From Muricea muricata (Eukaryota; Cnidaria; Anthozoa; Malacalcyonacea; Plexauridae), in contig OY979718.1 of the NCBI GenBank assembly GCA_963855995.1, positions 41,599,559-41,663,558 on the forward strand: a stretch of DNA of 64,000 nucleotides, given 5' to 3'. The notes below the pieces were generated by a model. It worked only from the letters and a program-made list of their open reading frames with translations. It searched no databases and was not told the origin of the DNA. Position 1 is the stretch's first letter. Each line of letters begins with the position of its first letter. Of this stretch, positions 1-64,000 are shown piece by piece. The position numbers and the translations under genes were made by a program.

Positions 1-3000
1 GTCAAATGTTAGGATTCTAGGTAGCGGGGTTAGAAGGTCTTGAGCAAGTTTATGTAAACTAACAACTGTGCGGCCGGTTTGACTAATTTCCTAGTCTGTA
101 GCCCATCGTTTATTTTGAACTGACTACCTTGTAGGTTTGATACATGATAATTTTCGAGCAATTAGGTTTAACCAAATTAGCAAATACTCATCTAGTCGTC
201 ACATAACTAAAAAGGTAATTGAACTCCCCCCCTTCCCCCCCCCCCCCCGTGGAAACACCATGTTATATTTTGACTTGGTATGTACGCAAATTTAATCGCT
301 TCTTCGTCATATACAGTGTATTACTTTTCCTTAACTAGAAATAGCGTTGTTCCTTAACTAGTACTATGGTTAGTAAAAATAGTTTGAGGGATAATATAAT
401 AAACTTGTGTTGGACGGGATCAATTTTTCCATGTGTCAGGACCGTGTAGCATAGATGAGACTTATTATCATGCATACAACGTATGAGCTTTCTTTTCAAG
501 TCTGCAGATCGTTTCAACTTACTTCTACATTAATTGAGGATGTGCTGAAAGCCTCAAACTCACTGCCAAAAAAGCTCTGCTTATTTTAGATCTCCTATGA
601 AAATAAATGAACTTTAATTTTAATCTATTTGACATAGAGCATGGCGTGATTTTCCCGTCATGTAACATGATAATGTAACATCCTGTTTGTTTGAAGTTAT
701 TGAGTGAACTTTAAGAGGATTTTTTTAAAAAATAGAGCGTGTAAAAATTCAAATTCACTGTAAAGGATGTATTAACAAAAACTAATCGAACTTTGAAGTG
801 CTCTAGCGCCTTCAATATTTGTCCTCAGAAATACAAAATTCTTACACAGTCGAAAAAGATTGGCGCTTTTACTTTACAATGCTACCGTTTTTGTGAAATT
901 TGAATATATGGATCATGATTATTATAGGGTTGGGATTCAGGTGGGATTAAGGTTAGGTTTTGGGGTTAAGATTGGGGCTATAGGTAGATTTAGCTTGGTT
1001 AGGATTATTGTGTGAAATGTATAAAAATAGAAAAAACTTTGCAATTTCGTATGGAAATCTTCGTATGGAAATCTTCATCTGGATAACGAAAAATGGTGGC
1101 ATTATAAAAAGCTAAACGCCTGTTCTGTCCAACTGTGAAAGAATTATCCCTATCCAAAGTTCGATTACCTTTAATTTCAACACCAACTGTACAGCATTGC
1201 AAAATATAGTTTATTTCTAATGCATGGGTAAATACAAGAGAAACAGGATTAAATAAAGACATCGTTTGTGTAATATTTAAAACATAAAAAATTCTTTTTC
1301 AGATTATAAACTTTTATATCTCATGGGATAAAGCACAAAATGCGAGTATTTTAAATGGCTTCAAAAACGATACCTATGTTGTCAATTTGTTTACGAATGA
1401 TATTTCAATATAAGGCAAACGTTTTGTGAATATCTATGTGAGTCTTATCACAGATAAAGACTCCTTCACGACCATGATTTCCTTTGTGTTTTTTGCATGC
1501 GTTTTGAGTGAATGCGTTTTGGAGCCTAAATCATCATCTTATAAACTCAAGATTTGAGTTATTTCAGGGGGAGGGGGGGGGGGTTAACATGCAGTTCTAC
1601 ACAAAATGTGCAGTTCTAAATTAATTTGTGCAACTCTAAAAAAATTCTTGTGCAGTTGTAAAAAACCCAATTATTTTCTCGAGAGGGGGGTTACAACTGC
1701 ACATTACTTGACAATGACTTTGCAGTAAAGTAAAAATATTGCCAGAATTTGTGAGTCTTGTTTTGTAAACAAGTCAAATCTTCATCTATAGGAAAAAGAT
1801 TTTGGACTAAGCATGGATGACATTGTACAGTATGCAGGGGCTAAAACAAGAAATATAGTCTAATTCGCAGTTGCTAAAATTCATGTTTGACAGCTTTAAA
1901 TACTTCAATGAAAAAATAGAAGGTCTTGTACAGAGAAATTAATAATAAGGCCTAAGTAAATATTAAGACCTTCTGCTATTGTTGAATCATCACAAAGCTC
2001 TGCAGTTCAAAGTATTCAGAACTGTTAATTTAATACAACAGACTACATTTAATTTGAATAGTGGCTACTTGAAAGGGTCTCTTTTTTATACACCTTGTAG
2101 CTAGAGCACTCCGCTAATAATGAATAAATATGACCGTCTACTTCATAAAGAACTTGAAACATTTAGTGAATGATTGTTGTTAGATGGATAGTGTCTATCA
2201 ACCTGGCCTTAAAGTAGTACTCGATATTCAGACACAATTAATTATCAGATGGCACATTTTGTCTGTCACAGTGGGTAGTACTTAAAACAAGACACATGGG
2301 CTGTACAATTAGAATTCATTTTTCAGGTCTATCGAAATTACATGAGCCTGTCATTATTAAACTTCAAACTGCATTGTACCCTATCACATCCAGCCTCAGA
2401 CTGTATTTCATTAGTCAAGAGTACTTACTCAATATGTAATATGTTCTCACTGGCTCTTTAACAGTAGAGATTGAGTACTGGAACACAATACTGTCAAATT
2501 TACTTCATTAACATATTACTCATTATATCCCCACATTAAAATCATTTTTCCCTGCAAGATCCATCTACGGTACATGTCTGTCTGCTACCATATATAATAT
2601 GGTACATCTATTCGTAATCATCATCATAACAACTTTAATTTTATTGACTTAGTCTAGTGCAAATAATCCATAGTGTGTTAGTGTTTGAAGTAATATGCAG
2701 CATATGTTTCGGTATGCTTAAGCGTAAGATTGCATTTTGTTGTTAGATATTAATATAGTGCACAGTGGTATCATTGTACCCAATGTTATGAATTAAAGTA
2801 TAACTTTTTTTCATTTCTTGTAAGTTGATCTGCTGTGTTATCTTTATGTTATCTGATAAATTTGGCAACTGTTTTGGTGCTTGGTAGTAGCATCTTCAAT
2901 TGCTCTCTAAAATTCCTGTAATGTCATTTATTTTATATTGCTCATGTAAAAGAGCAATGCTGTCTTGGCGTAATCTGAATGATGTGTCAGTTCTTCTCAC

Positions 3001-4689
3001 TGCTTCGCGTTGTTCGCTGTTTATCTCAATAATATATAGTATACTTTATAATTTTAAGTCATTAATCATACTGGCCGGATAGACATGTGGTGATAATACA
3101 TATATGCAAATTATTTATTTGGCAAACTTTTCACAAAAAATGCATTTGCCATCTAGCATGATTGACAACTATCATGTCAAAAGAATTTTGGATTACATGA
3201 TTTCACAAAACTAGAATGCGACAGGTTATAAATCTAGATACAAATCTAAGTTGAGCTAACAACAGCAGAATGGGAGATGGTCTTCACGGTGAGTAATGTC
3301 AACATATACAAAAATCTAAGTGTGTTATAACCACCCCACTAGTATTGCTGTATATTAATTTTAATAGTTACAAAGAATTTAAACTTTTCCTGTCTTTGCT
3401 ATAAGAGGATATAATGGGCTAAAAATTTCAACTAACATAGTCATTACACTTGAAAACTTCCATAAATTTTCATATGTTCGGCACCTTGTAAATGAAAATT
3501 CTAATCTCGCTCAATAATCGTGCGATACTCAAAGCACTCGATAGTGTCGAGTGATCTTAACACTGGATATTAATTGCTTTCGAGAAATTAGGCGCTTCTT
3601 GCTCGCTCGATACTCGCGTGGACATCTAACATTAAGTTTCATTAGGATTGTACTGTATGTCTATCAACTCAGCATGACTTAAAACTTGTTGGACCATGTA
3701 GTTGTGCAAAGGTCAGATAGACTTACATTTGCCTGATAGTTAATTTTTGAATTTTTCTAAATCAATCCATTGATATGTCTGACCAAGATTAGAACCTTCT
3801 TTTTATTAAGTGTCAGGCCAACCTATTAAGTGTCAGGCTAACCTAGCTGTAATTTTTGGGCATCTTTCTAGTGGTTAGTTTTATATCTGACCTTCAAAAC
3901 AACTGCTCCTCTTCATCATATTATTATGTTATTGTTTCTGTCATTGTATCATGTGTTTTTCTTGTCATTGTATTATATGTTTCTGTTATTATATTAAGAA
4001 CATCAAAAACACAGAAATTAAAAGCCTTCAACTTCTTACGTCCAACAAAGCCTACGCAGCAGCTGTTAATCATTACAAGCTCCTAGGAAAGCATTAAATT
4101 TCTCAGAATCAATTCCATTTTCAGAATATGTCCATCAGATCATATCTTGAAACCTGAGCCCCTTAATTTACACGATCAAATTTCCTTTGTCAAATTTCAT
4201 ATGTCAAAGGCTTTTTGACCATGTAAATTAGAGGTTTTTGACAAATTTACATTCAAAACACATTTGGCACATGAAATTTGGCCAAGAAAATTTGCTCGTG
4301 TAAAAGGGGCTATAGTGATGGCAAATAAAAACTGTGCTGCAATGTGATAAAGCGCTTTACAGATATTCTAAGAAAAATTAACAAGTCCATTTTCATGCCC
4401 CCCATCCACTAATATCTCAAAGATGAATCCTTATTCAACTAGTATACCATAGATCGCTGATTCACTGTAGATTATATTAATGACAAAAAAGCTTTAAAAA
4501 TACATTTTTGTAATGAATTTTCCGATTGTAACATGTCAGATATAATAGCATATATTATTGTTCATATAATGATCGAACTGTCTAAGTAGAATAGAAGTAA
4601 ATAATAGAATAGAAATAAATAGCGGGAATTTTACAGATAAATCATGATGTATACACATACGTAGAGTGTGTGACAGCTGTTAGTTCAAT
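1..4689 (-). other. First intron of the ankyrin gene (or 3' flank)
   Basis: No convincing coding sequence is seen on either strand. I looked on the minus strand for a following ankyrin-repeat exon (a GWTAL-like core) and found none, so the next exon probably lies left of the window. The stretch is AT-rich. It contains a C tract at 226-248 broken by TT and a G tract at 1567-1583 broken by one A. Open frames here are short and lack domain character. Confidence 0.5.
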
Positions 4690-4694
4690 CTTAC

Positions 4695-5069
4695 CTCTAC
4701 CAGACGCTCAGTAAGAGAGAGGTTGGGACAACACGCGGCCAACATTAAAGCAGTACATCCATGTCTATTATCCTCAAACACAACATCGGCTCCTTCACGG
4801 ATGAGTAACTCCGTCATTTTATCATTCCCGACATAACATGCGTACATAAGTGCCGTCCAGCCACCGTAGTTTGATTTATTTATAACAACTGTGCTCGCTG
4901 GCGAGTCGAGAATAAACTTCGAGACGTAGTCCAATTTTCCTATGGCGCTAGCTGTGAACAGGTCAATATCTACAGGTTCACCTTCAGTTAAGTTTTCGTA
5001 AAAGTTATCTTCAGGACTACTTTCCTGTTTTGACTCATTATTGCCTTCGGATAAAGGTGAATTAATCAT
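4695..5069 (-). CDS. Ankyrin-repeat protein, first coding exon (ANKS3-like)
   Basis: This is the first coding exon of an ankyrin-repeat protein, 125 codons, ending in phase 0 at a clear donor (GAG|GTAAGA). The first in-frame ATG is at 5069-5067; the frame is open a little further upstream but only with non-ATG codons. An acidic N-terminus of about 35 residues is followed by the start of an ankyrin stack: IDLFTASAIGKLDYV, then GGWTALMYACYVGN, then GCTALMLAACCPN. Repeat order, spacing and the GGWTALMYA core resemble the N-terminus of ANKS3, a ciliary and renal scaffold with six ankyrin repeats and a SAM domain. The SAM domain is not visible, so the name is an inference; other ankyrin scaffolds remain possible. 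No downstream exon lies in the remaining 4.7 kb, implying a long first intron. Confidence 0.65.
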
Positions 5070-5099
5070 ATTCACAAGCTGAACTACACTAAAATATTG

Positions 5100-5330
5100 T
5101 GCCACAAACCGCAAGACACGGACTTAAAGTCCTTGCCTAATTCATATTCATGTGCTCGAATCAGGGTCACACTCCGGTGATTTCGTATTTGTATTTTACT
5201 ACTCACCACGTGACTGGCACAAGCAGGTTCGCTACAGAAACGCAATACAGAAACGCTAGCGCTGCCGGAACCCGCGCGCCCGGTGCCAAATAAAAACGAA
5301 AACGACACGAGGGCAACGAGTACTTTCCTA
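5100..5330 (-). promoter_or_regulatory. Putative CpG-rich promoter of the ankyrin gene
   Basis: Immediately upstream of the ankyrin ATG the composition changes from AT-rich to GC-rich, with many CpG dinucleotides around 5240-5310, for example GCTAGCGCTGCCGG and CCCGCGCGCC. This position and composition suit a promoter or 5' UTR. No TATA box is evident. Confidence 0.3.
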
Positions 5331-6088
5331 TTTTTCCTACTTTACACATTTGGCATGAATGAGCTTAAGAACGCAGGATTATTCCTCTGTTTAAATTAGT
5401 GGCCACAAAAACACAAAATATTTCACTGCCTACGGATAATACAAGCAGTGACGTTTTCGACGTTTCGAGTGGACCCTATATAGTAAAGTCGTAACCGGGA
5501 GTCCGGCTCCCGAAATAGCTCTGCGGTCTCCCGATCGTAAAAATTCTCCCGCATCTGCGAGTTACAATCTGTCCTTATTATTGATTGGCATGTCAATCTT
5601 TTTGCTCAAACTTTACCTTTACCCTTATACAATTTATAAGCAGTCGTTCAGCTCGGGTATGCTGACAGTCTGAGCTAAAGTCAAAATAAAATATATCTAT
5701 TTTAAAAACGTCTTCGCGTCGTATAACATATTTCAGTTCAGTGCAAGAACTGTGAGTTTTGCAGGGAGTTTAAACAAGAAACTATTTGAAAGGAATGGGC
5801 TTTCGTACGGGATCGAAAAATGGGTTTCCTCACTCTAATCAGCTGATCCGATTTTCCAGCTAAGTTAGGTCTTAAAATTAAAGTTCTCCCTAAAATTAGT
5901 CGCTAATATTTGCAGGCCTGCTGCAGTACATTGCATGTTTTGCATAACCTTAACACCCAGCACAAAGTACATATGATTTGAACATAAGTGTTTCTTAATA
6001 AACCTTAATTAATTAAACTTGCTGTGACTTTAAAAAAGGTTTTTAGAGGAGTAAATTAATGTATATAGAGATATAAAGAAATTCCTGA
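5331..6088. other. Intergenic, no feature seen
   Basis: AT-rich sequence without a persuasive open frame. The segment at 5490-5560 is locally GC-rich. I see no gene, tRNA or repeat boundary until the MITE at 6089. Confidence 0.4.
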
Positions 6089-6413
6089 CAGAGTTGCAGA
6101 AAAGCCACGGGTATGCGGGTATCACCCGCGAGGAAGGTTTGCAAAATGGGCAATCAGTGAGGAAGGTTTCATGTCAACACACTACATAATCTTATTAATC
6201 TATCCTAAACACTGACATAACAAAAAAAATAATAAACAACAATCTATTCCAGTAGTAATGGTTTCTTTCTGAGGAAATTAGTGATCAAGCTTCATTCTCA
6301 TTTTGGAATTTGCTTTCAGTTTGGAAAGCCCAACTTTACAACATTTTGAGGAAGCTTCATGCAGACTTTGAAAATTTTGCCCTGAGAAAGGTTGAACGCT
6401 TTTTGCAACTTTG
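6089..6413. mobile_element. hAT-like MITE, copy 1
   Basis: A non-coding element with terminal inverted repeats CAGAGTTGCAGAAAAGC and GCTTTTTGCAACTTTG. It is flanked by a near-perfect 8-bp duplication (ATTCCTGA / CTTCCTGA), the length typical of hAT transposons. A second copy at 55038-55338 shares the ends, the GCCACGGGTATGCGGGTAT block and the CCCAACTTTACAACATTTTG block. Confidence 0.75.
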
Positions 6414-6817
6414 CTTCCTGACATAAAATACAAATGAGATCTTGAACATCCACGCTTTTTCTAAGCATTCTCCAACGACGCACATTGTCATCGTTCACTT
6501 AAACACGGTACATATATATACAACCTTCAGTAGTGGTGTATTTGCAATTTAGATTAACTGATTCACTTCACTGTGCGATGGACGGTACTATACGTTTTTT
6601 GCATAAGTTCCGCAAAGAATTGAGTCATTACCTTACGTTGTATACTTATCATTATACAATAATGCGTGTTCATTCTGCATTTTCATTGGTCGCGAGCTGT
6701 GTGTTATTAAAGTACACACACACAGATGACGCCAACTGATGGCGTGATCTAATATTATTTCGCTAATTTATTTTGCGGGTCTTCGCATGATTTTTGCCAA
6801 ATTTATTATAATATAAA

Positions 6818-7002
6818 ACAAATAGATTTCATTTTTTGTGCTTCTGTACTGTAATAGATCACAGATGACGCCATAGCGTGTGAGGAACAAAAAGTCACGC
6901 ACTCAACTGCGTCTAGTGCGTACTTTTTTGTTCTTCACACGCTATGACGTCATCTGTGATCTATTACAGTACAGACGCACGCAAAAATGAAATCTATTTG
7001 TT
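6818..7002. repeat. Hairpin, arms about 85 bp
   Basis: Left arm 6818-6902 and right arm 6915-7002 are reverse complements with few mismatches; ACAGATGACG on the left returns inverted as CGTCATCTGT on the right. The loop is about 12 bp. Probably a foldback MITE. Confidence 0.75.
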
Positions 7003-8829
7003 AAATAATACACAGTAAACTCTACATAATTATATCTGAAACGATAACTTAGCTGTGTAGAGTAAAGTTCAATGCGGATAATATACTGAAATGGGAAAAC
7101 TTTTCCTCCATTTGAACTACCTGGGGTTGTCTCATTTAGCAAGCGGATGTAATTTGTTACCGCCCAAATACGTCAAATACATTCCTTTCATTTTTGTCAT
7201 GACTTTGTCTGATTTTATAGCATCATAGAAAGTCCCGCACAATTTAAGACGATCGTGCTCGGCTGTGAAATACAAATAGTGCATTATTTTACTAAACCTC
7301 TCTCGGCGATCGGGTAATTTAAAAACTAATCGACCAGAATGCCATGCTATTACTTAGTAATATCATAGCTACCGAGCGGGCAATAAAATGCTTTGCTTCA
7401 TTCATGAAATAAGTTGAAATCGGCATATAACATTATGGGTAAATATGCGATAGAATTAATAACTAACTTATCAAACGTGATGTTTTTGTAATAAGGTATA
7501 TTAGTCTTATTAGTCAGTAATCGCACTAGGTGATAAAAGGAATTCCGGGTAGCAAAAAATGATATACTATGTCTATGTTCAGTGATTTTAAGAGCACATT
7601 GGAAGGACAAATCATGGTATTAGCCGTCCGCCATTTTGTTTTATAATTGGGTCTATCAAAATTATGGCGTCCCGATGCGGTCAAAACTAATAGCACGTAC
7701 AAACAGACGGACAGTGTGTTATAACTCGAAGCACACAAAAGAAAAGTATGTGCGCAAAATAATTACTTGAAATGGCGCACAAAAGATATGAAACTCACAA
7801 AAACTTTTCGGAGCGCACTCGCCGTATACGGACACGCAAAAACATCTCCATCTCCCAGCAACCGTTACACACAAAGATAATTAGCGGGTAGTGGTTGTGG
7901 ATGCAAACTAGATACGGATTGCGGTCTGCGGATGCAGACTACGGATGCAGGTTGCTGATAGAAAACAAAAACATCTATTCTGAATAAAAAACACTCATGC
8001 TGATTTAGTTATTCACACATTTTCAGTTAAAACTATAGTCAAACCACCCAGGTCCCCCCTTGTTGTTCAACTGCTAACATGGCAACTTACAACGGTAACG
8101 TTACCGGCAAAGTCTAAAACACTTCAAATAAATAGTATTAAGTAATGTTGTCTATTATCAAATGTGTAATTTAGTGCAGCATAAGAAGCTGTTGAAATAG
8201 AGGATATCATTAACACAAGTTTGAAATACCATTTGACGCGGCGCTAAAAATCATTGTAAAAATTAATCTTTCCTGTCAAGCGTACACTCCGTCTTGAACT
8301 AATGAAATATTTTCGATTCATTTTTTTGCAATTTCAACTATTCATTTCCGTCTATTCACTTTAATGTACTAATAGCCGATTACATGCACGTGTAACATAA
8401 AAACCCAAATTAAATGTCTGAGCCACTCATTAAGGAACTGGAAGATGCAGTCGTAGGTATTCTATATGCACAATAATTGACAGTCGCAAGTCACTAAAAT
8501 TACTCTATTTTCAGAGCAAGTTGTTCTTTCGTCAAAATGTTTTGAAAATTTCTTCAAATTGCCACAAAGTAAGATAGATTATCGAGGGACAATAAACTGG
8601 CACACATAACTCATAGAAGGTCAGAGACTTGGCGAAGAGAATGGTTGTTCGAGATTTTCTCGCTTCTTTGGTCAACATACCTAGCGCACTTTCTCAGCAA
8701 TGAATGCGTGTTATCATGAACTGTTAATGAGCCATTATTCCATATAATGGTTGAGAAATCAGCGCTCAAAATTCCTCTATTTTGCGGCTAGTTATCTTTT
8801 CGGCAATATGTCTTTTCGGCAATTAAAAA
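7003..8829. other. Intergenic, no gene seen
   Basis: Open frames here are short and lack domain signatures. A short run at 7895-7960 repeats variants of TGCGGATGCAGACTACGG. Otherwise ordinary AT-rich DNA. Confidence 0.4.
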
Positions 8830-8935
8830 ATCTCTTTTGGGTGAAAAGTCCGTTCGTCAAACTGTCCGTTCGACAAAGTGTCCGCCGGCAAGCTGTCCGT
8901 TCGTCAAAGTGTCCGCCCGCTAAATGTCCAGGTAC
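8830..8935. repeat. Short tandem array of TGTCCG(T/C)(T/C)CG units
   Basis: About five degenerate units of 17-19 bp with cores such as GTCCGTTCGTCAAA, GTCCGTTCGACAAAG, GTCCGCCGGCAAGC and GTCCGCCCGCTAAA. The open frames on both strands here (8751-9100) follow from the repeat and are not taken as genes. Confidence 0.6.
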
Positions 8936-10802
8936 CGAACTCGTATATCTTCTAGACTTAAAACAGGATTTAAAGGGCGCTATTCTAGGATTAAAAAAAG
9001 CGTATGAAAATGACAGTGTGACATTTGCCCATCGACGATAATCCCCGAGCGTAAGCTTCGGGCGAGGGGCTAATTCTGAGATGCAAAAGTCATCCGCCAT
9101 TATGTGTCGGTTTGCTTTGGACCATCAATGGTTTGGACATCGTGATTGGCTAAACTGATATATTTTGTTTTTTTAATAGACAAGACACGAAATTTAACTG
9201 CAAATGTTTTAAAATTGCATTTTGAAAATTTTACAAATTTCTTTCTATCGATCGATCTGCAAAGCAATTTTTAAAGCAATTTAACTTTCCTATAAATCAC
9301 AAATCATCTGGGAATATGGAAAGTGTTAAGATGGATTAAGTTGCGAAAGAGAATCAAGAAGAATACCTGGAAATACAAGATCAAGCAAGTGGAGAAGTAC
9401 AGGTATCAATGGAGGCAGAGGTAAGTCATTGTCATTTATTAGCCAAGCGTAGAGCAGCATACAGGAGACGAAATGAAGAGTGTACGGAGACGGAAAAAGG
9501 CGAGATGCGAAAGTTGAAACGGCGAGGGGTTTCTGCATGTAATGTATTTCTAATAGATATAGAATGGGTGCTTGGTAACCTAGCCGGTACCCAAATTGAA
9601 AAAAAATGCCCTTATAGATCCGCCATATTGGATTTGTTCGAGAAGCGGTCTACGAGAAATACAATGGCGGATGGCGCGAGTTTAATTTTGCGTTTGTAAA
9701 TCGGCCAACTCAACCAATCGCTGAGACTAAAGCGCAAGAAGCCCCTGCAAAAGAGTGATGATTTGTCCAGTGTATGTAACATACGTGTAGAATTGAGAAT
9801 TTCCTTGAGTGTCATGGCTATTTTCAAGTTTCAAAGAGGTAGCAAGATATGAAAACCGAAGGCTAAACAAAATATTTTATATGAAAAAGTGCTCCCCTTT
9901 GATTTTGTCTAACAGCAAAACTAGAGTTTTCAACAGTTACCAAAACATAATAAATTACATCTTATCCAGGAAGGGTTAACTGAAATTTTGATATGTAACA
10001 TTAAGATTTCCATGGAACTTCAGCTGAGATATTGACAATTTAAATCAAACATGTACAATTTAATTCAAAAATTGTACAAAATAGCCCATTAAATTGAATA
10101 ATGCCGACACGTTTTTCACATCGCTTATTTGTTTTGAATAATGATTTAGCGTGCGTTTATAAACAAAACCTTGGTGATGTTGACATCCTTTCTTAGCTTT
10201 GTCATAATTTATGTTCTGAATTTTTTCTTGATTTCGGAAAGCTAAAGAAACATCAACAAAATTTAGAAATTCAATGAGAGTTGTTCTGAATTTTTTGTTT
10301 AGATCAACTGAGCGGAGATTACTGAGATTAAAAAAAAATTACTCTGTAAAAACATTTTTGTTAACATTTTGTCTCAGATGCATTTTCTTTTTACAAATAT
10401 TATTTGGTTAAAACAACCAAAGACTGGTTAAAATAACATGCAATTTTTTTGTTGTTTGAACAATAATATATTAATCAAATAAAATGCACCTGCATGAGAC
10501 AACCAATTTATTTTTTCACAGCGAAAATGTAAAGTGTATAAGACATCCGGTAGCGAACGACGAAATCGTAAAAGCAAAAGAGCTGAGGGTAATTGCGGTC
10601 AAGAGCTTCTAATTGATGGATATTTGATTTTATTAATTACATTTTCAAGTGAGTCATTGTTGCGCTATGTCATTAAAGGTTGGTATAATGTTTCTTTGGC
10701 AAATATACTGAAAATTAGCATTGTGATGTTAAAGTTTGTTTCATTCCAATACTTATGTGTGGTATTTTAAACGTAGTCTATTCGTAACCTACTACAAACC
10801 AT
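8936..10802. other. Intergenic, possible transposase debris
   Basis: Mostly AT-rich. Two exon-like patches on the plus strand are weak. One ends at 9420 with GAG|GTAAGT after a Glu- and Gln-rich frame. The other, 10522-10588, lies between TTTTTTCACAG and G|GTAATT and encodes a basic stretch (KTSGSERRNRKSKRAE) like the basic N-termini of hAT-family transposases. They are not joined to anything convincing. Confidence 0.3.
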
Positions 10803-11006
10803 CAGTGGCGGATCCAGGGTCAAGTCAAAATAAATTATAGCAGCTCAATTTTAAATGCAAAATAACTTTATAACAATGTCATTGGTTATGAATTTCAAAA
10901 GAATAAAATCTAATCAATGAAGCTGCTTTGAAGGTATTTCAAAATGAAAATATACCCTAGAATGAGATGTGGTAATTTATTTTGACTTACCCTGGATCCG
11001 CCACTG
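10803..11006. mobile_element. 204-bp MITE with 8-bp target duplication
   Basis: Terminal inverted repeats CAGTGGCGGATCCAGGGT and ACCCTGGATCCGCCACTG enclose 204 bp. An exact 8-bp duplication CAAACCAT sits at 10795-10802 and 11007-11014. Length of duplication and the CAGTGGCG end suggest a hAT-derived MITE. Confidence 0.85.
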
Positions 11007-11014
11007 CAAACCAT

Positions 11015-11676
11015 GGATGTACTGTTTTAAAGTGAGTTAATCAGCCATCAGCTTATCTCCGCGCTAGCTACAATCCTGGAAAAAATATTCGTAGACTTTT
11101 CAAAAAGTGAAACCATCTTTTATATGTTTCAACATAATAATCTGCCTTTCGCAAAAAAAAATTGAATTGTGATTTCAACCCCTTCCCCCCCCCCCCCCGA
11201 ACAATGTTGGAATAGCAAGCGTCAATTTGTAAGATCTTAATTCCAACATTGTAAAGGGGGAGGGGCAAATGCTATTAAAATTAGTTAAGGCTACGAATTA
11301 ATTTCCAGGATAGGAGTATACAACAATACGTGCTTGATATTTGTCTCTATTAGCTTTTCCATATACATGTTTGCACTCAACAGAATGTACTTTGATAGGA
11401 CTTAATTGCTTAAACGTAATGTTGAGCATTTCATCTCACCATTCCAAAGCCAGGCGTTGTTCTCAAGACAAACTATAAAAACATCTAGTTTGCAGTTGTA
11501 AACAAAACAAGGACGATTGAATTAAATTCCTGCGGGAATTACAGTAAATTCTTAAATTTTAATATACGTATGGCCCTAATACACATGCATGTACGATGAC
11601 GGCAAGAGGGCAGTAGCGTGGCAATGTAGCATCAATTAACATATATATACAATGTCAATTTACGGCACTAAAGAAA
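11015..11676. other. Intergenic, C-tract and inverted short repeat
   Basis: Contains a 14-nt C tract (11185-11198) between two inverted copies of a TTCCAACATTG-type motif (11203-11214 and 11240-11252). No coding evidence. Confidence 0.4.
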
Positions 11677-11842
11677 TTAGCAGTGTGCGTCTTGGGTTTC
11701 ACATTCACTTTCCATCAATTTCCTTGAAATAAGGGACTTTAGCTCAGTCCCCTCGAACACGGGCTCGACTTTCTCATCATGGCAAAATGGTAACTGAGGC
11801 GTTGGCGGCGAAAAAACGCGTCGGCTTTGTGATGATTCACAC
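11677..11842 (-). CDS. Candidate last exon of an unknown gene
   Basis: After a good acceptor (GACTTTAACAG|G) the minus strand reads 55 codons to a TAA. The frame starts in phase 2. The peptide begins CESSQSRRVFSPPTPQLPF and ends ESECETQDAHC; it is Pro/Ser-rich then acidic, and codon use is protein-like. No family is recognised and no upstream exon was found, so this could be a chance frame. Confidence 0.3.
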
Positions 11843-12428
11843 CTGTTAAAGTCACCATTTTTAACTTCAATTTTCAAAAATAATATTGAGTTAGAACCTA
11901 GAAACACTTATCTGCCACCCTGGAAGTACGTACTCCAGTATAATGTAAGGTCCGTTTTCCACTTGAACCGTATCGTAGCGAAACGTATATAGCGTATTTC
12001 ATTCTTTCGTGAACAGTTAGGTAGTCAGAACTAATGGTATGGACACAATAGAATATGCTAGGTTTCGCTACCATACGGATGAAGTGGAAAACGGGCTTCA
12101 CAGTGGCCTAAAACGTACAGTTGGATATGAGATTTAACACCTCATTTGGAGCAATGAAAGATGCGTCATGAGATAAAAAGAGATTAATATATTAGATAAT
12201 TAAAAGAAAAATGCTTATTCGATAATGCTAGAACTAAATATATCATATCGTATATAGGGCATATTATTCTTATTGCTCCACGCTCTCCTACGACAGCGGA
12301 TGTTGCAAGAGCTAACGAAAACAAATGGGATGTAGGCCCAGCGTGGGGACAAAGTCCATACCTGACAACACACGATGTCGACCTGATTCAAGGATGCGGA
12401 GTTTTGGCTGCTGTGAGTGTTGTCACAG

Positions 12429-12635
12429 TACGAAGCCAAAATGTGTCAATTGCTGCCCAACATTTCACCTCCCAACAACTCACCACCCAACAAGAAACCA
12501 GTTTTTACCACAACAATGTTCGCCATTTATCATCGAGAAGGATACATGGCGTGTAAGGAACTCCTTCCTGAAGCTTGGGAACGACAGCCAGATGAGGAGG
12601 AAACCTACGCTGGACAGAACGTTGTCAATGTATAG
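12429..12635 (+). CDS. Candidate last exon of an unknown gene
   Basis: An acceptor-like TTGTCACAG is followed by 68 sense codons and TAG in phase 0. The peptide starts YEAKMCQLLPNISPP and ends ETYAGQNVVNV, with a charged middle (YHREGYMACKELLPEAWERQ). The sequence looks non-random but I do not recognise it. Two other plus-strand frames are also open over part of the same stretch, which weakens the call. Confidence 0.28.
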   Translation, partial: YEAKMCQLLPNISPPNNSPPNKKPVFTTTMFAIYHREGYMACKELLPEAWERQPDEEETYAGQNVVNV

Positions 12636-12805
12636 TCTAGATTGACGTTAGTCTAGTTTGAATCGACTCTGTCAACGACACTCTTTATTTAAAGTCAACT
12701 GAGATCCCTCCTAGCGGACAGACACCTCGCCATTGAAGATACTTTGTAAATCTGTCAGGCCAAAACAATTCTAAAATGCAGTATTGCAATTGATAGTTTG
12801 CATAT

Positions 12806-13063
12806 AGGTCATGGCTAAAGGGGATGCACGAGAGGTAGGTTTTCAAGATGGCGGCTGTATTTCAAGATTCTTAAAACGAGAACGAACCAACAACCAGACA
12901 TTGATAGCATTCCTAAAGCTTACCCTAACCCTAACCCTAAACCTAACCACGATTTAGGAATGCTATAAATGTCTGGTTGTTGATTCTTTCTCGTTTTAAG
13001 AATTTTAAAAAACATCCGCCATCTTGAAAACCTACCTCTCGTGCATCCCCTTTAGCCATGACC
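12806..13063. repeat. Hairpin with telomere-like loop
   Basis: Arms 12806-12917 and 12953-13063 are reverse complements (GGTCATGGCTAAAGGGGATG inverted at the far end). The 35-bp loop contains ACCCTAACCCTAACCCTAA, identical to the animal telomere repeat on one strand. Confidence 0.8.
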
Positions 13064-13591
13064 TTTGCATATAACGTCATGGCGGCCATGTTGGAGGTAT
13101 AAAACAAAAGAGTATATGTTATCAGTAACATTGTCGGATCCAACCGGCGTGGGTGGCTGGTATTGTCTGCCGCATTCCGAGGGACTGATTGCAAACCAAG
13201 AACAGCTGTGATGTTGCAAACCCTTGTTATTACGACCTTTTTTAATAATATACTCTAAATTCTTTTTGCCATTGGTCAACAAGTGCAATGGGTCTACAAT
13301 GTGTTCTATAGTGCATATGGGGAATCAATACTTTCGACCAAAAATTGCCTTTTGTACAAAGCCAAGGGTTTTTGAAAACCATTCATTGGAAGCAGTCAGA
13401 GCTGTTAACACAATAGGTAGCAGCTAATTTGAATGTAAAAGGTCTCCTTTCTTATGCACTCTGCAAGAGGCCGAAATAATTCTTTCTTTTAGTTTAGAAT
13501 AACATAAAGAGCAGGTGTATTTTTTATGGTTTACATAACTGGGGCGTAGACCTAGAGTGAGTTAACTATGCATGAGTAAGTATGCAGGTTA

Positions 13592-13884
13592 TACAGGGTG
13601 TCCCAAAAAACCCCAAAAACTATTGAAAATGATCTATTGTTAGAATTTCAATGCCTAGCACTAAATTGAACCCACGAGTGGATAAACTATTGACATAACC
13701 GTCATAATTAATAGTAATACGCATGGGTTATTTTAGCCTATTCAATTTGGTTTTTATCAATATTCCCATGAGCAAAACAAACGTGCTTTACAAAGATATT
13801 TTAATTCTTTAACAAGTGCTAGGGCATTCAAATGTTAACATAGGTGATTTCAATAGTTTTTGGGTTTTTTTGGGACACCCTGTA
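13592..13884. mobile_element. MITE with TACAGGGTGTCCCA ends
   Basis: 293-bp element with inverted termini TACAGGGTGTCCCAAAAA and TTTTTTGGGACACCCTGTA. Ends in TA, consistent with a Tc1/mariner-type TA target. It abuts a second related element. Confidence 0.8.
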
Positions 13885-14399
13885 CAGGGTGTCTATACGC
13901 TATTGAATTCAATTATTGTTAGAATTTGAATGGCTTAGCAGTGCAATTGCTCCATAATGCCTCTGAAAAAGACGCTGTTGAAACCCGGGATTAAGTGAGG
14001 CGTAAAATGATCTTGAGGTATTGAAAAATGTCATTTTATGAAACGAAACGACCAAAGTTCGAATGCTTTCAGCATTGATCAATACAAAGATAGATTTAAC
14101 GAAAATTAATGCGATATACACCATTTTGTTTACTTCATATTTCGGCAAAACGAAAATCTCAAGCAATCAAGGATTAAACATTTTTTACAATGTAAACTAT
14201 GACTTATTTCAATACCTCAAAATCATGGTACGCTTCCGGTAATCCCGGGTAAGCGGGATCATATAATCAACCCCAAAGAATAAGTGATTTCAACAGCGTC
14301 CATTTTTCAGGGCACTCTGGAGCAATTATACTGCTAGGCTATTCAAATTCTAACAATAGTTGAATTCAATAGCGTCTGCTTTTTGTGGGACACCCTGTA
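13883..14399. mobile_element. Second, related MITE back to back with the first
   Basis: 517-bp element starting TACAGGGTGTCTATACGC and ending GGGACACCCTGTA, sharing a TA with the preceding element. Extended subterminal inverted repeats include GCTATTGAATTCAA and TTGAATTCAATAGC, and GTTAGAATTTGAAT and ATTCAAATTCTAAC. A second insertion at the first element's end, or a duplicated composite, would give this arrangement. Confidence 0.75.
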
Positions 14400-14552
14400 T
14401 ACACAACGTGTTGAGGTCAATAGAATAAATCGTTTGGAAACTCATTAGAATAACAATTATCTAGCCTTACGCAACCTACAGCTGAATTGCGCAATAGATT
14501 ATTGGGATGGTGAGGCATCCAGCACGCACCCTATTGCGCAATGTAGCTGTAG

Positions 14553-14726
14553 ATTATTTTATATGAGAAATTTGTGGACACCACATGTAATTAAATTGAT
14601 TTTATTGAAAATATCTAAGCTTTCTGCCCATTTGACTCAGGCCATCAAATGGGCCGAAAGCCTGGATATTTTTAATAAAATCAATTTAATTACATGGTGT
14701 TCCACAAATTTCTTATATAAAATAAT
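14553..14726. repeat. Hairpin, arms about 83 bp
   Basis: Left arm 14553-14635 and right arm 14644-14726 are reverse complements (ATTTGTGGACACCACATGTA inverted as TACATGGTGTTCCACAAAT). An outer motif CTACAGCT / AGCTGTAG near a GCGCAAT block recurs at 14480, 14531 and 14758, so the hairpin is probably the core of a larger MITE. Confidence 0.75.
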
Positions 14727-14779
14727 ATAATTCACCATGCAAAGTCTGAAACTACATATAGCTGTAGGTTGCGTAATTT

Positions 14780-15476
14780 AGCAGATTTTATTCAAAAATT
14801 TGCCCGCGGAGGAGACTAACAATTGTCTATGTTGGTCAACGTTTACGCAAATCGTCACGTGTGTATTGTGCTTTTGCCAAATCCACCAATAGAAGTTCTT
14901 GAATTAACCTATTGTCAAAATAAAATAAGTAAATAAATGGAAAGAACGTTGCACATCGTGCGAGTTATTGCAACGATATTGAAGTGATGCTTGTATAGGG
15001 ATAAGAATGTTTTGTAATTTAGTGTTATAGCGTCCTTCACATTTCCGTATGTTGGTAATTGGTTGACAGTGGACATTATAGTAAGTGAACTGTTTGTAAG
15101 AGTACGAAATAATATTAGACTTTTAGTTGACAGTAGGTATAAGGTAAATCAAGGTTAGGTTTGTAAAAGAATTGTGAATTGCTTGTTCAAATGTGTGTTA
15201 CGCGAAAAATGATTCATATTCGGTTGGGGGGGGGGGGGGGCGCGAATTAGAATATAAAGAAATGAACTCTGTTTACTTACAAGAATAATTCTCACTAGCA
15301 GTACTCTGTAACCATGGGAGATTCTGTGCGACATCACAACTTATTTCAATGCTTACAACTAATTTGAACTCAATCTCGTTCCCAGAACTGATCAGTAAGA
15401 TGTGTTTCATAGAAGCAGGGATAAATTTTGCTAGAGATTTCCCCAATGGGACTTTCCCAAGTCATAGCTGTAAATA
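14780..15476. other. Intergenic, no gene seen
   Basis: AT-rich DNA with a 15-nt G tract at 15226-15240. No persuasive frame or repeat boundary. Confidence 0.4.
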
Positions 15477-15619
15477 TTATTATTATTATTATTATAATTA
15501 TTATTTCTCCAAAGTGGCTTTTCAGAAATAATTACGCTACATGTATCGAATAAAGATTAATTACGTCTATTTACATGAGTTTATTAGAAGAAAACTTGTA
15601 TATTAAGAAGACTTATATA
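15477..15619 (-). mobile_element. Probable 3' end of the interrupted LINE
   Basis: The (TTA)n run at 15477-15505 reads as an (AAT)n tail on the minus strand, where a CR1/L2-like LINE would end. The sequence to 15619 ends with AGAAGACTTATA just left of the TA element, and similar GAAGACTTATATA sequence lies just right of it at 20458-20475. This suggests the DNA element landed in the LINE's 3' UTR. Confidence 0.45.
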
Positions 15620-15915
15620 CACTGTAAAAAATGATAGGTTAAAACAACCCAAAAAAATAGGTTATTTGAGTTGGTCTAGGACAACCCGATTAAAATAGGT
15701 TATTTAGGACAACCTAATTAAAATAGGTTAGTTAAATAGGTAAAAATAACCTGAATTTAATGGGTTAAAATAAATCATAAAAATTGGCTATTTTCACTGA
15801 TAAAACAAGGTTAGTTCAACCAATAGGTTATTTAAAATATGGGTTAGTTCAACTAATATAATTTTGGTTGATTTAACCAATAAGATCAGGTTTATTAGTT
15901 ATAACTTAAAAATAT
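15620..15915. repeat. Left subterminal repeat region of the TA element
   Basis: After CACTGTAAAAA the sequence is a run of GGTTAAAACAACC, AATAGGTTATT and TAACCTATT-like motifs, each nearly self-complementary. The mirror-image region is at 20150-20445. Confidence 0.7.
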
Positions 15916-16803
15916 AGGTGAAACACAAAGAGACTGAAGGATATGTTACGTTTAGTAAAAATATTGTATTTCCTTTCTAAAAATAATTACACCTGTTATA
16001 GCCATGCGATGTATAATTATACTTACAAACTTGGCAAAATTTCAGGCTAAACTAGTATATGATCATATAACTGAAAAAGACAGCCCAGCTGAGAACTGCG
16101 TAGCGATCTGTACTTCTAAAAATACTTAACATCACGTATAATGACAGCTATACATTGTTCCTGCACTTCGATCATTGTCTAAAGTGCATGAATTTAAGAC
16201 AAGACGTTACTGCCATAGATAGCTATAGCCTTTATATCAACAAAAAACCTAAGATTTAGAAATGAAGTTCTCTACTACAATTGGCAAAGCTTGATCACTC
16301 ATGCTCTTACTGTGACCGCTTGGTTCCTTTGGATATATATATTCAGCATTAAAGACATAATACCACGGTAGTAAACAGATGACCGCAATAATTATGTTGT
16401 GCGACTTGAACAGTTTATATTTCCACCATGCAATGCTTATGGATTCATTTCCTCAAGTGATCCATGCAGTGGCAAATAATTATGATGTTTATCATTCTTT
16501 GATTTTTGTCTCAGCGTAAACTTTAGAGTCAACCTAAAAAAATCATAATTTCATGTCAGTAAATGTCATGTAACAAACAGTTCCGCACGCGATGCATATA
16601 ACGGCATAACGCATGCTATACAAAAACAATACATCTCATTTATATTCCTAACTTAGCTTTATCCAGCTTTGTGGCTGTTGCCGCAACTGTGGTTGGAGAT
16701 ATAAAAACTCAATGATTTGGAGTAAACCACTTAAGGAATAGCTAAAGCGCGCATTAGAATTTTATTATGTAAAGTATAGTGTGGAAGTAATCTCGTATCT
16801 TAC

Positions 16804-17403
16804 CACAGGCGGCCCAAACGCGCGCTAGACTGTAACAATTATTGTATATTTGATATATAGAAAAATATATCACTAAAATATATTTTAAAATGAAATTTAC
16901 TTGCCTATTTGATTGTGTGTACTGCTTTTGTTGTTATTTTGCTGTTATAATATTTTTTAAACGCTTTACAGTCTATGGTTGCGACGAGTCACTTGTGTAC
17001 ATATAATAAGTAAAAGGCTGCAGACTCCCGCCCGTCGATCCGTCGACGCGAGAACTTTGAGTCAAAAATTCGCCCACTTAAATAACTCCATTCTCAAAAA
17101 AAAAGTCGTCAGCATGTAGATCAGATGCTGTTCTTCGAAAATACTACGATACTTTGCCGAGATCCACACGATTTCAACAATTATTCAACGATGAAAATCA
17201 AAATCGCTTTTATGTCGAACTTGGAAAGACCGATCACTGCTACAGCGGCGGCTTGGCAGCCAGGCCTTCTTGACCGTTGGGATTTACAGGGGGGAGGGGG
17301 GCAGACGGCGCCAGCGCGCAGCATGCAAATACCAAGCAAATATTTCCGGTAACAGGCAGCCAATCGCTACGGATCTAGAGGCTGTTTACATAATTTGAAA
17401 TCT
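16804..17403 (+). repeat. Left arm of a 0.6-kb inverted repeat
   Basis: From CACAGGCGGCCCAAACG to TTGAAATCT this arm is the reverse complement of 17805-18400, with only scattered mismatches by eye (for example CTATGG against CGATGG). Open frames in the two arms are therefore mirror copies and neither is taken as a gene. Confidence 0.85.
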
Positions 17404-17442
17404 GATCTTCGAAACTTTTTAAACTAGTACTATGAACTCGAT

Positions 17443-17531
17443 ATGCTGTCGAAAAAAAGAAAATTAAACGACGGAGATTTTGCGAATGTGAAGAAACGGA
17501 AGTCTACAGCGGCTATTTGTTGGAAAGCATG
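17443..17531 (+). CDS. Candidate first exon with basic NLS-like motifs
   Basis: In the roughly 400-bp spacer between the inverted arms an ATG opens 29 codons that run straight to a strong donor (GCATG|GTAAGA). The peptide begins MLSKKRKLNDGDFANVKKRK, with two KKRK clusters 12 residues apart, like a bipartite nuclear localisation signal. This would suit the start of a transposase or another DNA-binding protein encoded by the element. No downstream exon was identified. Confidence 0.35.
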
Positions 17532-17804
17532 GTAAGATAATTTATTTCTACACGCGACAAATTTGTAATGCAAATTTGAAATTTGATATTGGACTTTTGA
17601 AATATGACCGCGATCTGATCGTTAATATATGATACATGATACATAACAAAACACAAGTTGGTAACATCTGTACTATATACGTACAGTCGGAAAATTTGTT
17701 CTTTCGTGTGTACTATGCGTTCTCGCTTTTATACACGTATATTTATTATTAAATTAGTGCGCGGTTGCTTTCATACAAGATTTACAACTGATATTTTTAC
17801 TTAT

Positions 17805-18400
17805 AGATTTCAAATTATGTAAACAGTCTCTAGATCCGTAGCGATTGGCTGTCTGTTACCGGAAATATTTGCTTGGTATTTGCATGCTGCGCGCTGGCGC
17901 CGTCTGCCCCCCCCCTGTAAATCCCAACGGTCAAGAAAGCCTGGCTGCCAAGCCGCCGCCGTAGCAGTGATCGGTCTTTCCAAGTTCGACATAAAAGCGA
18001 TTTTGATTTTCATCGTTGAATAATTGTCGAAATCGTGAGGATCTCGGCAAAGTATCGTAGTATTTTCGAAGAACGGCATCTGATCTACATGCTGACGACT
18101 TTTTTTTTGAGAATGGAGCTATTTAAGTGGGCGAATTTTTGACTCAAAGTTCTCGCGTCGACGGATCGACGGGCGGGAGTCTGCAGCCTTTTACTTATTA
18201 TATGTACACAAGTGACTCGTCGCAACCATCGACTGTAAAGCGTTTAAAAAATATTATAACAGCAAAATAACAACAAAAGCAGTACACACAATCAAATAGG
18301 CAAGTAAATTTCATTTTAAAATATATTTTAGTGATATATTTTTCTATATATCAAATATACAATAATTGTTACAGTCTAGCGCGCGTTTGGGCCGCCTGTG
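17805..18400 (-). repeat. Right arm of the 0.6-kb inverted repeat
   Basis: Reverse complement of 16804-17403, ending GGGCCGCCTGTG. The near identity implies a young duplication or ongoing conversion between the arms. Confidence 0.85.
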
Positions 18401-19490
18401 ATCTTACCTTGAAACTCATGACACAGCCGCATTTAATCCACGCTCGTTTAGCCAAGCTATAAACATCGGCGTTTGACGATTCATTCTTGATATTCATCTC
18501 GACATTTTAACAAGATTTTACTGAGTATATACACAAACAAATTCTTTTACGCTTGCAATAAGCAGCAAAGAACCAAGTGAAAACCCAGCCTCGTCCCCAG
18601 GCCCAACCGTTACCGTTGCGTGGGTATTGCGTGGAAAACACAGTCGGAAACGCGCGGTCGGGCCTGGCAGAAAATGCAGAAAAAAGTGTATGATTCAACG
18701 AAAAAGTGGTAAGATAGTATTTTATTGAGAATTTCGTTTTCAAGTCGCGTGTGTCGGCCATACATGTGTTTGATAGATGGAAGAGATTACCGAAAGCCTT
18801 AAGAAATCTAATCTCGAAGCTGCTCTTCTTCCCTTATATCGTCGAGGGGAGTTTCTATTAAACTTGGCAGTGGCTGCTCCACGCATGCCGCCATCTTGAA
18901 TTCATTTTCTGCCAGGCGCTTTCGCTCCCTTCCCCCTATTTTCTCCTCGCGTGTTTCCCGCGCGCATTCACGATATTAAATCGATATATACAATCCTATA
19001 CACTTTTCCTGATTAGAAAATTAGAAAGCGCCTGGGAACGAGGCTAGTGAAAACCCGTTTTAAAAGTAATTCGAGTAAAGTAAAACCTCATTTGAATTCA
19101 AAACGAATGCAAATTTTTGACAAGTATACCCGTTTGACCAATGAGAAGCGGTCGTGTAGTGAATCTGATCCCGGTGAGAGGAAGCGGTGACGTCAGTCTG
19201 AACAATTAGGCGTTTGTAAATAAACTGACGCAGCTTATCTATACATCTATGTATAAGTTTAACGATCTTATTACTCCGTCGCTCTGCCGTATAACTTAAT
19301 ATCAGATCCTATTGTGGTATTCTATTGCAAATATAAACACTGTCACTGTATAATTATAAAGCTGTTTTGCTGTACTTAACTGTTAACACTGCTGATTATA
19401 TTATAGCCTTATCGTATTATGTTCATGAACCATCCACTATAACATATTATAAGGATAGCATATGTGTCATTTACAAAGTGCAGGGTTATT
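18401..19490. other. Interior of the TA element, no clear gene
   Basis: Contains a locally GC-rich patch (18590-18670 and 18880-18970) and a 40-codon ATG frame at 18777-18899 ending MPPS that does not resemble a known domain. Possibly a promoter-like interior segment. Confidence 0.35.
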
Positions 19491-19832
19491 TTAGTTCATA
19501 TATACTTTCGCTGGACCTGTACTCCGTATCGAGGCTTTAAAACGCTGCTCACATTGGTGTATTACTTGATAAGCCCTATCGACCAACTGCAACGTATTAT
19601 CGTCAATACCAACATTGACAAAATGCCTTTTCAGTAGGTCTAGCCTCAAAGATATACCTTCAACACAGTCTGGGTCATTCAAAGAATCTATCCTATGTAT
19701 TAAATCCTCAACAATGTTTAAAGCATTGACTAGATCAGCATTAGCAACTGCTTCAACTGCTTCCGACGATTCAGCCGCCATATTAGATGCCATATACGCC
19801 GGGGGGGGGGGGGGTTGTGTACTTGTGTTCAT
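19491..19832 (-). CDS. Open frame of the TA element, unknown helical protein
   Basis: 113 codons from ATG (19832) to TAA. The N-terminal proline run comes from a 14-nt G tract read on the other strand; an internal ATG at 19793 (MASNMAAESSEAVEA) is the better start. The body is amphipathic and probably helical (NALNIVEDLIHRID, RLDLLKRHFVNVGID, LVDRAYQVIHQCEQRF). It may be the first exon of a longer element-encoded protein, as GT dinucleotides occur near its end. I do not recognise the family with confidence. Confidence 0.4.
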   Translation of the reverse strand: MNTSTQPPPPPAYMASNMAAESSEAVEAVANADLVNALNIVEDLIHRIDSLNDPDCVEGISLRLDLLKRHFVNVGIDDNTLQLVDRAYQVIHQCEQRFKASIRSTGPAKVYMN

Positions 19833-20149
19833 CCTTAGCTAATTAATACTGGCGGAGATTTCGCGCTTGGGTTAATCGCCGCCAATATTCAACAGATTTG
19901 GAACATTGAAGTTCTTGTGGGTGTCGAATAATATAGATGTTCAATGTCCGATTTTACTTCAACGGCGAAATAATATCGATGTTCAATGTCGGAATTTACT
20001 TCAATGCCCAAATGTTATGGTTGTTCGATGTTCAGTTTAACTTCAATTACGAAAATATGTTGAATAATGTGCATGTTGAATGTTGGATATTACTTCAATG
20101 TTGGCATGATGAGGTACATGAATATTGGCGGTAATATGACGCCATACAA

Positions 20150-20445
20150 AACAACCCATCTTTGTTCATTAGTTCATTCAATCAGAATCATTAGGTTATT
20201 TTAACTTTTTTTAGTATCGGTTATAACAACCTATTTTTATTAGTTACAGCGAATCTCTAAAATTTGACCAAGTAATATAGATTAGTTTAACCTATTTACG
20301 TAGGTTTTATCAAATGGCCTAACAAAAATAGGTTATTTTAACTTATTTAAATGGGTTCTAACCTATCCACTTAGTTAAAACTACCTATTAACATTGGTTG
20401 TAACCTCTAGAAATAGGTTATTTTAACCTACCAGTTTTTACAGTG
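20150..20445. repeat. Right subterminal repeat region of the TA element
   Basis: Mirror of 15620-15915: repeated GGTTATTTTAACCTA motifs, closing with TTTTTACAGTG and TA. Confidence 0.7.
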
Positions 20446-20524
20446 TACTTATACAGAAGAAGACTTATATAAAAAGACTAATTATTTCTAAAATTCTAAA
20501 ATATGAAATTATATTGAGTTGTTC

Positions 20525-22010
20525 CAGCACTCATGATACAGTATATTTCTTATTAGTTTCTTGAAGACTCCGATACTTGAACTATCTTTAATATTATTCT
20601 CTAAATCATTCTAAAGTTTGGTTGCTCTGTATAAAAACGAGCGCTAACCCGCAGCTATCCGATGAAATGGGATATCTAACTCATCCATTTGTCTGGTGAC
20701 CCGATCATGTGTCTGGCCAGTCTGGGCTCTAGCAGTAAATCTTCTGGCGAGGTATGGTGGAGCTAACCCTTTGAGAAACTTAAATGCCATAACAGCATCT
20801 TTATATCGCAACGTATACGAAACAGGTAACCACTTTAGTTGTTGTGGCACGGGTGTGATATGATCGTACTTTCTCGCGCCAGTTACAATTCGTGCAGAAA
20901 AATTCTGCCCAGTCTGTAGTTTGGCAATATTTTTCTTAGACGTAGTTGCCCACACAGATGAACAATAATAAAGTTTGCTGAAGACCAAAGCGTTAATAAT
21001 TACTATCAGAGTCCGGCTGTCTAAAATATGCTTAAGTCGATTGATCAGGCACAGAGACTTTGTTCATTTTGAAACCACTTGGGGAATATGCTCATCATAA
21101 CTTAAGCATCCATCAAACTCCACTCCCAAATCTCGGGCTGAAGATACCGGTTGTAGTTCCTTATCAACGAAAGTCACTCGAAAGTTCTGAACGTGATTGA
21201 GCATTTGTGGAGTACCAATCAAGAGCAGCTTAGTCTTTTCAGGATTAGCAAGCAGGCTATTTGAGCAACACCAAGCAGCAATTCTCCTCAGATCGTCTGT
21301 AAGCTGAATCTCAGCAACATTGATGTCTTTAAATGAGAATGACAAGTAAATTTTGGAGTCATCTACATACGACTCCAAAGGACATGCAATAGGAGTAGTT
21401 GGAAGGTCGTTTATATAAATACTAAGTATAGTAATACCGAGTATTGAGCCTTGAGGTATACCATGAGTTATCACACGACCTTCTGATAGTATATGTCCAA
21501 TCCTCACAGACTGAGATCTGTCTGAGAGGTAACTCTTAAACCAATCCACAGCCTTCCTGGACACACCCAACGAATGCAGTTTTTTGAATAGCAACGAATG
21601 TTCAATCTTCCTGTCCATGGCATCAAGAATCATATCCGAAACAAGTATATTAAGTGTCTCTGTTGAGTGTAACTTCTTGTTTCCACTCTGATGTTCAGTG
21701 AGACACCCTTTCTGATAAATGTATTCCATCAATTGATTGAGTACAACCCGCTCACAAATCTTAGAGGCCACAGGAAGCAGGGAAACCGGGCGGTTATCAT
21801 TCGGTATTTCATAATCCCCCTCCTTTAAAATTGGAATAACTTCCGATTTCTTCCAAGCTAGTGGAAACACCGCAGTTAGTAAGGAACGTTTTACAATCTC
21901 AATTAGAGTTGAAAGAATATCCCAGTGAGTATCTCTTAATGTGTAATTAACATCGTTTAACCATTCACCATTGTATTTTGTCTTGAACTTCTAATAGAAT
22001 TCAATTTAGT
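20525..22010 (-). pseudogene. 5'-truncated LINE reverse transcriptase (CR1/L2-like)
   Basis: The minus strand encodes the middle and end of a non-LTR retrotransposon polymerase. Visible are LAWKKSEVIPILKEGD, the thumb-proximal GIPQGSILGITILSIYINDL, and a YVDDSKIY box where the catalytic Y/FADD normally sits. The C-terminal part (20644-20988) shows LYYCSSVWATTSK and LKWLPVSYTLRYKDAVMAF. Between DAMDRK and IEHSLL the LDLSKAFD-type first catalytic aspartate motif is deleted. The frame is broken between 21064 and 20988 and stops occur near the end (around 20640 and 20610). It starts abruptly near 22010. The copy cannot make an active enzyme. Confidence 0.85.
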
Positions 22011-22549
22011 AACCGTGATCATGCAGACTTTTGTTTTCTTTGTTAAACGACGCAGGTGCATTTCCCGGAACTGCTGTGGCACTCGGGCGAGTTGATGTTG
22101 CATGCACTAATATAACCACACAGTTTTTCTAACATCAATATAATTATAGTTGCCTCATTACCAATTATATTACGAGTACGAGATTTTTATAAGGTAACTA
22201 TATAATAGTTCACACAAAGGATCACCTGATGGAAATCGAGAGCTAGTATCATAGATCAAACTTATTATTCGTCTATTAACAGATATGGAAATATGGAAAA
22301 ATGCAAACCACACGTAGAACTTTGATGTCATTCACTATTTTAAAATGGCATATAATAGCAGAATTGCATTGCATGTTGCAAGAAAAATTGCCTGCATGGT
22401 GTAATATATATATTGTGTACTTGGCTTTTTTCAAAAGCGTGCCAATATATTTGCTTGGCATAGTAAATTTTATTAAAACATAGTTTGCTGAACTTAAATT
22501 AAAATCTACACATACCTTTCTTTGGAAGCTGTGCTAACTTACAGATTTT
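22011..22549. other. 3' flank of the BTB gene
   Basis: AT-rich. Apart from the polyadenylation signal at 22468-22473 I see nothing. Confidence 0.4.
22468..22473 (-). terminator. Polyadenylation signal AATAAA of the BTB gene
   Basis: The plus strand reads TTTATT, i.e. AATAAA on the minus strand, 77 nt past the stop codon of the BTB-BACK-PHR gene. Confidence 0.5.
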
Positions 22550-23848
22550 CTACAACTTAGAAAGAAAAATTTGAAAAAACTGCCCAAGTTTATTGTCTGT
22601 ATTGTTTGAACTTCGGCCAGACGGTGCATTCTTAAAAGTTACCACAATTTCATCGACACTTACAGACAGTTTTCCCTCCTCGCCGTAATACGAATTCGGT
22701 CCTCGTATTTTCGCAGTCATTGTGATCTCTTCACCTGGTTGTAAGGAAATTGGTTTCGGCAACATGACATCATAAGCAGGAATGCCATCACTACCTTTTT
22801 TTGAAGTGTACGTTTCTGTTATAGTTACATCTTTGATGTTAAATTCCACTTCGTATTGGCTACCTCCAGTGTCACCGAACAAGCGAACACCATTTAAGAG
22901 AACAGTTTTGTTTACCATCAAAGTGAGAGCATCGGAGCATCCACTGTAAATCCAACGGGTGTTTGTATTTGGTATGATATTTCCACACTCAAACCTTGTA
23001 AAAATGGCATGTTGTCTATTTTCACGCTCTTTCCATTTCAAGTACGGCACATCTAGCCCGGCGAGTTCTTGTAGAATACAGACGATTTCTTCGTATGTAA
23101 GTATTCCAGTAGGGGAAACATCTTTTAGAATGTCTTCCTGTGACATTGCAAGAAAACGAATTTTATACACACTGTTTCCTAGAATGCGTCGTCTTGCCGT
23201 TTTGTCTTCTTCAATATTTATGCCTTGTAGTGCACATTTAGTATCAGTCCATCTCATCACTGCTTTGAACAAGTTCACTTCAGTTACAGTTAATCTTTCC
23301 GTCTGTAACAAGTTATTCAGGGTAAGTGATCCAATATCATTGAATGCATCCGAGTTAATGCATTCCTGAGTGTTCTGTAAAACAATATCCCAGCATTTTT
23401 CTTCCAGCCTTTTTGCATCAAATCTCCTCACCTGTTCCAACAGTACGAAAACATTTTCAGGCCGAATGCTTGCCGCTAGAGTCTCGCAACATTTCTCTGC
23501 CAAAGATGAAATAAGATACTTCTTAGCTAAATACAAAACTCCCAAGGCGTTCTCTGCAGTGGTTATACAATCATCAGTGTAAAGAAACCGAAGAAACTCT
23601 AAGAAACTTTCTTCTTGTGCGTCTGCCATGTGAATGGGAGATTCTTCTTGAGGTAATCCTCCGTGGAACATGGCGAAGAAGACGACACTACTTGTAGCCA
23701 GCACATATTTATGCGCATGAATTATGCGACATGATTCTCCGCAAGTGAAAGATACATCGCTCATAAGTTCGTTATCAAACATGTACGCGTTTCGCTGTAA
23801 GACAGTTTTCTTACTAGATTGCCAATCGACGTGATATTTTGAAACCAT
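22550..23848 (-). CDS. BTB-BACK-PHR protein (BTBD3/BTBD6-like), single exon
   Basis: A complete 432-residue frame from ATG to TAG with no intron. Residues ~22-120 form a BTB/POZ domain (NELMSDVSFTCG, AHKYVLATSSVVFFAMFHG, FLRFLYTD). Residues ~128-235 form a BACK domain (CCETLAASIRPENVF, LLEQVRRFDAKRLEEKCWD, LTVTEVNLFKAVMRW). Residues ~283-425 form a PHR domain (FTRFECGNIIPNTNTRWIY, LNGVRLFGD, LPKPISLQPGEEITMTAKI, VDEIVVTFKN). This order is the BTBD1/2/3/6 family, in which the BTB domain recruits cullin-3 and the PHR domain binds substrate. Length fits the family. The only odd point is the lysine- and leucine-ending tail in place of the usual short conserved end. A TATATA sequence lies about 95 nt upstream. 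Being intronless in an intron-rich region suggests retrocopying. Confidence 0.93.
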   Translation of the reverse strand: MVSKYHVDWQSSKKTVLQRNAYMFDNELMSDVSFTCGESCRIIHAHKYVLATSSVVFFAMFHGGLPQEESPIHMADAQEESFLEFLRFLYTDDCITTAENALGVLYLAKKYLISSLAEKCCETLAASIRPENVFVLLEQVRRFDAKRLEEKCWDIVLQNTQECINSDAFNDIGSLTLNNLLQTERLTVTEVNLFKAVMRWTDTKCALQGINIEEDKTARRRILGNSVYKIRFLAMSQEDILKDVSPTGILTYEEIVCILQELAGLDVPYLKWKERENRQHAIFTRFECGNIIPNTNTRWIYSGCSDALTLMVNKTVLLNGVRLFGDTGGSQYEVEFNIKDVTITETYTSKKGSDGIPAYDVMLPKPISLQPGEEITMTAKIRGPNSYYGEEGKLSVSVDEIVVTFKNAPSGRSSNNTDNKLGQFFQIFLSKL

Positions 23849-24342
23849 GATGGCATGTACAGCTGATTCAACTAGTGTTCAAAAGCTGGGCAACAAATAG
23901 TTGATGTTTATAGCAACACCACAACAAAGCGTGTTTGCATATATAATGTGGTGGGGATAAAGTAAAAATTAAACTTAGAGTCCGACCGACTATCTTACCA
24001 CAATTATTACTTCTTTTTCAATAAGTATGGTTTTTATTTACGCAGACCGCCACAGCATCTGTTTTTATTGGGGTTATAACTACAAATTTGGTTTCGAATT
24101 GTGTTTCTAGATTCCTATGTCAGGTACCTGCAATTACTCGGAATAGCCGGATCATACAACTGGAACCACGCGCCAAAGTGTCCTATTAACAACTTGTTTT
24201 TAACAAATAAGTCTTTTTTCTGTTCAAAATTTCAGAAAATTTGCCTGAGTCTAAGCCGTTCAAAGCATCGCGCGAACTTATTTTTAGCAAAATCAGCTTT
24301 GTGCATGCTTTATAATTTATGTGTTTACCTAATTTGCATATA
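23849..24342. other. Upstream flank of the BTB gene; dispersed repeat
   Basis: No gene seen. From about 24285 to 24342 the sequence (AGCAAAATCAGCTTTGTGCA onward) is a copy of a dispersed repeat also found at 30341-30400. Confidence 0.5.
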
Positions 24343-26060
24343 GGGGAATGCGGGGCAAAACGAGACACTTAAGGATTTCACTTGCTATAAAAAAGCATGA
24401 AAGCAAAATCAAGTACTTTTTTCATAATGAATATGTTAAATAGACTCATGACTAGCAATACAGAGAAGAAAAACTCTTTTGGAGACACGGCTGTCGTGTT
24501 ATGAGAACAAAAACAACAAGTCATTATTGTCTCATTTTGCCCCAGCATGTGGGGCAAAATGAGACGGGCAAATAAAATGCCACAAAAATGTTCAAAAATA
24601 AAAAATTTTTTAATCAAATGATTTAACTAAATGTAACAATACATTAACTATCAGTTTCTTAATATATAAACAAATCACAGGTTGCATTTCAGATGACTAC
24701 CATGGATTGACAGTTTTCCTGTTACCATAATGTTCAAACAAGGAGCATTTATCTCACTCCTTGCCTGCAGCAGACTTGGACCAGAACACATCACACACAT
24801 GACATTTGGTATATCTTGCACATGTTCAGTGTCAGATCTCAGGAACATTTTGCAGGCTAGAGTTAGATGACAAAATGTTGATGAAACATCAGAAACCAGT
24901 CATAGTCTATTCACTCATTGGAGAACAGAGGCCAGCAGGGTCTGAAGCATGGTCGATCAAAGCAGACTTGTTTTTTCTTTCAAGTTCATCACTGGTGTAA
25001 CAAACTTAACACCACTGACACATGTCACTGAATACAAATAGAATAATATTATGGTTGTTCGTCCATGTCTACCACTGGTCGCTAACAGAGAGACATGCCG
25101 CTTTATAACATCTTCGAGACTATAACTATCACTGACATATGTACACTTATTAAACTATTTTCACAACATTTGAGTATTTTTAAGCTACTCACAGACAGTT
25201 TATTTGACACAGCTGCCCCAGTATTATAATACAGTGGACAGGTGTTTTATTCACACTATATACATCAGTCACAAGTGGTTTTCGAAATGACAGATCAGGG
25301 TTGTTCTTTGGGTTGATCGGCAAAAAATCATGACCAATGAGTTTGCAGCCAAATTTAAAATTGTTGTTAATATTGCTTATTTTGCAGTAAAGTCATATAC
25401 TAATGACCATTGGTGCAACATTTCTAGGCAAAATTTCACACAACTTGAATTGGATGATGTGTAACTGCTATCACACCAGAATTTGGTGACCTATTTACAT
25501 GTTACGTGGCAATAAATCCATAAAGAATTGGTGACTTTGCTTTATTGAGACAACATTAATATTGTGCTTGTGTGCAGAATCATTTAGTAAACACAATAAC
25601 AGATAACGACAAACAAAAAGGTTCACATAAGTATACAAACTTAAAAGGCTGTAGGCTTGTCTCATTTAGCCCCAACTGCCCGAGTGAATTAAAAGTCGTC
25701 CAATGGGAAAAATTACAGTCAACATTAACAAAATATACATCTGACATGAAAGGGCACATGCTAATGCCTCTTAAATAAATAAGGTTTTATTCGATCGTTA
25801 CGACTTGCGAGAGAAAAGAAATACTATTTAAAATATAATATAATAATGTACCTTAATTTAACCAGACAGGATCCAATGTCACTCATAAAATTCAGGATAA
25901 TTCTCGTCCGAAAATAGCCTTTGATTTGCAATAACTTTCAAAACAAGCCAAGAAGCATCACGAATGAGCCCGCTATTCCTTATTAGGCAAATAGCGGTAG
26001 ATCACTCGCTATATTCATTTAAGCCAAAGTTTCTCATTTAGCCCCACTGTCTCGTTTTGC
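24343..26060. mobile_element. 1.7-kb insertion with GGGGCAAAACGAGAC motifs
   Basis: The element begins GGGGAATGCGGGGCAAAA and ends CTGTCTCGTTTTGC, flanked by TA (24341-42 and 26061-62). The motif GGGGCAAAAYGAGAC or its complement recurs at about 24352, 24530, 24551, 25664, 26028 and 26049. The flanks GCATA and ACTTCAAGGGAGATTTAATT are contiguous at 30394-30420, which is a preserved empty site. No coding frame is recognisable. Confidence 0.8.
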
Positions 26061-26575
26061 TAACTTCAAGGGAGATTTAATTAAAACAAGACGCCTGCTA
26101 AGGCGTTCACTCCGCCTGCCAAACGAAAATGGGCACAAAACCAGGCAGGGCTGTAACTAGAGCTTTCATTGGGGGTGGGGTATATTCACTTATCTCTGTT
26201 CTGCCCAACTAATTCCTTTTTAAATCAATTATTATTAGGGTACCTTCCAAGGCATCTTAAGACATTGCTAGCACATCTTATGTAATCACTAAGATAACCA
26301 AAAATCAATGTCTGAGTGACCTGCCAGGCACTCTGTCCAGAGTCCTAGTAGGATTGCAGTTTTTAGAATTTAATTTAAATTAAAGACTTTCATAGTACAT
26401 ATGTTAAACAAGATTCTTTTGCCATAATACCACCAACATATAGCTGTTTTATTTTGCAAGTAAAGAAAATTTTACTAAAAGTGTATACAATACATCAATC
26501 TATTAAATCCATCAATTTATTAAATCTATTCTGTAGCACACTGCCTGAAGTCTCCACGATATAATTTGTTGGGAA

Positions 26576-27200
26576 AATGTTGGCTAGCCTTTTGATATAT
26601 TGACAAGCTTTGAATTAGATATTTGATGTGTTGATAAGGTGTCAGGTAAATATTTGGCATGTTTATTAAATGTTGGTAAGGATTTTGACTAGTTGACAAG
26701 TTTTCGACCAGACTTTTGACATGTTGATAAGATCTGAGTTAGTCTTTTGATATGTGGACAAGCTTTGAAATGGACTTTTGACATGTTGATATGCTCCTAG
26801 TTAGACTTTTGGCATGTTGACAAGATGTCGGTTAGGTTTTTGGCTTGTTGACAAGATGTCAGTTAGGCTTTTGGCTTGTTGACAAGATGTTGGTTAGGCT
26901 TTTGGCTTGTTGACAAGATGTCGGTAATGCTTTTTGCTTGTTGACAAGATGTTGGTTAGGCTTTTGGCTTGGTGACAAGATGTCGGTTAGGCTTTTGGCT
27001 TGTTGACAAGATGTCGGTAAGGCTTTTGGCTTGTTGACAAGATGTCGGTTAGACTTTGACCTGTACATGCCCACAAGTTGTCAGTTAGACTTTCGACATG
27101 CTGACAAAGTATTTACTTCCAGAAAGCTTCAGGTGTCAGTTAAAACATTGGTATATAGGCAGGGTGTCTGATAAAGTTTTGGCAAATTGAGAAAGTGCCA
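26576..27200. repeat. Minisatellite, units of about 30 bp
   Basis: About twenty units with consensus TTGACAAGATGTCGGTTAGG plus CTTTTGGCTTG. Units 26815-27050 are nearly identical; outer ones decay into TTTTGACATGTTGATA variants. The translated open frame here (26859-27074) is only the repeat. Confidence 0.9.
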
Positions 27201-29450
27201 GTTGAAATTTTAAATTTAAGTTAAATTTTGTTCCTTTTTTTATTTTGCATTTTTGAGTTTTTTTCTTGCTATATTAATAATTATAGCAACAATCTTTGCA
27301 GTAATCGACTTAAAAGTATTTCTGTGATCTGTATTTTCCGTGATATCCAATTTGAAATCCTTTCTCTGAGTCAACTATTCAACAATAAACATGTCAATTT
27401 TTTTATAAAGAAAGTTATTATAAATATTATAGGTAAAGACTAAAATGCCGCACTCAGCTATGACTGTTGACGTTCTAACAAAACAAGTATTAAAATCGCT
27501 CATAAAAACAACAAAAATTAAAAAAAATACTAAGCTATTAAGTTTGAAGTCTGAAGTATCCACGATATAATTTGTTGGGAACTTTAGACTAACATAATAT
27601 TATGTATTTCTGGAATTGGAATGTAAAATGTCTCTTACCTTTTATAATTACATGAGATCCTACAAGCAAATAAATCATTTTGCACGAAATATTAGCATCT
27701 CAACATAGGTAGAAATAGAAAACCAAGGAAAGCAATCACAACGTGTTTAGAATTAGGAACACATTTCCTAGACTCATTCCTTAATCATGGAATGATGGAG
27801 TCTATCAGAATTTGCCGTTTTAAAACATTTCTGGAGCAATGTTTTGATAAAGAACCTTCCTGTCCCTTTTTGTTAACTATTACATGTTAAAAAAAATGTT
27901 TTGTATGTAGATATTTCAGTAGAATTTGCGTTTGATTCTTGTGTAGAAATTTCTAAATTTCCTTAAAAGTAGAAATAAACCAGAAAATGACGGAAACACG
28001 CTCTCAAAACTTCACCGCGACACATCGCTGGAATTTGTCGTTTTAAAGCATCTTGCATGAAAATCTTTGCACGTAAAACCTTCTTGCGGTTTAGATGTTC
28101 TAGCATGCACGTTTAAATGCGTGTTTTGTTGACACATTTCGCTAGAAATTGAGTTTAAACGCCGTGTTTAGGTCGGCTCACGCGGTTTGTGCCAGCGGTA
28201 TCACCCATGAGCGCTGCACCGACTTCTGACACCGAAAAAAAATAAAAAAAAAACAAAACAAAAACGGGGCGAATTAAAAACTCCGCCTCGCCTACGGCAG
28301 GCGGAGTAATTAGAGTTTTTAAAAAACGCAGGACGTTTTGAAGGGCTTAAACTCAATTCTTGAAATTTTGATCAGCAATAAAACAACTAACATATTTTCT
28401 ACCTACCTACCAACTCAAAATTTCTTTTAAGCATTCAAGTTTCGTGCGCAAGCCATTTTTAATGTGTTCGAAAATATGCACCCCCTGGGTTTTGAACATT
28501 TAAATTTCAGAATTTTTTCATTTATTCGACAATACAAAGCAACGTATAATAATGAAAAACTTCATACTTCAAGCAGCTTTGCGAGATTGAGAGCCGAATC
28601 AAAATTGTCTACTTTTTTATACACCTTGTACATCTGTAAAAACAGTATCTTGCGCACTTTTACTTCGCATGTCTAACAATTCTCGCATAATTGAACATCA
28701 ATATAAAAGCATGATTGGTACATAGTTACTATCACCTTCCTGACAAAGGGCATTCGCTCGAAACGTCGAGTTTACCTCATCGTTTCAGGTAGTAAAAAAA
28801 CCTAATTCGTGCACTGAAAACCAACATAAGGTCATGTTACATTTTGAACCCTTGTATTTCTTTCCTTGTATCCATGACCCCAATTTTTTAAAATCAAATT
28901 CTTCTACACAATGTCCATGTCAAATAGTTGTCCTTTTTAATTTGCTACGCAGCTAAATAATTAAGTAAAGGTTGCCTTTCTAACAGCGTAAACTTTAAAC
29001 GATGAGCGCGAAGAATGACGGATTATTGCTTATATTTTCACCTCTAAACAGTGAATTATTTCTTTGAAACAGCATTGAGGTCATAAAGGAGTTGCAAATT
29101 TAGTTGCTAAAAGTGTAATTCCCCGAGTATCATGGCCCAAAAAACAATGATCCATAATCCCTTGCGCGCTCATAGTTCACAGTTTATGACAGCATGTATT
29201 TACATTTTTAATCTAATGATTAATTTTGGCGGCTTCATATTGTTAGAGCTTCAAAAAATCTAGGATCCCCTACATTGCTAAAAATAGGTAAGCTAGACGT
29301 ACCTTTACTACATCTGCGTATGAAAAGTTGAAGCAGTTTTCGACATCAACCATTTCGCAACGAAAGCTAGCGTATCCTATTGTGTCCATATCATTAGTTT
29401 TGTCTATTAGGGGAAGACGGACTTTAGACTTGAAGTGTGCATAACGTGAC
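27201..29450. other. Intergenic, no gene seen
   Basis: AT-rich DNA. A CGCCTCGCC/GGCGGAG hairpin lies at 28276-28305. A conserved-looking block at 28739-28802 (AAAGGGCATTCGCTCGAAAC) resembles sequence at the right edge of the window. No convincing frame on either strand. Confidence 0.4.
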
Positions 29451-29565
29451 CAGTGGCGTAACTAGCCCGACGATTTAGTCCCGCTATGCTAATATTTTCG
29501 TGCTCATTGACTGTGAAAACAACAGTTTCTAAAGAAATGAATAATTATGATTTGAAATTCGCATG
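29451..29565. mobile_element. Partial copy of the CAGTGGCGTA MITE
   Basis: CAGTGGCGTAACTAGCCCGA followed by ATTTAGTCCCGCTATGC and CATTGACTGTGAAAACAA matches the left half of the complete element at 39962-40124. The right terminus is missing. Confidence 0.65.
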
Positions 29566-29935
29566 AACGTCACAAGTAACAAGTTATAATTCACTACGTT
29601 CATCCAAACACAAATTATTTTCAATCTCCATACATATTCTCGACAAACAAATTATGCAACAGTGTATAATATGGTTAGTTTCTCAGTCAATCTAACTACA
29701 ATGAGAACGATCATAACTTTTGAGACAATTAGTATAGATAAAAAGTATGATTTCGAATGTAGTTTGGAAATAACATGCACGAGTGAGTTTTTCAATCACA
29801 GCAAAATTGCACTCGTGAGACCGCAAAACGAGTGCATTTTGGCGTTATTGAAAAAGTCACGTAATTTCCAAATTCCACGAGAAACCATACGATTACTTCT
29901 TAAAAGTATAAGTTTAAAGGAAATGTTCGAGAAAA
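29566..29935. other. Open frame in repeat-like DNA, not called a gene
   Basis: A plus-strand frame runs 29662-30021 (119 codons), but its second half lies in a duplicated segment (see 29938-30326) and its middle is partly self-complementary (GGAAATAACATGCACGAG against CACGTAATTTCC). I read it as repeat DNA. Confidence 0.4.
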
Positions 29936-29937
29936 GA

Positions 29938-30326
29938 ATTAACGCAATACAGCTGTACTTACATCGCGAACGCTTCCTTTCACTTTTCCCTAACTTCTTC
30001 GTAATTTTAAGTGTAATGTAGCGCAGAACCTCTCAATCGTGAGATACTTTGTGAAAATTGATCCAGGGTGTTAGCTAGCCCATAAAGTGTCCGTTTGACG
30101 GACTCTTTCCAATTGAGATAACTAAGGAACTTTCCCAATCAGAAGTGAGAAGTTCCTATTTTATAAGATGAATGTGACTGTGTATATTTTTGTTTACTTT
30201 TATCCAGTTATCTATATTATAAAGAAAATACTGTAAATAAAAACAACATTTTCCCAATTTACCAAAAACGGACTTAACTTTGGTTTTCCAGCTAACACCC
30301 TGTGATCCATCTCGTTAAAAAACCGA
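29938..30326. repeat. Direct-repeat copy 1, interrupted by a MITE
   Basis: About 145 bp beginning AACGCAATACAGCTGTACTT and ending TCTCGTTAAAAA, split by the element at 30064-30303. Copy 2 at 30438-30573 is unbroken. Confidence 0.75.
30064..30303. mobile_element. 240-bp MITE with 5-bp duplication TGATC
   Basis: Ends CAGGGTGTTAGCT and AGCTAACACCCTG; TGATC is present at 30059-30063 and 30304-30308. The neighbouring duplicate shows the uninterrupted site (AATTGATCTATCCCGTT). Confidence 0.85.
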
Positions 30327-30437
30327 ACTTCCATTTTGTTTAGCAAAATCAGCTTTGTGCATGCTTTATAATTTATGTGTTTACCTGATTTGCATATAAC
30401 TTCAAGGGACATTTAATTAAAATTAGAGTTTTCTTTA

Positions 30438-30573
30438 ACGCAATACAGCTGTACTTACATCGCGATTGCTTACATTCACTTTTCCCTAACTTCTTCGTGA
30501 TAGCGTAGCTGCAGAACTTCTCAATCGTGAGGTACTTTGTGAAAATTGATCTATCCCGTTAAAAATCCAGCCA
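30438..30573. repeat. Direct-repeat copy 2, empty site
   Basis: Same segment as 29938-30326 without the MITE. It directly follows a dispersed repeat (30341-30420) related to 24285-24342. Confidence 0.75.
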
Positions 30574-30620
30574 AACATGCCCTGAGGTGCATGCAAGAAA
30601 AGATCAAATTCAGAATATTA

Positions 30621-31030
30621 GACGATTTGCATGTTAGACTAACTTTCAATCTAGGCAAGACGAAAAAAATCTTTTACTATAGTTAAAAAGAACATCCTAA
30701 AATTAGTAGAATTGCCAAGTTTGGTGGCGAAATGTTGTAAAACATGGAAAATATGGCCTCGCAAAATTTGCAAATTTGTATACATTTGTATTACGCGAGA
30801 AAAAAGTTACCACTTTTGATACAATTTTAGCTGAAATGTGGTAACTTTTTCCTCGCGTAATACAAATGTATACAAATTTGCAAACTTTGCGACGCCATAT
30901 TTTCCATGTTTTACAACATTTCGCCACCAAACTTGGCAATTCTACTAATTTTAGGATGCTCTTTTTAACTGTGGTAAAAGATTTTGTTTGTCTTGGCTAG
31001 ACTGAAAGTTAGTCTAACATGCAAATTGTC
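30621..31030. repeat. Long hairpin, arms about 193 bp, loop 24 bp
   Basis: Arms 30621-30813 and 30838-31030 are near-perfect reverse complements (GATTTGCATGTTAGACTAAC inverted as AGTCTAACATGCAAATTGTC). The ORF at 30703-30939 is a by-product of the hairpin. Foldback element or MITE. Confidence 0.9.
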
Positions 31031-31811
31031 CATTATATGATCAAAATTAGCTTCACAAATGATGTTAAAAACTGTATGATTAAATTTACAACGTTTGGTC
31101 ATAACCTTGGTCATAAGCCATTTACAAAAAAAAAGAAATGCAAAAAATGTATTATATTGTCACTGATGTCAATAAAGCTATCATATCAAGCCATAATTCA
31201 ATGTCTGAGTTGTCTCCAGTAGAGCTTGATTATTTACATGCACCTTTAATATTGAGAAATATAAACTAGATAATCATCAAATTTTACAACTTATAATCAT
31301 GTAAAGATCCCTAAATCATACGATAATTAAAAAATGCTCAAATTCGAACATATAGTCCTGAAAAATTTATCGACAGAAAGGTGAATTACAAAATCGTATA
31401 TATATATAATTAAATACTTCATATTTTCAGACATATTTATAACGTCTTCCTAGTTTGTCTGGCTTATTGTGCTGCCATAAAGCAGAAATGAGTTATCTAG
31501 ATGATGAAATATGAATTTGGTCACACAAAAGTTTTAGTAAACAATACCTTTTTCTGTTTATCATCCTTGCAAATGGTCAATTCGATAGACTTTCGTTCTT
31601 AGGTCGCCATGTTGGAAATTGAAAATATCAGAGTCCAGTTAAACTTTCGAATGGTTTTGCAATCTGTAAGCTCAGTGGTTAAAAATGCTCTTTAACATGA
31701 TCTCTTATTGTGTAAATTTCCGTTATACAAAATGACGCAGATCGCTAGTTGGTTTAAAGTTATAATTACCGAAATGTATCTGCTGCTCGGATACAAACAC
31801 AGGTCACCCGG
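31031..31811. other. Intergenic, no gene seen
   Basis: AT-rich; no domain-bearing frame. Confidence 0.4.
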
Positions 31812-32756
31812 AATGCGTAAAGTTCTAATATAGCGTTCAGTGGGACAGCATCTGTTACATAATGTAGATATTTTAAAACACAAAGGTTGGCAAGTAAATA
31901 CAAATTTGAACACTCGTACAAAATTTAAACCACAAAAAAATCTGCAAAAAGACTTCGATATTCATTTAAAAACATACACATATTGAGAAGACATAACTGA
32001 AAAGCATATACGTTGTATTTTTGTGTCGATTCAACATTTCTTACCCGACGAAATTCGCGAAAAGTCATCACACTTTTAGTTGATTTTCGCTAAAACTATG
32101 CGCGATGCCGGCTGCCTGCCTTACGTCACAGGAAAAAGCCCCCTGATTGGCCAGGTGAAAACTCAATTTTTTTACCGCGAAAACAAAACCGGGGAGCTAC
32201 GTAATATACAATGAATATACAATGCTTCTTCTTTTGCACCTCTTCACATCTTTTGCACTTCAGTTTAAATTTTTTCCGGCAGTTGTTTGCAGTTGTTACT
32301 GAGTTGTTGTTTTTAAAAAAGCTTTCACTTCAAATTTCCCTCCGCAGCGTTGGCGTAGCTCTTTGAAAATTTTAACATTCCTCCCCCCGGTTTTGCTTTC
32401 GCGGGTTTTCACCTGGCCAATCAGGGAGCTTTTTCCTGTGACGTAAGGCAGGCAGCCGGCATCGCGCATAGTTTTAGCGAAAATCAACTAAAAGTTTGAT
32501 GACTTTTCGCGAATTTCGTCGGGTAAAAAATGTTGAATCGACACAAAAATACAACGTATATGCTTTTCAGGTATGTCTTCTCAATATGTGTATGTTTTTA
32601 AATGAATATCGAAGTCTTTTTGCAGATTTTTTTGTGGTTTAAATTTTGTACGAGTGTTCAAATTTGTATTTACTTGCCAAACTTTGTGTTTTAAAATATA
32701 TACATTATGTAACAGATGCTGTCCCACTGAAAGCTATATTAGAACTGTACGCATTA
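31812..32756. repeat. Foldback element, arms about 375 bp
   Basis: Arms 31812-32194 and 32384-32756 are reverse complements (GCGTAAAGTTCTAATATAGC against AGCTATATTAGAACTGTACG) around a spacer of about 190 bp. The inner part carries CCTTACGTCACAGGAAAAAG, which contains a CRE-like TACGTCA, in both arms. No coding frame. Confidence 0.88.
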
Positions 32757-33974
32757 CGAAGCGTAACAATCTATTGATAGTCTTTTTCCCAGTCTTGTCA
32801 GTTGACATCTTGCAATAAATTGATCAACAAGAGATCTATTGTATGTTGTCAACAAACTTTTTGCAAATGAATTTCCGAAATAAGTCATCCGCAGGCTTCA
32901 AGGCTAGCAATTACTGCAAGTCGTCTTAACAAGTTGTAACGAGTCTGTAAATGACAAGTTGCATGACAAGTTGCATGTAGCAAATAGTAAATTGGCCGTC
33001 GTAAGTTTCCTATTTGCCCTCGGTGCTGTTTCAAAGAAATAGTTCCGTGTTTAGACGTGAAAATAATCAATAACCAGTCATCCTTTGCGTGCTCATAGTT
33101 TACAGTTTACGCCATTAGAAGTACAGCCTTTTTATTGAATTAGCTGTAAACGTAAATACACCTATGTATTACTTTATACTAACAGTCAAATCTTACAATT
33201 GCTCCTATTACAAATAATTCAACACAAAGTGCAAAAAACGTACAAAAATGATTGATAGAAGCAAAAAGGATTCAAGATTTCATGCGTATGCCTTAGAAAT
33301 AATTCAACATTGCCATAATAGCAATAACAGTTAATACCAATATTAATTGAATAATGTATATAATTGAGAAGACAATTAACAATCACTTATTTATACAGTC
33401 CCGAGGGAAACCATATGTATATGGCCCAGGACACAAAACAAGTTGAAAATGTACACGGTCCAGGACACAAAACATATTGCAATTTCCCGTGGATTCAGTA
33501 AAGTTGTTTTTAAATTTATACTGTTATCAAATTTCAAAGAAAAGACAAAAATTGAACAAGACAAAAAATTTATCCCAAAATTTGATTTAAAACAAAAATC
33601 ACGTATACGCGCGTCATTATATTGATGAGTGGTACAAATAATCGGTGTCTGTCACATTTTTTGCAGCATGGCAACTGTCGAATTCAAGCCCTAGTCAAAT
33701 TTCTCGATATTCACGCGATCCTCTTTTAACCAATAAGATTCTGGGATAAATGAATTAATTTTGATATATTTAGTATATAATAATGACAAAATGTGTGAAA
33801 ACACCCCTGCTTGTAGTTACGACAAAATTATAAATGCCATAATTTAAAAGTACATGCATGTTATTTTAATGCGCTTACTGTAACACAAACAAAGGCAGGT
33901 ATGCAAAAATTGCACTATTATTTGATTAACTTTTAGATTTGAGAATGCAGTAAGATCCACGCCATTGCCATTTG
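32757..33974. other. Intergenic and 3' flank of the channel gene
   Basis: No gene seen. The minus strand carries ATTAAA at 33865-33870, a possible polyadenylation signal for the channel gene. Confidence 0.4.
33865..33870 (-). terminator. Possible polyadenylation signal ATTAAA
   Basis: Plus strand TTTAAT, 105 nt beyond the TAG of the channel gene. Common variant signal; no cleavage site can be confirmed. Confidence 0.3.
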
Positions 33975-34324
33975 CTACACTTGTGAATCTTTACAACTTT
34001 GACTGGCATGTTCCTCCTCGACGTCCAGGACTTGTAGCGCAATATTGTGGCGACTATTCAGTGATGGTCTCACTGTAGAGGTCATTTTTCGTATACGAGC
34101 TAAACTCACGGTACTGCTTGCTGTAGACGCGAAATTCGGGGATGCTGGGGATGCTGGCGAAACACGACCGGATCGCTTGTAGTATTTTGCGAGTAACTTT
34201 AGCTCTTCCATGTGATGTTGCCTGACCTTCCTTAGTCTTGTTATCAGAGCTCTAAAATGCTTTTCCTGCGACGCTTTTGCATCTTCCCGCAAATATTCGT
34301 AGATAGCATACCCATGTGTTGACT
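33975..34324 (-). CDS. Channel gene, last exon: cytoplasmic tail
   Basis: Acceptor TTGTGTAG|AG in phase 1, 115 codons to TAG. The previous exon leaves A, giving AAG (Lys) at the junction. The peptide starts STHGYAIYEYLRED and continues as a basic, probably coiled-coil helix (FRALITRLRKVRQHHMEELK), then a Ser/Pro/Thr-rich linker (SPASPASPNFASTASS), then an acidic end. The last residues KDSQV fit a class I PDZ ligand (S-x-V). It follows the last membrane segment and so should be cytoplasmic. Confidence 0.85.
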
Positions 34325-34940
34325 CTACACAAGCAGAATAATATATTAATAGTGCATAGCACTCAGTAACGCTATCTGACTGACTCTCCTCACAGCGGAA
34401 TTGTTATTTTGATTTTTTTTTCCTCTTGTGCAAAGGAAGCCTTTTCTGCTCAATTACACCAAGACCTTAAGTAGAGATTCAGCCATGCAATCCTTGAACT
34501 ATGGCCTCCCAGCTTCGACGATAAGAGTGCTGACCGACACACCACATATGCTGGTTACAAAACCCTAGGACCGTGCCCGCAGTAATTCAACAAGCACATT
34601 TAATTTCTAAATCGTCGGCTCAAAACGTTAATCGCACAGAATATATAAAATGAACGATAAAAGTCTTTTACAGCTTTTTCATTGATCCAAGCGAGTAAGC
34701 TGTCCGCCATCTTGGATTATCAAGTTACACTGGACATCTTTTTACGGAACGGATCTCCTCCATATATGTCATTTATATTATAGCAGTTTAAACAAGTGGA
34801 ATCGCCTAATATAGACCACAATGCATTGCGACGTGATCACGATAATGCCGCTATTGGTGAAAATCAAATGATAAGTTTTGATCACAAAAAACGAAAACGT
34901 GTTTTCATGCACTGATCAATTGCCATACATAATTAATCAT

Positions 34941-35411
34941 CAGGGACCGCGGAGAAATTTTTGGATTGAGGGGGCCGAATGCTTAGCTTCCCAGGGGCGG
35001 GGAGGGGGCTGGGGCAACAATCGAGTCCCCATTCTTGCTTCGTTCTTTTTCAACTTTTTCCGTTTTTGTTAATTTTTTAAGTGTTTTTCATGAAATATCT
35101 TGCGGTTGCGACGTGTTCATGTTTATTGTTGGGTTTTATTTCGTTCTTTATTAGTAATATAAATATTGGAAAAAATACATGTATGTTATTCCGACACCAA
35201 TCCTTTTTTCCTCCTTTTGCTGGATGTCAGAGTGCGTTTTCCCAAAATCACAGCCAAAATGTTAATGAGGTGCTCTTGACCTGAGCTGTAACGCTACTTA
35301 TTGGAAAAACGTCAAGTAGTCCTGGTTATAATTAAACGCCATTCAATCAATCACAGGAAAATTATTGGGAGGGGGGCAAGGCCCCCGGGCCCCCCTCCTC
35401 CGCGGTCCCTG
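34941..35411. mobile_element. Inverted-repeat element with CAGGGACCGCGGAG ends
   Basis: Begins CAGGGACCGCGGAG and ends CTCCGCGGTCCCTG, about 471 bp. The right end has a further GC-rich run (GGCCCCCGGGCCCC). No clear direct duplication is visible. Intronic. Confidence 0.7.
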
Positions 35412-36082
35412 ATCATTGCTGTCACACGATAGTACTGCAGACTCAAATACTTGCTGCAGGCGGCTATTTTAACCGGGACATCAGGATAAATTTTTTTTAT
35501 AATTCGTGTTATAGCAAAGCAATCTTTTGTGAATTGACATTATTCAATTTCGTTGTCAGGAAAGCAAAATGGAATGTAAACAATAACTCAACCTGGAATA
35601 CTGTAGTGTGACAGTAATCCTTTAAAGCACGTCGACCAAATTTTGATTCATTTTTTACTTCCCTGCAAATAAAGCTTAACTTGAAGCGTCATGTAACGAG
35701 CGTGAATATCTATCTAAGATGGCGAACAGCAAAATATCTCAAGGGTAAAGCGAGATATGAAAAAAATGTGAACAGCTTTTTTGATCATATAAAATTAGTT
35801 CTAATCTTTTTAATGAATGCAACTAACCCTCGTTATATGCACTTAGGTTTAAAATAATCAACTGTATAAGAGAAGAATATTTTAAAATCGGTCTAATTCA
35901 TTGGAATGATACGCGCGCCACCTGTAGGGCATATTGTAAACACTGAACTGGACTATGGAGCTTTGACTAAGCTTTTATTTCCATTCTGCAGGGCATTTCT
36001 CGTTCTTAAAAATATACCTACAATGAATTCAATACTATGGTGTACATGGAGTCAAGTGTTACAATGTGCCCTGCCTGTAGGC

Positions 36083-36216
36083 GGTTATCAATTTATGTTT
36101 CGGTCTCTAATATTATTCTATCCTCAAGTATCTCAACACATAACATGCCTAACCCTAACCCTAACCTCTTCTACCCCTAATCGTTGCCTTAGTTACCGAA
36201 ACATAAATTGATAACC
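36083..36216. repeat. Hairpin with telomere-like loop
   Basis: Arms GGTTATCAATTTATGTTTCGG (36083-36103) and its exact complement (36196-36216). The loop contains CCTAACCCTAACCCTAACC at 36148-36166. Confidence 0.8.
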
Positions 36217-36343
36217 CTGTAGGCACTAAAAAACTGGAGAAAAGCCATTGAAGGAAATCATTTCAAGTATCGCACGGTAAATTCATGCAACATGTGGATT
36301 CATCTTTTCTCACTGCGATTAAAATAACAAAATGCACACTTAC

Positions 36344-36527
36344 TTCTTAGTTTATTTCGAACCTTTACAGCCTTGGCATGATATTTGTGTTGCCAACACA
36401 ATCCAGCGCAAATGCATGCAGCGAGCAAGGACGTTATCACCAGGAGCGACATTTGATAAGCCTTATAGGATGAGTCAAATAATCCCGATTTTTTCTGCGC
36501 CGCTTCTTGCACTTGATTTAGCCCTTT
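36344..36527 (-). CDS. Channel gene exon: end of S2 and last membrane segment (M4)
   Basis: Acceptor TTTCTAG|AAA in phase 0, donor AGAA|GTAAGT leaving phase 1; 61 codons plus one base. The start (KGLNQVQEAAQKKSG) continues the S2 lobe. The hydrophobic run AYQMSLLVITSLLAACICAG is the third membrane segment (M4 in glutamate-receptor terms), followed by positively charged HKYHAKAVKVRNKLR as expected on the cytoplasmic side. Confidence 0.88.
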
Positions 36528-37163
36528 CTAGAAATTTATAACACAAGTTTCATAGGAAGTAAAGATTCCCCTCCATACTACTCACATAATAGTATTTCAT
36601 TATCTGCCACGAAAAAACGAAAGTTTCTGTTAAGGTCAGGTTTAGTTTCACTTCATAGATTAGCCTGATTAGACGTGGGATTAGGTTGAGATTAGACGTG
36701 GGATTAGGTCGATGTTATGCAATGGTGGCCGTTCTCAGTTGGGTAACTATATACGGTCTTCAACCAAGTCATGGCAACGGCCTAAACCAAATGGTGTTAA
36801 AAATGACGAGTAACGAAATTATTGCGTTTAAAACAAGACAGAAACAGAAAGTAATTGTGTATGATCTAAGTATAATTTTGCGGTAACACCACGTAAATTT
36901 ATCATCGCAGTCTTTGATCCGTAAGCTCGGATCTTCATAACATCCGAGTTTAAGGATCGAAAGCTTCCACAAAATTATCTCAGATTCATATTTATCATGC
37001 AAACACAGAAAGAAATCATGAATCTATACTGAAAACCTCAGCATGATTCTTACATAAGCAAATTGCTCAGGACTTGGTTGAAGGCCACATTGGATCATTG
37101 CATATATATTTGACGGAGCTGCTCTGCCTGGTAATAATGATATTTAAATAATTTTTACAATAC
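36528..37163 (-). other. Intron of the channel gene
   Basis: 636 bp. A short tandem repeat GATTAGACGTGGGATTAGGT occurs near 36670. Nothing else seen. Confidence 0.5.
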
Positions 37164-37474
37164 CTGAGTAACAACGTCCGTATTATTTTGAACAAACTCA
37201 AGCAGTTCGTTTGTTCTCAACTTCAAATATTCTTTTATCATTGGGGCTGAGTCTTTCATTCTTCCGGACAAGACAATCCCATAGCCAGCTGGATATTCCA
37301 CTTGTCTAGTTAGCTCAATATCGCCATTTTCAAATAAGTCTTTTCTCATTGCAGCCGCGTACATGTCGAGTATTGCACCTTCTACGCTCTTATCTTCTAA
37401 GGCTTTTATCACTTCATCGACATTCTTGTATGCCTGCACTATATCATTGTAAGTTATCATTAAAATACTATTAT
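37164..37474 (-). CDS. Channel gene exon: S2 ligand-binding lobe
   Basis: Acceptor TTTCATAG|AT in phase 1, donor CAG|GTATTG in phase 0; 103 codons plus two bases. The sequence has the signature of the second lobe of periplasmic-binding-protein and glutamate-receptor clamshells: DNSILMITYNDIVQAYKNV, then DEVIKALEDKSVEGAILD, then EYPAGYGIVLSGRM. The aspartate in GAILDMYAA sits where the ligand amino group is held in the family. It directly continues the 58-nt exon upstream. Confidence 0.9.
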
Positions 37475-38036
37475 CTATGAAAGACCTAAAACGGCATCCC
37501 TAATGCGGGTATGCATGCACAAGAAAAAACCGTCCAATAAACATTTTGTATTATTATTTATTGGAAATATTTCAAGAGTTTTGATTGGTTAATAGCTGTC
37601 GGTGAAATCGTCATATCCGCTTGGTAATTGCCCAAATTTTGGGTTATGACTTCACCGTGGTATATTGAAAACAAATATACGACATTATGAGTCATTTCGT
37701 CGTATATTGAAAAAACAATGTAACACGATATGACGCCACGCTATTTTGTGCGGGTTTTGTCAATACCGGGAAAATACAAATGGCTTCCTCAGAGGAAACG
37801 CCGACCTTTTAACAAATAATAAAACAATAATTAAATTCGGTTCTCACAGGATATGAGAAATAACCTCCGGCAGAAAACACAAACCTCTGCCTTAATAATT
37901 CCTCATATCCTGCTCGGCCTTATTCAATAATTGTTTAATATAGGGCGGGCCAAACGCAAGGTATAGTCACTATACAAGAGACCCACTCTAAACTCATGCA
38001 TCGGAGTGTCAGTTTAGTCTTGCTAATAACACCAAC

Positions 38037-38094
38037 CTTTGCCATTCTGACGTATAGCTTTGCCATATTCCGTAGAGTTTTGTATGGCGGCAAC
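38037..38094 (-). CDS. Channel gene small exon: start of S2
   Basis: A 58-nt exon found by reading the gap: acceptor TTTTAG|GTT in phase 0, donor AAAG|GTTGGT leaving phase 1. It encodes VAAIQNSTEYGKAIRQNGK, the start of the S2 lobe (family pattern: a small-hydrophobic motif, then a helix after a short glycine/serine turn). Phases agree with both neighbours. Confidence 0.85.
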
Positions 38095-38589
38095 CTAAAA
38101 CGAACATTCACTTATTACAACGTTCATTTAGTCGGTTTTGCATCCCAAAAAATGCCGAAAACATTTTTCTACTCTGATAACGCAAGTCGCCAAAATATTC
38201 ATACAACAGAGCGGACAAATATATGATAAAAACTACGAGTGGAGTACAGAAACGAGTAGAAAACAGAAATACAGTCAGAAAGTATAAGGAACGGCTCGAA
38301 TGTAAACGATTATAGGAGTTTAGCAGCTTCTTTTGGTGCCAAAATCTATTAATTGTCTCCGCATTTTTTGTCAGAGCGTGATGAACCGGGCATCATGCAT
38401 CCTTTGTGTACTTCATTATGACTTCCTTTTTGAAGTTAATTCAACTGAGGATTTTCGAACAACTTTGTTTACATATGTTTGAAAATAATCAGCTAAGTAA
38501 TACACCAACGTTTCATTGTATGTTAATGCTGTTCATGTAAATTAAAACACGTTTGTTTTCTGTACTTACCGTTACAAATGTGTACTTAC

Positions 38590-38746
38590 TTTAGCTCCAT
38601 AAATAGTCTTGCGTTGTTTGACAAGAACTTCAGTTATTGAGGTGACCATTAAACTAGTGAGTAATGTGATTATGATGTAACCAACAAGTATCCAGGTGAT
38701 TGCAAACAACTTGCCAGGAATCGTCACTGGTCGGCGGTCACCGTAG
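38590..38746 (-). CDS. Channel gene exon: selectivity filter end and M3 helix
   Basis: Acceptor TCTTTAAG|C in phase 2, donor AAA|GTAAGT in phase 0; 157 nt. The first base completes a glycine codon split by the intron, followed by YGDRRPVTIPGKLFAITW and the membrane helix ILVGYIIITLLTSLMVTSI. GK(L/V)FAI after the filter is typical of potassium-channel inner helices. The exon ends with the basic KQRKTIYGAK linking to S2. Confidence 0.93.
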
Positions 38747-39766
38747 CTTAAAGACATAACGATTGGTGATTATTAAAATATTTATTCAGTTCATTGTATT
38801 GGCGTACAATCAGCCTGGCAATTCGGTCATGCTGTGCAAATTTCAAATCATTATTCATTTATTTATAGAAATTGGTCGTTTTCATGGCTATAAACACGGA
38901 GATATTTGCATAGCATGACCAAACTGTCTGGATTGCCCCCGCTACCGCCAATAAAAATTCAAAAAAGCACATAGTCAATTGTCAAGCTATACATCGTTTG
39001 AAAGCCCTACCATCCAGCTTTCTTCCTGTTTAATTCGAGCAGGTAGGTAGCATGAAAATGAGCTTTTACTGAGTGTGGAGTTGGAAAATCTAACTGGTGA
39101 GATAGATTGAATTTGGTAAAAGCCGCAAATACCCTTTAAAAACGTAAATAATTTCCTTTGGTCACTTTGTGAGTCACTTAAATTGTTGCTCATAAACTGT
39201 TCTAATGTTCTGTTACAAGAGGGTTCGTCCAGAGTTTTGTTTGTTGCGATTTAACCTTGAAATATGAGTTATTAGAACAACTTTGTAACACGTCTGATAT
39301 TCACGTCAAGCCTGTTGCAAGTTTTGAACAAATCATTCTAAACTTGTTGACAACTTGGGAAAAAAGTCCAAAAACAACTTCTATTTAACAAGTTGATTAC
39401 ATTTTGCCGTTGTCTGTTCAGTTATAGATACACGGTATGACGTCATAATGTGGTGAGAACTAAAAAGTGGCTCACGAGCCGCCTAGGTGAGTGGGTCACA
39501 GAACAGCACATTGGTCATGCCTTCGAACTCCACTTCAGAGTGACAATCATTGCATGCCTGATTTCTACATGTAGGAGAAGCGTTTGCATTCCGATTCTAT
39601 ACCAAAAGCTTAAGTATTTTTGCAAAAATTCTAGCTGCTTCATACCAGCTGAGACCAACATGACAAATATGGTTTTGGATGTAATTTAGAAAAAGAAAAT
39701 CGTTGTTTACCAGGAGTGATAAATATATTGTTACAGCTACATATAGAATGTATATTTTAAACCTAC

Positions 39767-39861
39767 CCAACTGTACTAGCCGATATAAAAGCCCACCAAA
39801 ATCCTTCTTTCAATCCTTTTGTAAAGGATAAAGGAAAACTTGTTGGATTGGAGGAACGTTC
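39767..39861 (-). CDS. Channel gene exon: pore helix and start of selectivity filter
   Basis: A 95-nt exon, acceptor TTACCATAG|GAA in phase 0, donor GTTGG|GTAGGT in phase 2. It encodes ERSSNPTSFPLSFTKGLKEG then FWWAFISASTVG. Spliced to the next exon this gives FISASTVGYGDRRP, the full potassium filter. FWWA before the filter and the ER.SNP linker after the first membrane helix are typical of GluR0-like bacterial channels and two-pore-helix potassium channels. Confidence 0.93.
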
Positions 39862-39961
39862 CTATGGTAAATGAGACAATCTTATGATTAATTGTTGCTG
39901 CAGCGAGCGAGCCTGGGGCGAGCGAGCAAGGAAACAATCGTAATTTGTATATGGGGGTGAA

Positions 39962-40124
39962 CAGTAGCGTAGCCAGCCCGAGGATTTAGTCCCGCTATGC
40001 AAATATTTCATGTTCATTGACTGTGAAAACAATGAATTTCTAAAGAAATGAATAATGATAATAACTTGAAAACAACTTGAAATTTGCATAGCGGGACTAA
40101 ATTGTGGGGCTGGCTACGCCACTG
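39962..40124. mobile_element. 163-bp MITE with 8-bp duplication
   Basis: Ends CAGTAGCGTAGCCAGCCC and GGGCTGGCTACGCCACTG; exact duplication GGGGTGAA at 39954-39961 and 40125-40132. hAT-type by target length. Lies in the intron upstream of the pore exon. A partial relative is at 29451. Confidence 0.85.
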
Positions 40125-40132
40125 GGGGTGAA

Positions 40133-41768
40133 GGTCTCGATTTTGCTTTATGAACTAAAACATTAGCACCGGCCAGACAATTATAATGCGTAAGGAAAAT
40201 GAGCTTTAGTATGGCATAATAATTTTAATTCGGTGTGATGGATGTAGAAGCTCGGATTCTTAAACACTTTTGCTTCAACTGGTTTTATGATGATAAAAGT
40301 AGCCGAGGCATTGCTATTGTTTTCAAAGATCGTCCATATCGACGGACGTCAGTATTACCGTGCACGTGAATATTTTTGTGTTGCTTAAACTTCATTATAA
40401 TATCAAATGATACTATACTTATTGGACGTTATTTTATATTTTCAGTCCACTTGTATTACACTAACAATCTCGCTAACAATCTGTTCTCTATGTTATCAAT
40501 ATAGCATGTCCACTTTCTCTGGCACTCCTTACTACGACGCACGTATAAACAAAAACTATACAGTTTTAACTCACATCATATTATCAATGTGTTCGCTTTG
40601 TTTTCATGACTACGTATATGGTAGCTACGTCCCGTTCATAGAGCTGTCGCTCATGTATTTCTGGCTATTTTTTTTTCTCAACTAAAGTTACTAGTTTAGA
40701 TGTATTACAGTTCGACGGAAGCTGAAACAGTCCGTGACAACAAAATATGGTTGATACAGGAACATTGCGTTTGTGGTCAATATTCGCCTAATTTTTTATT
40801 GGGGCTCACATGTCCAGCAACTTTAAAGCATTGGACGGTATTTTATATTTTCAGTCCACCGCCAAACTTTACAGTTTAACTAACTAACTAACTAACTCAG
40901 GATTGCTTCTAGCTGTGATGAAGGACTCTGTTCATATCTCCTGCATCAAAATTTAGTCTATCGTGGAAATTGTCTATTGTAAGTTAGCGTTTTCTTGCGA
41001 GGTAGCATTCCCTACCCCATCGGTAACCTAGTTTAGTTATGTACCCTGGCAAAATTTTGATTTCTGCACAATGCCTTTCTATTATAATTTCAAATTACAT
41101 ATCAGTTGAGCAAAGATTTATGAAACAAAAAATTCTTCGAGCACACTGGAGAAAAATTTGAAAATTCATACTGTAGAAATGTGTTTCATTACCATGCACT
41201 AACCACAGTTCGTTACAAAACCCGCATAATACCAACGTCATCATACAAGATTTTCCTGTTAGCGGGCTAGGAAATACACAATTGGGGAAAATCATAATGC
41301 ACTCTACTTCCAGTTGAGGTCCTTCTGCGCTATGACTTGTCTTTTTTCCGGTGCCCAACGTTCTGATGTAAATACGTAATTTAGCAACAGCAAAGTACAT
41401 CAAGGATTGGTAATTATACTTGGCGGTGCATGCATCGCTGCTTAGCGTCCTGCTATTAAATGTCATCTTAGCTTCAACGCGTTCCTTTACTCAAGAAAAT
41501 ATTTATTTTCCTGGTGTTTGTGTACACCAGCAATTTTTCATACATGTTGCGAATATTAAGACATAAAGACAATGGAATGTCGGACAATGCCGGACGATGT
41601 TGGATGAAAAATTTAAACAAAGTCAAACTAGATCGAACATCATCCACCATAGTGTGCAAACGAAAACAACAGAGCGCGTCTACTAAACATTTTTGGATGA
41701 CGTTTGCAATTTGAACAGCATCTTGTCTGCGTTCAGTGAACAGGCTATATTAGAGAGCATGTACTTAC
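40133..41768 (-). other. Intron of the channel gene
   Basis: Contains two copies of a TATTTTATATTTTCAGTCCA segment (about 40428 and 40839) and a CTAACTAACTAACTAACT run near 40878. No exon needed here: flanking phases match (phase 0). Confidence 0.5.
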
Positions 41769-42256
41769 CAAAACCCAAATAACTATTCCAGCAAGAAGCG
41801 ATAAGATAAAAACAAGAAGCAGCAATGGAATCGAATAAACAGATGCATTAAGAAGAACATGGGCTGTTGATGGGATGTTTTTCACAGTAAAATACACTGA
41901 CCCTGGTGTTTCCACTACAGAAATATAGGGAAACACTCCGCCATAATGGGTCATGTACTTATTGCCTTGAATTGGGAAACTAATATCCACGTCGTTATTG
42001 ATGTTGTTTAATACTTCTTGAAAACTGTCTTTTTCCAATGTTTCCACTTCACGGCGCCTTCGAGAAGTATGCTGATCACACCCTGGACGATAACAGGCTT
42101 TAGTCTTGCCGTGACCGTTTGAACATACTCCACACATCTCCAACATCATTTCAACCGGGAGAGAGAATATGCCACCTGGTTTCAACTCATCACCATTGGT
42201 ATACGGAGGAATATTCCACCAGTTCACTTTAAGATATTCAGGACACCTACATGTTT
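41769..42256 (-). CDS. Channel gene exon: S1 lobe with Cys-rich insert and M1
   Basis: Acceptor TCTTACAG|AA in phase 1, donor TTG|GTAAGT in phase 0; 162 codons plus two bases. It opens TCRCPEYLKVNWWNIPPYT, then GGIFSLPVEMMLEMCGVC, resembling the first strand and helix of a clamshell S1 lobe. A Cys-rich insert (CGVCSNGHGKTKACYRPGC) and a polybasic SRRRRE follow. NNDVDISFPIQGNKYMTHYG and VFPYISVVETPGSVYF match the end of S1. The arginine that grips the ligand carboxylate in glutamate receptors is not at its usual place. The end SIPLLLLVFILSLLAGIVIW is the first membrane segment. Confidence 0.85.
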
Positions 42257-43491
42257 CTGTAAGAAAATCAGTAAGTACGGGTTGTGTATGTAGCTACAGT
42301 AAAGCATTATATGTGAATGAAATCGTTCATCCTTCTGCAGGTTGTAGTAAACAAATTAGAGTCGGATAAAGGCTTTCACCAAAAAATTCTTATTCTAAAA
42401 CTTTATCAACTTTGTCTTGTGTGATCTGTATTCACAAGATTGTAAAGATCAGAAATAGTTCAATTTTCAGGCAAATAAGGCGCAATTACGTGTTTCAAAG
42501 GAGATTTAATTGGAAGTTTATTGAATGCGTGTACCGTATACTAACAATCTATTTATATCCATGTATAATATATTTAAAAGCCCTTTTCTAAATGAACTAA
42601 AAATATCGGGAAGAATTGCTAGAAATGAGATAAAAAAACTCATTAATATATCACAGGAAAAGCACAAACTAGGAAATCATAGCCGCGTGTAGGCGTCCTT
42701 AAATGTAATAAAAATACACAAAAAAATTTGCCTTAATTTTGTCCGTTTAAACAACATCTGTATTGAAAATTTCATCATAAATAAACTGGTTATAAAATAG
42801 CCATTCAAAACACTCGTAGTTCTTATTTATCATATATAAAATGCTCGACTGTCCCTCACGTGATGACAATGTCTGATAAGCTTCTCTTCCTCGAGTTGGA
42901 AGTATGACTTAGAATATTAGTGTTCATCTTATTGTATTGATTTTCAATCGGTTATGTATGCATGCTGTATTCTGCTCGTGACAAAACCTAAATTTATAGG
43001 AGTAATCTCACACCATAGTATCGCGTGTTTTTAATTTGTTATTATAATAATCAACAAATAATGTTCAGATTACCTTGTTTAATACGTTTTCAATCAGAGA
43101 ATATGTTAAAAACTGCACGGATTCGCAAAGGATGGTTTAAATATACGACAGATTACAAAAAAAACTTTTGATTGTTGCTGGCCTGTAAAATGGCCGACAG
43201 CAAAAAATCGAGCCCAGAACACTATAGAGCATAGAGTAACATTAATCCTTTCAAAGTTTATGATCTAAATGGTTAGATTACAGTCCGTTCTACGCATCGG
43301 TTCTGTTTTTTATCGGAACTGAGATTTACATTTGTTTTCGAGCAAAGCAAACCTGAACAATGGCAGATATTCAGTTAGTAAACCATATTTTACAAAATAA
43401 TAAAGAATTTTAAAATGCAAACACAGGGTTTGTTTGCATTAAGGAACGTACCCCTCTCCCCCCCCCCCCCTAAACTGTTGCAACCACTTAC
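42257..43491 (-). other. Intron of the channel gene
   Basis: AT-rich; a 13-nt C tract lies at 43458-43470. No coding signal. Confidence 0.5.
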
Positions 43492-43800
43492 CTCCAATAT
43501 ATTTTTTGCTCTTTGTTCCGTTTTTAATAGTATAACCAAACATCACTATTTCATACTTCGATCCAGGAATAAGATTTTCAAGTGTTGTCGCATAACGATT
43601 TCCTCTCACGCGCAGTGTCTGTTTTTCTCGTTTGCCAGGCTCCACGTCTTGTCCGTTTAACCTGATCGCTGTGTACTCGACGTAATACCCGCGGATTATG
43701 CCGTTAGCTTGTTCCTCGGGAATTCTTTTCCACTCCAATTCCAAGGTTGAAATCGAAGTCATATTCTTAACTACAATGCTCGACGGCGGAACATCTGGTG
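43492..43800 (-). CDS. Channel gene exon: fibronectin III module 6
   Basis: Phase 1-1 exon of 103 codons. Core features: TLELEWKRIP (strand B Trp), IIRGYYVEYTAIR (strand C), then PGSKYEIVMFGYTIKNGTK (strands E-F with the family Tyr). It is the membrane-proximal module and is spliced directly to the S1 exon. Confidence 0.9.
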
Positions 43801-44490
43801 CTAAAAGTCCAAAATAAAATTGAACGAGATACTAAATGAGATCAATAATCTTATTATCATTATTTGGTTTTTAATAAATCATTTGATAAAATACATATCA
43901 AATTTACATTATCTATATCAATACATCAATATCCTAATATCATCCTATTCATTATTTACATACAATTTATACTTAAAAATCAGTCTATTAAAATAGCTAT
44001 TTTTGAAGCGTTCTGTGTTAACGGTTATAAAGTGTTCTGCTTATGGCCTTAATAAATTCTTGTTAGAGAGCTTAACATTTGCAATGCCACAGCTCGACAA
44101 CTATTTTTCCAAGCGAACATTCTTTCATAGAAGACATTTATAACATATACAGTTTTGTGATCGTATGCAGGAGTATTTTCAACTACGTTCTCATGCTTAT
44201 CACAACGTCAAACTAGGCATTAATTATCACGCCCCGCGCAACAGGGAAGCATGTTATGACGTGAACAGTGTTGTTGAAGTCAATCTTATAACAGACACCC
44301 TGTTGTTTCAGCGAAACCAATCAACTGTTTGCAAATTTATTTACTAAAACAAGCTTGAAAGAACTATTCAACTTGCAAAAATAGTTTAATATTGATAAAA
44401 AATGCTGGATTACTGCATGCAAAATTTCCTGCAAAAATCATTACCGTAATTACCGTAATCTGCGCAAGTCTATAAATAAAAACGACCTAC

Positions 44491-44805
44491 CGTCTTCTTT
44501 AGTCCTGATTCGGTAACCCTCAGGACTATTCAGTTTACCATGACCTTTAGAGTTCACGGCTCTAACCCATATTGTATATTCCGTATACTTTCCTAAACCT
44601 TTCAGATATGCAGGCACCTCGTTTTCTTGGACTAACTTATCCCGGTATCCAACTAAGTGAGATAAATCGCGGGTTTTTCGTACTGTCAAGTTATAGCCAA
44701 GTAATATTCCATGAACGAAATTTGAGGCGACTTTTTTCCAGTGAATATAAATACTGGTCGATGTTTCAGCAACGCCGTGAACGTCTTCCGGGGACCGTCC
44801 TGGTA
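44491..44805 (-). CDS. Channel gene exon: fibronectin III module 5
   Basis: Phase 1-1, 105 codons. Starts at TATCTAG|TA and ends GACG|GTAGGT. Core: SIYIHWKKVA, GILLGYNLTVRKTRDL, YTEYTIWVRAVNSKGHGK with a regular fibronectin III spacing and a final TKED linker. Confidence 0.9.
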
Positions 44806-45235
44806 CTAGATAAACGTAAAATTTATTTTCTCATACAAGTTATTACAACACCTTTACAAAACTGAGAGTTTAACATTCACATGCATGATTACGGAATTAC
44901 GAATCATGAAAAGGTTATTCAATTTTATTATAAATGGCCCAGTGGTCGGAAGTGCCTTCCATGTGTCAATCAATGAACTACCAAAAGCCGTGTCTGCAGT
45001 TAAGCCCGCGGGAGTTTTTTGTTTTCCGTGAATATTGATACACTAGCCTCCGTACTGAGTGGCAACACCAAGGTTTAGTACTAGTCACAAGACTTTTAAA
45101 AAAGCTGTACAAGAATCAAACTAAATGTTTATGCAGTGCAAATATCCGAATCAATTGAAGTTATGCTCTCCCTCCTCTCCCCCCCCCCCCCCCCCCTCCA
45201 GGCATATCCAAATGAGAATATTCTGCATTTGAATA

Positions 45236-45480
45236 TACACAGCAAAAAACGAACAACCTGTTCTGGCCTGATGCAAACAGCATTGAACAATGTTTTGCTG
45301 CCAACATTGTTCAAGGTTGTCAACAATATTGTTCAACATTGTTACACCTGATTGTAGGCTGGTTTAGGCTCAACAACTTGTTTAGTGTTGTTGACAACCT
45401 TGAACAATGTGGGCAGCAAAACATTGTTCAATGCTGTTTTCATCAGGCCAGAACAAGTTGTTTATTTTTGGCTGTGTACA
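45236..45480. repeat. Hairpin element in an intron
   Basis: Arms 45236-45330 and 45386-45480 are inverted copies (CAGCATTGAACAATGTTTTG against CAAAACATTGTTCAATGCTG), with the inner GTTGTCAACAATATTGTTCA also related. Probably a MITE; a C tract of 18 nt (45179-45196) lies just beside it. Confidence 0.85.
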
Positions 45481-45675
45481 CTTCCTCTAACATACGTCCG
45501 AGAATCACACATATTTATCGACCCATTATTTTGGAAATAACTACACTACCCATACTTGACAAACTCTGCTCATAAGTATTCCCATATTATTCTAATGCGC
45601 CTGCATAGCTCCTTTCTCAGTTTCCTTTCCAGCAGCACTAAAACCATAATGAAACCTTTATCATTCTACACTTAC

Positions 45676-45978
45676 TATGTTCATCAGTGCGAACAGTTTT
45701 TGTAGCAACTTTACCAACTCCTGGTCGAGTGTAGCCACCAACTGTAATTTTATACTGCCAATAATAAAACAAATCTGTAATCTTGTATTCTAGAGTGTTA
45801 TCTGTTACTAGAAATCTTTTGACCTTTCTTTTCGCTAAACGATAATCCAACGCGATGTATGTCAATTCATAACCCAAAAGAATGCCATATTCGGTTTCAC
45901 TAATTTTGTCCCATTTTATGTATATACTACCGGAGCTCGCGTTTTTTGCAACGACAATTTTAGGAGCAACTGGAGGGA
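45676..45978 (-). CDS. Channel gene exon: fibronectin III module 4
   Basis: Phase 1-1, 101 codons. Begins PPVAPKIVVAKNASSGSIY; core SIYIKWDKISE, LLGYELTYIALD, YWQYKITVGGYTRPGVGK. Confidence 0.92.
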
Positions 45979-46488
45979 CTGAAAAGAGAAGAAAAAACAT
46001 TTGATTTAGCGATACATTCCGCTGTGTGAATTAAGTTCCATATACTTTTTGTAAATGCAGGTCGGGGCAAGGAAATCTGTTGGGAAATGCATTAAAATCA
46101 GGCCACTCAGCAGTGAAACATGTCACCCTATTTTTATGCAATTACTGGCCAGAATAATAATGGGTTAGCCAGTCCGGCGTTTTTGTAAGCCAGAAAATGC
46201 AATTAACTGGCTAGAACCTGCACAATGAACGTGCGTAATGCGACATACGTGGGGGCATAAAAGAATTCATTCCTAATGGCTTTAATGGTGTGTAGGTTTC
46301 AAACACCCAGAGTTTCTGGGGGGGGGGGACACTCGGCATGCATTAGAATTAGAATGAAAATGTTAAATACTTTTATCTATGATTCTTGCGCCTATCCTTA
46401 CCGTTGGATATTAACGATGACTTATATATAAGAATTTGGATGAAGCAGGTCCTTCCCCAAATCAATTTAGCATTTTGAATATACTTAC

Positions 46489-46785
46489 CTCCTTCTTCCG
46501 TCCTTACTTTAACAAGTGGCGAGAATGGTCCCAAACCAACTTTGGTATAAGCAGCAACACTTACATTGTAGAAAGTCCAAATTGACAACCCTGATATTAC
46601 GGTTTGAAGAGTTGTAGCTGGTCTGACAATCTTTGATTTACTCGTGCTTTCTTCAACAGTGTATGTAATGTTATATCCCAGTATGATTCCGTTTCTGGAA
46701 TAATTGTCTACCTCTTCCCATTCGACAAACAAACTGGTGGAACTCTGATTGCGAGCACGGACGTTCTGTGGATGACTGTCTGGCT
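46489..46785 (-). CDS. Channel gene exon: fibronectin III module 3
   Basis: Phase 1-1, 99 codons. Core SLFVEWEEVDNYSRNG, LGYNITYTVEES, FYNVSVAAYTKVGLGPFS; ends RTEEG at the donor GAG|GTAAGT-type site. The most canonical of the six modules. Confidence 0.93.
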
Positions 46786-48130
46786 CTGAGATTACAAATT
46801 GATTAAGAATTAGTCTGATGCATAAGCACGAAAAAAATTGGAAGCTTACATCCAATCAATAGATAGACGTGCATCCAATTTTGACACAGGGAAAGCATTC
46901 GATCTACAAACAGCCGTTCTGGTACAACCATGGAGGGCTGTTTTTAACGCTAGTCCATTCATTTTGTAATATAGTATTTGCAACAGGACACCATTTAATA
47001 TAATTAAGATATGCGCACGCACGTAGCGCGCACAATGAACCATTGATCAGCACCAGACAGAAAACAAAGAAACATTGTAGCACAGAAGGGATGAAAACGA
47101 TTGCACGCACGAATTAAATAGAGTATGACATGATAGTATGACATGATAGTATGAGGTGAGAATAGTTTAAAGAGTTTAGAGAATACAATAAATATTATTA
47201 CAAGATATTGGAAATTGATTTTACGTTTATATTATCTTGGGTTTAACGATTGAAGCTGTCCCCCTAACGGCCCGACGATTCCGTGGACTATCAAGTAAAA
47301 GAAAACGAAGAAAAGGGTCGTTTAACAATTTCATTCTTGTTGGACTTTCATAAGTGATCGAGCATGTTGTATATTGATTGATTCAAGTTAGAATTGGGCA
47401 CGTACGAATTTAAAATGCTGGATTGTTTTTAAAAATTTCACAACTAGTTGTGATATTGGAGTAAAAGAAGGGATGGACTAGAAAATTCGTCTGCACTAAC
47501 ATATGAACTAATATACAAATAAACTCATTATTAAAGACCAAACGCCTACATCAGATCTACATCAGTTAGGAAACGCGACATGGGCTCAGGGGCATAGACC
47601 TTCACCAACTTGACCAGTTATCGCCAGTGGCGCCGGCAACATTTTCTTAGTGGAAGGGGGGGGGGGGGCAAAACGAAATTCACTGGTGAATAGCGAGGGC
47701 AATATTATGTTATTCATAGACTAGTTTTGTGTTGTTTGATTCAGTACATAATGCAATCACGTATGATACACCCATTAATTTAACATTTTTCTACTACAGA
47801 GACACTTTTATTACCACTTTCGACCACATATTTGGAAATAATTTGTAATTCTCAAAATCTTTTCGCAACCCCCCACCCCCTTGTGCCCAAACTCTCCCCC
47901 TTGATTTCCTTCGTTGCTAACATTTCCTTTTATTAATTGGTCATGTTTTAATCAAGTAAATTGCATCGACATGTTCGTATTCATGCATTGAGCTGCCAAG
48001 TTGCTTTTGCTGAGAATCCAGCTGATGAAATAATCGCGCTCTTCTTGACCTTTCAGATTGCAATAGTTTTGTCATGGATATAACGAATTAAATAATCAGG
48101 TATTTGATTTTTGAACTAAATTAAACTTAC
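46786..48130 (-). other. Intron of the channel gene
   Basis: 1.3 kb without coding signal; G tract at 47656-47668. Confidence 0.5.
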
Positions 48131-48418
48131 TATCTTCAAGGGTGTACACCGACATCTTCGAACTTTTAACACCGCAACCTGGAGTTGTCCTCACTGCGAC
48201 TTGGATGTGGTGTTGGGTGAACGGTCTAAGATCCAGTATAGTCTTTTGTAGTTCATAGTTTCCTCCTGTATCATTGATAATCTCGGTTTTGTTGTCTATG
48301 TAGACACAATAACCTCGATGTATGCCATGTAAATACTCTGTATCAATAGGTTGCCACGTGACATACAATGACTTTGAATTTGGTGAAGTTACATTGACTG
48401 CTGGAGCTTTACTCGGCA
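48131..48418 (-). CDS. Channel gene exon: fibronectin III module 2
   Basis: Phase 1-1, 96 codons. Begins PSKAPAVNVTSPNSKSLYV; core SLYVTWQPIDTEYLHG, IHRGYCVYIDN, HHIQVAVRTTPGCG. Two cysteines (GYCVYI and PGCGV) could form an uncommon extra disulphide. Confidence 0.9.
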
Positions 48419-48905
48419 CTAAGAATGAAAGAAAATTTTTAAATTTTCAACTTTTTAAGGCTGACAATTTTTTTGTGTCACAAGCACTAGCGTAAACCGA
48501 CGACGTTCCAGCACAGAACACAATACGCTACGTTTCTTTGAAGTTATTTAAAAAACTTGGCGGATAAATTTAATGCATACAAATGCATAGGCAACCTCAG
48601 AGAGGTTTCAGTGGCGCAATCGCCTAGTGCCTTTCTTCTCTAAGATCTCAAAGATTTTTAGTTGACATGTAGGCTGGATAGCACATAATTGCATTGTTCG
48701 ATTATCAATAAGCCAAAAAGAAAATACTGCCATGTCCCTTCAAGTTGTCATTTGCAGAAGAGGCACCGAGTCCTAACGAGTTCTGTGTTTGGGTCTTTTA
48801 TAGGCATAGCGATGTATCATAATGAGTGGTCTAATCCCAATAGAAATAATAAGATATCTATTTTTTCAATGTTTAAACGAACATGCAATGTCTACTATAA
48901 CTTAC

Positions 48906-49199
48906 CATCTTCAAGTGTCTTCTTTATTGAAAACCTACTTGGTACCCCAGTGCCGTTTGCCGTGGTCGGACTAACAGTTATCCTGTACCATGTAAATTTC
49001 TTAAGGCCCGTTAAGTTCATGCTGTCTTGAACTGACGCTGGTACTGAAACGGACTGGAATGCTGCATTATCATCAAGTGTTTTATAAAAGACAGTAATAC
49101 CCGTGAGATTTTCAGAGCGTGAAACATCAATGCTCCACCCTACCGCAATACTGGTCGAGCTTAAAACACGTGTTGTTATGTTCATGTCATTGGAGAAAA
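48906..49199 (-). CDS. Channel gene exon: fibronectin III module 1
   Basis: Phase 1-1, 98 codons, acceptor after a run of T (TTTTTTTTTAG|TT). Core STSIAVGWSIDVSR, LTGITVFYKTLDD, FTWYRITVSPTTANGTG. The first of six FN3 modules, directly after the SEA-like segment. Confidence 0.88.
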
Positions 49200-50719
49200 C
49201 TAAAAAAAAAGACAAAATTGCACATCAATTTAATATGTTGTAGTCTTTTCCGCCCCATACAAACGAGCAAGTTTTCTTCGACTTGCAAGTTTCATGCCGC
49301 AAGTTTTATTTTTCTAGTCGGCATGTACGCGCCACTTTGCCAATTTTTTCTATGACAAGAAGACTTGTTCAAAAGCTAGCACACTAAATACCTTTTTAAC
49401 AAGAGCACTTTTCATAAAAAAATTGGCGAAGTAAAAACTTTCCGTCTGTACGGTCAAAATAAATTGAGCCCAACAGTACGTTTTGTACACTTTGTGTAAA
49501 CATCATGACGGCAAATAGCGACAATTTCAGAACTATCCTCAGTGTAACATATTCGTGTTGTATATTAAATCATGTGTGTAATTTATGCTAACTATTAGTA
49601 TAAAAGGTACAGAATTGGACACAATAGAATACAAATATATCAGCTATCGAAGGTGTTTGGTGTGTGCATGTTCTGAAGAGCAACCCAGAAATATAGCAAA
49701 TATAACACTCAGAGAATGAAAAACTAGATCCATATCATATGAATCTAGTTTAAATAGCGACAAACAAGGACACGTTTAAAGTTGTCGAAGAAAAACTGTG
49801 ATAAAAAGTTGTGAAGCTTCTTTGCTGATCGTGTCATATGTTCCAAATGTGCTACCAAAGTTAACTCCAGAGAAAAAAGTTCGTTTATTGCCAGTCTCAA
49901 GAGTGAGGGGGAGGGGAGGGGGGGCATTGTCAATCCTCACATTAACTTAACACCCGTAGAGTTATTGCCTACGAGAACATTTTGTACTGGGCAGAAGCTT
50001 ATTCATTTATCCCCATGGATGTTACAATTATTTCTATCGATGATGTCTTTCCTGCGTATAATATCGTAACGAATAACACATAAATATCCACGCAAGTCCT
50101 CTGAAACCTTTAACATTTTTGGAGCAAAACGTAACAAAAGCAATCACGCTGATACTGCTATGTGTATTGGCAAAAAAGGCAGCATTATTTCCTCGTTTTG
50201 AGCGATATATGTTCACGGTAATCTGATACCCTAGAAATACTCTGGCAAATTATGAAAGAATTCAAGAAAAATTACAACCCCTTCTCTTGGTCTTAAATGC
50301 GCGTATTCTTAAGTTTTTAAAGATCTAACAAACACTTGCATAGTTTAGAACGTTAGTATTCCTGGGACCCGTTGTACAAAAAAGTGATTAAACTTAACTG
50401 TGATTAGTAGAAATGTCAGCCAATAAGAACAACGTATTTTGTACTTAATCGCTATTTAACTACAAAGCAATAGTTAAAAAAGTGATGATATATGATATAT
50501 AACGAAGCGCTTATAACTGAGCCCTCGGGACATGAGTACATATGCTTTCTGATCCCCTGATTCTCAATGTTTCGCCTCGCGTAACATCGACGGTTTCGGC
50601 ATCACAAAGCATATTGTTCCCAAATCCTTAGTTCGAGCCAGTAAATTAGTGATAAATATCAACCATTCTCTGACTGCTAATTATTAGTTCATCACTAAAA
50701 TCACGTCAAATTCACTTAC
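49200..50719 (-). other. Intron of the channel gene
   Basis: 1.5 kb, no exon seen; flanking phases agree (phase 1). Confidence 0.5.
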
Positions 50720-50862
50720 CTACAGACGAGTTCATCCACAACAAAGAGACGCTGGAATTAGGTTCCTGTGGGTCCAAAATGTCCCGTAGTCTGGGAAGTT
50801 GATCTCCATCAGAAAAATTGTACCGGAGAGAAAGGGTGCAAGTAAATATATGATTTTCCGAA
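50720..50862 (-). CDS. Channel gene exon: C-terminal half of a SEA-like module (probable)
   Basis: Acceptor TTGTTTAG|T (phase 2), donor GTAG|GTAAGT (phase 1), 143 nt. Encodes SENHIFTCTLSLRYNFSDG and LPRLRDILDPQEPNSSV. The alternating hydrophobic strand followed by an L..L..IL helix resembles the second half of a SEA domain. The donor phase matches FN3 module 1. The exon body looks real; its upstream partner is uncertain. Confidence 0.5.
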
Positions 50863-51608
50863 CTAAACAAGGAATGAGAATATATTATTACTGTACAATT
50901 TTTTAAATCAGCATAACTGGTATTCCCATACATTTATCTTAGAGGCTTGAGAATGTGTATACAGAGTAGGGAAGAAAATCATTGCAGATCTTGGATGGTA
51001 AAGTTTTTAAACACAGGAACTTCAGAATCATACCAAAAATATCCTAACTTGTAACTACGACACATTATAACAAAATTTAATTTGGTTTCAACATTTGATT
51101 TTAGCTATATAGATACACAAGTTGAATTACATTAGAATTAATAAAGATACAAAAACAAGATTAAAATAAATCTCAATCTAGTCTTTCCCATATAAGGATA
51201 TAAAATAGTATAATTTAATAAGTTAGAATAATTTAAAGATACCTCCTGCACAGAGAGATTCCTACAGTTGGTTTCAACAATGTGTAAGCTGAAGAAATCT
51301 AAATAACATTTACAATACATATAGTTATTTTTCAACATTAGTGCTAATGTTAAGCAAAACTTGCGCCATCTTTGGGACTTATCATGTTTCATTACGACTG
51401 ACAACAACAAAGCTAGGAGAATATTTCATCTCAGAATCCGAACTTCGGAATGGCCTTAATGGCTGTATGGTTCATAATTTTGACAGCGAAGGAGGATTTA
51501 GTACGAGCTAGAGATTAATTAATGAACAGTATTTTCTTAGCGCATGCATGATTTGAAAATCATTGCAGTCCAAAATGTTCGTCGTACAAAAAATTATAAA
51601 ATATATAC

Positions 51609-51816
51609 TATCTTGTGACTATGTCAGACACATTATAAATTGATAACATGAAAATGTATGTTGAAACTTGACTGTTTATTTGCCAAAATCTAGGATCGAA
51701 ATAAGTATAAAATTTACATACATAGCTATCTAAATGTTTTTTGAAGCCATCTGCATTCGGACCCTCAAAACTCCTGGACGAATCATTATACGTAATTTGA
51801 GCTAAAACTCTCACAG
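51609..51816 (-). CDS. Channel gene exon: N-terminal half of a SEA-like module (probable)
   Basis: Acceptor TTTATTATAG|CT in phase 1, matching the TSP1 exon before it. Encodes VRVLAQITYNDSSRSFEG and DGFKKHLDSYVCKFYTYFD, like the first strand and helix of SEA domains that follow TSP1 repeats in other animals. The 3' end is ambiguous: donors at 51608 (GTATAT, phase 2) and 51717 (GTAAAT, phase 1) both allow a consistent frame, the second through a 46-nt exon at 51243-51288. No GSVVV-type self-cleavage site is visible. Confidence 0.42.
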
Positions 51817-51979
51817 CTATAATAAAATAAACACAAACATCATTAATGGAGGCTTTTTGTGTACATCCGGGAATGTTGAAGGACCTTCGTTCGAAACGCG
51901 CATTTCCATGATATTGTTTCAGGTGGTGAAAGACTTTCAAGCTTCTGTACGTGCTGTAGGTAGCAGTAATATATCTTAC

Positions 51980-52192
51980 GTGGACAGGCCAATACGTTGC
52001 AAGTTCGAATGTCTTCGTATTTCACAGTGCAATTATCCAAACCATACGACTTGTCAGTCTTGTTGCACGTGCAATTTCGGCCGTTAAACTGTGGAGGTGG
52101 ATTAGTACAAGAACGTGTTCTCTCTCTATATCCAGTGTTGCATGGCTTGCTGCAGAATGAGTAGGGAGACCAGGGTGTTAGTCCGCCATGAA
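51980..52192 (-). CDS. Channel gene exon: thrombospondin type 1 module E
   Basis: Phase 1-1, 71 codons. Begins HGGLTPWSPYSFCSKPC; central RERTRSCTNPPPQFNG; ends NVLACP. Eight cysteines instead of six, with a roughly 12-residue insert containing CTCNKTDK: an atypical TSP1. WSPY replaces the usual WSxW. Confidence 0.9.
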
Positions 52193-52239
52193 CTGTGAAG
52201 AAAAGAGAAAAATTAGAAATGACACCGAACAAGATACTA

Positions 52240-53475
52240 AAAAAAGGCCGAAGGTATCAATAGTAATCTTGGTGAGACGGACGAGAAACTAGCATCAATA
52301 AGAGAGTTATTAGCAAAAATTGATCAGAACGAAAAGAGGTCACAACGAACTCAAGCTGAACAAATACAACGGACAGCAGACGAGAGAGAAAGAGAAAAAC
52401 TATTGGTCCTCGAACAGGCGAAATTTGAGTTACACATAGAGGAGAAGAGCGTCAACGAGAATTGCAACATCAAGAAGAGATACTAACTCAAAAGCTAAAA
52501 TATCAGAAGTGCTTAGAAACAGAGGCGGAGACAAAAGCAAGTAAGGTAAGCACCAAATTACATAAAAGACCAATGACTTCGTTTAGTGAGAAGGTTGCTG
52601 ATTGGTTGGCTTCCTGGAATGCTTTTAAGCGTAAATAGAATCCTCGGGTTTATCCCCGGTAGCAAAGTTCTGGTATTTAAAAGAGTGGCTAGTACCCAGT
52701 GTGCGAGTACCAACTCGAGGGGTACCAACGTGCAAACAATATTCTGAAAAGTCAATAGGGAAAAACTAGTGAGATCGTCAACGCCCACATACAGAAGATT
52801 ATGATACCTGTCATAAATTATGCAGAACCTGCTGAAGTACAGAAATTCTACAAAACCCTTACGTACAGTGTTCAATCGCTAAAAATCCATGGTAAACTCG
52901 ACAAAGTGAGTGGAATGGCAAGAAGTGTGATGGGGACTGTGACCAAGAAAATGTAAATGTCGACGGTGAAAGTAGAAGCTCTGGATGGGAAACTCAGCAT
53001 GGTTGTTAAGGTCGTGAGAGTGACAAGGGTGATTTACTTCTGTTGGATAACCCAAATTACAAAAACCTCTTGCGTAATTACAAACACCTCGAAGGAATCT
53101 AAATCCGTAACCGACCGTAAACCAGTTCATCTGATTTTATAAAGATGAGTGAGCCACACTGGGTTGGTCAAATCCGCAATCCAGTTGCAGAAAAAACTCT
53201 GTTTGGTAGGACCATAATCTCCCAGGAGGAGATTAATTACACGGCATTGCTACGGACTCAAGCAAGTCAGAGTGATTACCAGGGACTCCTGCCAACTCGA
53301 CGTCTGGGGGATAGCTGACTCGCCGAGTACGATCAACAAGAACTATTATACGCTGTGTTTCGGGAGAAACTGGTAAGAAGTAAAGAAGGGCGGTACGAAA
53401 CTGAGCTCCCCTAGAAGTGGGCTCAATAAACTGTAAATGACTTGTTGGCATTGATAACACTCGAAGCTGTAGTAA
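52240..53475 (+). mobile_element. BEL/Pao retrotransposon remnant, opposite strand
   Basis: Plus-strand frames, broken by many stops and shifts, give a coiled-coil Glu/Arg-rich gag start (KLASIRELLAKIDQNEKRS), a gag middle (PAEVQKFYKTLTYSVQSL), and protease-to-RT fragments (RNPVAEKTLFGRTIIS, EYDQQELLYAVFREKLV, SKEGRYETELP). This order is gag-pol of BEL/Pao elements. LTRs were not found. It lies in an intron, antisense to the host gene. Confidence 0.65.
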
Positions 53476-53858
53476 TACATACCTTGTGGACAATGTTTTT
53501 AGGGGTAGAGTGTAGAAAACAGTATTTTATATGTTAATTTAGAATGTTTCTTACACACGCGCGCGTTTCCCGTGTGTCCAAACTTCAAGACCGGAGAGTA
53601 TCGGAATATAACTGCATGATATACGTTTATAGTCATTAAAAATATGAAAAAACAACTCAGATTTTGTGAAGTGTTGGGGGGGGGGGGGCACTGCGGACAA
53701 CAAATTCGATTGAGCACGCCAACTCATGAACAAATGCAAAGTATCTATTATGTGTCCACTCCAATGATTAATATCTTACTGAATCAAAACCAATCTCGTC
53801 CTGGCAAAATAAAATCATGTAAACAGGCTCCTAAACTGGAAGGGAATCTTGCACTTAC

Positions 53859-54035
53859 TTGGACAAGGAAAAACATTACAATATCCGAGTTCATTCGTAA
53901 AATTCGCAGGAACACAATCAGACCCCCCATGTTGTGGTGGCGGATTTGTACAGTTCCTGTAGCGTGTTCTTGTTCCGTTGCCACACCGCTTTGTACAGTT
54001 TGTCCAGGCTGACCACTCGGTAAATTTACCATCAA
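53859..54035 (-). CDS. Channel gene exon: thrombospondin type 1 module D
   Basis: Phase 1-1, 59 codons. DGKFTEWSAWTNCTKRCG, TRYRNCTNPPPQHGGSDC, GYCNVFPCP; six cysteines. WSxW and CTKRCG are the C-mannosylation and O-fucosylation type motifs of the family. Confidence 0.94.
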
Positions 54036-56234
54036 CTGAAAAAAAAAATAAAAATACTCGATCACTTCGTCTCAAATGTAAACAAGGATATTCTCAGTTC
54101 CAAGGAAATGTCCTTAAAGACCATCACTGAGCAAGGCAAGGGGTCAATACGAATGGTATACTAATTATGGAACAATCTTTTCAAGTCAAAGCTTTGTTCT
54201 AGGGAGATGCCTATTCCCTAAAACATAAATGAGGGCCTTAGATATTACAGTGAAGTCCCGTCCTACTGTGGACCCTCTATAGTGTGTCCCAGAAAAGTTT
54301 CCCATTAGAAATGACACTATTGTTGTTAAATGAGCGTTATTATGCCTCTGAGAATTTAAATTAAATTCTACATGTAAAACGAACAGCAACACAATAATTA
54401 CGTCAAATCATAACAATGAAAATACTTCTGCCATTCATGCAGACCATTCGTTTAAATTCCCAAAGGCATAGTAACACACATCTAATAACAATAACAATCT
54501 ACTCTACGATTAGAGACGTGGATAAGCGCACAATTTCCACATAATCGTGCATTTTGTGAAGACAGCACCACATTGACAGAATGTGTAGACCGACCTTTAC
54601 AGTATATGAATATCAGATATGGAGGCATTTTTGAAATTAATGCTGAAAGCCTAAAATTCTGGCATTTTAATGAATTTCTATTACTGATAAAAAATTTTAA
54701 AGACAAACTATGAGTTATATGACTGAAATAGAGAAAAAACTGTCTATAGAACATTAAAGCAGTTTTTGTTTGCCTATAGCCGTTCTTAAGTTAATCTGTT
54801 TTGAAATTGCAGAAAATCGATTAAAAAATAGGTGCAAAGACTGGGACTAACTTCAAATAGTCTTTAATAGATCGAAGCTCTGGAAGTATTTGACAAAACA
54901 AAAAACTGCTTTAATGCTCTACAAAAAATTAAATCAAATTATATTGTCAAACCGGGTGTCTCAAAAAAAAGTATCGGTGTTTAATTTAATATAATGTAAA
55001 AACTACACCAGCTAAATACGTTTTATGGTACTAGGAACAGAGTTGCAAAAAAGCCACGGGTATGCGGGTATTACCCGTGAGGAGGGTTTCCTAAATAGGC
55101 GGTTAGTGAGGAAGGTTTCATGTCAACACACTACATAATGTATCCTAAACATTGTTATAACAAAAAATTAATAGATGATGATCCATTCCAGAAATCATGC
55201 ATTCGTTCTGAGAAAATAGCAATTAAACCTCATTCTCATCTTCAGACTGGAAAGCCCAACTTTACAACATTTTGAGGAAGGTTCATGCAAACTTTGAAAT
55301 TTTGCCCGGAGGAAGATTGAACGTTTTTTGCAACTCTGACTAGGAAAACGCTGACTTAAATTTTGGTAGAGGGCGCTTGAACTTCATTCAGTATTGAACG
55401 AGATATAAATGTTTTAAGCTAAAGTTCGGTTGAAAATTGGCGAAAAAATTTACTAAATCGGCCTATCAAATTTATTCGAAGACATTTGCTATTATTCCGC
55501 GAGTATTGAAAATTTTGAAGAAGCAACCTTTAATCTCAAGGCGATTTGCCCTGGCCGCTTCGATTTCCTTATCTGGCGATTTGCAACTTGTTTCTTTAGG
55601 GTTATTTGAAGCAAAAACGTCCCGCATGAGCTCCAGCCAATAAATTTGAGACAGCTCCGCCAGGCAATTTTAGCGTGCCAAAGATTGCATGCACAAATAA
55701 TCCAGAACTCTCTTGATGGTATTGTTAACAGAACACCAGGTTGTAAACAATATATGTTCAAAGGCAGCTTTTTCAGATGAATAAATCATCTAATGTGTAA
55801 ATATCTTTATCGTGTCTTGTGTTGACAGGAACAAAATTAAATTAAATGTTAATCTGATAGCCCGATTTATGGTAATTTTAAGTACTTTCAAAATTGCTTC
55901 TTTGAAATGAAACTGTAATATCTAATTCAATATTGCTTAAATATCTTCACGTTATATATCAAAATTTAATTGAGGCCTTTCGAAATTCAGGGAAGTCTAT
56001 TTCAGCGAAACAGTTCGTCCAGTTTTAGCGGTATAACAAATCAAACATCGATACTCCTTTTTGAGAGACCTGGTATATATCAAATATTATTATTATTATA
56101 TATATGTCAAATTAACATATTACACCACGTAAGTTTATTATCGCAAAGGTTTAGATCCGTAAGCCCGCATCTGCATCAGCGCTAATAATAATGCGACTAA
56201 TTTAAATTCAAACTGTGATTCAAACGTCCCTTAA
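54036..56234 (-). other. Intron of the channel gene, left part
   Basis: AT-rich, no exon seen; contains the hAT-like MITE at 55038-55338. Confidence 0.5.
55038..55338. mobile_element. hAT-like MITE, copy 2
   Basis: Ends CAGAGTTGCAAAAAAGC and CGTTTTTTGCAACTCTG; exact 8-bp duplication ACTAGGAA at 55030-55037 and 55339-55346. Same family as 6089-6413. Confidence 0.9.
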
Positions 56235-59200
56235 GGTGGCTCCCTACAGTTATAATGTTTCAGTTCACGTATTGTTTGAAGGTCTACTATTTCTTTTTCG
56301 TGAAAGTTGTGGCGTTGAAACTTAGCCACCACATTACCATGATGTTAAACATTTTTAATGATGAAAACTTTCGTTGGTTCATTTCGTCTCCATGGCAATA
56401 TGGCGTTATGAACATGTCATATTTTTTATGATCTTTACATCGTTTATTAATTTTCCTTCGGTGAATTTTTCTAATTTTTTTTCTGATGACTTTTGGTTGA
56501 TAAAGGAATAACATGATAAATTTTGAGACGAATTGTAAAGGCAGGTTCTGAGATATTCACGAATAACTAGTACAACAATTCCATCTTATAGAATTTTTTG
56601 AAATTTTGATATGTTTTACTGCTTGTTATACCGAGAAAATGTGCAAAATTAAAAAAAAATTCACCGAAGGAAAAACGAGAAAAACAGTCCTAAACTCTGG
56701 TTGTGACAAAATATCGATTCGACATGATCGCTATTTGCGCATGCGTGTAAATTATAATGCGTGGAAAACGCGTGTTGTTCAGTTGGCTTTTTTAGTAATT
56801 TTATTTTCGTGTTGTTTGGCACATATGTTTGAAACAGATATTTTTTACTTTTTTGAGACGAAAACACAAGATAATGTTCAAAATACGAAAAAGCAAAACA
56901 CTATAATCCATTGAATTGACCAATGGTTCATTATATTCTTTTTTGTCGAAAAAATATGTGTAAATATGCCTAAAAAAGCACCAAAACATTCAACTACGAC
57001 TTGAACAATTCATCCAAAATAACTATCTCTCTATTGAATTCAACAGGTAAAGTACTACATATTAAACAGGGTTGAATGGCAGAAACTGTATATGCTTCGC
57101 CGACAATTTGAGAGTGCTTTTGAAGACAGCATAAGATAGCATTTTGAATTTTGATTGGCAACAATTTTTTAGTAATATTATAAACAACATTGCTTCAAAA
57201 TAAATACTCAGAAACATATTTAAATATATATTTAAAAAACTGGTTAAAAACATACGTACTGTTTAACTTTTCAAAAAGTCAAGAAAATAATGAAGAATGA
57301 TCATGTTTTGGTCACTGAGCTTTACTAATATATCTGGAGGCAAAGAGTAGAGACTACAAAGAGGGACCACTTCAGCCAAAAAAGCGTAAGGTGCTGTCGT
57401 GATGATTCGTCATGGGCGCCATGTTCCTAGCCAGTGCCCTAAACAGAAGCATTTCCCCCCTGAAATATTAAAAATGGTTACTAATACCGGGAGGATATGC
57501 TTCTGTTTAGGGCACTGGCTAGGAACATGGCGCCCATAACGAATAATCACGACAGTACCTTTCGCTTTTTTGGCTGAAGTGGTCCCTCTTTGTAGTCTCT
57601 ACTCTTTGCTGGAGGAGCGGCTCGGTATGAAAAAGTGTCGCCAAAAACATGGCGGATTTTGGCCTTTGCTGACGCCATATGGTTCCTCAGCCTACAGGTA
57701 TTTACCACTGACCAACCGCGATCCCGAGCTTTCAAGAAAACATTCGCCCCCCTGTTTTTTTTTCAAAAAGTTTATGGCTTGGTTGCTTTTGGGGAAAAAA
57801 TCGAAGAAAATAATTTTTTTTCGCTAGTGCACGCAAGGATTTGTAAAAATAATGTGGAAATGTTTCTTCTAGCAGGTAAGACTTTCGTAATTTTCAATTT
57901 TATATTGTTTTACTTGCTAAGTTTGCATTTTGATTCGTGAAGTTTACAGTGCGTAAAATTTTTTGTCAAATGCTAATGCAAAATCTGTTTATTACTTTAT
58001 TTATTGGGTAAATCCGTATAAACAGTTTTGTCTTCTGCATCAGGCACTGACTTTTACTTTAATAGAGCTGTTTTTGATGTTATTTATATAGACAACAAGT
58101 TTTCTTTGGCGAATGTTTATAGTCGTGTATCCAGGATTTAAAGTTTGCCCACTTGCAGTTCGGCACTGAAATTAATTATACCACTTGATGGTGTGAAACA
58201 ATCTCTCTGTGCCTGACAAAAAAATCTATGCCTCTGGGACCTCTGTTGGCATAGTAATTGTAGATTGATGTGTAGGTGGACAATTAATTCAGCTTGTTTT
58301 TGAAATGCAATGTAGTGTTGTCGGTGGTGCATGAAAGATAACATTTTGGGCATGAGGAAAGATAACATTCATGTCTACACAATATAATGTACATTGTGCT
58401 GTTTTTTTCTTTTTTGAGTAATGTGTTGGGTAAGATGCATTATGGACCTCATTTCCTATTTTGCTGTCTAACACCAGATTGTTATTTATCATGGGGAGTG
58501 CTGGACACTCAGTGGTTTTAATTGTTGCCTTACATGTTTCTATGCATTAATTGAACACAAAAAAGGTAGTAAATTTGTTTCTCATTTTATTGCAGATTTT
58601 AATGTGATGTACCAAGAACTAGAGCAAACATTCCTACTGTAGCATATGTATTTTACCATGTACAGCCAGCATGGATATATGTCATATATATGTAATATGT
58701 TGTGCAGTATAACTGTTTTCTTCAAATGTTGAACTATTAATCTGTTATCAATACCACATCAAAATTTAGAAGAGATCAGAAATCAAAGCCCATTTGGACA
58801 ACACAGTGATAGTTATGTCATTATCATAATAGTATACAGTCTAGTTTTAGGCATTATAATTGTAATTTCAGAAAACACCTGCACTAGCAATGCAGAGATG
58901 AGAGATTGATGTCATCCTCTCAACCAATAGATAATTTAGCATTTTTACTATACAGTATCAGCATAATATAGTATCCTCATCCCACTAAAGGAAGGGATAC
59001 ATTACTCAAGTGGAGTTAGGATTACTTTTGCTAAATGTAGTGTTTTTCTTCAATGACTCATTGTAAGTTGAAATTACTAAACCTTGAATTTTTTCAATTA
59101 AAATAATACAACTATGAAGTGTATCACTGTGGATTGGTTTTGTAGTAAACAAAAATACATTTTTTAAACAGTTGTTCACAAAAGTCAAAAGCAGTAGAAA

Positions 59201-60470
59201 TCATAAGGGGGAAAGAAGGGGAATGCACAAGATTGATAATGCAGAGATGTGAGCTTCATCCTTTCCACCCAATTGGGGATTAGGCATTAATACTGTACTT
59301 TTACTGTCAGCAGTCAATTCCCTCACTCCATACCATCTATGTTGCATCCATATTATAATATTCTTGTCTGGAGTATTTATCTCTGTAGAGTATTGGTAGT
59401 GAAAAATTATATCTTACTTATTTAAATAGTTGCAAATAATACATCTTTCAGCTGTATTGTAGTGGAATAGTCAGATTATATACTGCCATTATTACTGGTT
59501 ATTCAAAAAAACGTAAGCTTAAACGGGGGAAAATGAGAGAGAAGCAAGCATGCTTGAACGTTGTGAGCAAAATTATATACAATATCATGCACAAAAAATA
59601 CTTCAGGAGACACAAAAACTTGCATGTAAAATGCAAAACATTTTGTAAAATGCAAGACTTTTCTGCCATCTCCAGTAAACTCTAAATATTCAGGACAGTT
59701 AAGAAACAAAAGCCTTGATTTATACACGTTCACATCAAAACATGATAGCATGTAAGCAATTTTAAAAACATTAAAGCAAGATTGTAAAAACAGGTAAAAA
59801 CATAACCATATAACAAATGTTGATGTGCAACAAAGCGGACTTAAAAGACAAAAATACTCGTTGCTAATAATACGTTATACTCAACAATTTTAGCTGGAAA
59901 TATTGTCTTCCTCGTGAATATAAACTGCAAAATTTTTCGACTTTATAGCAATCCAATTGTCGCTTGAAATATTGTTTTTGCCAAATATTTCTCGGTTTTT
60001 TGTCCTTTCCTGGCTGCAATAACTTGTAAAACTTGTAAATATGTTTTTCAAAAGTTAGTGAAGCGTCCAGCAAACATGAAAAAAGCTTTTAAAACCCCCA
60101 AAATTTACAGCGAAAACTAAAAGACAAAACAAAATTTTGAAAAAAAAAACAAAAGGGGGGTGTAAAAGATGAGCCTGCTTTACAATTGAGCCCAGTCAGT
60201 GGTGGATCTGGCGTCAGCAGAGGCCGAAATCCGCCATGTTTTTGGCGACACTCTGATTACTGAAGCAAGTATAGGAGCCGCTCCTCCAGATATATTAGTA
60301 AAGCTCAGTGGTTTTGGTACATAAAAGCACTCAGAAACAAGTTCTGTTGCTCTTGTTTTAAAAATTTTGCCGAACTACGAAAATCCCACGCGAAAGTCGC
60401 GAGGATGACGTCTAATCTCACTGATCAATATAAATCATTCGTAAACTGTATCAAACTGTAGGGAGCCACC
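56235..60470. mobile_element. 4.2-kb element flanked by TTAA
   Basis: Starts GGTGGCTCCCTACAGTT and ends AACTGTAGGGAGCCACC, with TTAA at 56231-56234 and 60471-60474. The TTAA target suggests a piggyBac-like element. Second, longer inverted segments inside (about 57312-57675 and 60215-60325) share TTTACTAATATATCTGGAG and GTCGCCAAAAACATGGCGGA. No transposase frame is recognisable. It sits in the intron between TSP1 modules C and D. Confidence 0.78.
57340..57609. mobile_element. 270-bp hairpin nested in the TTAA element
   Basis: Begins GCAAAGAGTAGAGACTACAA and ends TTGTAGTCTCTACTCTTTGC; arms about 110 bp, with ATGGCGCCCAT-type sequence near the middle. The 5-bp duplication TGGAG at 57335-57339 and 57610-57614 shows it inserted after the host element had formed. 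Confidence 0.88.
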
Positions 60471-60525
60471 TTAAATAGGCAAAATGTCGTGATTTGTATG
60501 CTTGCGTGATTTGAATGTTTTTTTT

Positions 60526-61165
60526 TTAAATGGTTAAATCAACCACGTCAAATCTAACTAGCAAAAAGGTTCTAATTAATTCATGCGCGCGCAAAGAAGC
60601 AAAAGAAATCAATGCCATGGTAAAGAGAGCGCGCCACGTACTATCCAGTGGCTTACCCTCCTGATCTATCGTACTATGCTTCTCAATTTCAGTTGATTGT
60701 CTCATTTTGCGAGAGAAATTATGATTATCCATCGCTAAAATGGTCGCTTCATTCCATTTTATGCGATGGTCATCAGTCCTTGAGTGTTTAGCCACGGCTG
60801 ATATTTCGAGTTCGGCTTTCTCGCAATTAGTCTTATGTTCTTTAAGACGTAATGAGAGATTTCGGCCAGTCTCACCGATGTAAACCAAACCACATTCACA
60901 AGGAATGCGGTACACACCAGATTTCTTAAATTCATTAACTCTATCCTTATGTGTGCCAAGAGATCGAAACAATTTGTCTTCACTAGAATTGTATACCTGC
61001 ATGCCAATATATGGTAGACTGACAGAAGACTGATATTCAGTCTTTTCGCGTACGCTTCATGGTGTTTTCATAGCATTGTCTATGAATTTTTTTCCTAGGA
61101 TAACCATTTATTTTTAGAACGCTTCTTAAGTGTTCTAATTCACATCCAATGTTACTTACCTCACA
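60526..61165 (-). pseudogene. Penelope-like element fragment, GIY-YIG endonuclease
   Basis: Minus strand shows GVYRIPCECGLVYIGETGRN (the GIY-YIG core), SLRLKEHKTNCEKAELEIS and AVAKHSRTDDHRIKW, followed by the helical tail. Upstream, the end of the reverse transcriptase (LRSVLKINGYPRKKFID) is visible but cut by a stop near 61060. Penelope elements pair this endonuclease with a telomerase-like reverse transcriptase. The body of the polymerase is absent. Intronic. Confidence 0.8.
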
Positions 61166-61533
61166 AATTGTTTTTGCTCGATTTTAATTTAGTTTTTAAC
61201 TTACTTTTACGTTATGTAACTCATATTTGCTTTTAGCTTCCTTGAAATTTTAACATTTTTTCCCAAATAGAAATTTACATTAAAATATCAGAAATTTTGA
61301 ATATTTGGCTTCCCGCATTAATTTGCCAAATGCCTCCATGCTCATAGTTGTCTCAAAATCTACACATCCTGGCATTTTGGTGCTTTCTTCACAAAATGTA
61401 CAATGCTTCTACATATCCGGTCAACTATATGCTCTTTCCGGGAATTCCATTTTTGGCCTATATTGCAGATGAGAAATTATAGTCTATTATGCAAATTGTC
61501 CATTGATGTGGTGAAAGAAATTCATCATCTTAC

Positions 61534-61710
61534 CTGGACAAAAATGAGCATTACAAGATTCAATCTGACTGAAGTTTCCAGTACAGTTCAAACCACCGGG
61601 CGAAGGGGGAGGGTTGGTACATTTACGTTTTCGAGATCTTACACCACTATCACAACTTTTTGAACAAGGTTTCCACCAGGACCAATCTGTCCAACCAGCG
61701 ACATGAGTTT
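61534..61710 (-). CDS. Channel gene exon: thrombospondin type 1 module C
   Basis: Phase 1-1, 59 codons. VAGWTDWSWWKPCSKSCDSG, KRKCTNPPPSPGGLNC, ESCNAHFCP; six cysteines. Confidence 0.94.
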
Positions 61711-62182
61711 CTAAAAAAAACAAAGAAGTTAATTTGTTTAAACACAATGAAGGCATTCCTTCAATATTGATTTTTCAAACATGATTATTATATGCACATT
61801 AATTGAGATTTATATGGAAATTCGCTGAAACCGAAATGAGGTTGGTTGGAAACCAATTAAAACACATATATTTGCAAGATGCTATTTGCTGCTAAGCTAA
61901 CTTGCAGCAAGTCGGCAAACATTAAGTTACATTATCTCTGCGTTTCACAGACTTGATGCAGCTTTACGAAGCCTGCACTGACGGACTTGATCCAACTTGA
62001 TGACAAACTTGCAACAAGTCAATTAAATTATTGTTATTGTCAAGGCCGCCTGTCACTAACTAAAATAATAATAAAAATGTTAATAAATTCTTTTATTGAT
62101 TTTTCCTTCATGAATTTTATAATGAGGCATCAAAAGTTATGAAGCAGAGAACACAATCTACAATATACAAGTATAGTCCAAC
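61711..62182 (-). other. Intron of the channel gene
   Basis: AT-rich, no feature seen. Confidence 0.5.
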
Positions 62183-62365
62183 CTTTGCAAGGTTTAGGAT
62201 CTTCTTCACGACAAAAGGTCGTTTCCTTTTCCTCTCCAATACATTTCTCTCCCGCCGCTTTAGGATAAGGGTTGTTGCAAGTTCTGTGACGTTTTTCCTC
62301 CTGATAACCACATTGACTCAGGTCACAAAATGACCATAGTGTCCACTCAGACCAGCCACCATCAA
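62183..62365 (-). CDS. Channel gene exon: thrombospondin type 1 module B
   Basis: Phase 1-1, 61 codons. DGGWSEWTLWSFCDLSQCG, HRTCNNPYPKAAGEKC, FCREEDPKPC; six cysteines. CDLSQCG departs from the usual CSxxCG. Confidence 0.93.
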
Positions 62366-63375
62366 CTATACAATATTTTGTGAAATTTATTGGTAAAGTG
62401 CACATACAGCTTTTGGGGCATATTATTTTGTGACATTAAGGCATTTTAGAAGGAAATGTAAGTCAAACTTCATCTTAGTGGTGTCACCAGAACTGACGCT
62501 ATCGAAGTTAACGAAAATTAGTTTTCCTTTGTTTCGTGCTTCAAAATGACTTTGCTTGTCAAATTTAAAATGGCAGCATTTGCAGATGATATTTGCAGAG
62601 ATATTCTGGTGGCTCACTACAATCATAAAAACTGTGAAAATGGGAGATTCGAATCTGAAATTGTTATTGCTAGTTAAGGTTGATTTAAAAAGAAATTTAC
62701 GAATTACCACCCCTACCCCTATCCCAATTAAAACACTACTTTTGGTTCTAAACATATTGCTCTAAGCTTTGTTTCATGGCCACCATATGAAATTAAAGTA
62801 TTGGACATGAATAAACTTTACAGAAAAACTTAGGCGAGAAACCTTTTAAATTCGTAATGTTTCATCTACCAAAATGCTATGTGGTAAAACGCTAACCAGC
62901 GAAATACTAGAATATATTTCAAATATTATACGCCACGAATGTACCGGTTCTTTGGTCCCAATCTCGGTCAAACTCGCGATCAGATGGAAGAACGATACAT
63001 TTATGGGCATAATATAACGATACATGAAACCAACAGAACACCACCGAAATATTGCCATCCTTGTATTAGGGTATACACTAGCGATTCAGATCAAATCGAG
63101 ATAGCTTAGAGCCGAATCAGGTCAAGTGTGGAGAGCTAAAAACGAGTCATGATGGAGCTCGTTATAAGTTTTTGATCGATCCCTAGTTTTTTGGTAGGCC
63201 TGTCATTGTGAGTTACATTGTTTAACTAACCGAGGTTTTGTGCAAATGTTGAAAATCAACACAACAGTCTTGCAACGACCGAGATCAATTTAAACTAGAT
63301 TAAAGTTCTCTGCAGGCATGCCAGTGCTAGCACTGCACAAAACTAAACTTAATAATAACCGTTTTTCGTACTAAC
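62366..63375 (-). other. Intron of the channel gene
   Basis: About 1 kb, AT-rich, no exon or repeat boundary seen. Confidence 0.5.
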
Positions 63376-63531
63376 CATTGCAAATCTCAGTATTACAATC
63401 CTTGCTTATATTCTGTAATCCAGAACAATTTACGTTTGTGGCGTTCAGGCAATTACGTATTCGGTTGGTTTTTCCTTCGCAATTGTTTGAACAGTTTCCC
63501 CATGAACTCCACGAATGATAAAAACTGTCGT
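63376..63531 (-). CDS. Channel gene exon: thrombospondin type 1 module A (first in window)
   Basis: Phase 1-1, 52 codons, acceptor TATTTTTTAG|AC, donor AATG|GTTAGT. SFYHSWSSWGNCSNNCEG, RIRNCLNATNVNC, SKDCNTEIC; six cysteines and several Asn-x-Ser/Thr sequons. It starts in phase 1, so at least one more exon lies upstream, outside the window. Confidence 0.9.
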
Positions 63532-64000
63532 CTAAAAAATAAATTGTCATTTGAGAAGATAAAATCTCGTGGTCTTGGTTATTTATGGGTTCTATCTTAA
63601 AGTTCACTGTGTAATATACTCTCGAGGGCTGTTTGTTGGAAGCCCGTTAATCTACGTTTGCATAGTTGAGTCCTTATAGAGGGGAGGGGTAGATTGGGAG
63701 AAAAGATAGAGTTAATCAATTGATGAAAAGATGACATAATACTATAAGACTTGCCGCAAGTCTCGCTCGAAAGGATTTTGATAGGGTCTATATCCAGTTT
63801 ATTATGAGATCAGTTTTGATATAGACCCTATCAAAACCCTTTCGAGCGAGACTTGGGGCAAAGTTCATAATATTATATGCTAACGATAATGAATTATTAC
63901 TACCTGAAAAGATAAAGTGAAAATCGATGTTTCGTGCTAACTTCTCGACGAAGGGCCTTCGCTCGAAAAGACGACTTTCACTTCTGGTAGTGAAAGAACC
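63532..64000 (-). other. Intron of the channel gene, right edge, with a hairpin
   Basis: A hairpin with 38-bp arms (63758-63794 and 63818-63856, TTTGATAGGGTCTATATC and its complement) and, at the edge, GAAGGGCCTTCGCTCGAAAA, a block also seen in variant form at 28739 and, inverted or diverged, near 51866. Confidence 0.6.

Follow-up and report, generated by a model that had tools for sequence, protein, structure and literature searches.

Ionotropic glutamate receptors are thought to have descended from potassium channels that became joined to a binding domain, and their amino acid is bound by an S1 Arg, which holds the alpha-carboxylate, together with an S2 Asp. In prokaryotic GluR0-type receptors, which are potassium-selective, the SBP_bac_3 domain is split around M1-TVGYGD-M3, with two transmembrane helices and no M4. 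Hemicentin, UNC5 and ADGRV1 are adhesion and matrix proteins with TSP1, FN3 and Calx-beta modules, and none of the three is known to end in a potassium-type channel. An animal receptor that pairs eukaryotic glutamate-receptor architecture with a potassium-channel signature is already in print, AvGluR1 of the rotifer Adineta vaga (PMC12332018). It resembles the gene described here in being an animal receptor with a K+ filter, a likeness taken from its published description, in which no TSP1/FN3 ectodomain is mentioned (PMC12332018). The initial annotation of our locus had named no characterised animal receptor with a potassium filter under such an ectodomain; against this published description (PMC12332018) the novelty holds for the adhesion ectodomain and not for the filter. 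Titles and abstracts of the open-access literature yielded no paper on such a protein, though databases may well contain uncharacterised entries of the same layout.

The window analysed here is one stretch of 64,000 nucleotides. Its source is an octocoral: COX1 and mutS were present on one contig of 19,292 bases, and a mutS gene in mitochondrial DNA is characteristic of octocorals, in line with the cnidarian source that the initial annotation implied. ARAGORN gave no tRNA in the COX1 locus, and a search for GFP gave a single match (E 9.2e-12) interrupted by three stops, which did not help to place the phylum. We consider it likely that one octocoral gene on its minus strand encodes a giant adhesion-type ionotropic receptor, a GluR0/iGluR-type channel with a K+ filter that belongs to an expanded family. 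The 18 exons in the window form one in-frame chain of 1,449 residues with a single terminal stop; all 18 acceptors were AG and all 17 donors GT, and read in the two remaining frames the joined exons held 85 and 106 stops. From 63531 down to 33975 the exons encode five TSP1 modules, six FN3 modules, an S1-like lobe with M1, the pore, M3, S2 (in two exons), M4 and a tail (Table 1), the order in one gene that the initial annotation had proposed. As its proposal required, no stop codon arose at the junctions, the chained frame being open until 33977-33975, and its end at 33975 was exact because the stop codon lies there. Its exons in the window stood; its list lacked the S2 exon at 38094-38037, and its start at 63531 did not hold, as the gene seems to continue upstream. 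The poorest splice score in the channel part was that of the M3 acceptor (-1.0). Rfam gave zero matches over the window.

Table 1. Exons and modules of the gene within the window, in order of translation
Feature	Position	Strand	Evidence
TSP1 module, 11th of 15 in the main array, phase 1-1 exon	63376..63531	-	TSP_1 15.4 bits, below cut-off 21.6; TSP1_spondin E 6.2e-4
TSP1 module, phase 1-1 exon, weak at both splice sites (acceptor -1.8, donor 0.8)	62183..62365	-	Pfam TSP_1 4.5e-8
TSP1 module, phase 1-1 exon	61534..61710	-	Pfam TSP_1 2.8e-11
TSP1 module, phase 1-1 exon	53859..54035	-	Pfam TSP_1 7.4e-9
TSP1 module, final one ahead of FN3, phase 1-1 exon	51980..52192	-	Pfam TSP_1 6.7e-8
FN3 module 1	48906..49199	-	Pfam fn3 1.7e-8; diagonal match to paralogue
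FN3 module 2	48131..48418	-	Pfam fn3 9.4e-6; paralogue comparison
FN3 module 3	46489..46785	-	Pfam fn3 1.2e-13; paralogue comparison
FN3 module 4	45676..45978	-	Pfam fn3 4.1e-5, 24.2 bits, slightly below cut-off 25; paralogue comparison
FN3 module 5	44491..44799	-	Pfam fn3 1.9e-11; paralogue comparison
FN3 module 6, adjoins channel	43492..43800	-	Pfam fn3 4.8e-9; paralogue comparison
S1-like lobe and M1 (S1M1), phase 1 in, 0 out	41769..42256	-	20 distinct loci including the window
Pore-loop exon, ends GFWWAFISASTVG, phase 0 in, 2 out	39767..39861	-	exon and splice check
M3 exon, begins YGDRRP, phase 2 in, 0 out	38590..38746	-	Ion_trans_2 3.7e-12 on spliced channel
S2 exon 1, VAAIQNSTEYGKAIRQNGK, phase 0 in, 1 out	38037..38094	-	exon and splice check
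S2 exon 2, carries invariant Asp (AILDMYAA)	37164..37474	-	family alignment, profile and PDB comparison
M4 exon	36344..36527	-	paralogue M4 36.8% identical, E 2.5e-10
Cytoplasmic tail exon, including stop 33977-33975	33975..34324	-	exon and splice check

The gene shares its module types and phase 1-1 exons with hemicentin, UNC5 and ADGRV1. Eleven further TSP1 exons, together with Calx-beta and EGF exons, were found upstream on the same strand, and the gene seems to run on past 63531 for about 23 kb. These exons are predicted to belong to the same transcript as those of the window; the upstream TSP1 exon at 73034 was without a good phase-1 donor. The ectodomain would then contain at least 16 TSP1 modules, Calx-beta and six FN3 modules.

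A TSP1/FN3 adhesion gene next to a separate channel gene on the same strand would produce a similar row of exons, and introns of up to 7.5 kb could conceal the gene ends. An FN3 match was also missing within the 3 kb examined at 21 of 28 family loci. Where FN3 matches did occur among these loci they were sense and upstream in every case (7/7). In 10 of the 12 other loci in which the start of the S1M1 exon could be located, the exon opens at a phase-1 acceptor 5 nt ahead of CxC and so requires a further exon upstream. The architecture is, moreover, repeated in paralogues. The C10 paralogue reproduced it module by module, in that all six FN3 modules and the last 8 of 15 TSP1 modules each matched best to the module next in rank, in order (for the module at 63376..63531 this was paralogue TSP1 no. 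9), with the same channel exons and M4 downstream of the modules; the first 7 of the 15 TSP1 modules were out of line, and the tail exon had no match in the 4 kb examined downstream. A further member (L149/L016) contained 12 TSP1 matches in one open frame followed by six FN3 modules, the sixth truncated where the locus stops, and S1M1. Two separate genes are thus extremely improbable.

A single gene then has to be placed among known channels. The filter TVGYGD is split between TVG and YGD by a phase-2 intron at 39767/38746, which agrees with the potassium-type filter of the initial annotation. The family comparison with bacteria, the residue counts and the tree used 15 of 17 assembled rows (L012 and L018 were excluded as partial), alignment A1 held 13 of the 17 (L012, L014, L018 and L024 excluded), and the S2 set A4 was 12 hand-picked rows. 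The bacterial set was 25 proteins hand-picked from the 71 that were left after 80 loci had been filtered by length. Among the 15 aligned family rows T, both G and D were present in 15/15 and Y in 14/15, with one F. The pore is probably potassium-selective. The Pfam domains proposed for the spliced protein were recovered for TSP_1 (4 of 5 window modules above cut-off), fn3 (5 of 6) and Ion_trans_2 (E 3.7e-12); PF00497 had no match at E <= 1 in the window protein or any of 13 family members. PF00060 (Lig_chan) was matched at E <= 1 by all 13 members (best 1.1e-10), and in the window protein it fell below cut-off (E 0.047; 13.9 vs 30.8 bits). An S2-only Pfam search of 12 members returned neither SBP_bac_3 nor Lig_chan, and one of the 12 matched SBP_bac_11 at 0.0062. 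In the six bacterial GluR0-type proteins of the 80 that were put through Pfam, SBP_bac_3 surrounded Lig_chan and Ion_trans_2, all above cut-off.

Profile comparison of the family with the 25 bacterial proteins gave E 8.7e-42 for the whole channel, with S1 colinear, E 6.6e-42 for the pore (38% identical) and E 3e-8 for S2 alone. S1 alone matched bacterial S1 weakly (E 0.0033, probability 9.6%), and a mismatched control of S2 against bacterial S1 did better (3e-4), so the case for S1 homology comes from where the lobe lies in the full-channel alignment. By these comparisons the pore and S2 are homologous to those of GluR0-type receptors, as the glutamate-receptor layout and GluR0 likeness noted at the outset had implied. 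The window gene differs from GluR0-type receptors in its M4, its tail, its giant modular ectodomain, the cysteine pairs in S1 and the absence of the S1 Arg; the M4 exon is present in both the window gene and the C10 paralogue.

A full-channel profile searched against PDB matched potassium channels in the best 60 of 462 chains, mostly Kv and through the pore (top Shaker, 5e-15), with no glutamate receptor among those 60. An ordinary Kv or two-pore channel, as suggested by these matches, was rejected because the gene has S2 and M4 and matches GluR0-type proteins over its whole channel. The S2-only profile gave 12 weak PDB matches (0.013-0.14), and the top four were binding-protein types by name, including 2pyy, a bacterial glutamate receptor homologue (E 0.025). 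Metazoan ionotropic glutamate receptors share the membrane layout with M4, and the family has Lig_chan matches. In examples from the same genome, in contrast, M3 reads YTANLAA or FTANLAA and TVGYGD is absent, and the window gene has neither the metazoan SYTANLAAF motif nor a non-K+ pore; ANF_receptor was unmatched in the pieces of the gene submitted to Pfam. In a pore tree of 94 columns, rooted at the midpoint, the family and bacteria (40 rows) were separated from six own-genome glutamate receptor stretches with support of 99/97, a grouping that the common filter favours. On the M3 motif and this tree a metazoan glutamate receptor was rejected.

Besides the window gene, the M3 exon was found at 32 loci. 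Members are divergent, 11 of 12 sharing 26-33% of residues with the window row, and one locus at least (L020) seems to be broken, with FN3 538 bases ahead of M3 and the S1M1 and pore exons not found. Both observations would suit a non-conducting adhesion receptor or a decaying copy in which the channel fold is kept as an anchor. This is very unlikely for the window gene given that every window exon is open, that the filter residues are conserved and that purifying selection is evident from codon positions. Since dS between the window gene and the paralogue is saturated, only codon-position differences are given: at positions 1, 2 and 3 these were 0.37, 0.23 and 0.67 in S1M1 and 0.38, 0.15 and 0.73 in M3, making differences about three to five times as frequent at third as at second positions.

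We then compared the ligand-pocket residues. The S2 Asp was present in 15/15 family and 25/25 bacterial rows, and the S1 aromatic after PP was kept as well (Y in 14/15 family rows; F or Y in 25/25 bacterial). The S1 Arg was found in 0/15 family rows, three of them gapped there, as compared to 22/25 bacterial rows, in a weakly aligned stretch; an R within three columns of the site occurred in 2/15 vs 23/25, and the preceding Thr in 1/15 vs 23/25. Glutamate-like ligand binding, which had been expected from the layout, was therefore not supported, and on the S1 Arg criterion the family is not classed as an amino-acid receptor. With the S1 Arg lost and the S2 Asp kept, a plain amino acid is probably not the ligand that gates the channel. 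The gene could instead encode an ordinary GluR0-type glutamate-gated K+ channel whose clamshell has some other mode of amino-acid binding and whose ectodomain serves solely to position the receptor at the matrix or at contacts. The conserved S2 Asp and S1 aromatic are consistent with this, as is the precedent of AvGluR1, an animal receptor with both glutamate-receptor architecture and a K+ filter (PMC12332018). Weighed against the missing Arg, Thr and nearby R, and against an own-genome glutamate receptor (L123) that still has ITADRE, we regard it as somewhat unlikely.

For the adhesion-type receptor that we favor, the membrane part would be an S1-M1-P-M3-S2-M4 channel, probably a tetramer. 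Because of the K+ selectivity filter, K+ would leave through the open channel and the cell would become hyperpolarised. The rod of TSP1, Calx-beta and FN3 modules probably tethers the receptor to the matrix or a neighbouring cell, and the clamshell probably responds to a ligand other than a plain amino acid. Contact with a cell or the matrix might lead straight to electrical silencing, because one gene joins the adhesion modules to a GluR0-like channel and a related gene family is present; the initial annotation had inferred such a coupling of contact, plus ligand binding, to potassium flux. This would make the protein a candidate for joining adhesion to membrane potential within a single molecule, in an animal whose nervous system is simple. 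Alongside its ordinary glutamate receptors the animal has kept and multiplied potassium-filter receptors, some of which bear adhesion ectodomains, and the family offers a test bed for how these receptors switched ligand and ion. More speculatively, and unlikely on present evidence, the more than 30 loci may form a cnidarian family of contact sensors, at least some with differing ectodomains like a recognition repertoire, in which a GluR0-type K+ channel was freed of its amino-acid ligand and is gated by or through the TSP1/FN3/Calx-beta rod, with contact leading to hyperpolarisation. Gating by contact or tension with no small-ligand binding at all, the rod pulling on S1 and the M1 linker, is a quite improbable variant from what the sequences suggest: the loss of the S1 Arg is in keeping with it, as is the position of FN3, which immediately precedes S1 both in the window gene and in seven further loci with an S1M1 exon (L010 with L039, L015, L016, L022, L023, L024 and L027), but the S2 Asp is invariant in all 15 rows, which exceeds the needs of a bare spacer.

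Exons of the window gene, which lies on the minus strand within C3:41599559-41663558 of the 453 Mb animal genome, were placed using stop-to-stop frames and splice scoring followed by a check of the joined exons. This gave 18 exons in the window, with AG at 18/18 acceptors and GT at 17/17 donors. The initial annotation had proposed one gene running from adhesion modules to channel, with stops at the junctions as one refuting test, and the proposal held: the 18 exons joined in frame with only the terminal TAG. The joined exons were open for 1,449 residues, with the first codon split with an exon further upstream, and the other two frames contained 85 and 106 stops. The predicted TVGYGD pore was also confirmed, reading TVG/YGD from ACA GTT GG/C TAC GGT GAC, where an intron (slash) interrupts the filter.

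Exons of the window gene and coordinates of other features (positions in the window unless a locus or contig is named)
Feature	Position	Strand	Phase	Remark
TSP1 exons (5) and FN3 exons (6)		-	1-1	all eleven
S1M1 exon (S1-like lobe and M1)		-	1-0	
Pore exon		-	0-2	
M3 exon		-	2-0	
S2 exons (2)		-	0-1, 1-0	
M4 exon		-	0-1	
Tail exon	TAG at 33977-33975	-		last exon; TAG closes frame
GIY-YIG-like frame	60529-61056	-		in intron of window gene
GIY-YIG-like frame	L146 3917-4909	-		upstream
TSP1 open frame	L149 3180-5393	+		
L020	C10:10861005-10861163			
Divergent family cluster	C16:1.57-1.75 Mb			
BTB-BACK-PHR frame	22553-23878	-		
RVT_1 stretch	21067-21990	-		adjoins BTB frame
Ankyrin-repeat stretch	4683-5123	-		
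Tandem array	26683-27057			
COX1 copy, L153	C1:38414782-38416095			

Upstream of the window's last module, exon matches to further modules extended over roughly 23 kb on the same strand. As separate matches they comprised ten further TSP1 exons plus one more, two Calx-beta exons above cut-off (6.6e-11 and 1.3e-8) with two more below it, and an EGF exon (EGF_3, 3.1e-9); the first exon was not located among them. Two GIY-YIG-like frames fell barely under cut-off (E 1.7e-4 in the window, 4e-4 in L146), which we take to resemble Penelope-type retroelement remains.

We compared the window gene with a paralogue on contig C10 of the same module architecture, which has 6 FN3 and 13 TSP1 within 20 kb; beyond these, on the upstream side, it carries another 5 TSP1 and one EGF exon. 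Best matches were in order for 6/6 FN3 and, using 13 of the paralogue's 18 TSP1, for the last 8/15 TSP1, with the first 7/15 out of line. In a further family member, L149/L016, 12 TSP1 matches are followed by six FN3, of which the sixth is truncated where the locus ends, and these by S1M1. A phase-1 acceptor was found 5 nt before CxC in 10/12 family loci with the S1M1 start placed (all except L017 and L031). FN3 matches were present in 7/28 family loci, all sense and upstream, and absent from 21/28 within the 3 kb examined; L150/L022 had 11 FN3 matches and no TSP1 match in the 10 kb read. Together the paralogue order, the phase-1 acceptors and the sense upstream FN3 make separate adhesion and channel genes unlikely on sequence grounds. 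The 12 TSP1 of L149 share one 738-codon open frame; the window gene carries one module per exon.

The genome exon search scored the best candidates only, so locus counts are lower bounds; they represent exon matches rather than proven genes. Searching with the M3 exon detected at least 29 places at E <= 0.01, the window's own counted, and a Lig_chan search added exon matches at no fewer than 4 places on C16, where YGD occupies the equivalent position. By profile, pore exons were found at 25 or more distinct loci, 24 of them with TVG at the exon end and 1 with TIG, and M3 exons at 29 or more, of which 28 begin with YGD and 1 with FGD. Pore and M3 exons were separated by at least 66 bases on the same strand in 25/25 loci having both, and the intron inside the filter is therefore a family mark. 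L020, in which FN3 precedes M3 by 538 bases and neither an S1M1 nor a pore exon was found, is probably a broken copy. Its M3 exon is identical to that of L019. Seven divergent members cluster on C16 (L032, L033, L036, L133, L134, L137, L139); three of these, L133, L134 and L137, have M3 exons that score above the Lig_chan cut-off as well.

The domain content expected for the window gene was recovered by Pfam for TSP_1 (4/5 modules above cut-off), fn3 (5/6) and Ion_trans_2 (E 3.7e-12), but not for SBP_bac_3 (PF00497), which was absent from matches of the 13 scanned family members at E <= 1. Lig_chan matched 13/13 of these at E <= 1 (best 1.1e-10) and the window protein at 0.047 only.

The initial annotation proposed that matrix or cell contact, together with ligand binding, is coupled to potassium flux. 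Filter T, G, G and D were kept in 15/15 family rows and Y in 14/15, suggesting a pore that is likely potassium-type. In amino-acid receptors Arg holds the ligand's carboxylate and Asp its amino group. The S2 Asp was present in 15/15 family and 25/25 bacterial rows, but the S1 Arg in 0/15 family rows (3 gapped there) versus 22/25 bacterial rows, making a plain amino acid an unlikely ligand; L123, one of the animal's own glutamate receptors, retains ITADRE. The module types make adhesion or matrix tethering plausible, and gating by contact would be a candidate reading. Codon differences between the window gene and the C10 paralogue (second positions 0.15-0.23, third 0.67-0.73) appear as under purifying selection.

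GluR0 and AvGluR1 are described in PMC12332018, which cites Janovjak 2011 and Chen 1999; PMC12226733 was also consulted. The family alignment was scanned against a prokaryote-only collection. Among the best 80 loci listed, 69 encoded proteins of 350-400 aa, and 6 of the 80 given to Pfam all had SBP_bac_3, Lig_chan and Ion_trans_2 above cut-off with SBP_bac_3 spanning the pore. Against profiles of 25 of the 80, the family matched over the whole channel (E 8.7e-42), the pore (6.6e-42) and S2 (3e-8). The S1 match (0.0033) alone proves nothing because mismatched controls gave 0.33 and 3e-4. The full family profile matched 462 PDB sequences, of which the 60 listed were potassium channels matched via the pore, led by Shaker (5e-15). 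S2 alone gave 12 PDB matches up to E 10, the top four binding-protein types by name, including 2pyy, and no firm Pfam match. In a midpoint-rooted tree (46 rows, 94 columns) the family formed one group (98/78) adjoined by L046, a protein from an Olavius-associated proteobacterium (97/94). Family and bacteria separated from six own-genome glutamate receptors (99/97), a grouping that the common filter itself favours. The family may have originated by bacterial transfer or by retention from an early ancestor.

Elsewhere in the window a 442-codon open frame matched BTB (E 6.6e-21), BACK (2.4e-8) and PHR (2.6e-21), next to a reverse transcriptase stretch (RVT_1, 4e-16) that is probably a retroelement. 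An ankyrin-repeat stretch (Ank, 1.5e-11) and a tandem array of about 11 copies of 31-base units were also present. Mitochondrial mutS is an octocoral mark, and the 19,292-base contig C74 carries both COX1 and a MutS_V gene. The large contig C1 carries another COX1 copy, almost complete and containing one TAA, which probably represents mitochondrial DNA copied into the nuclear genome.
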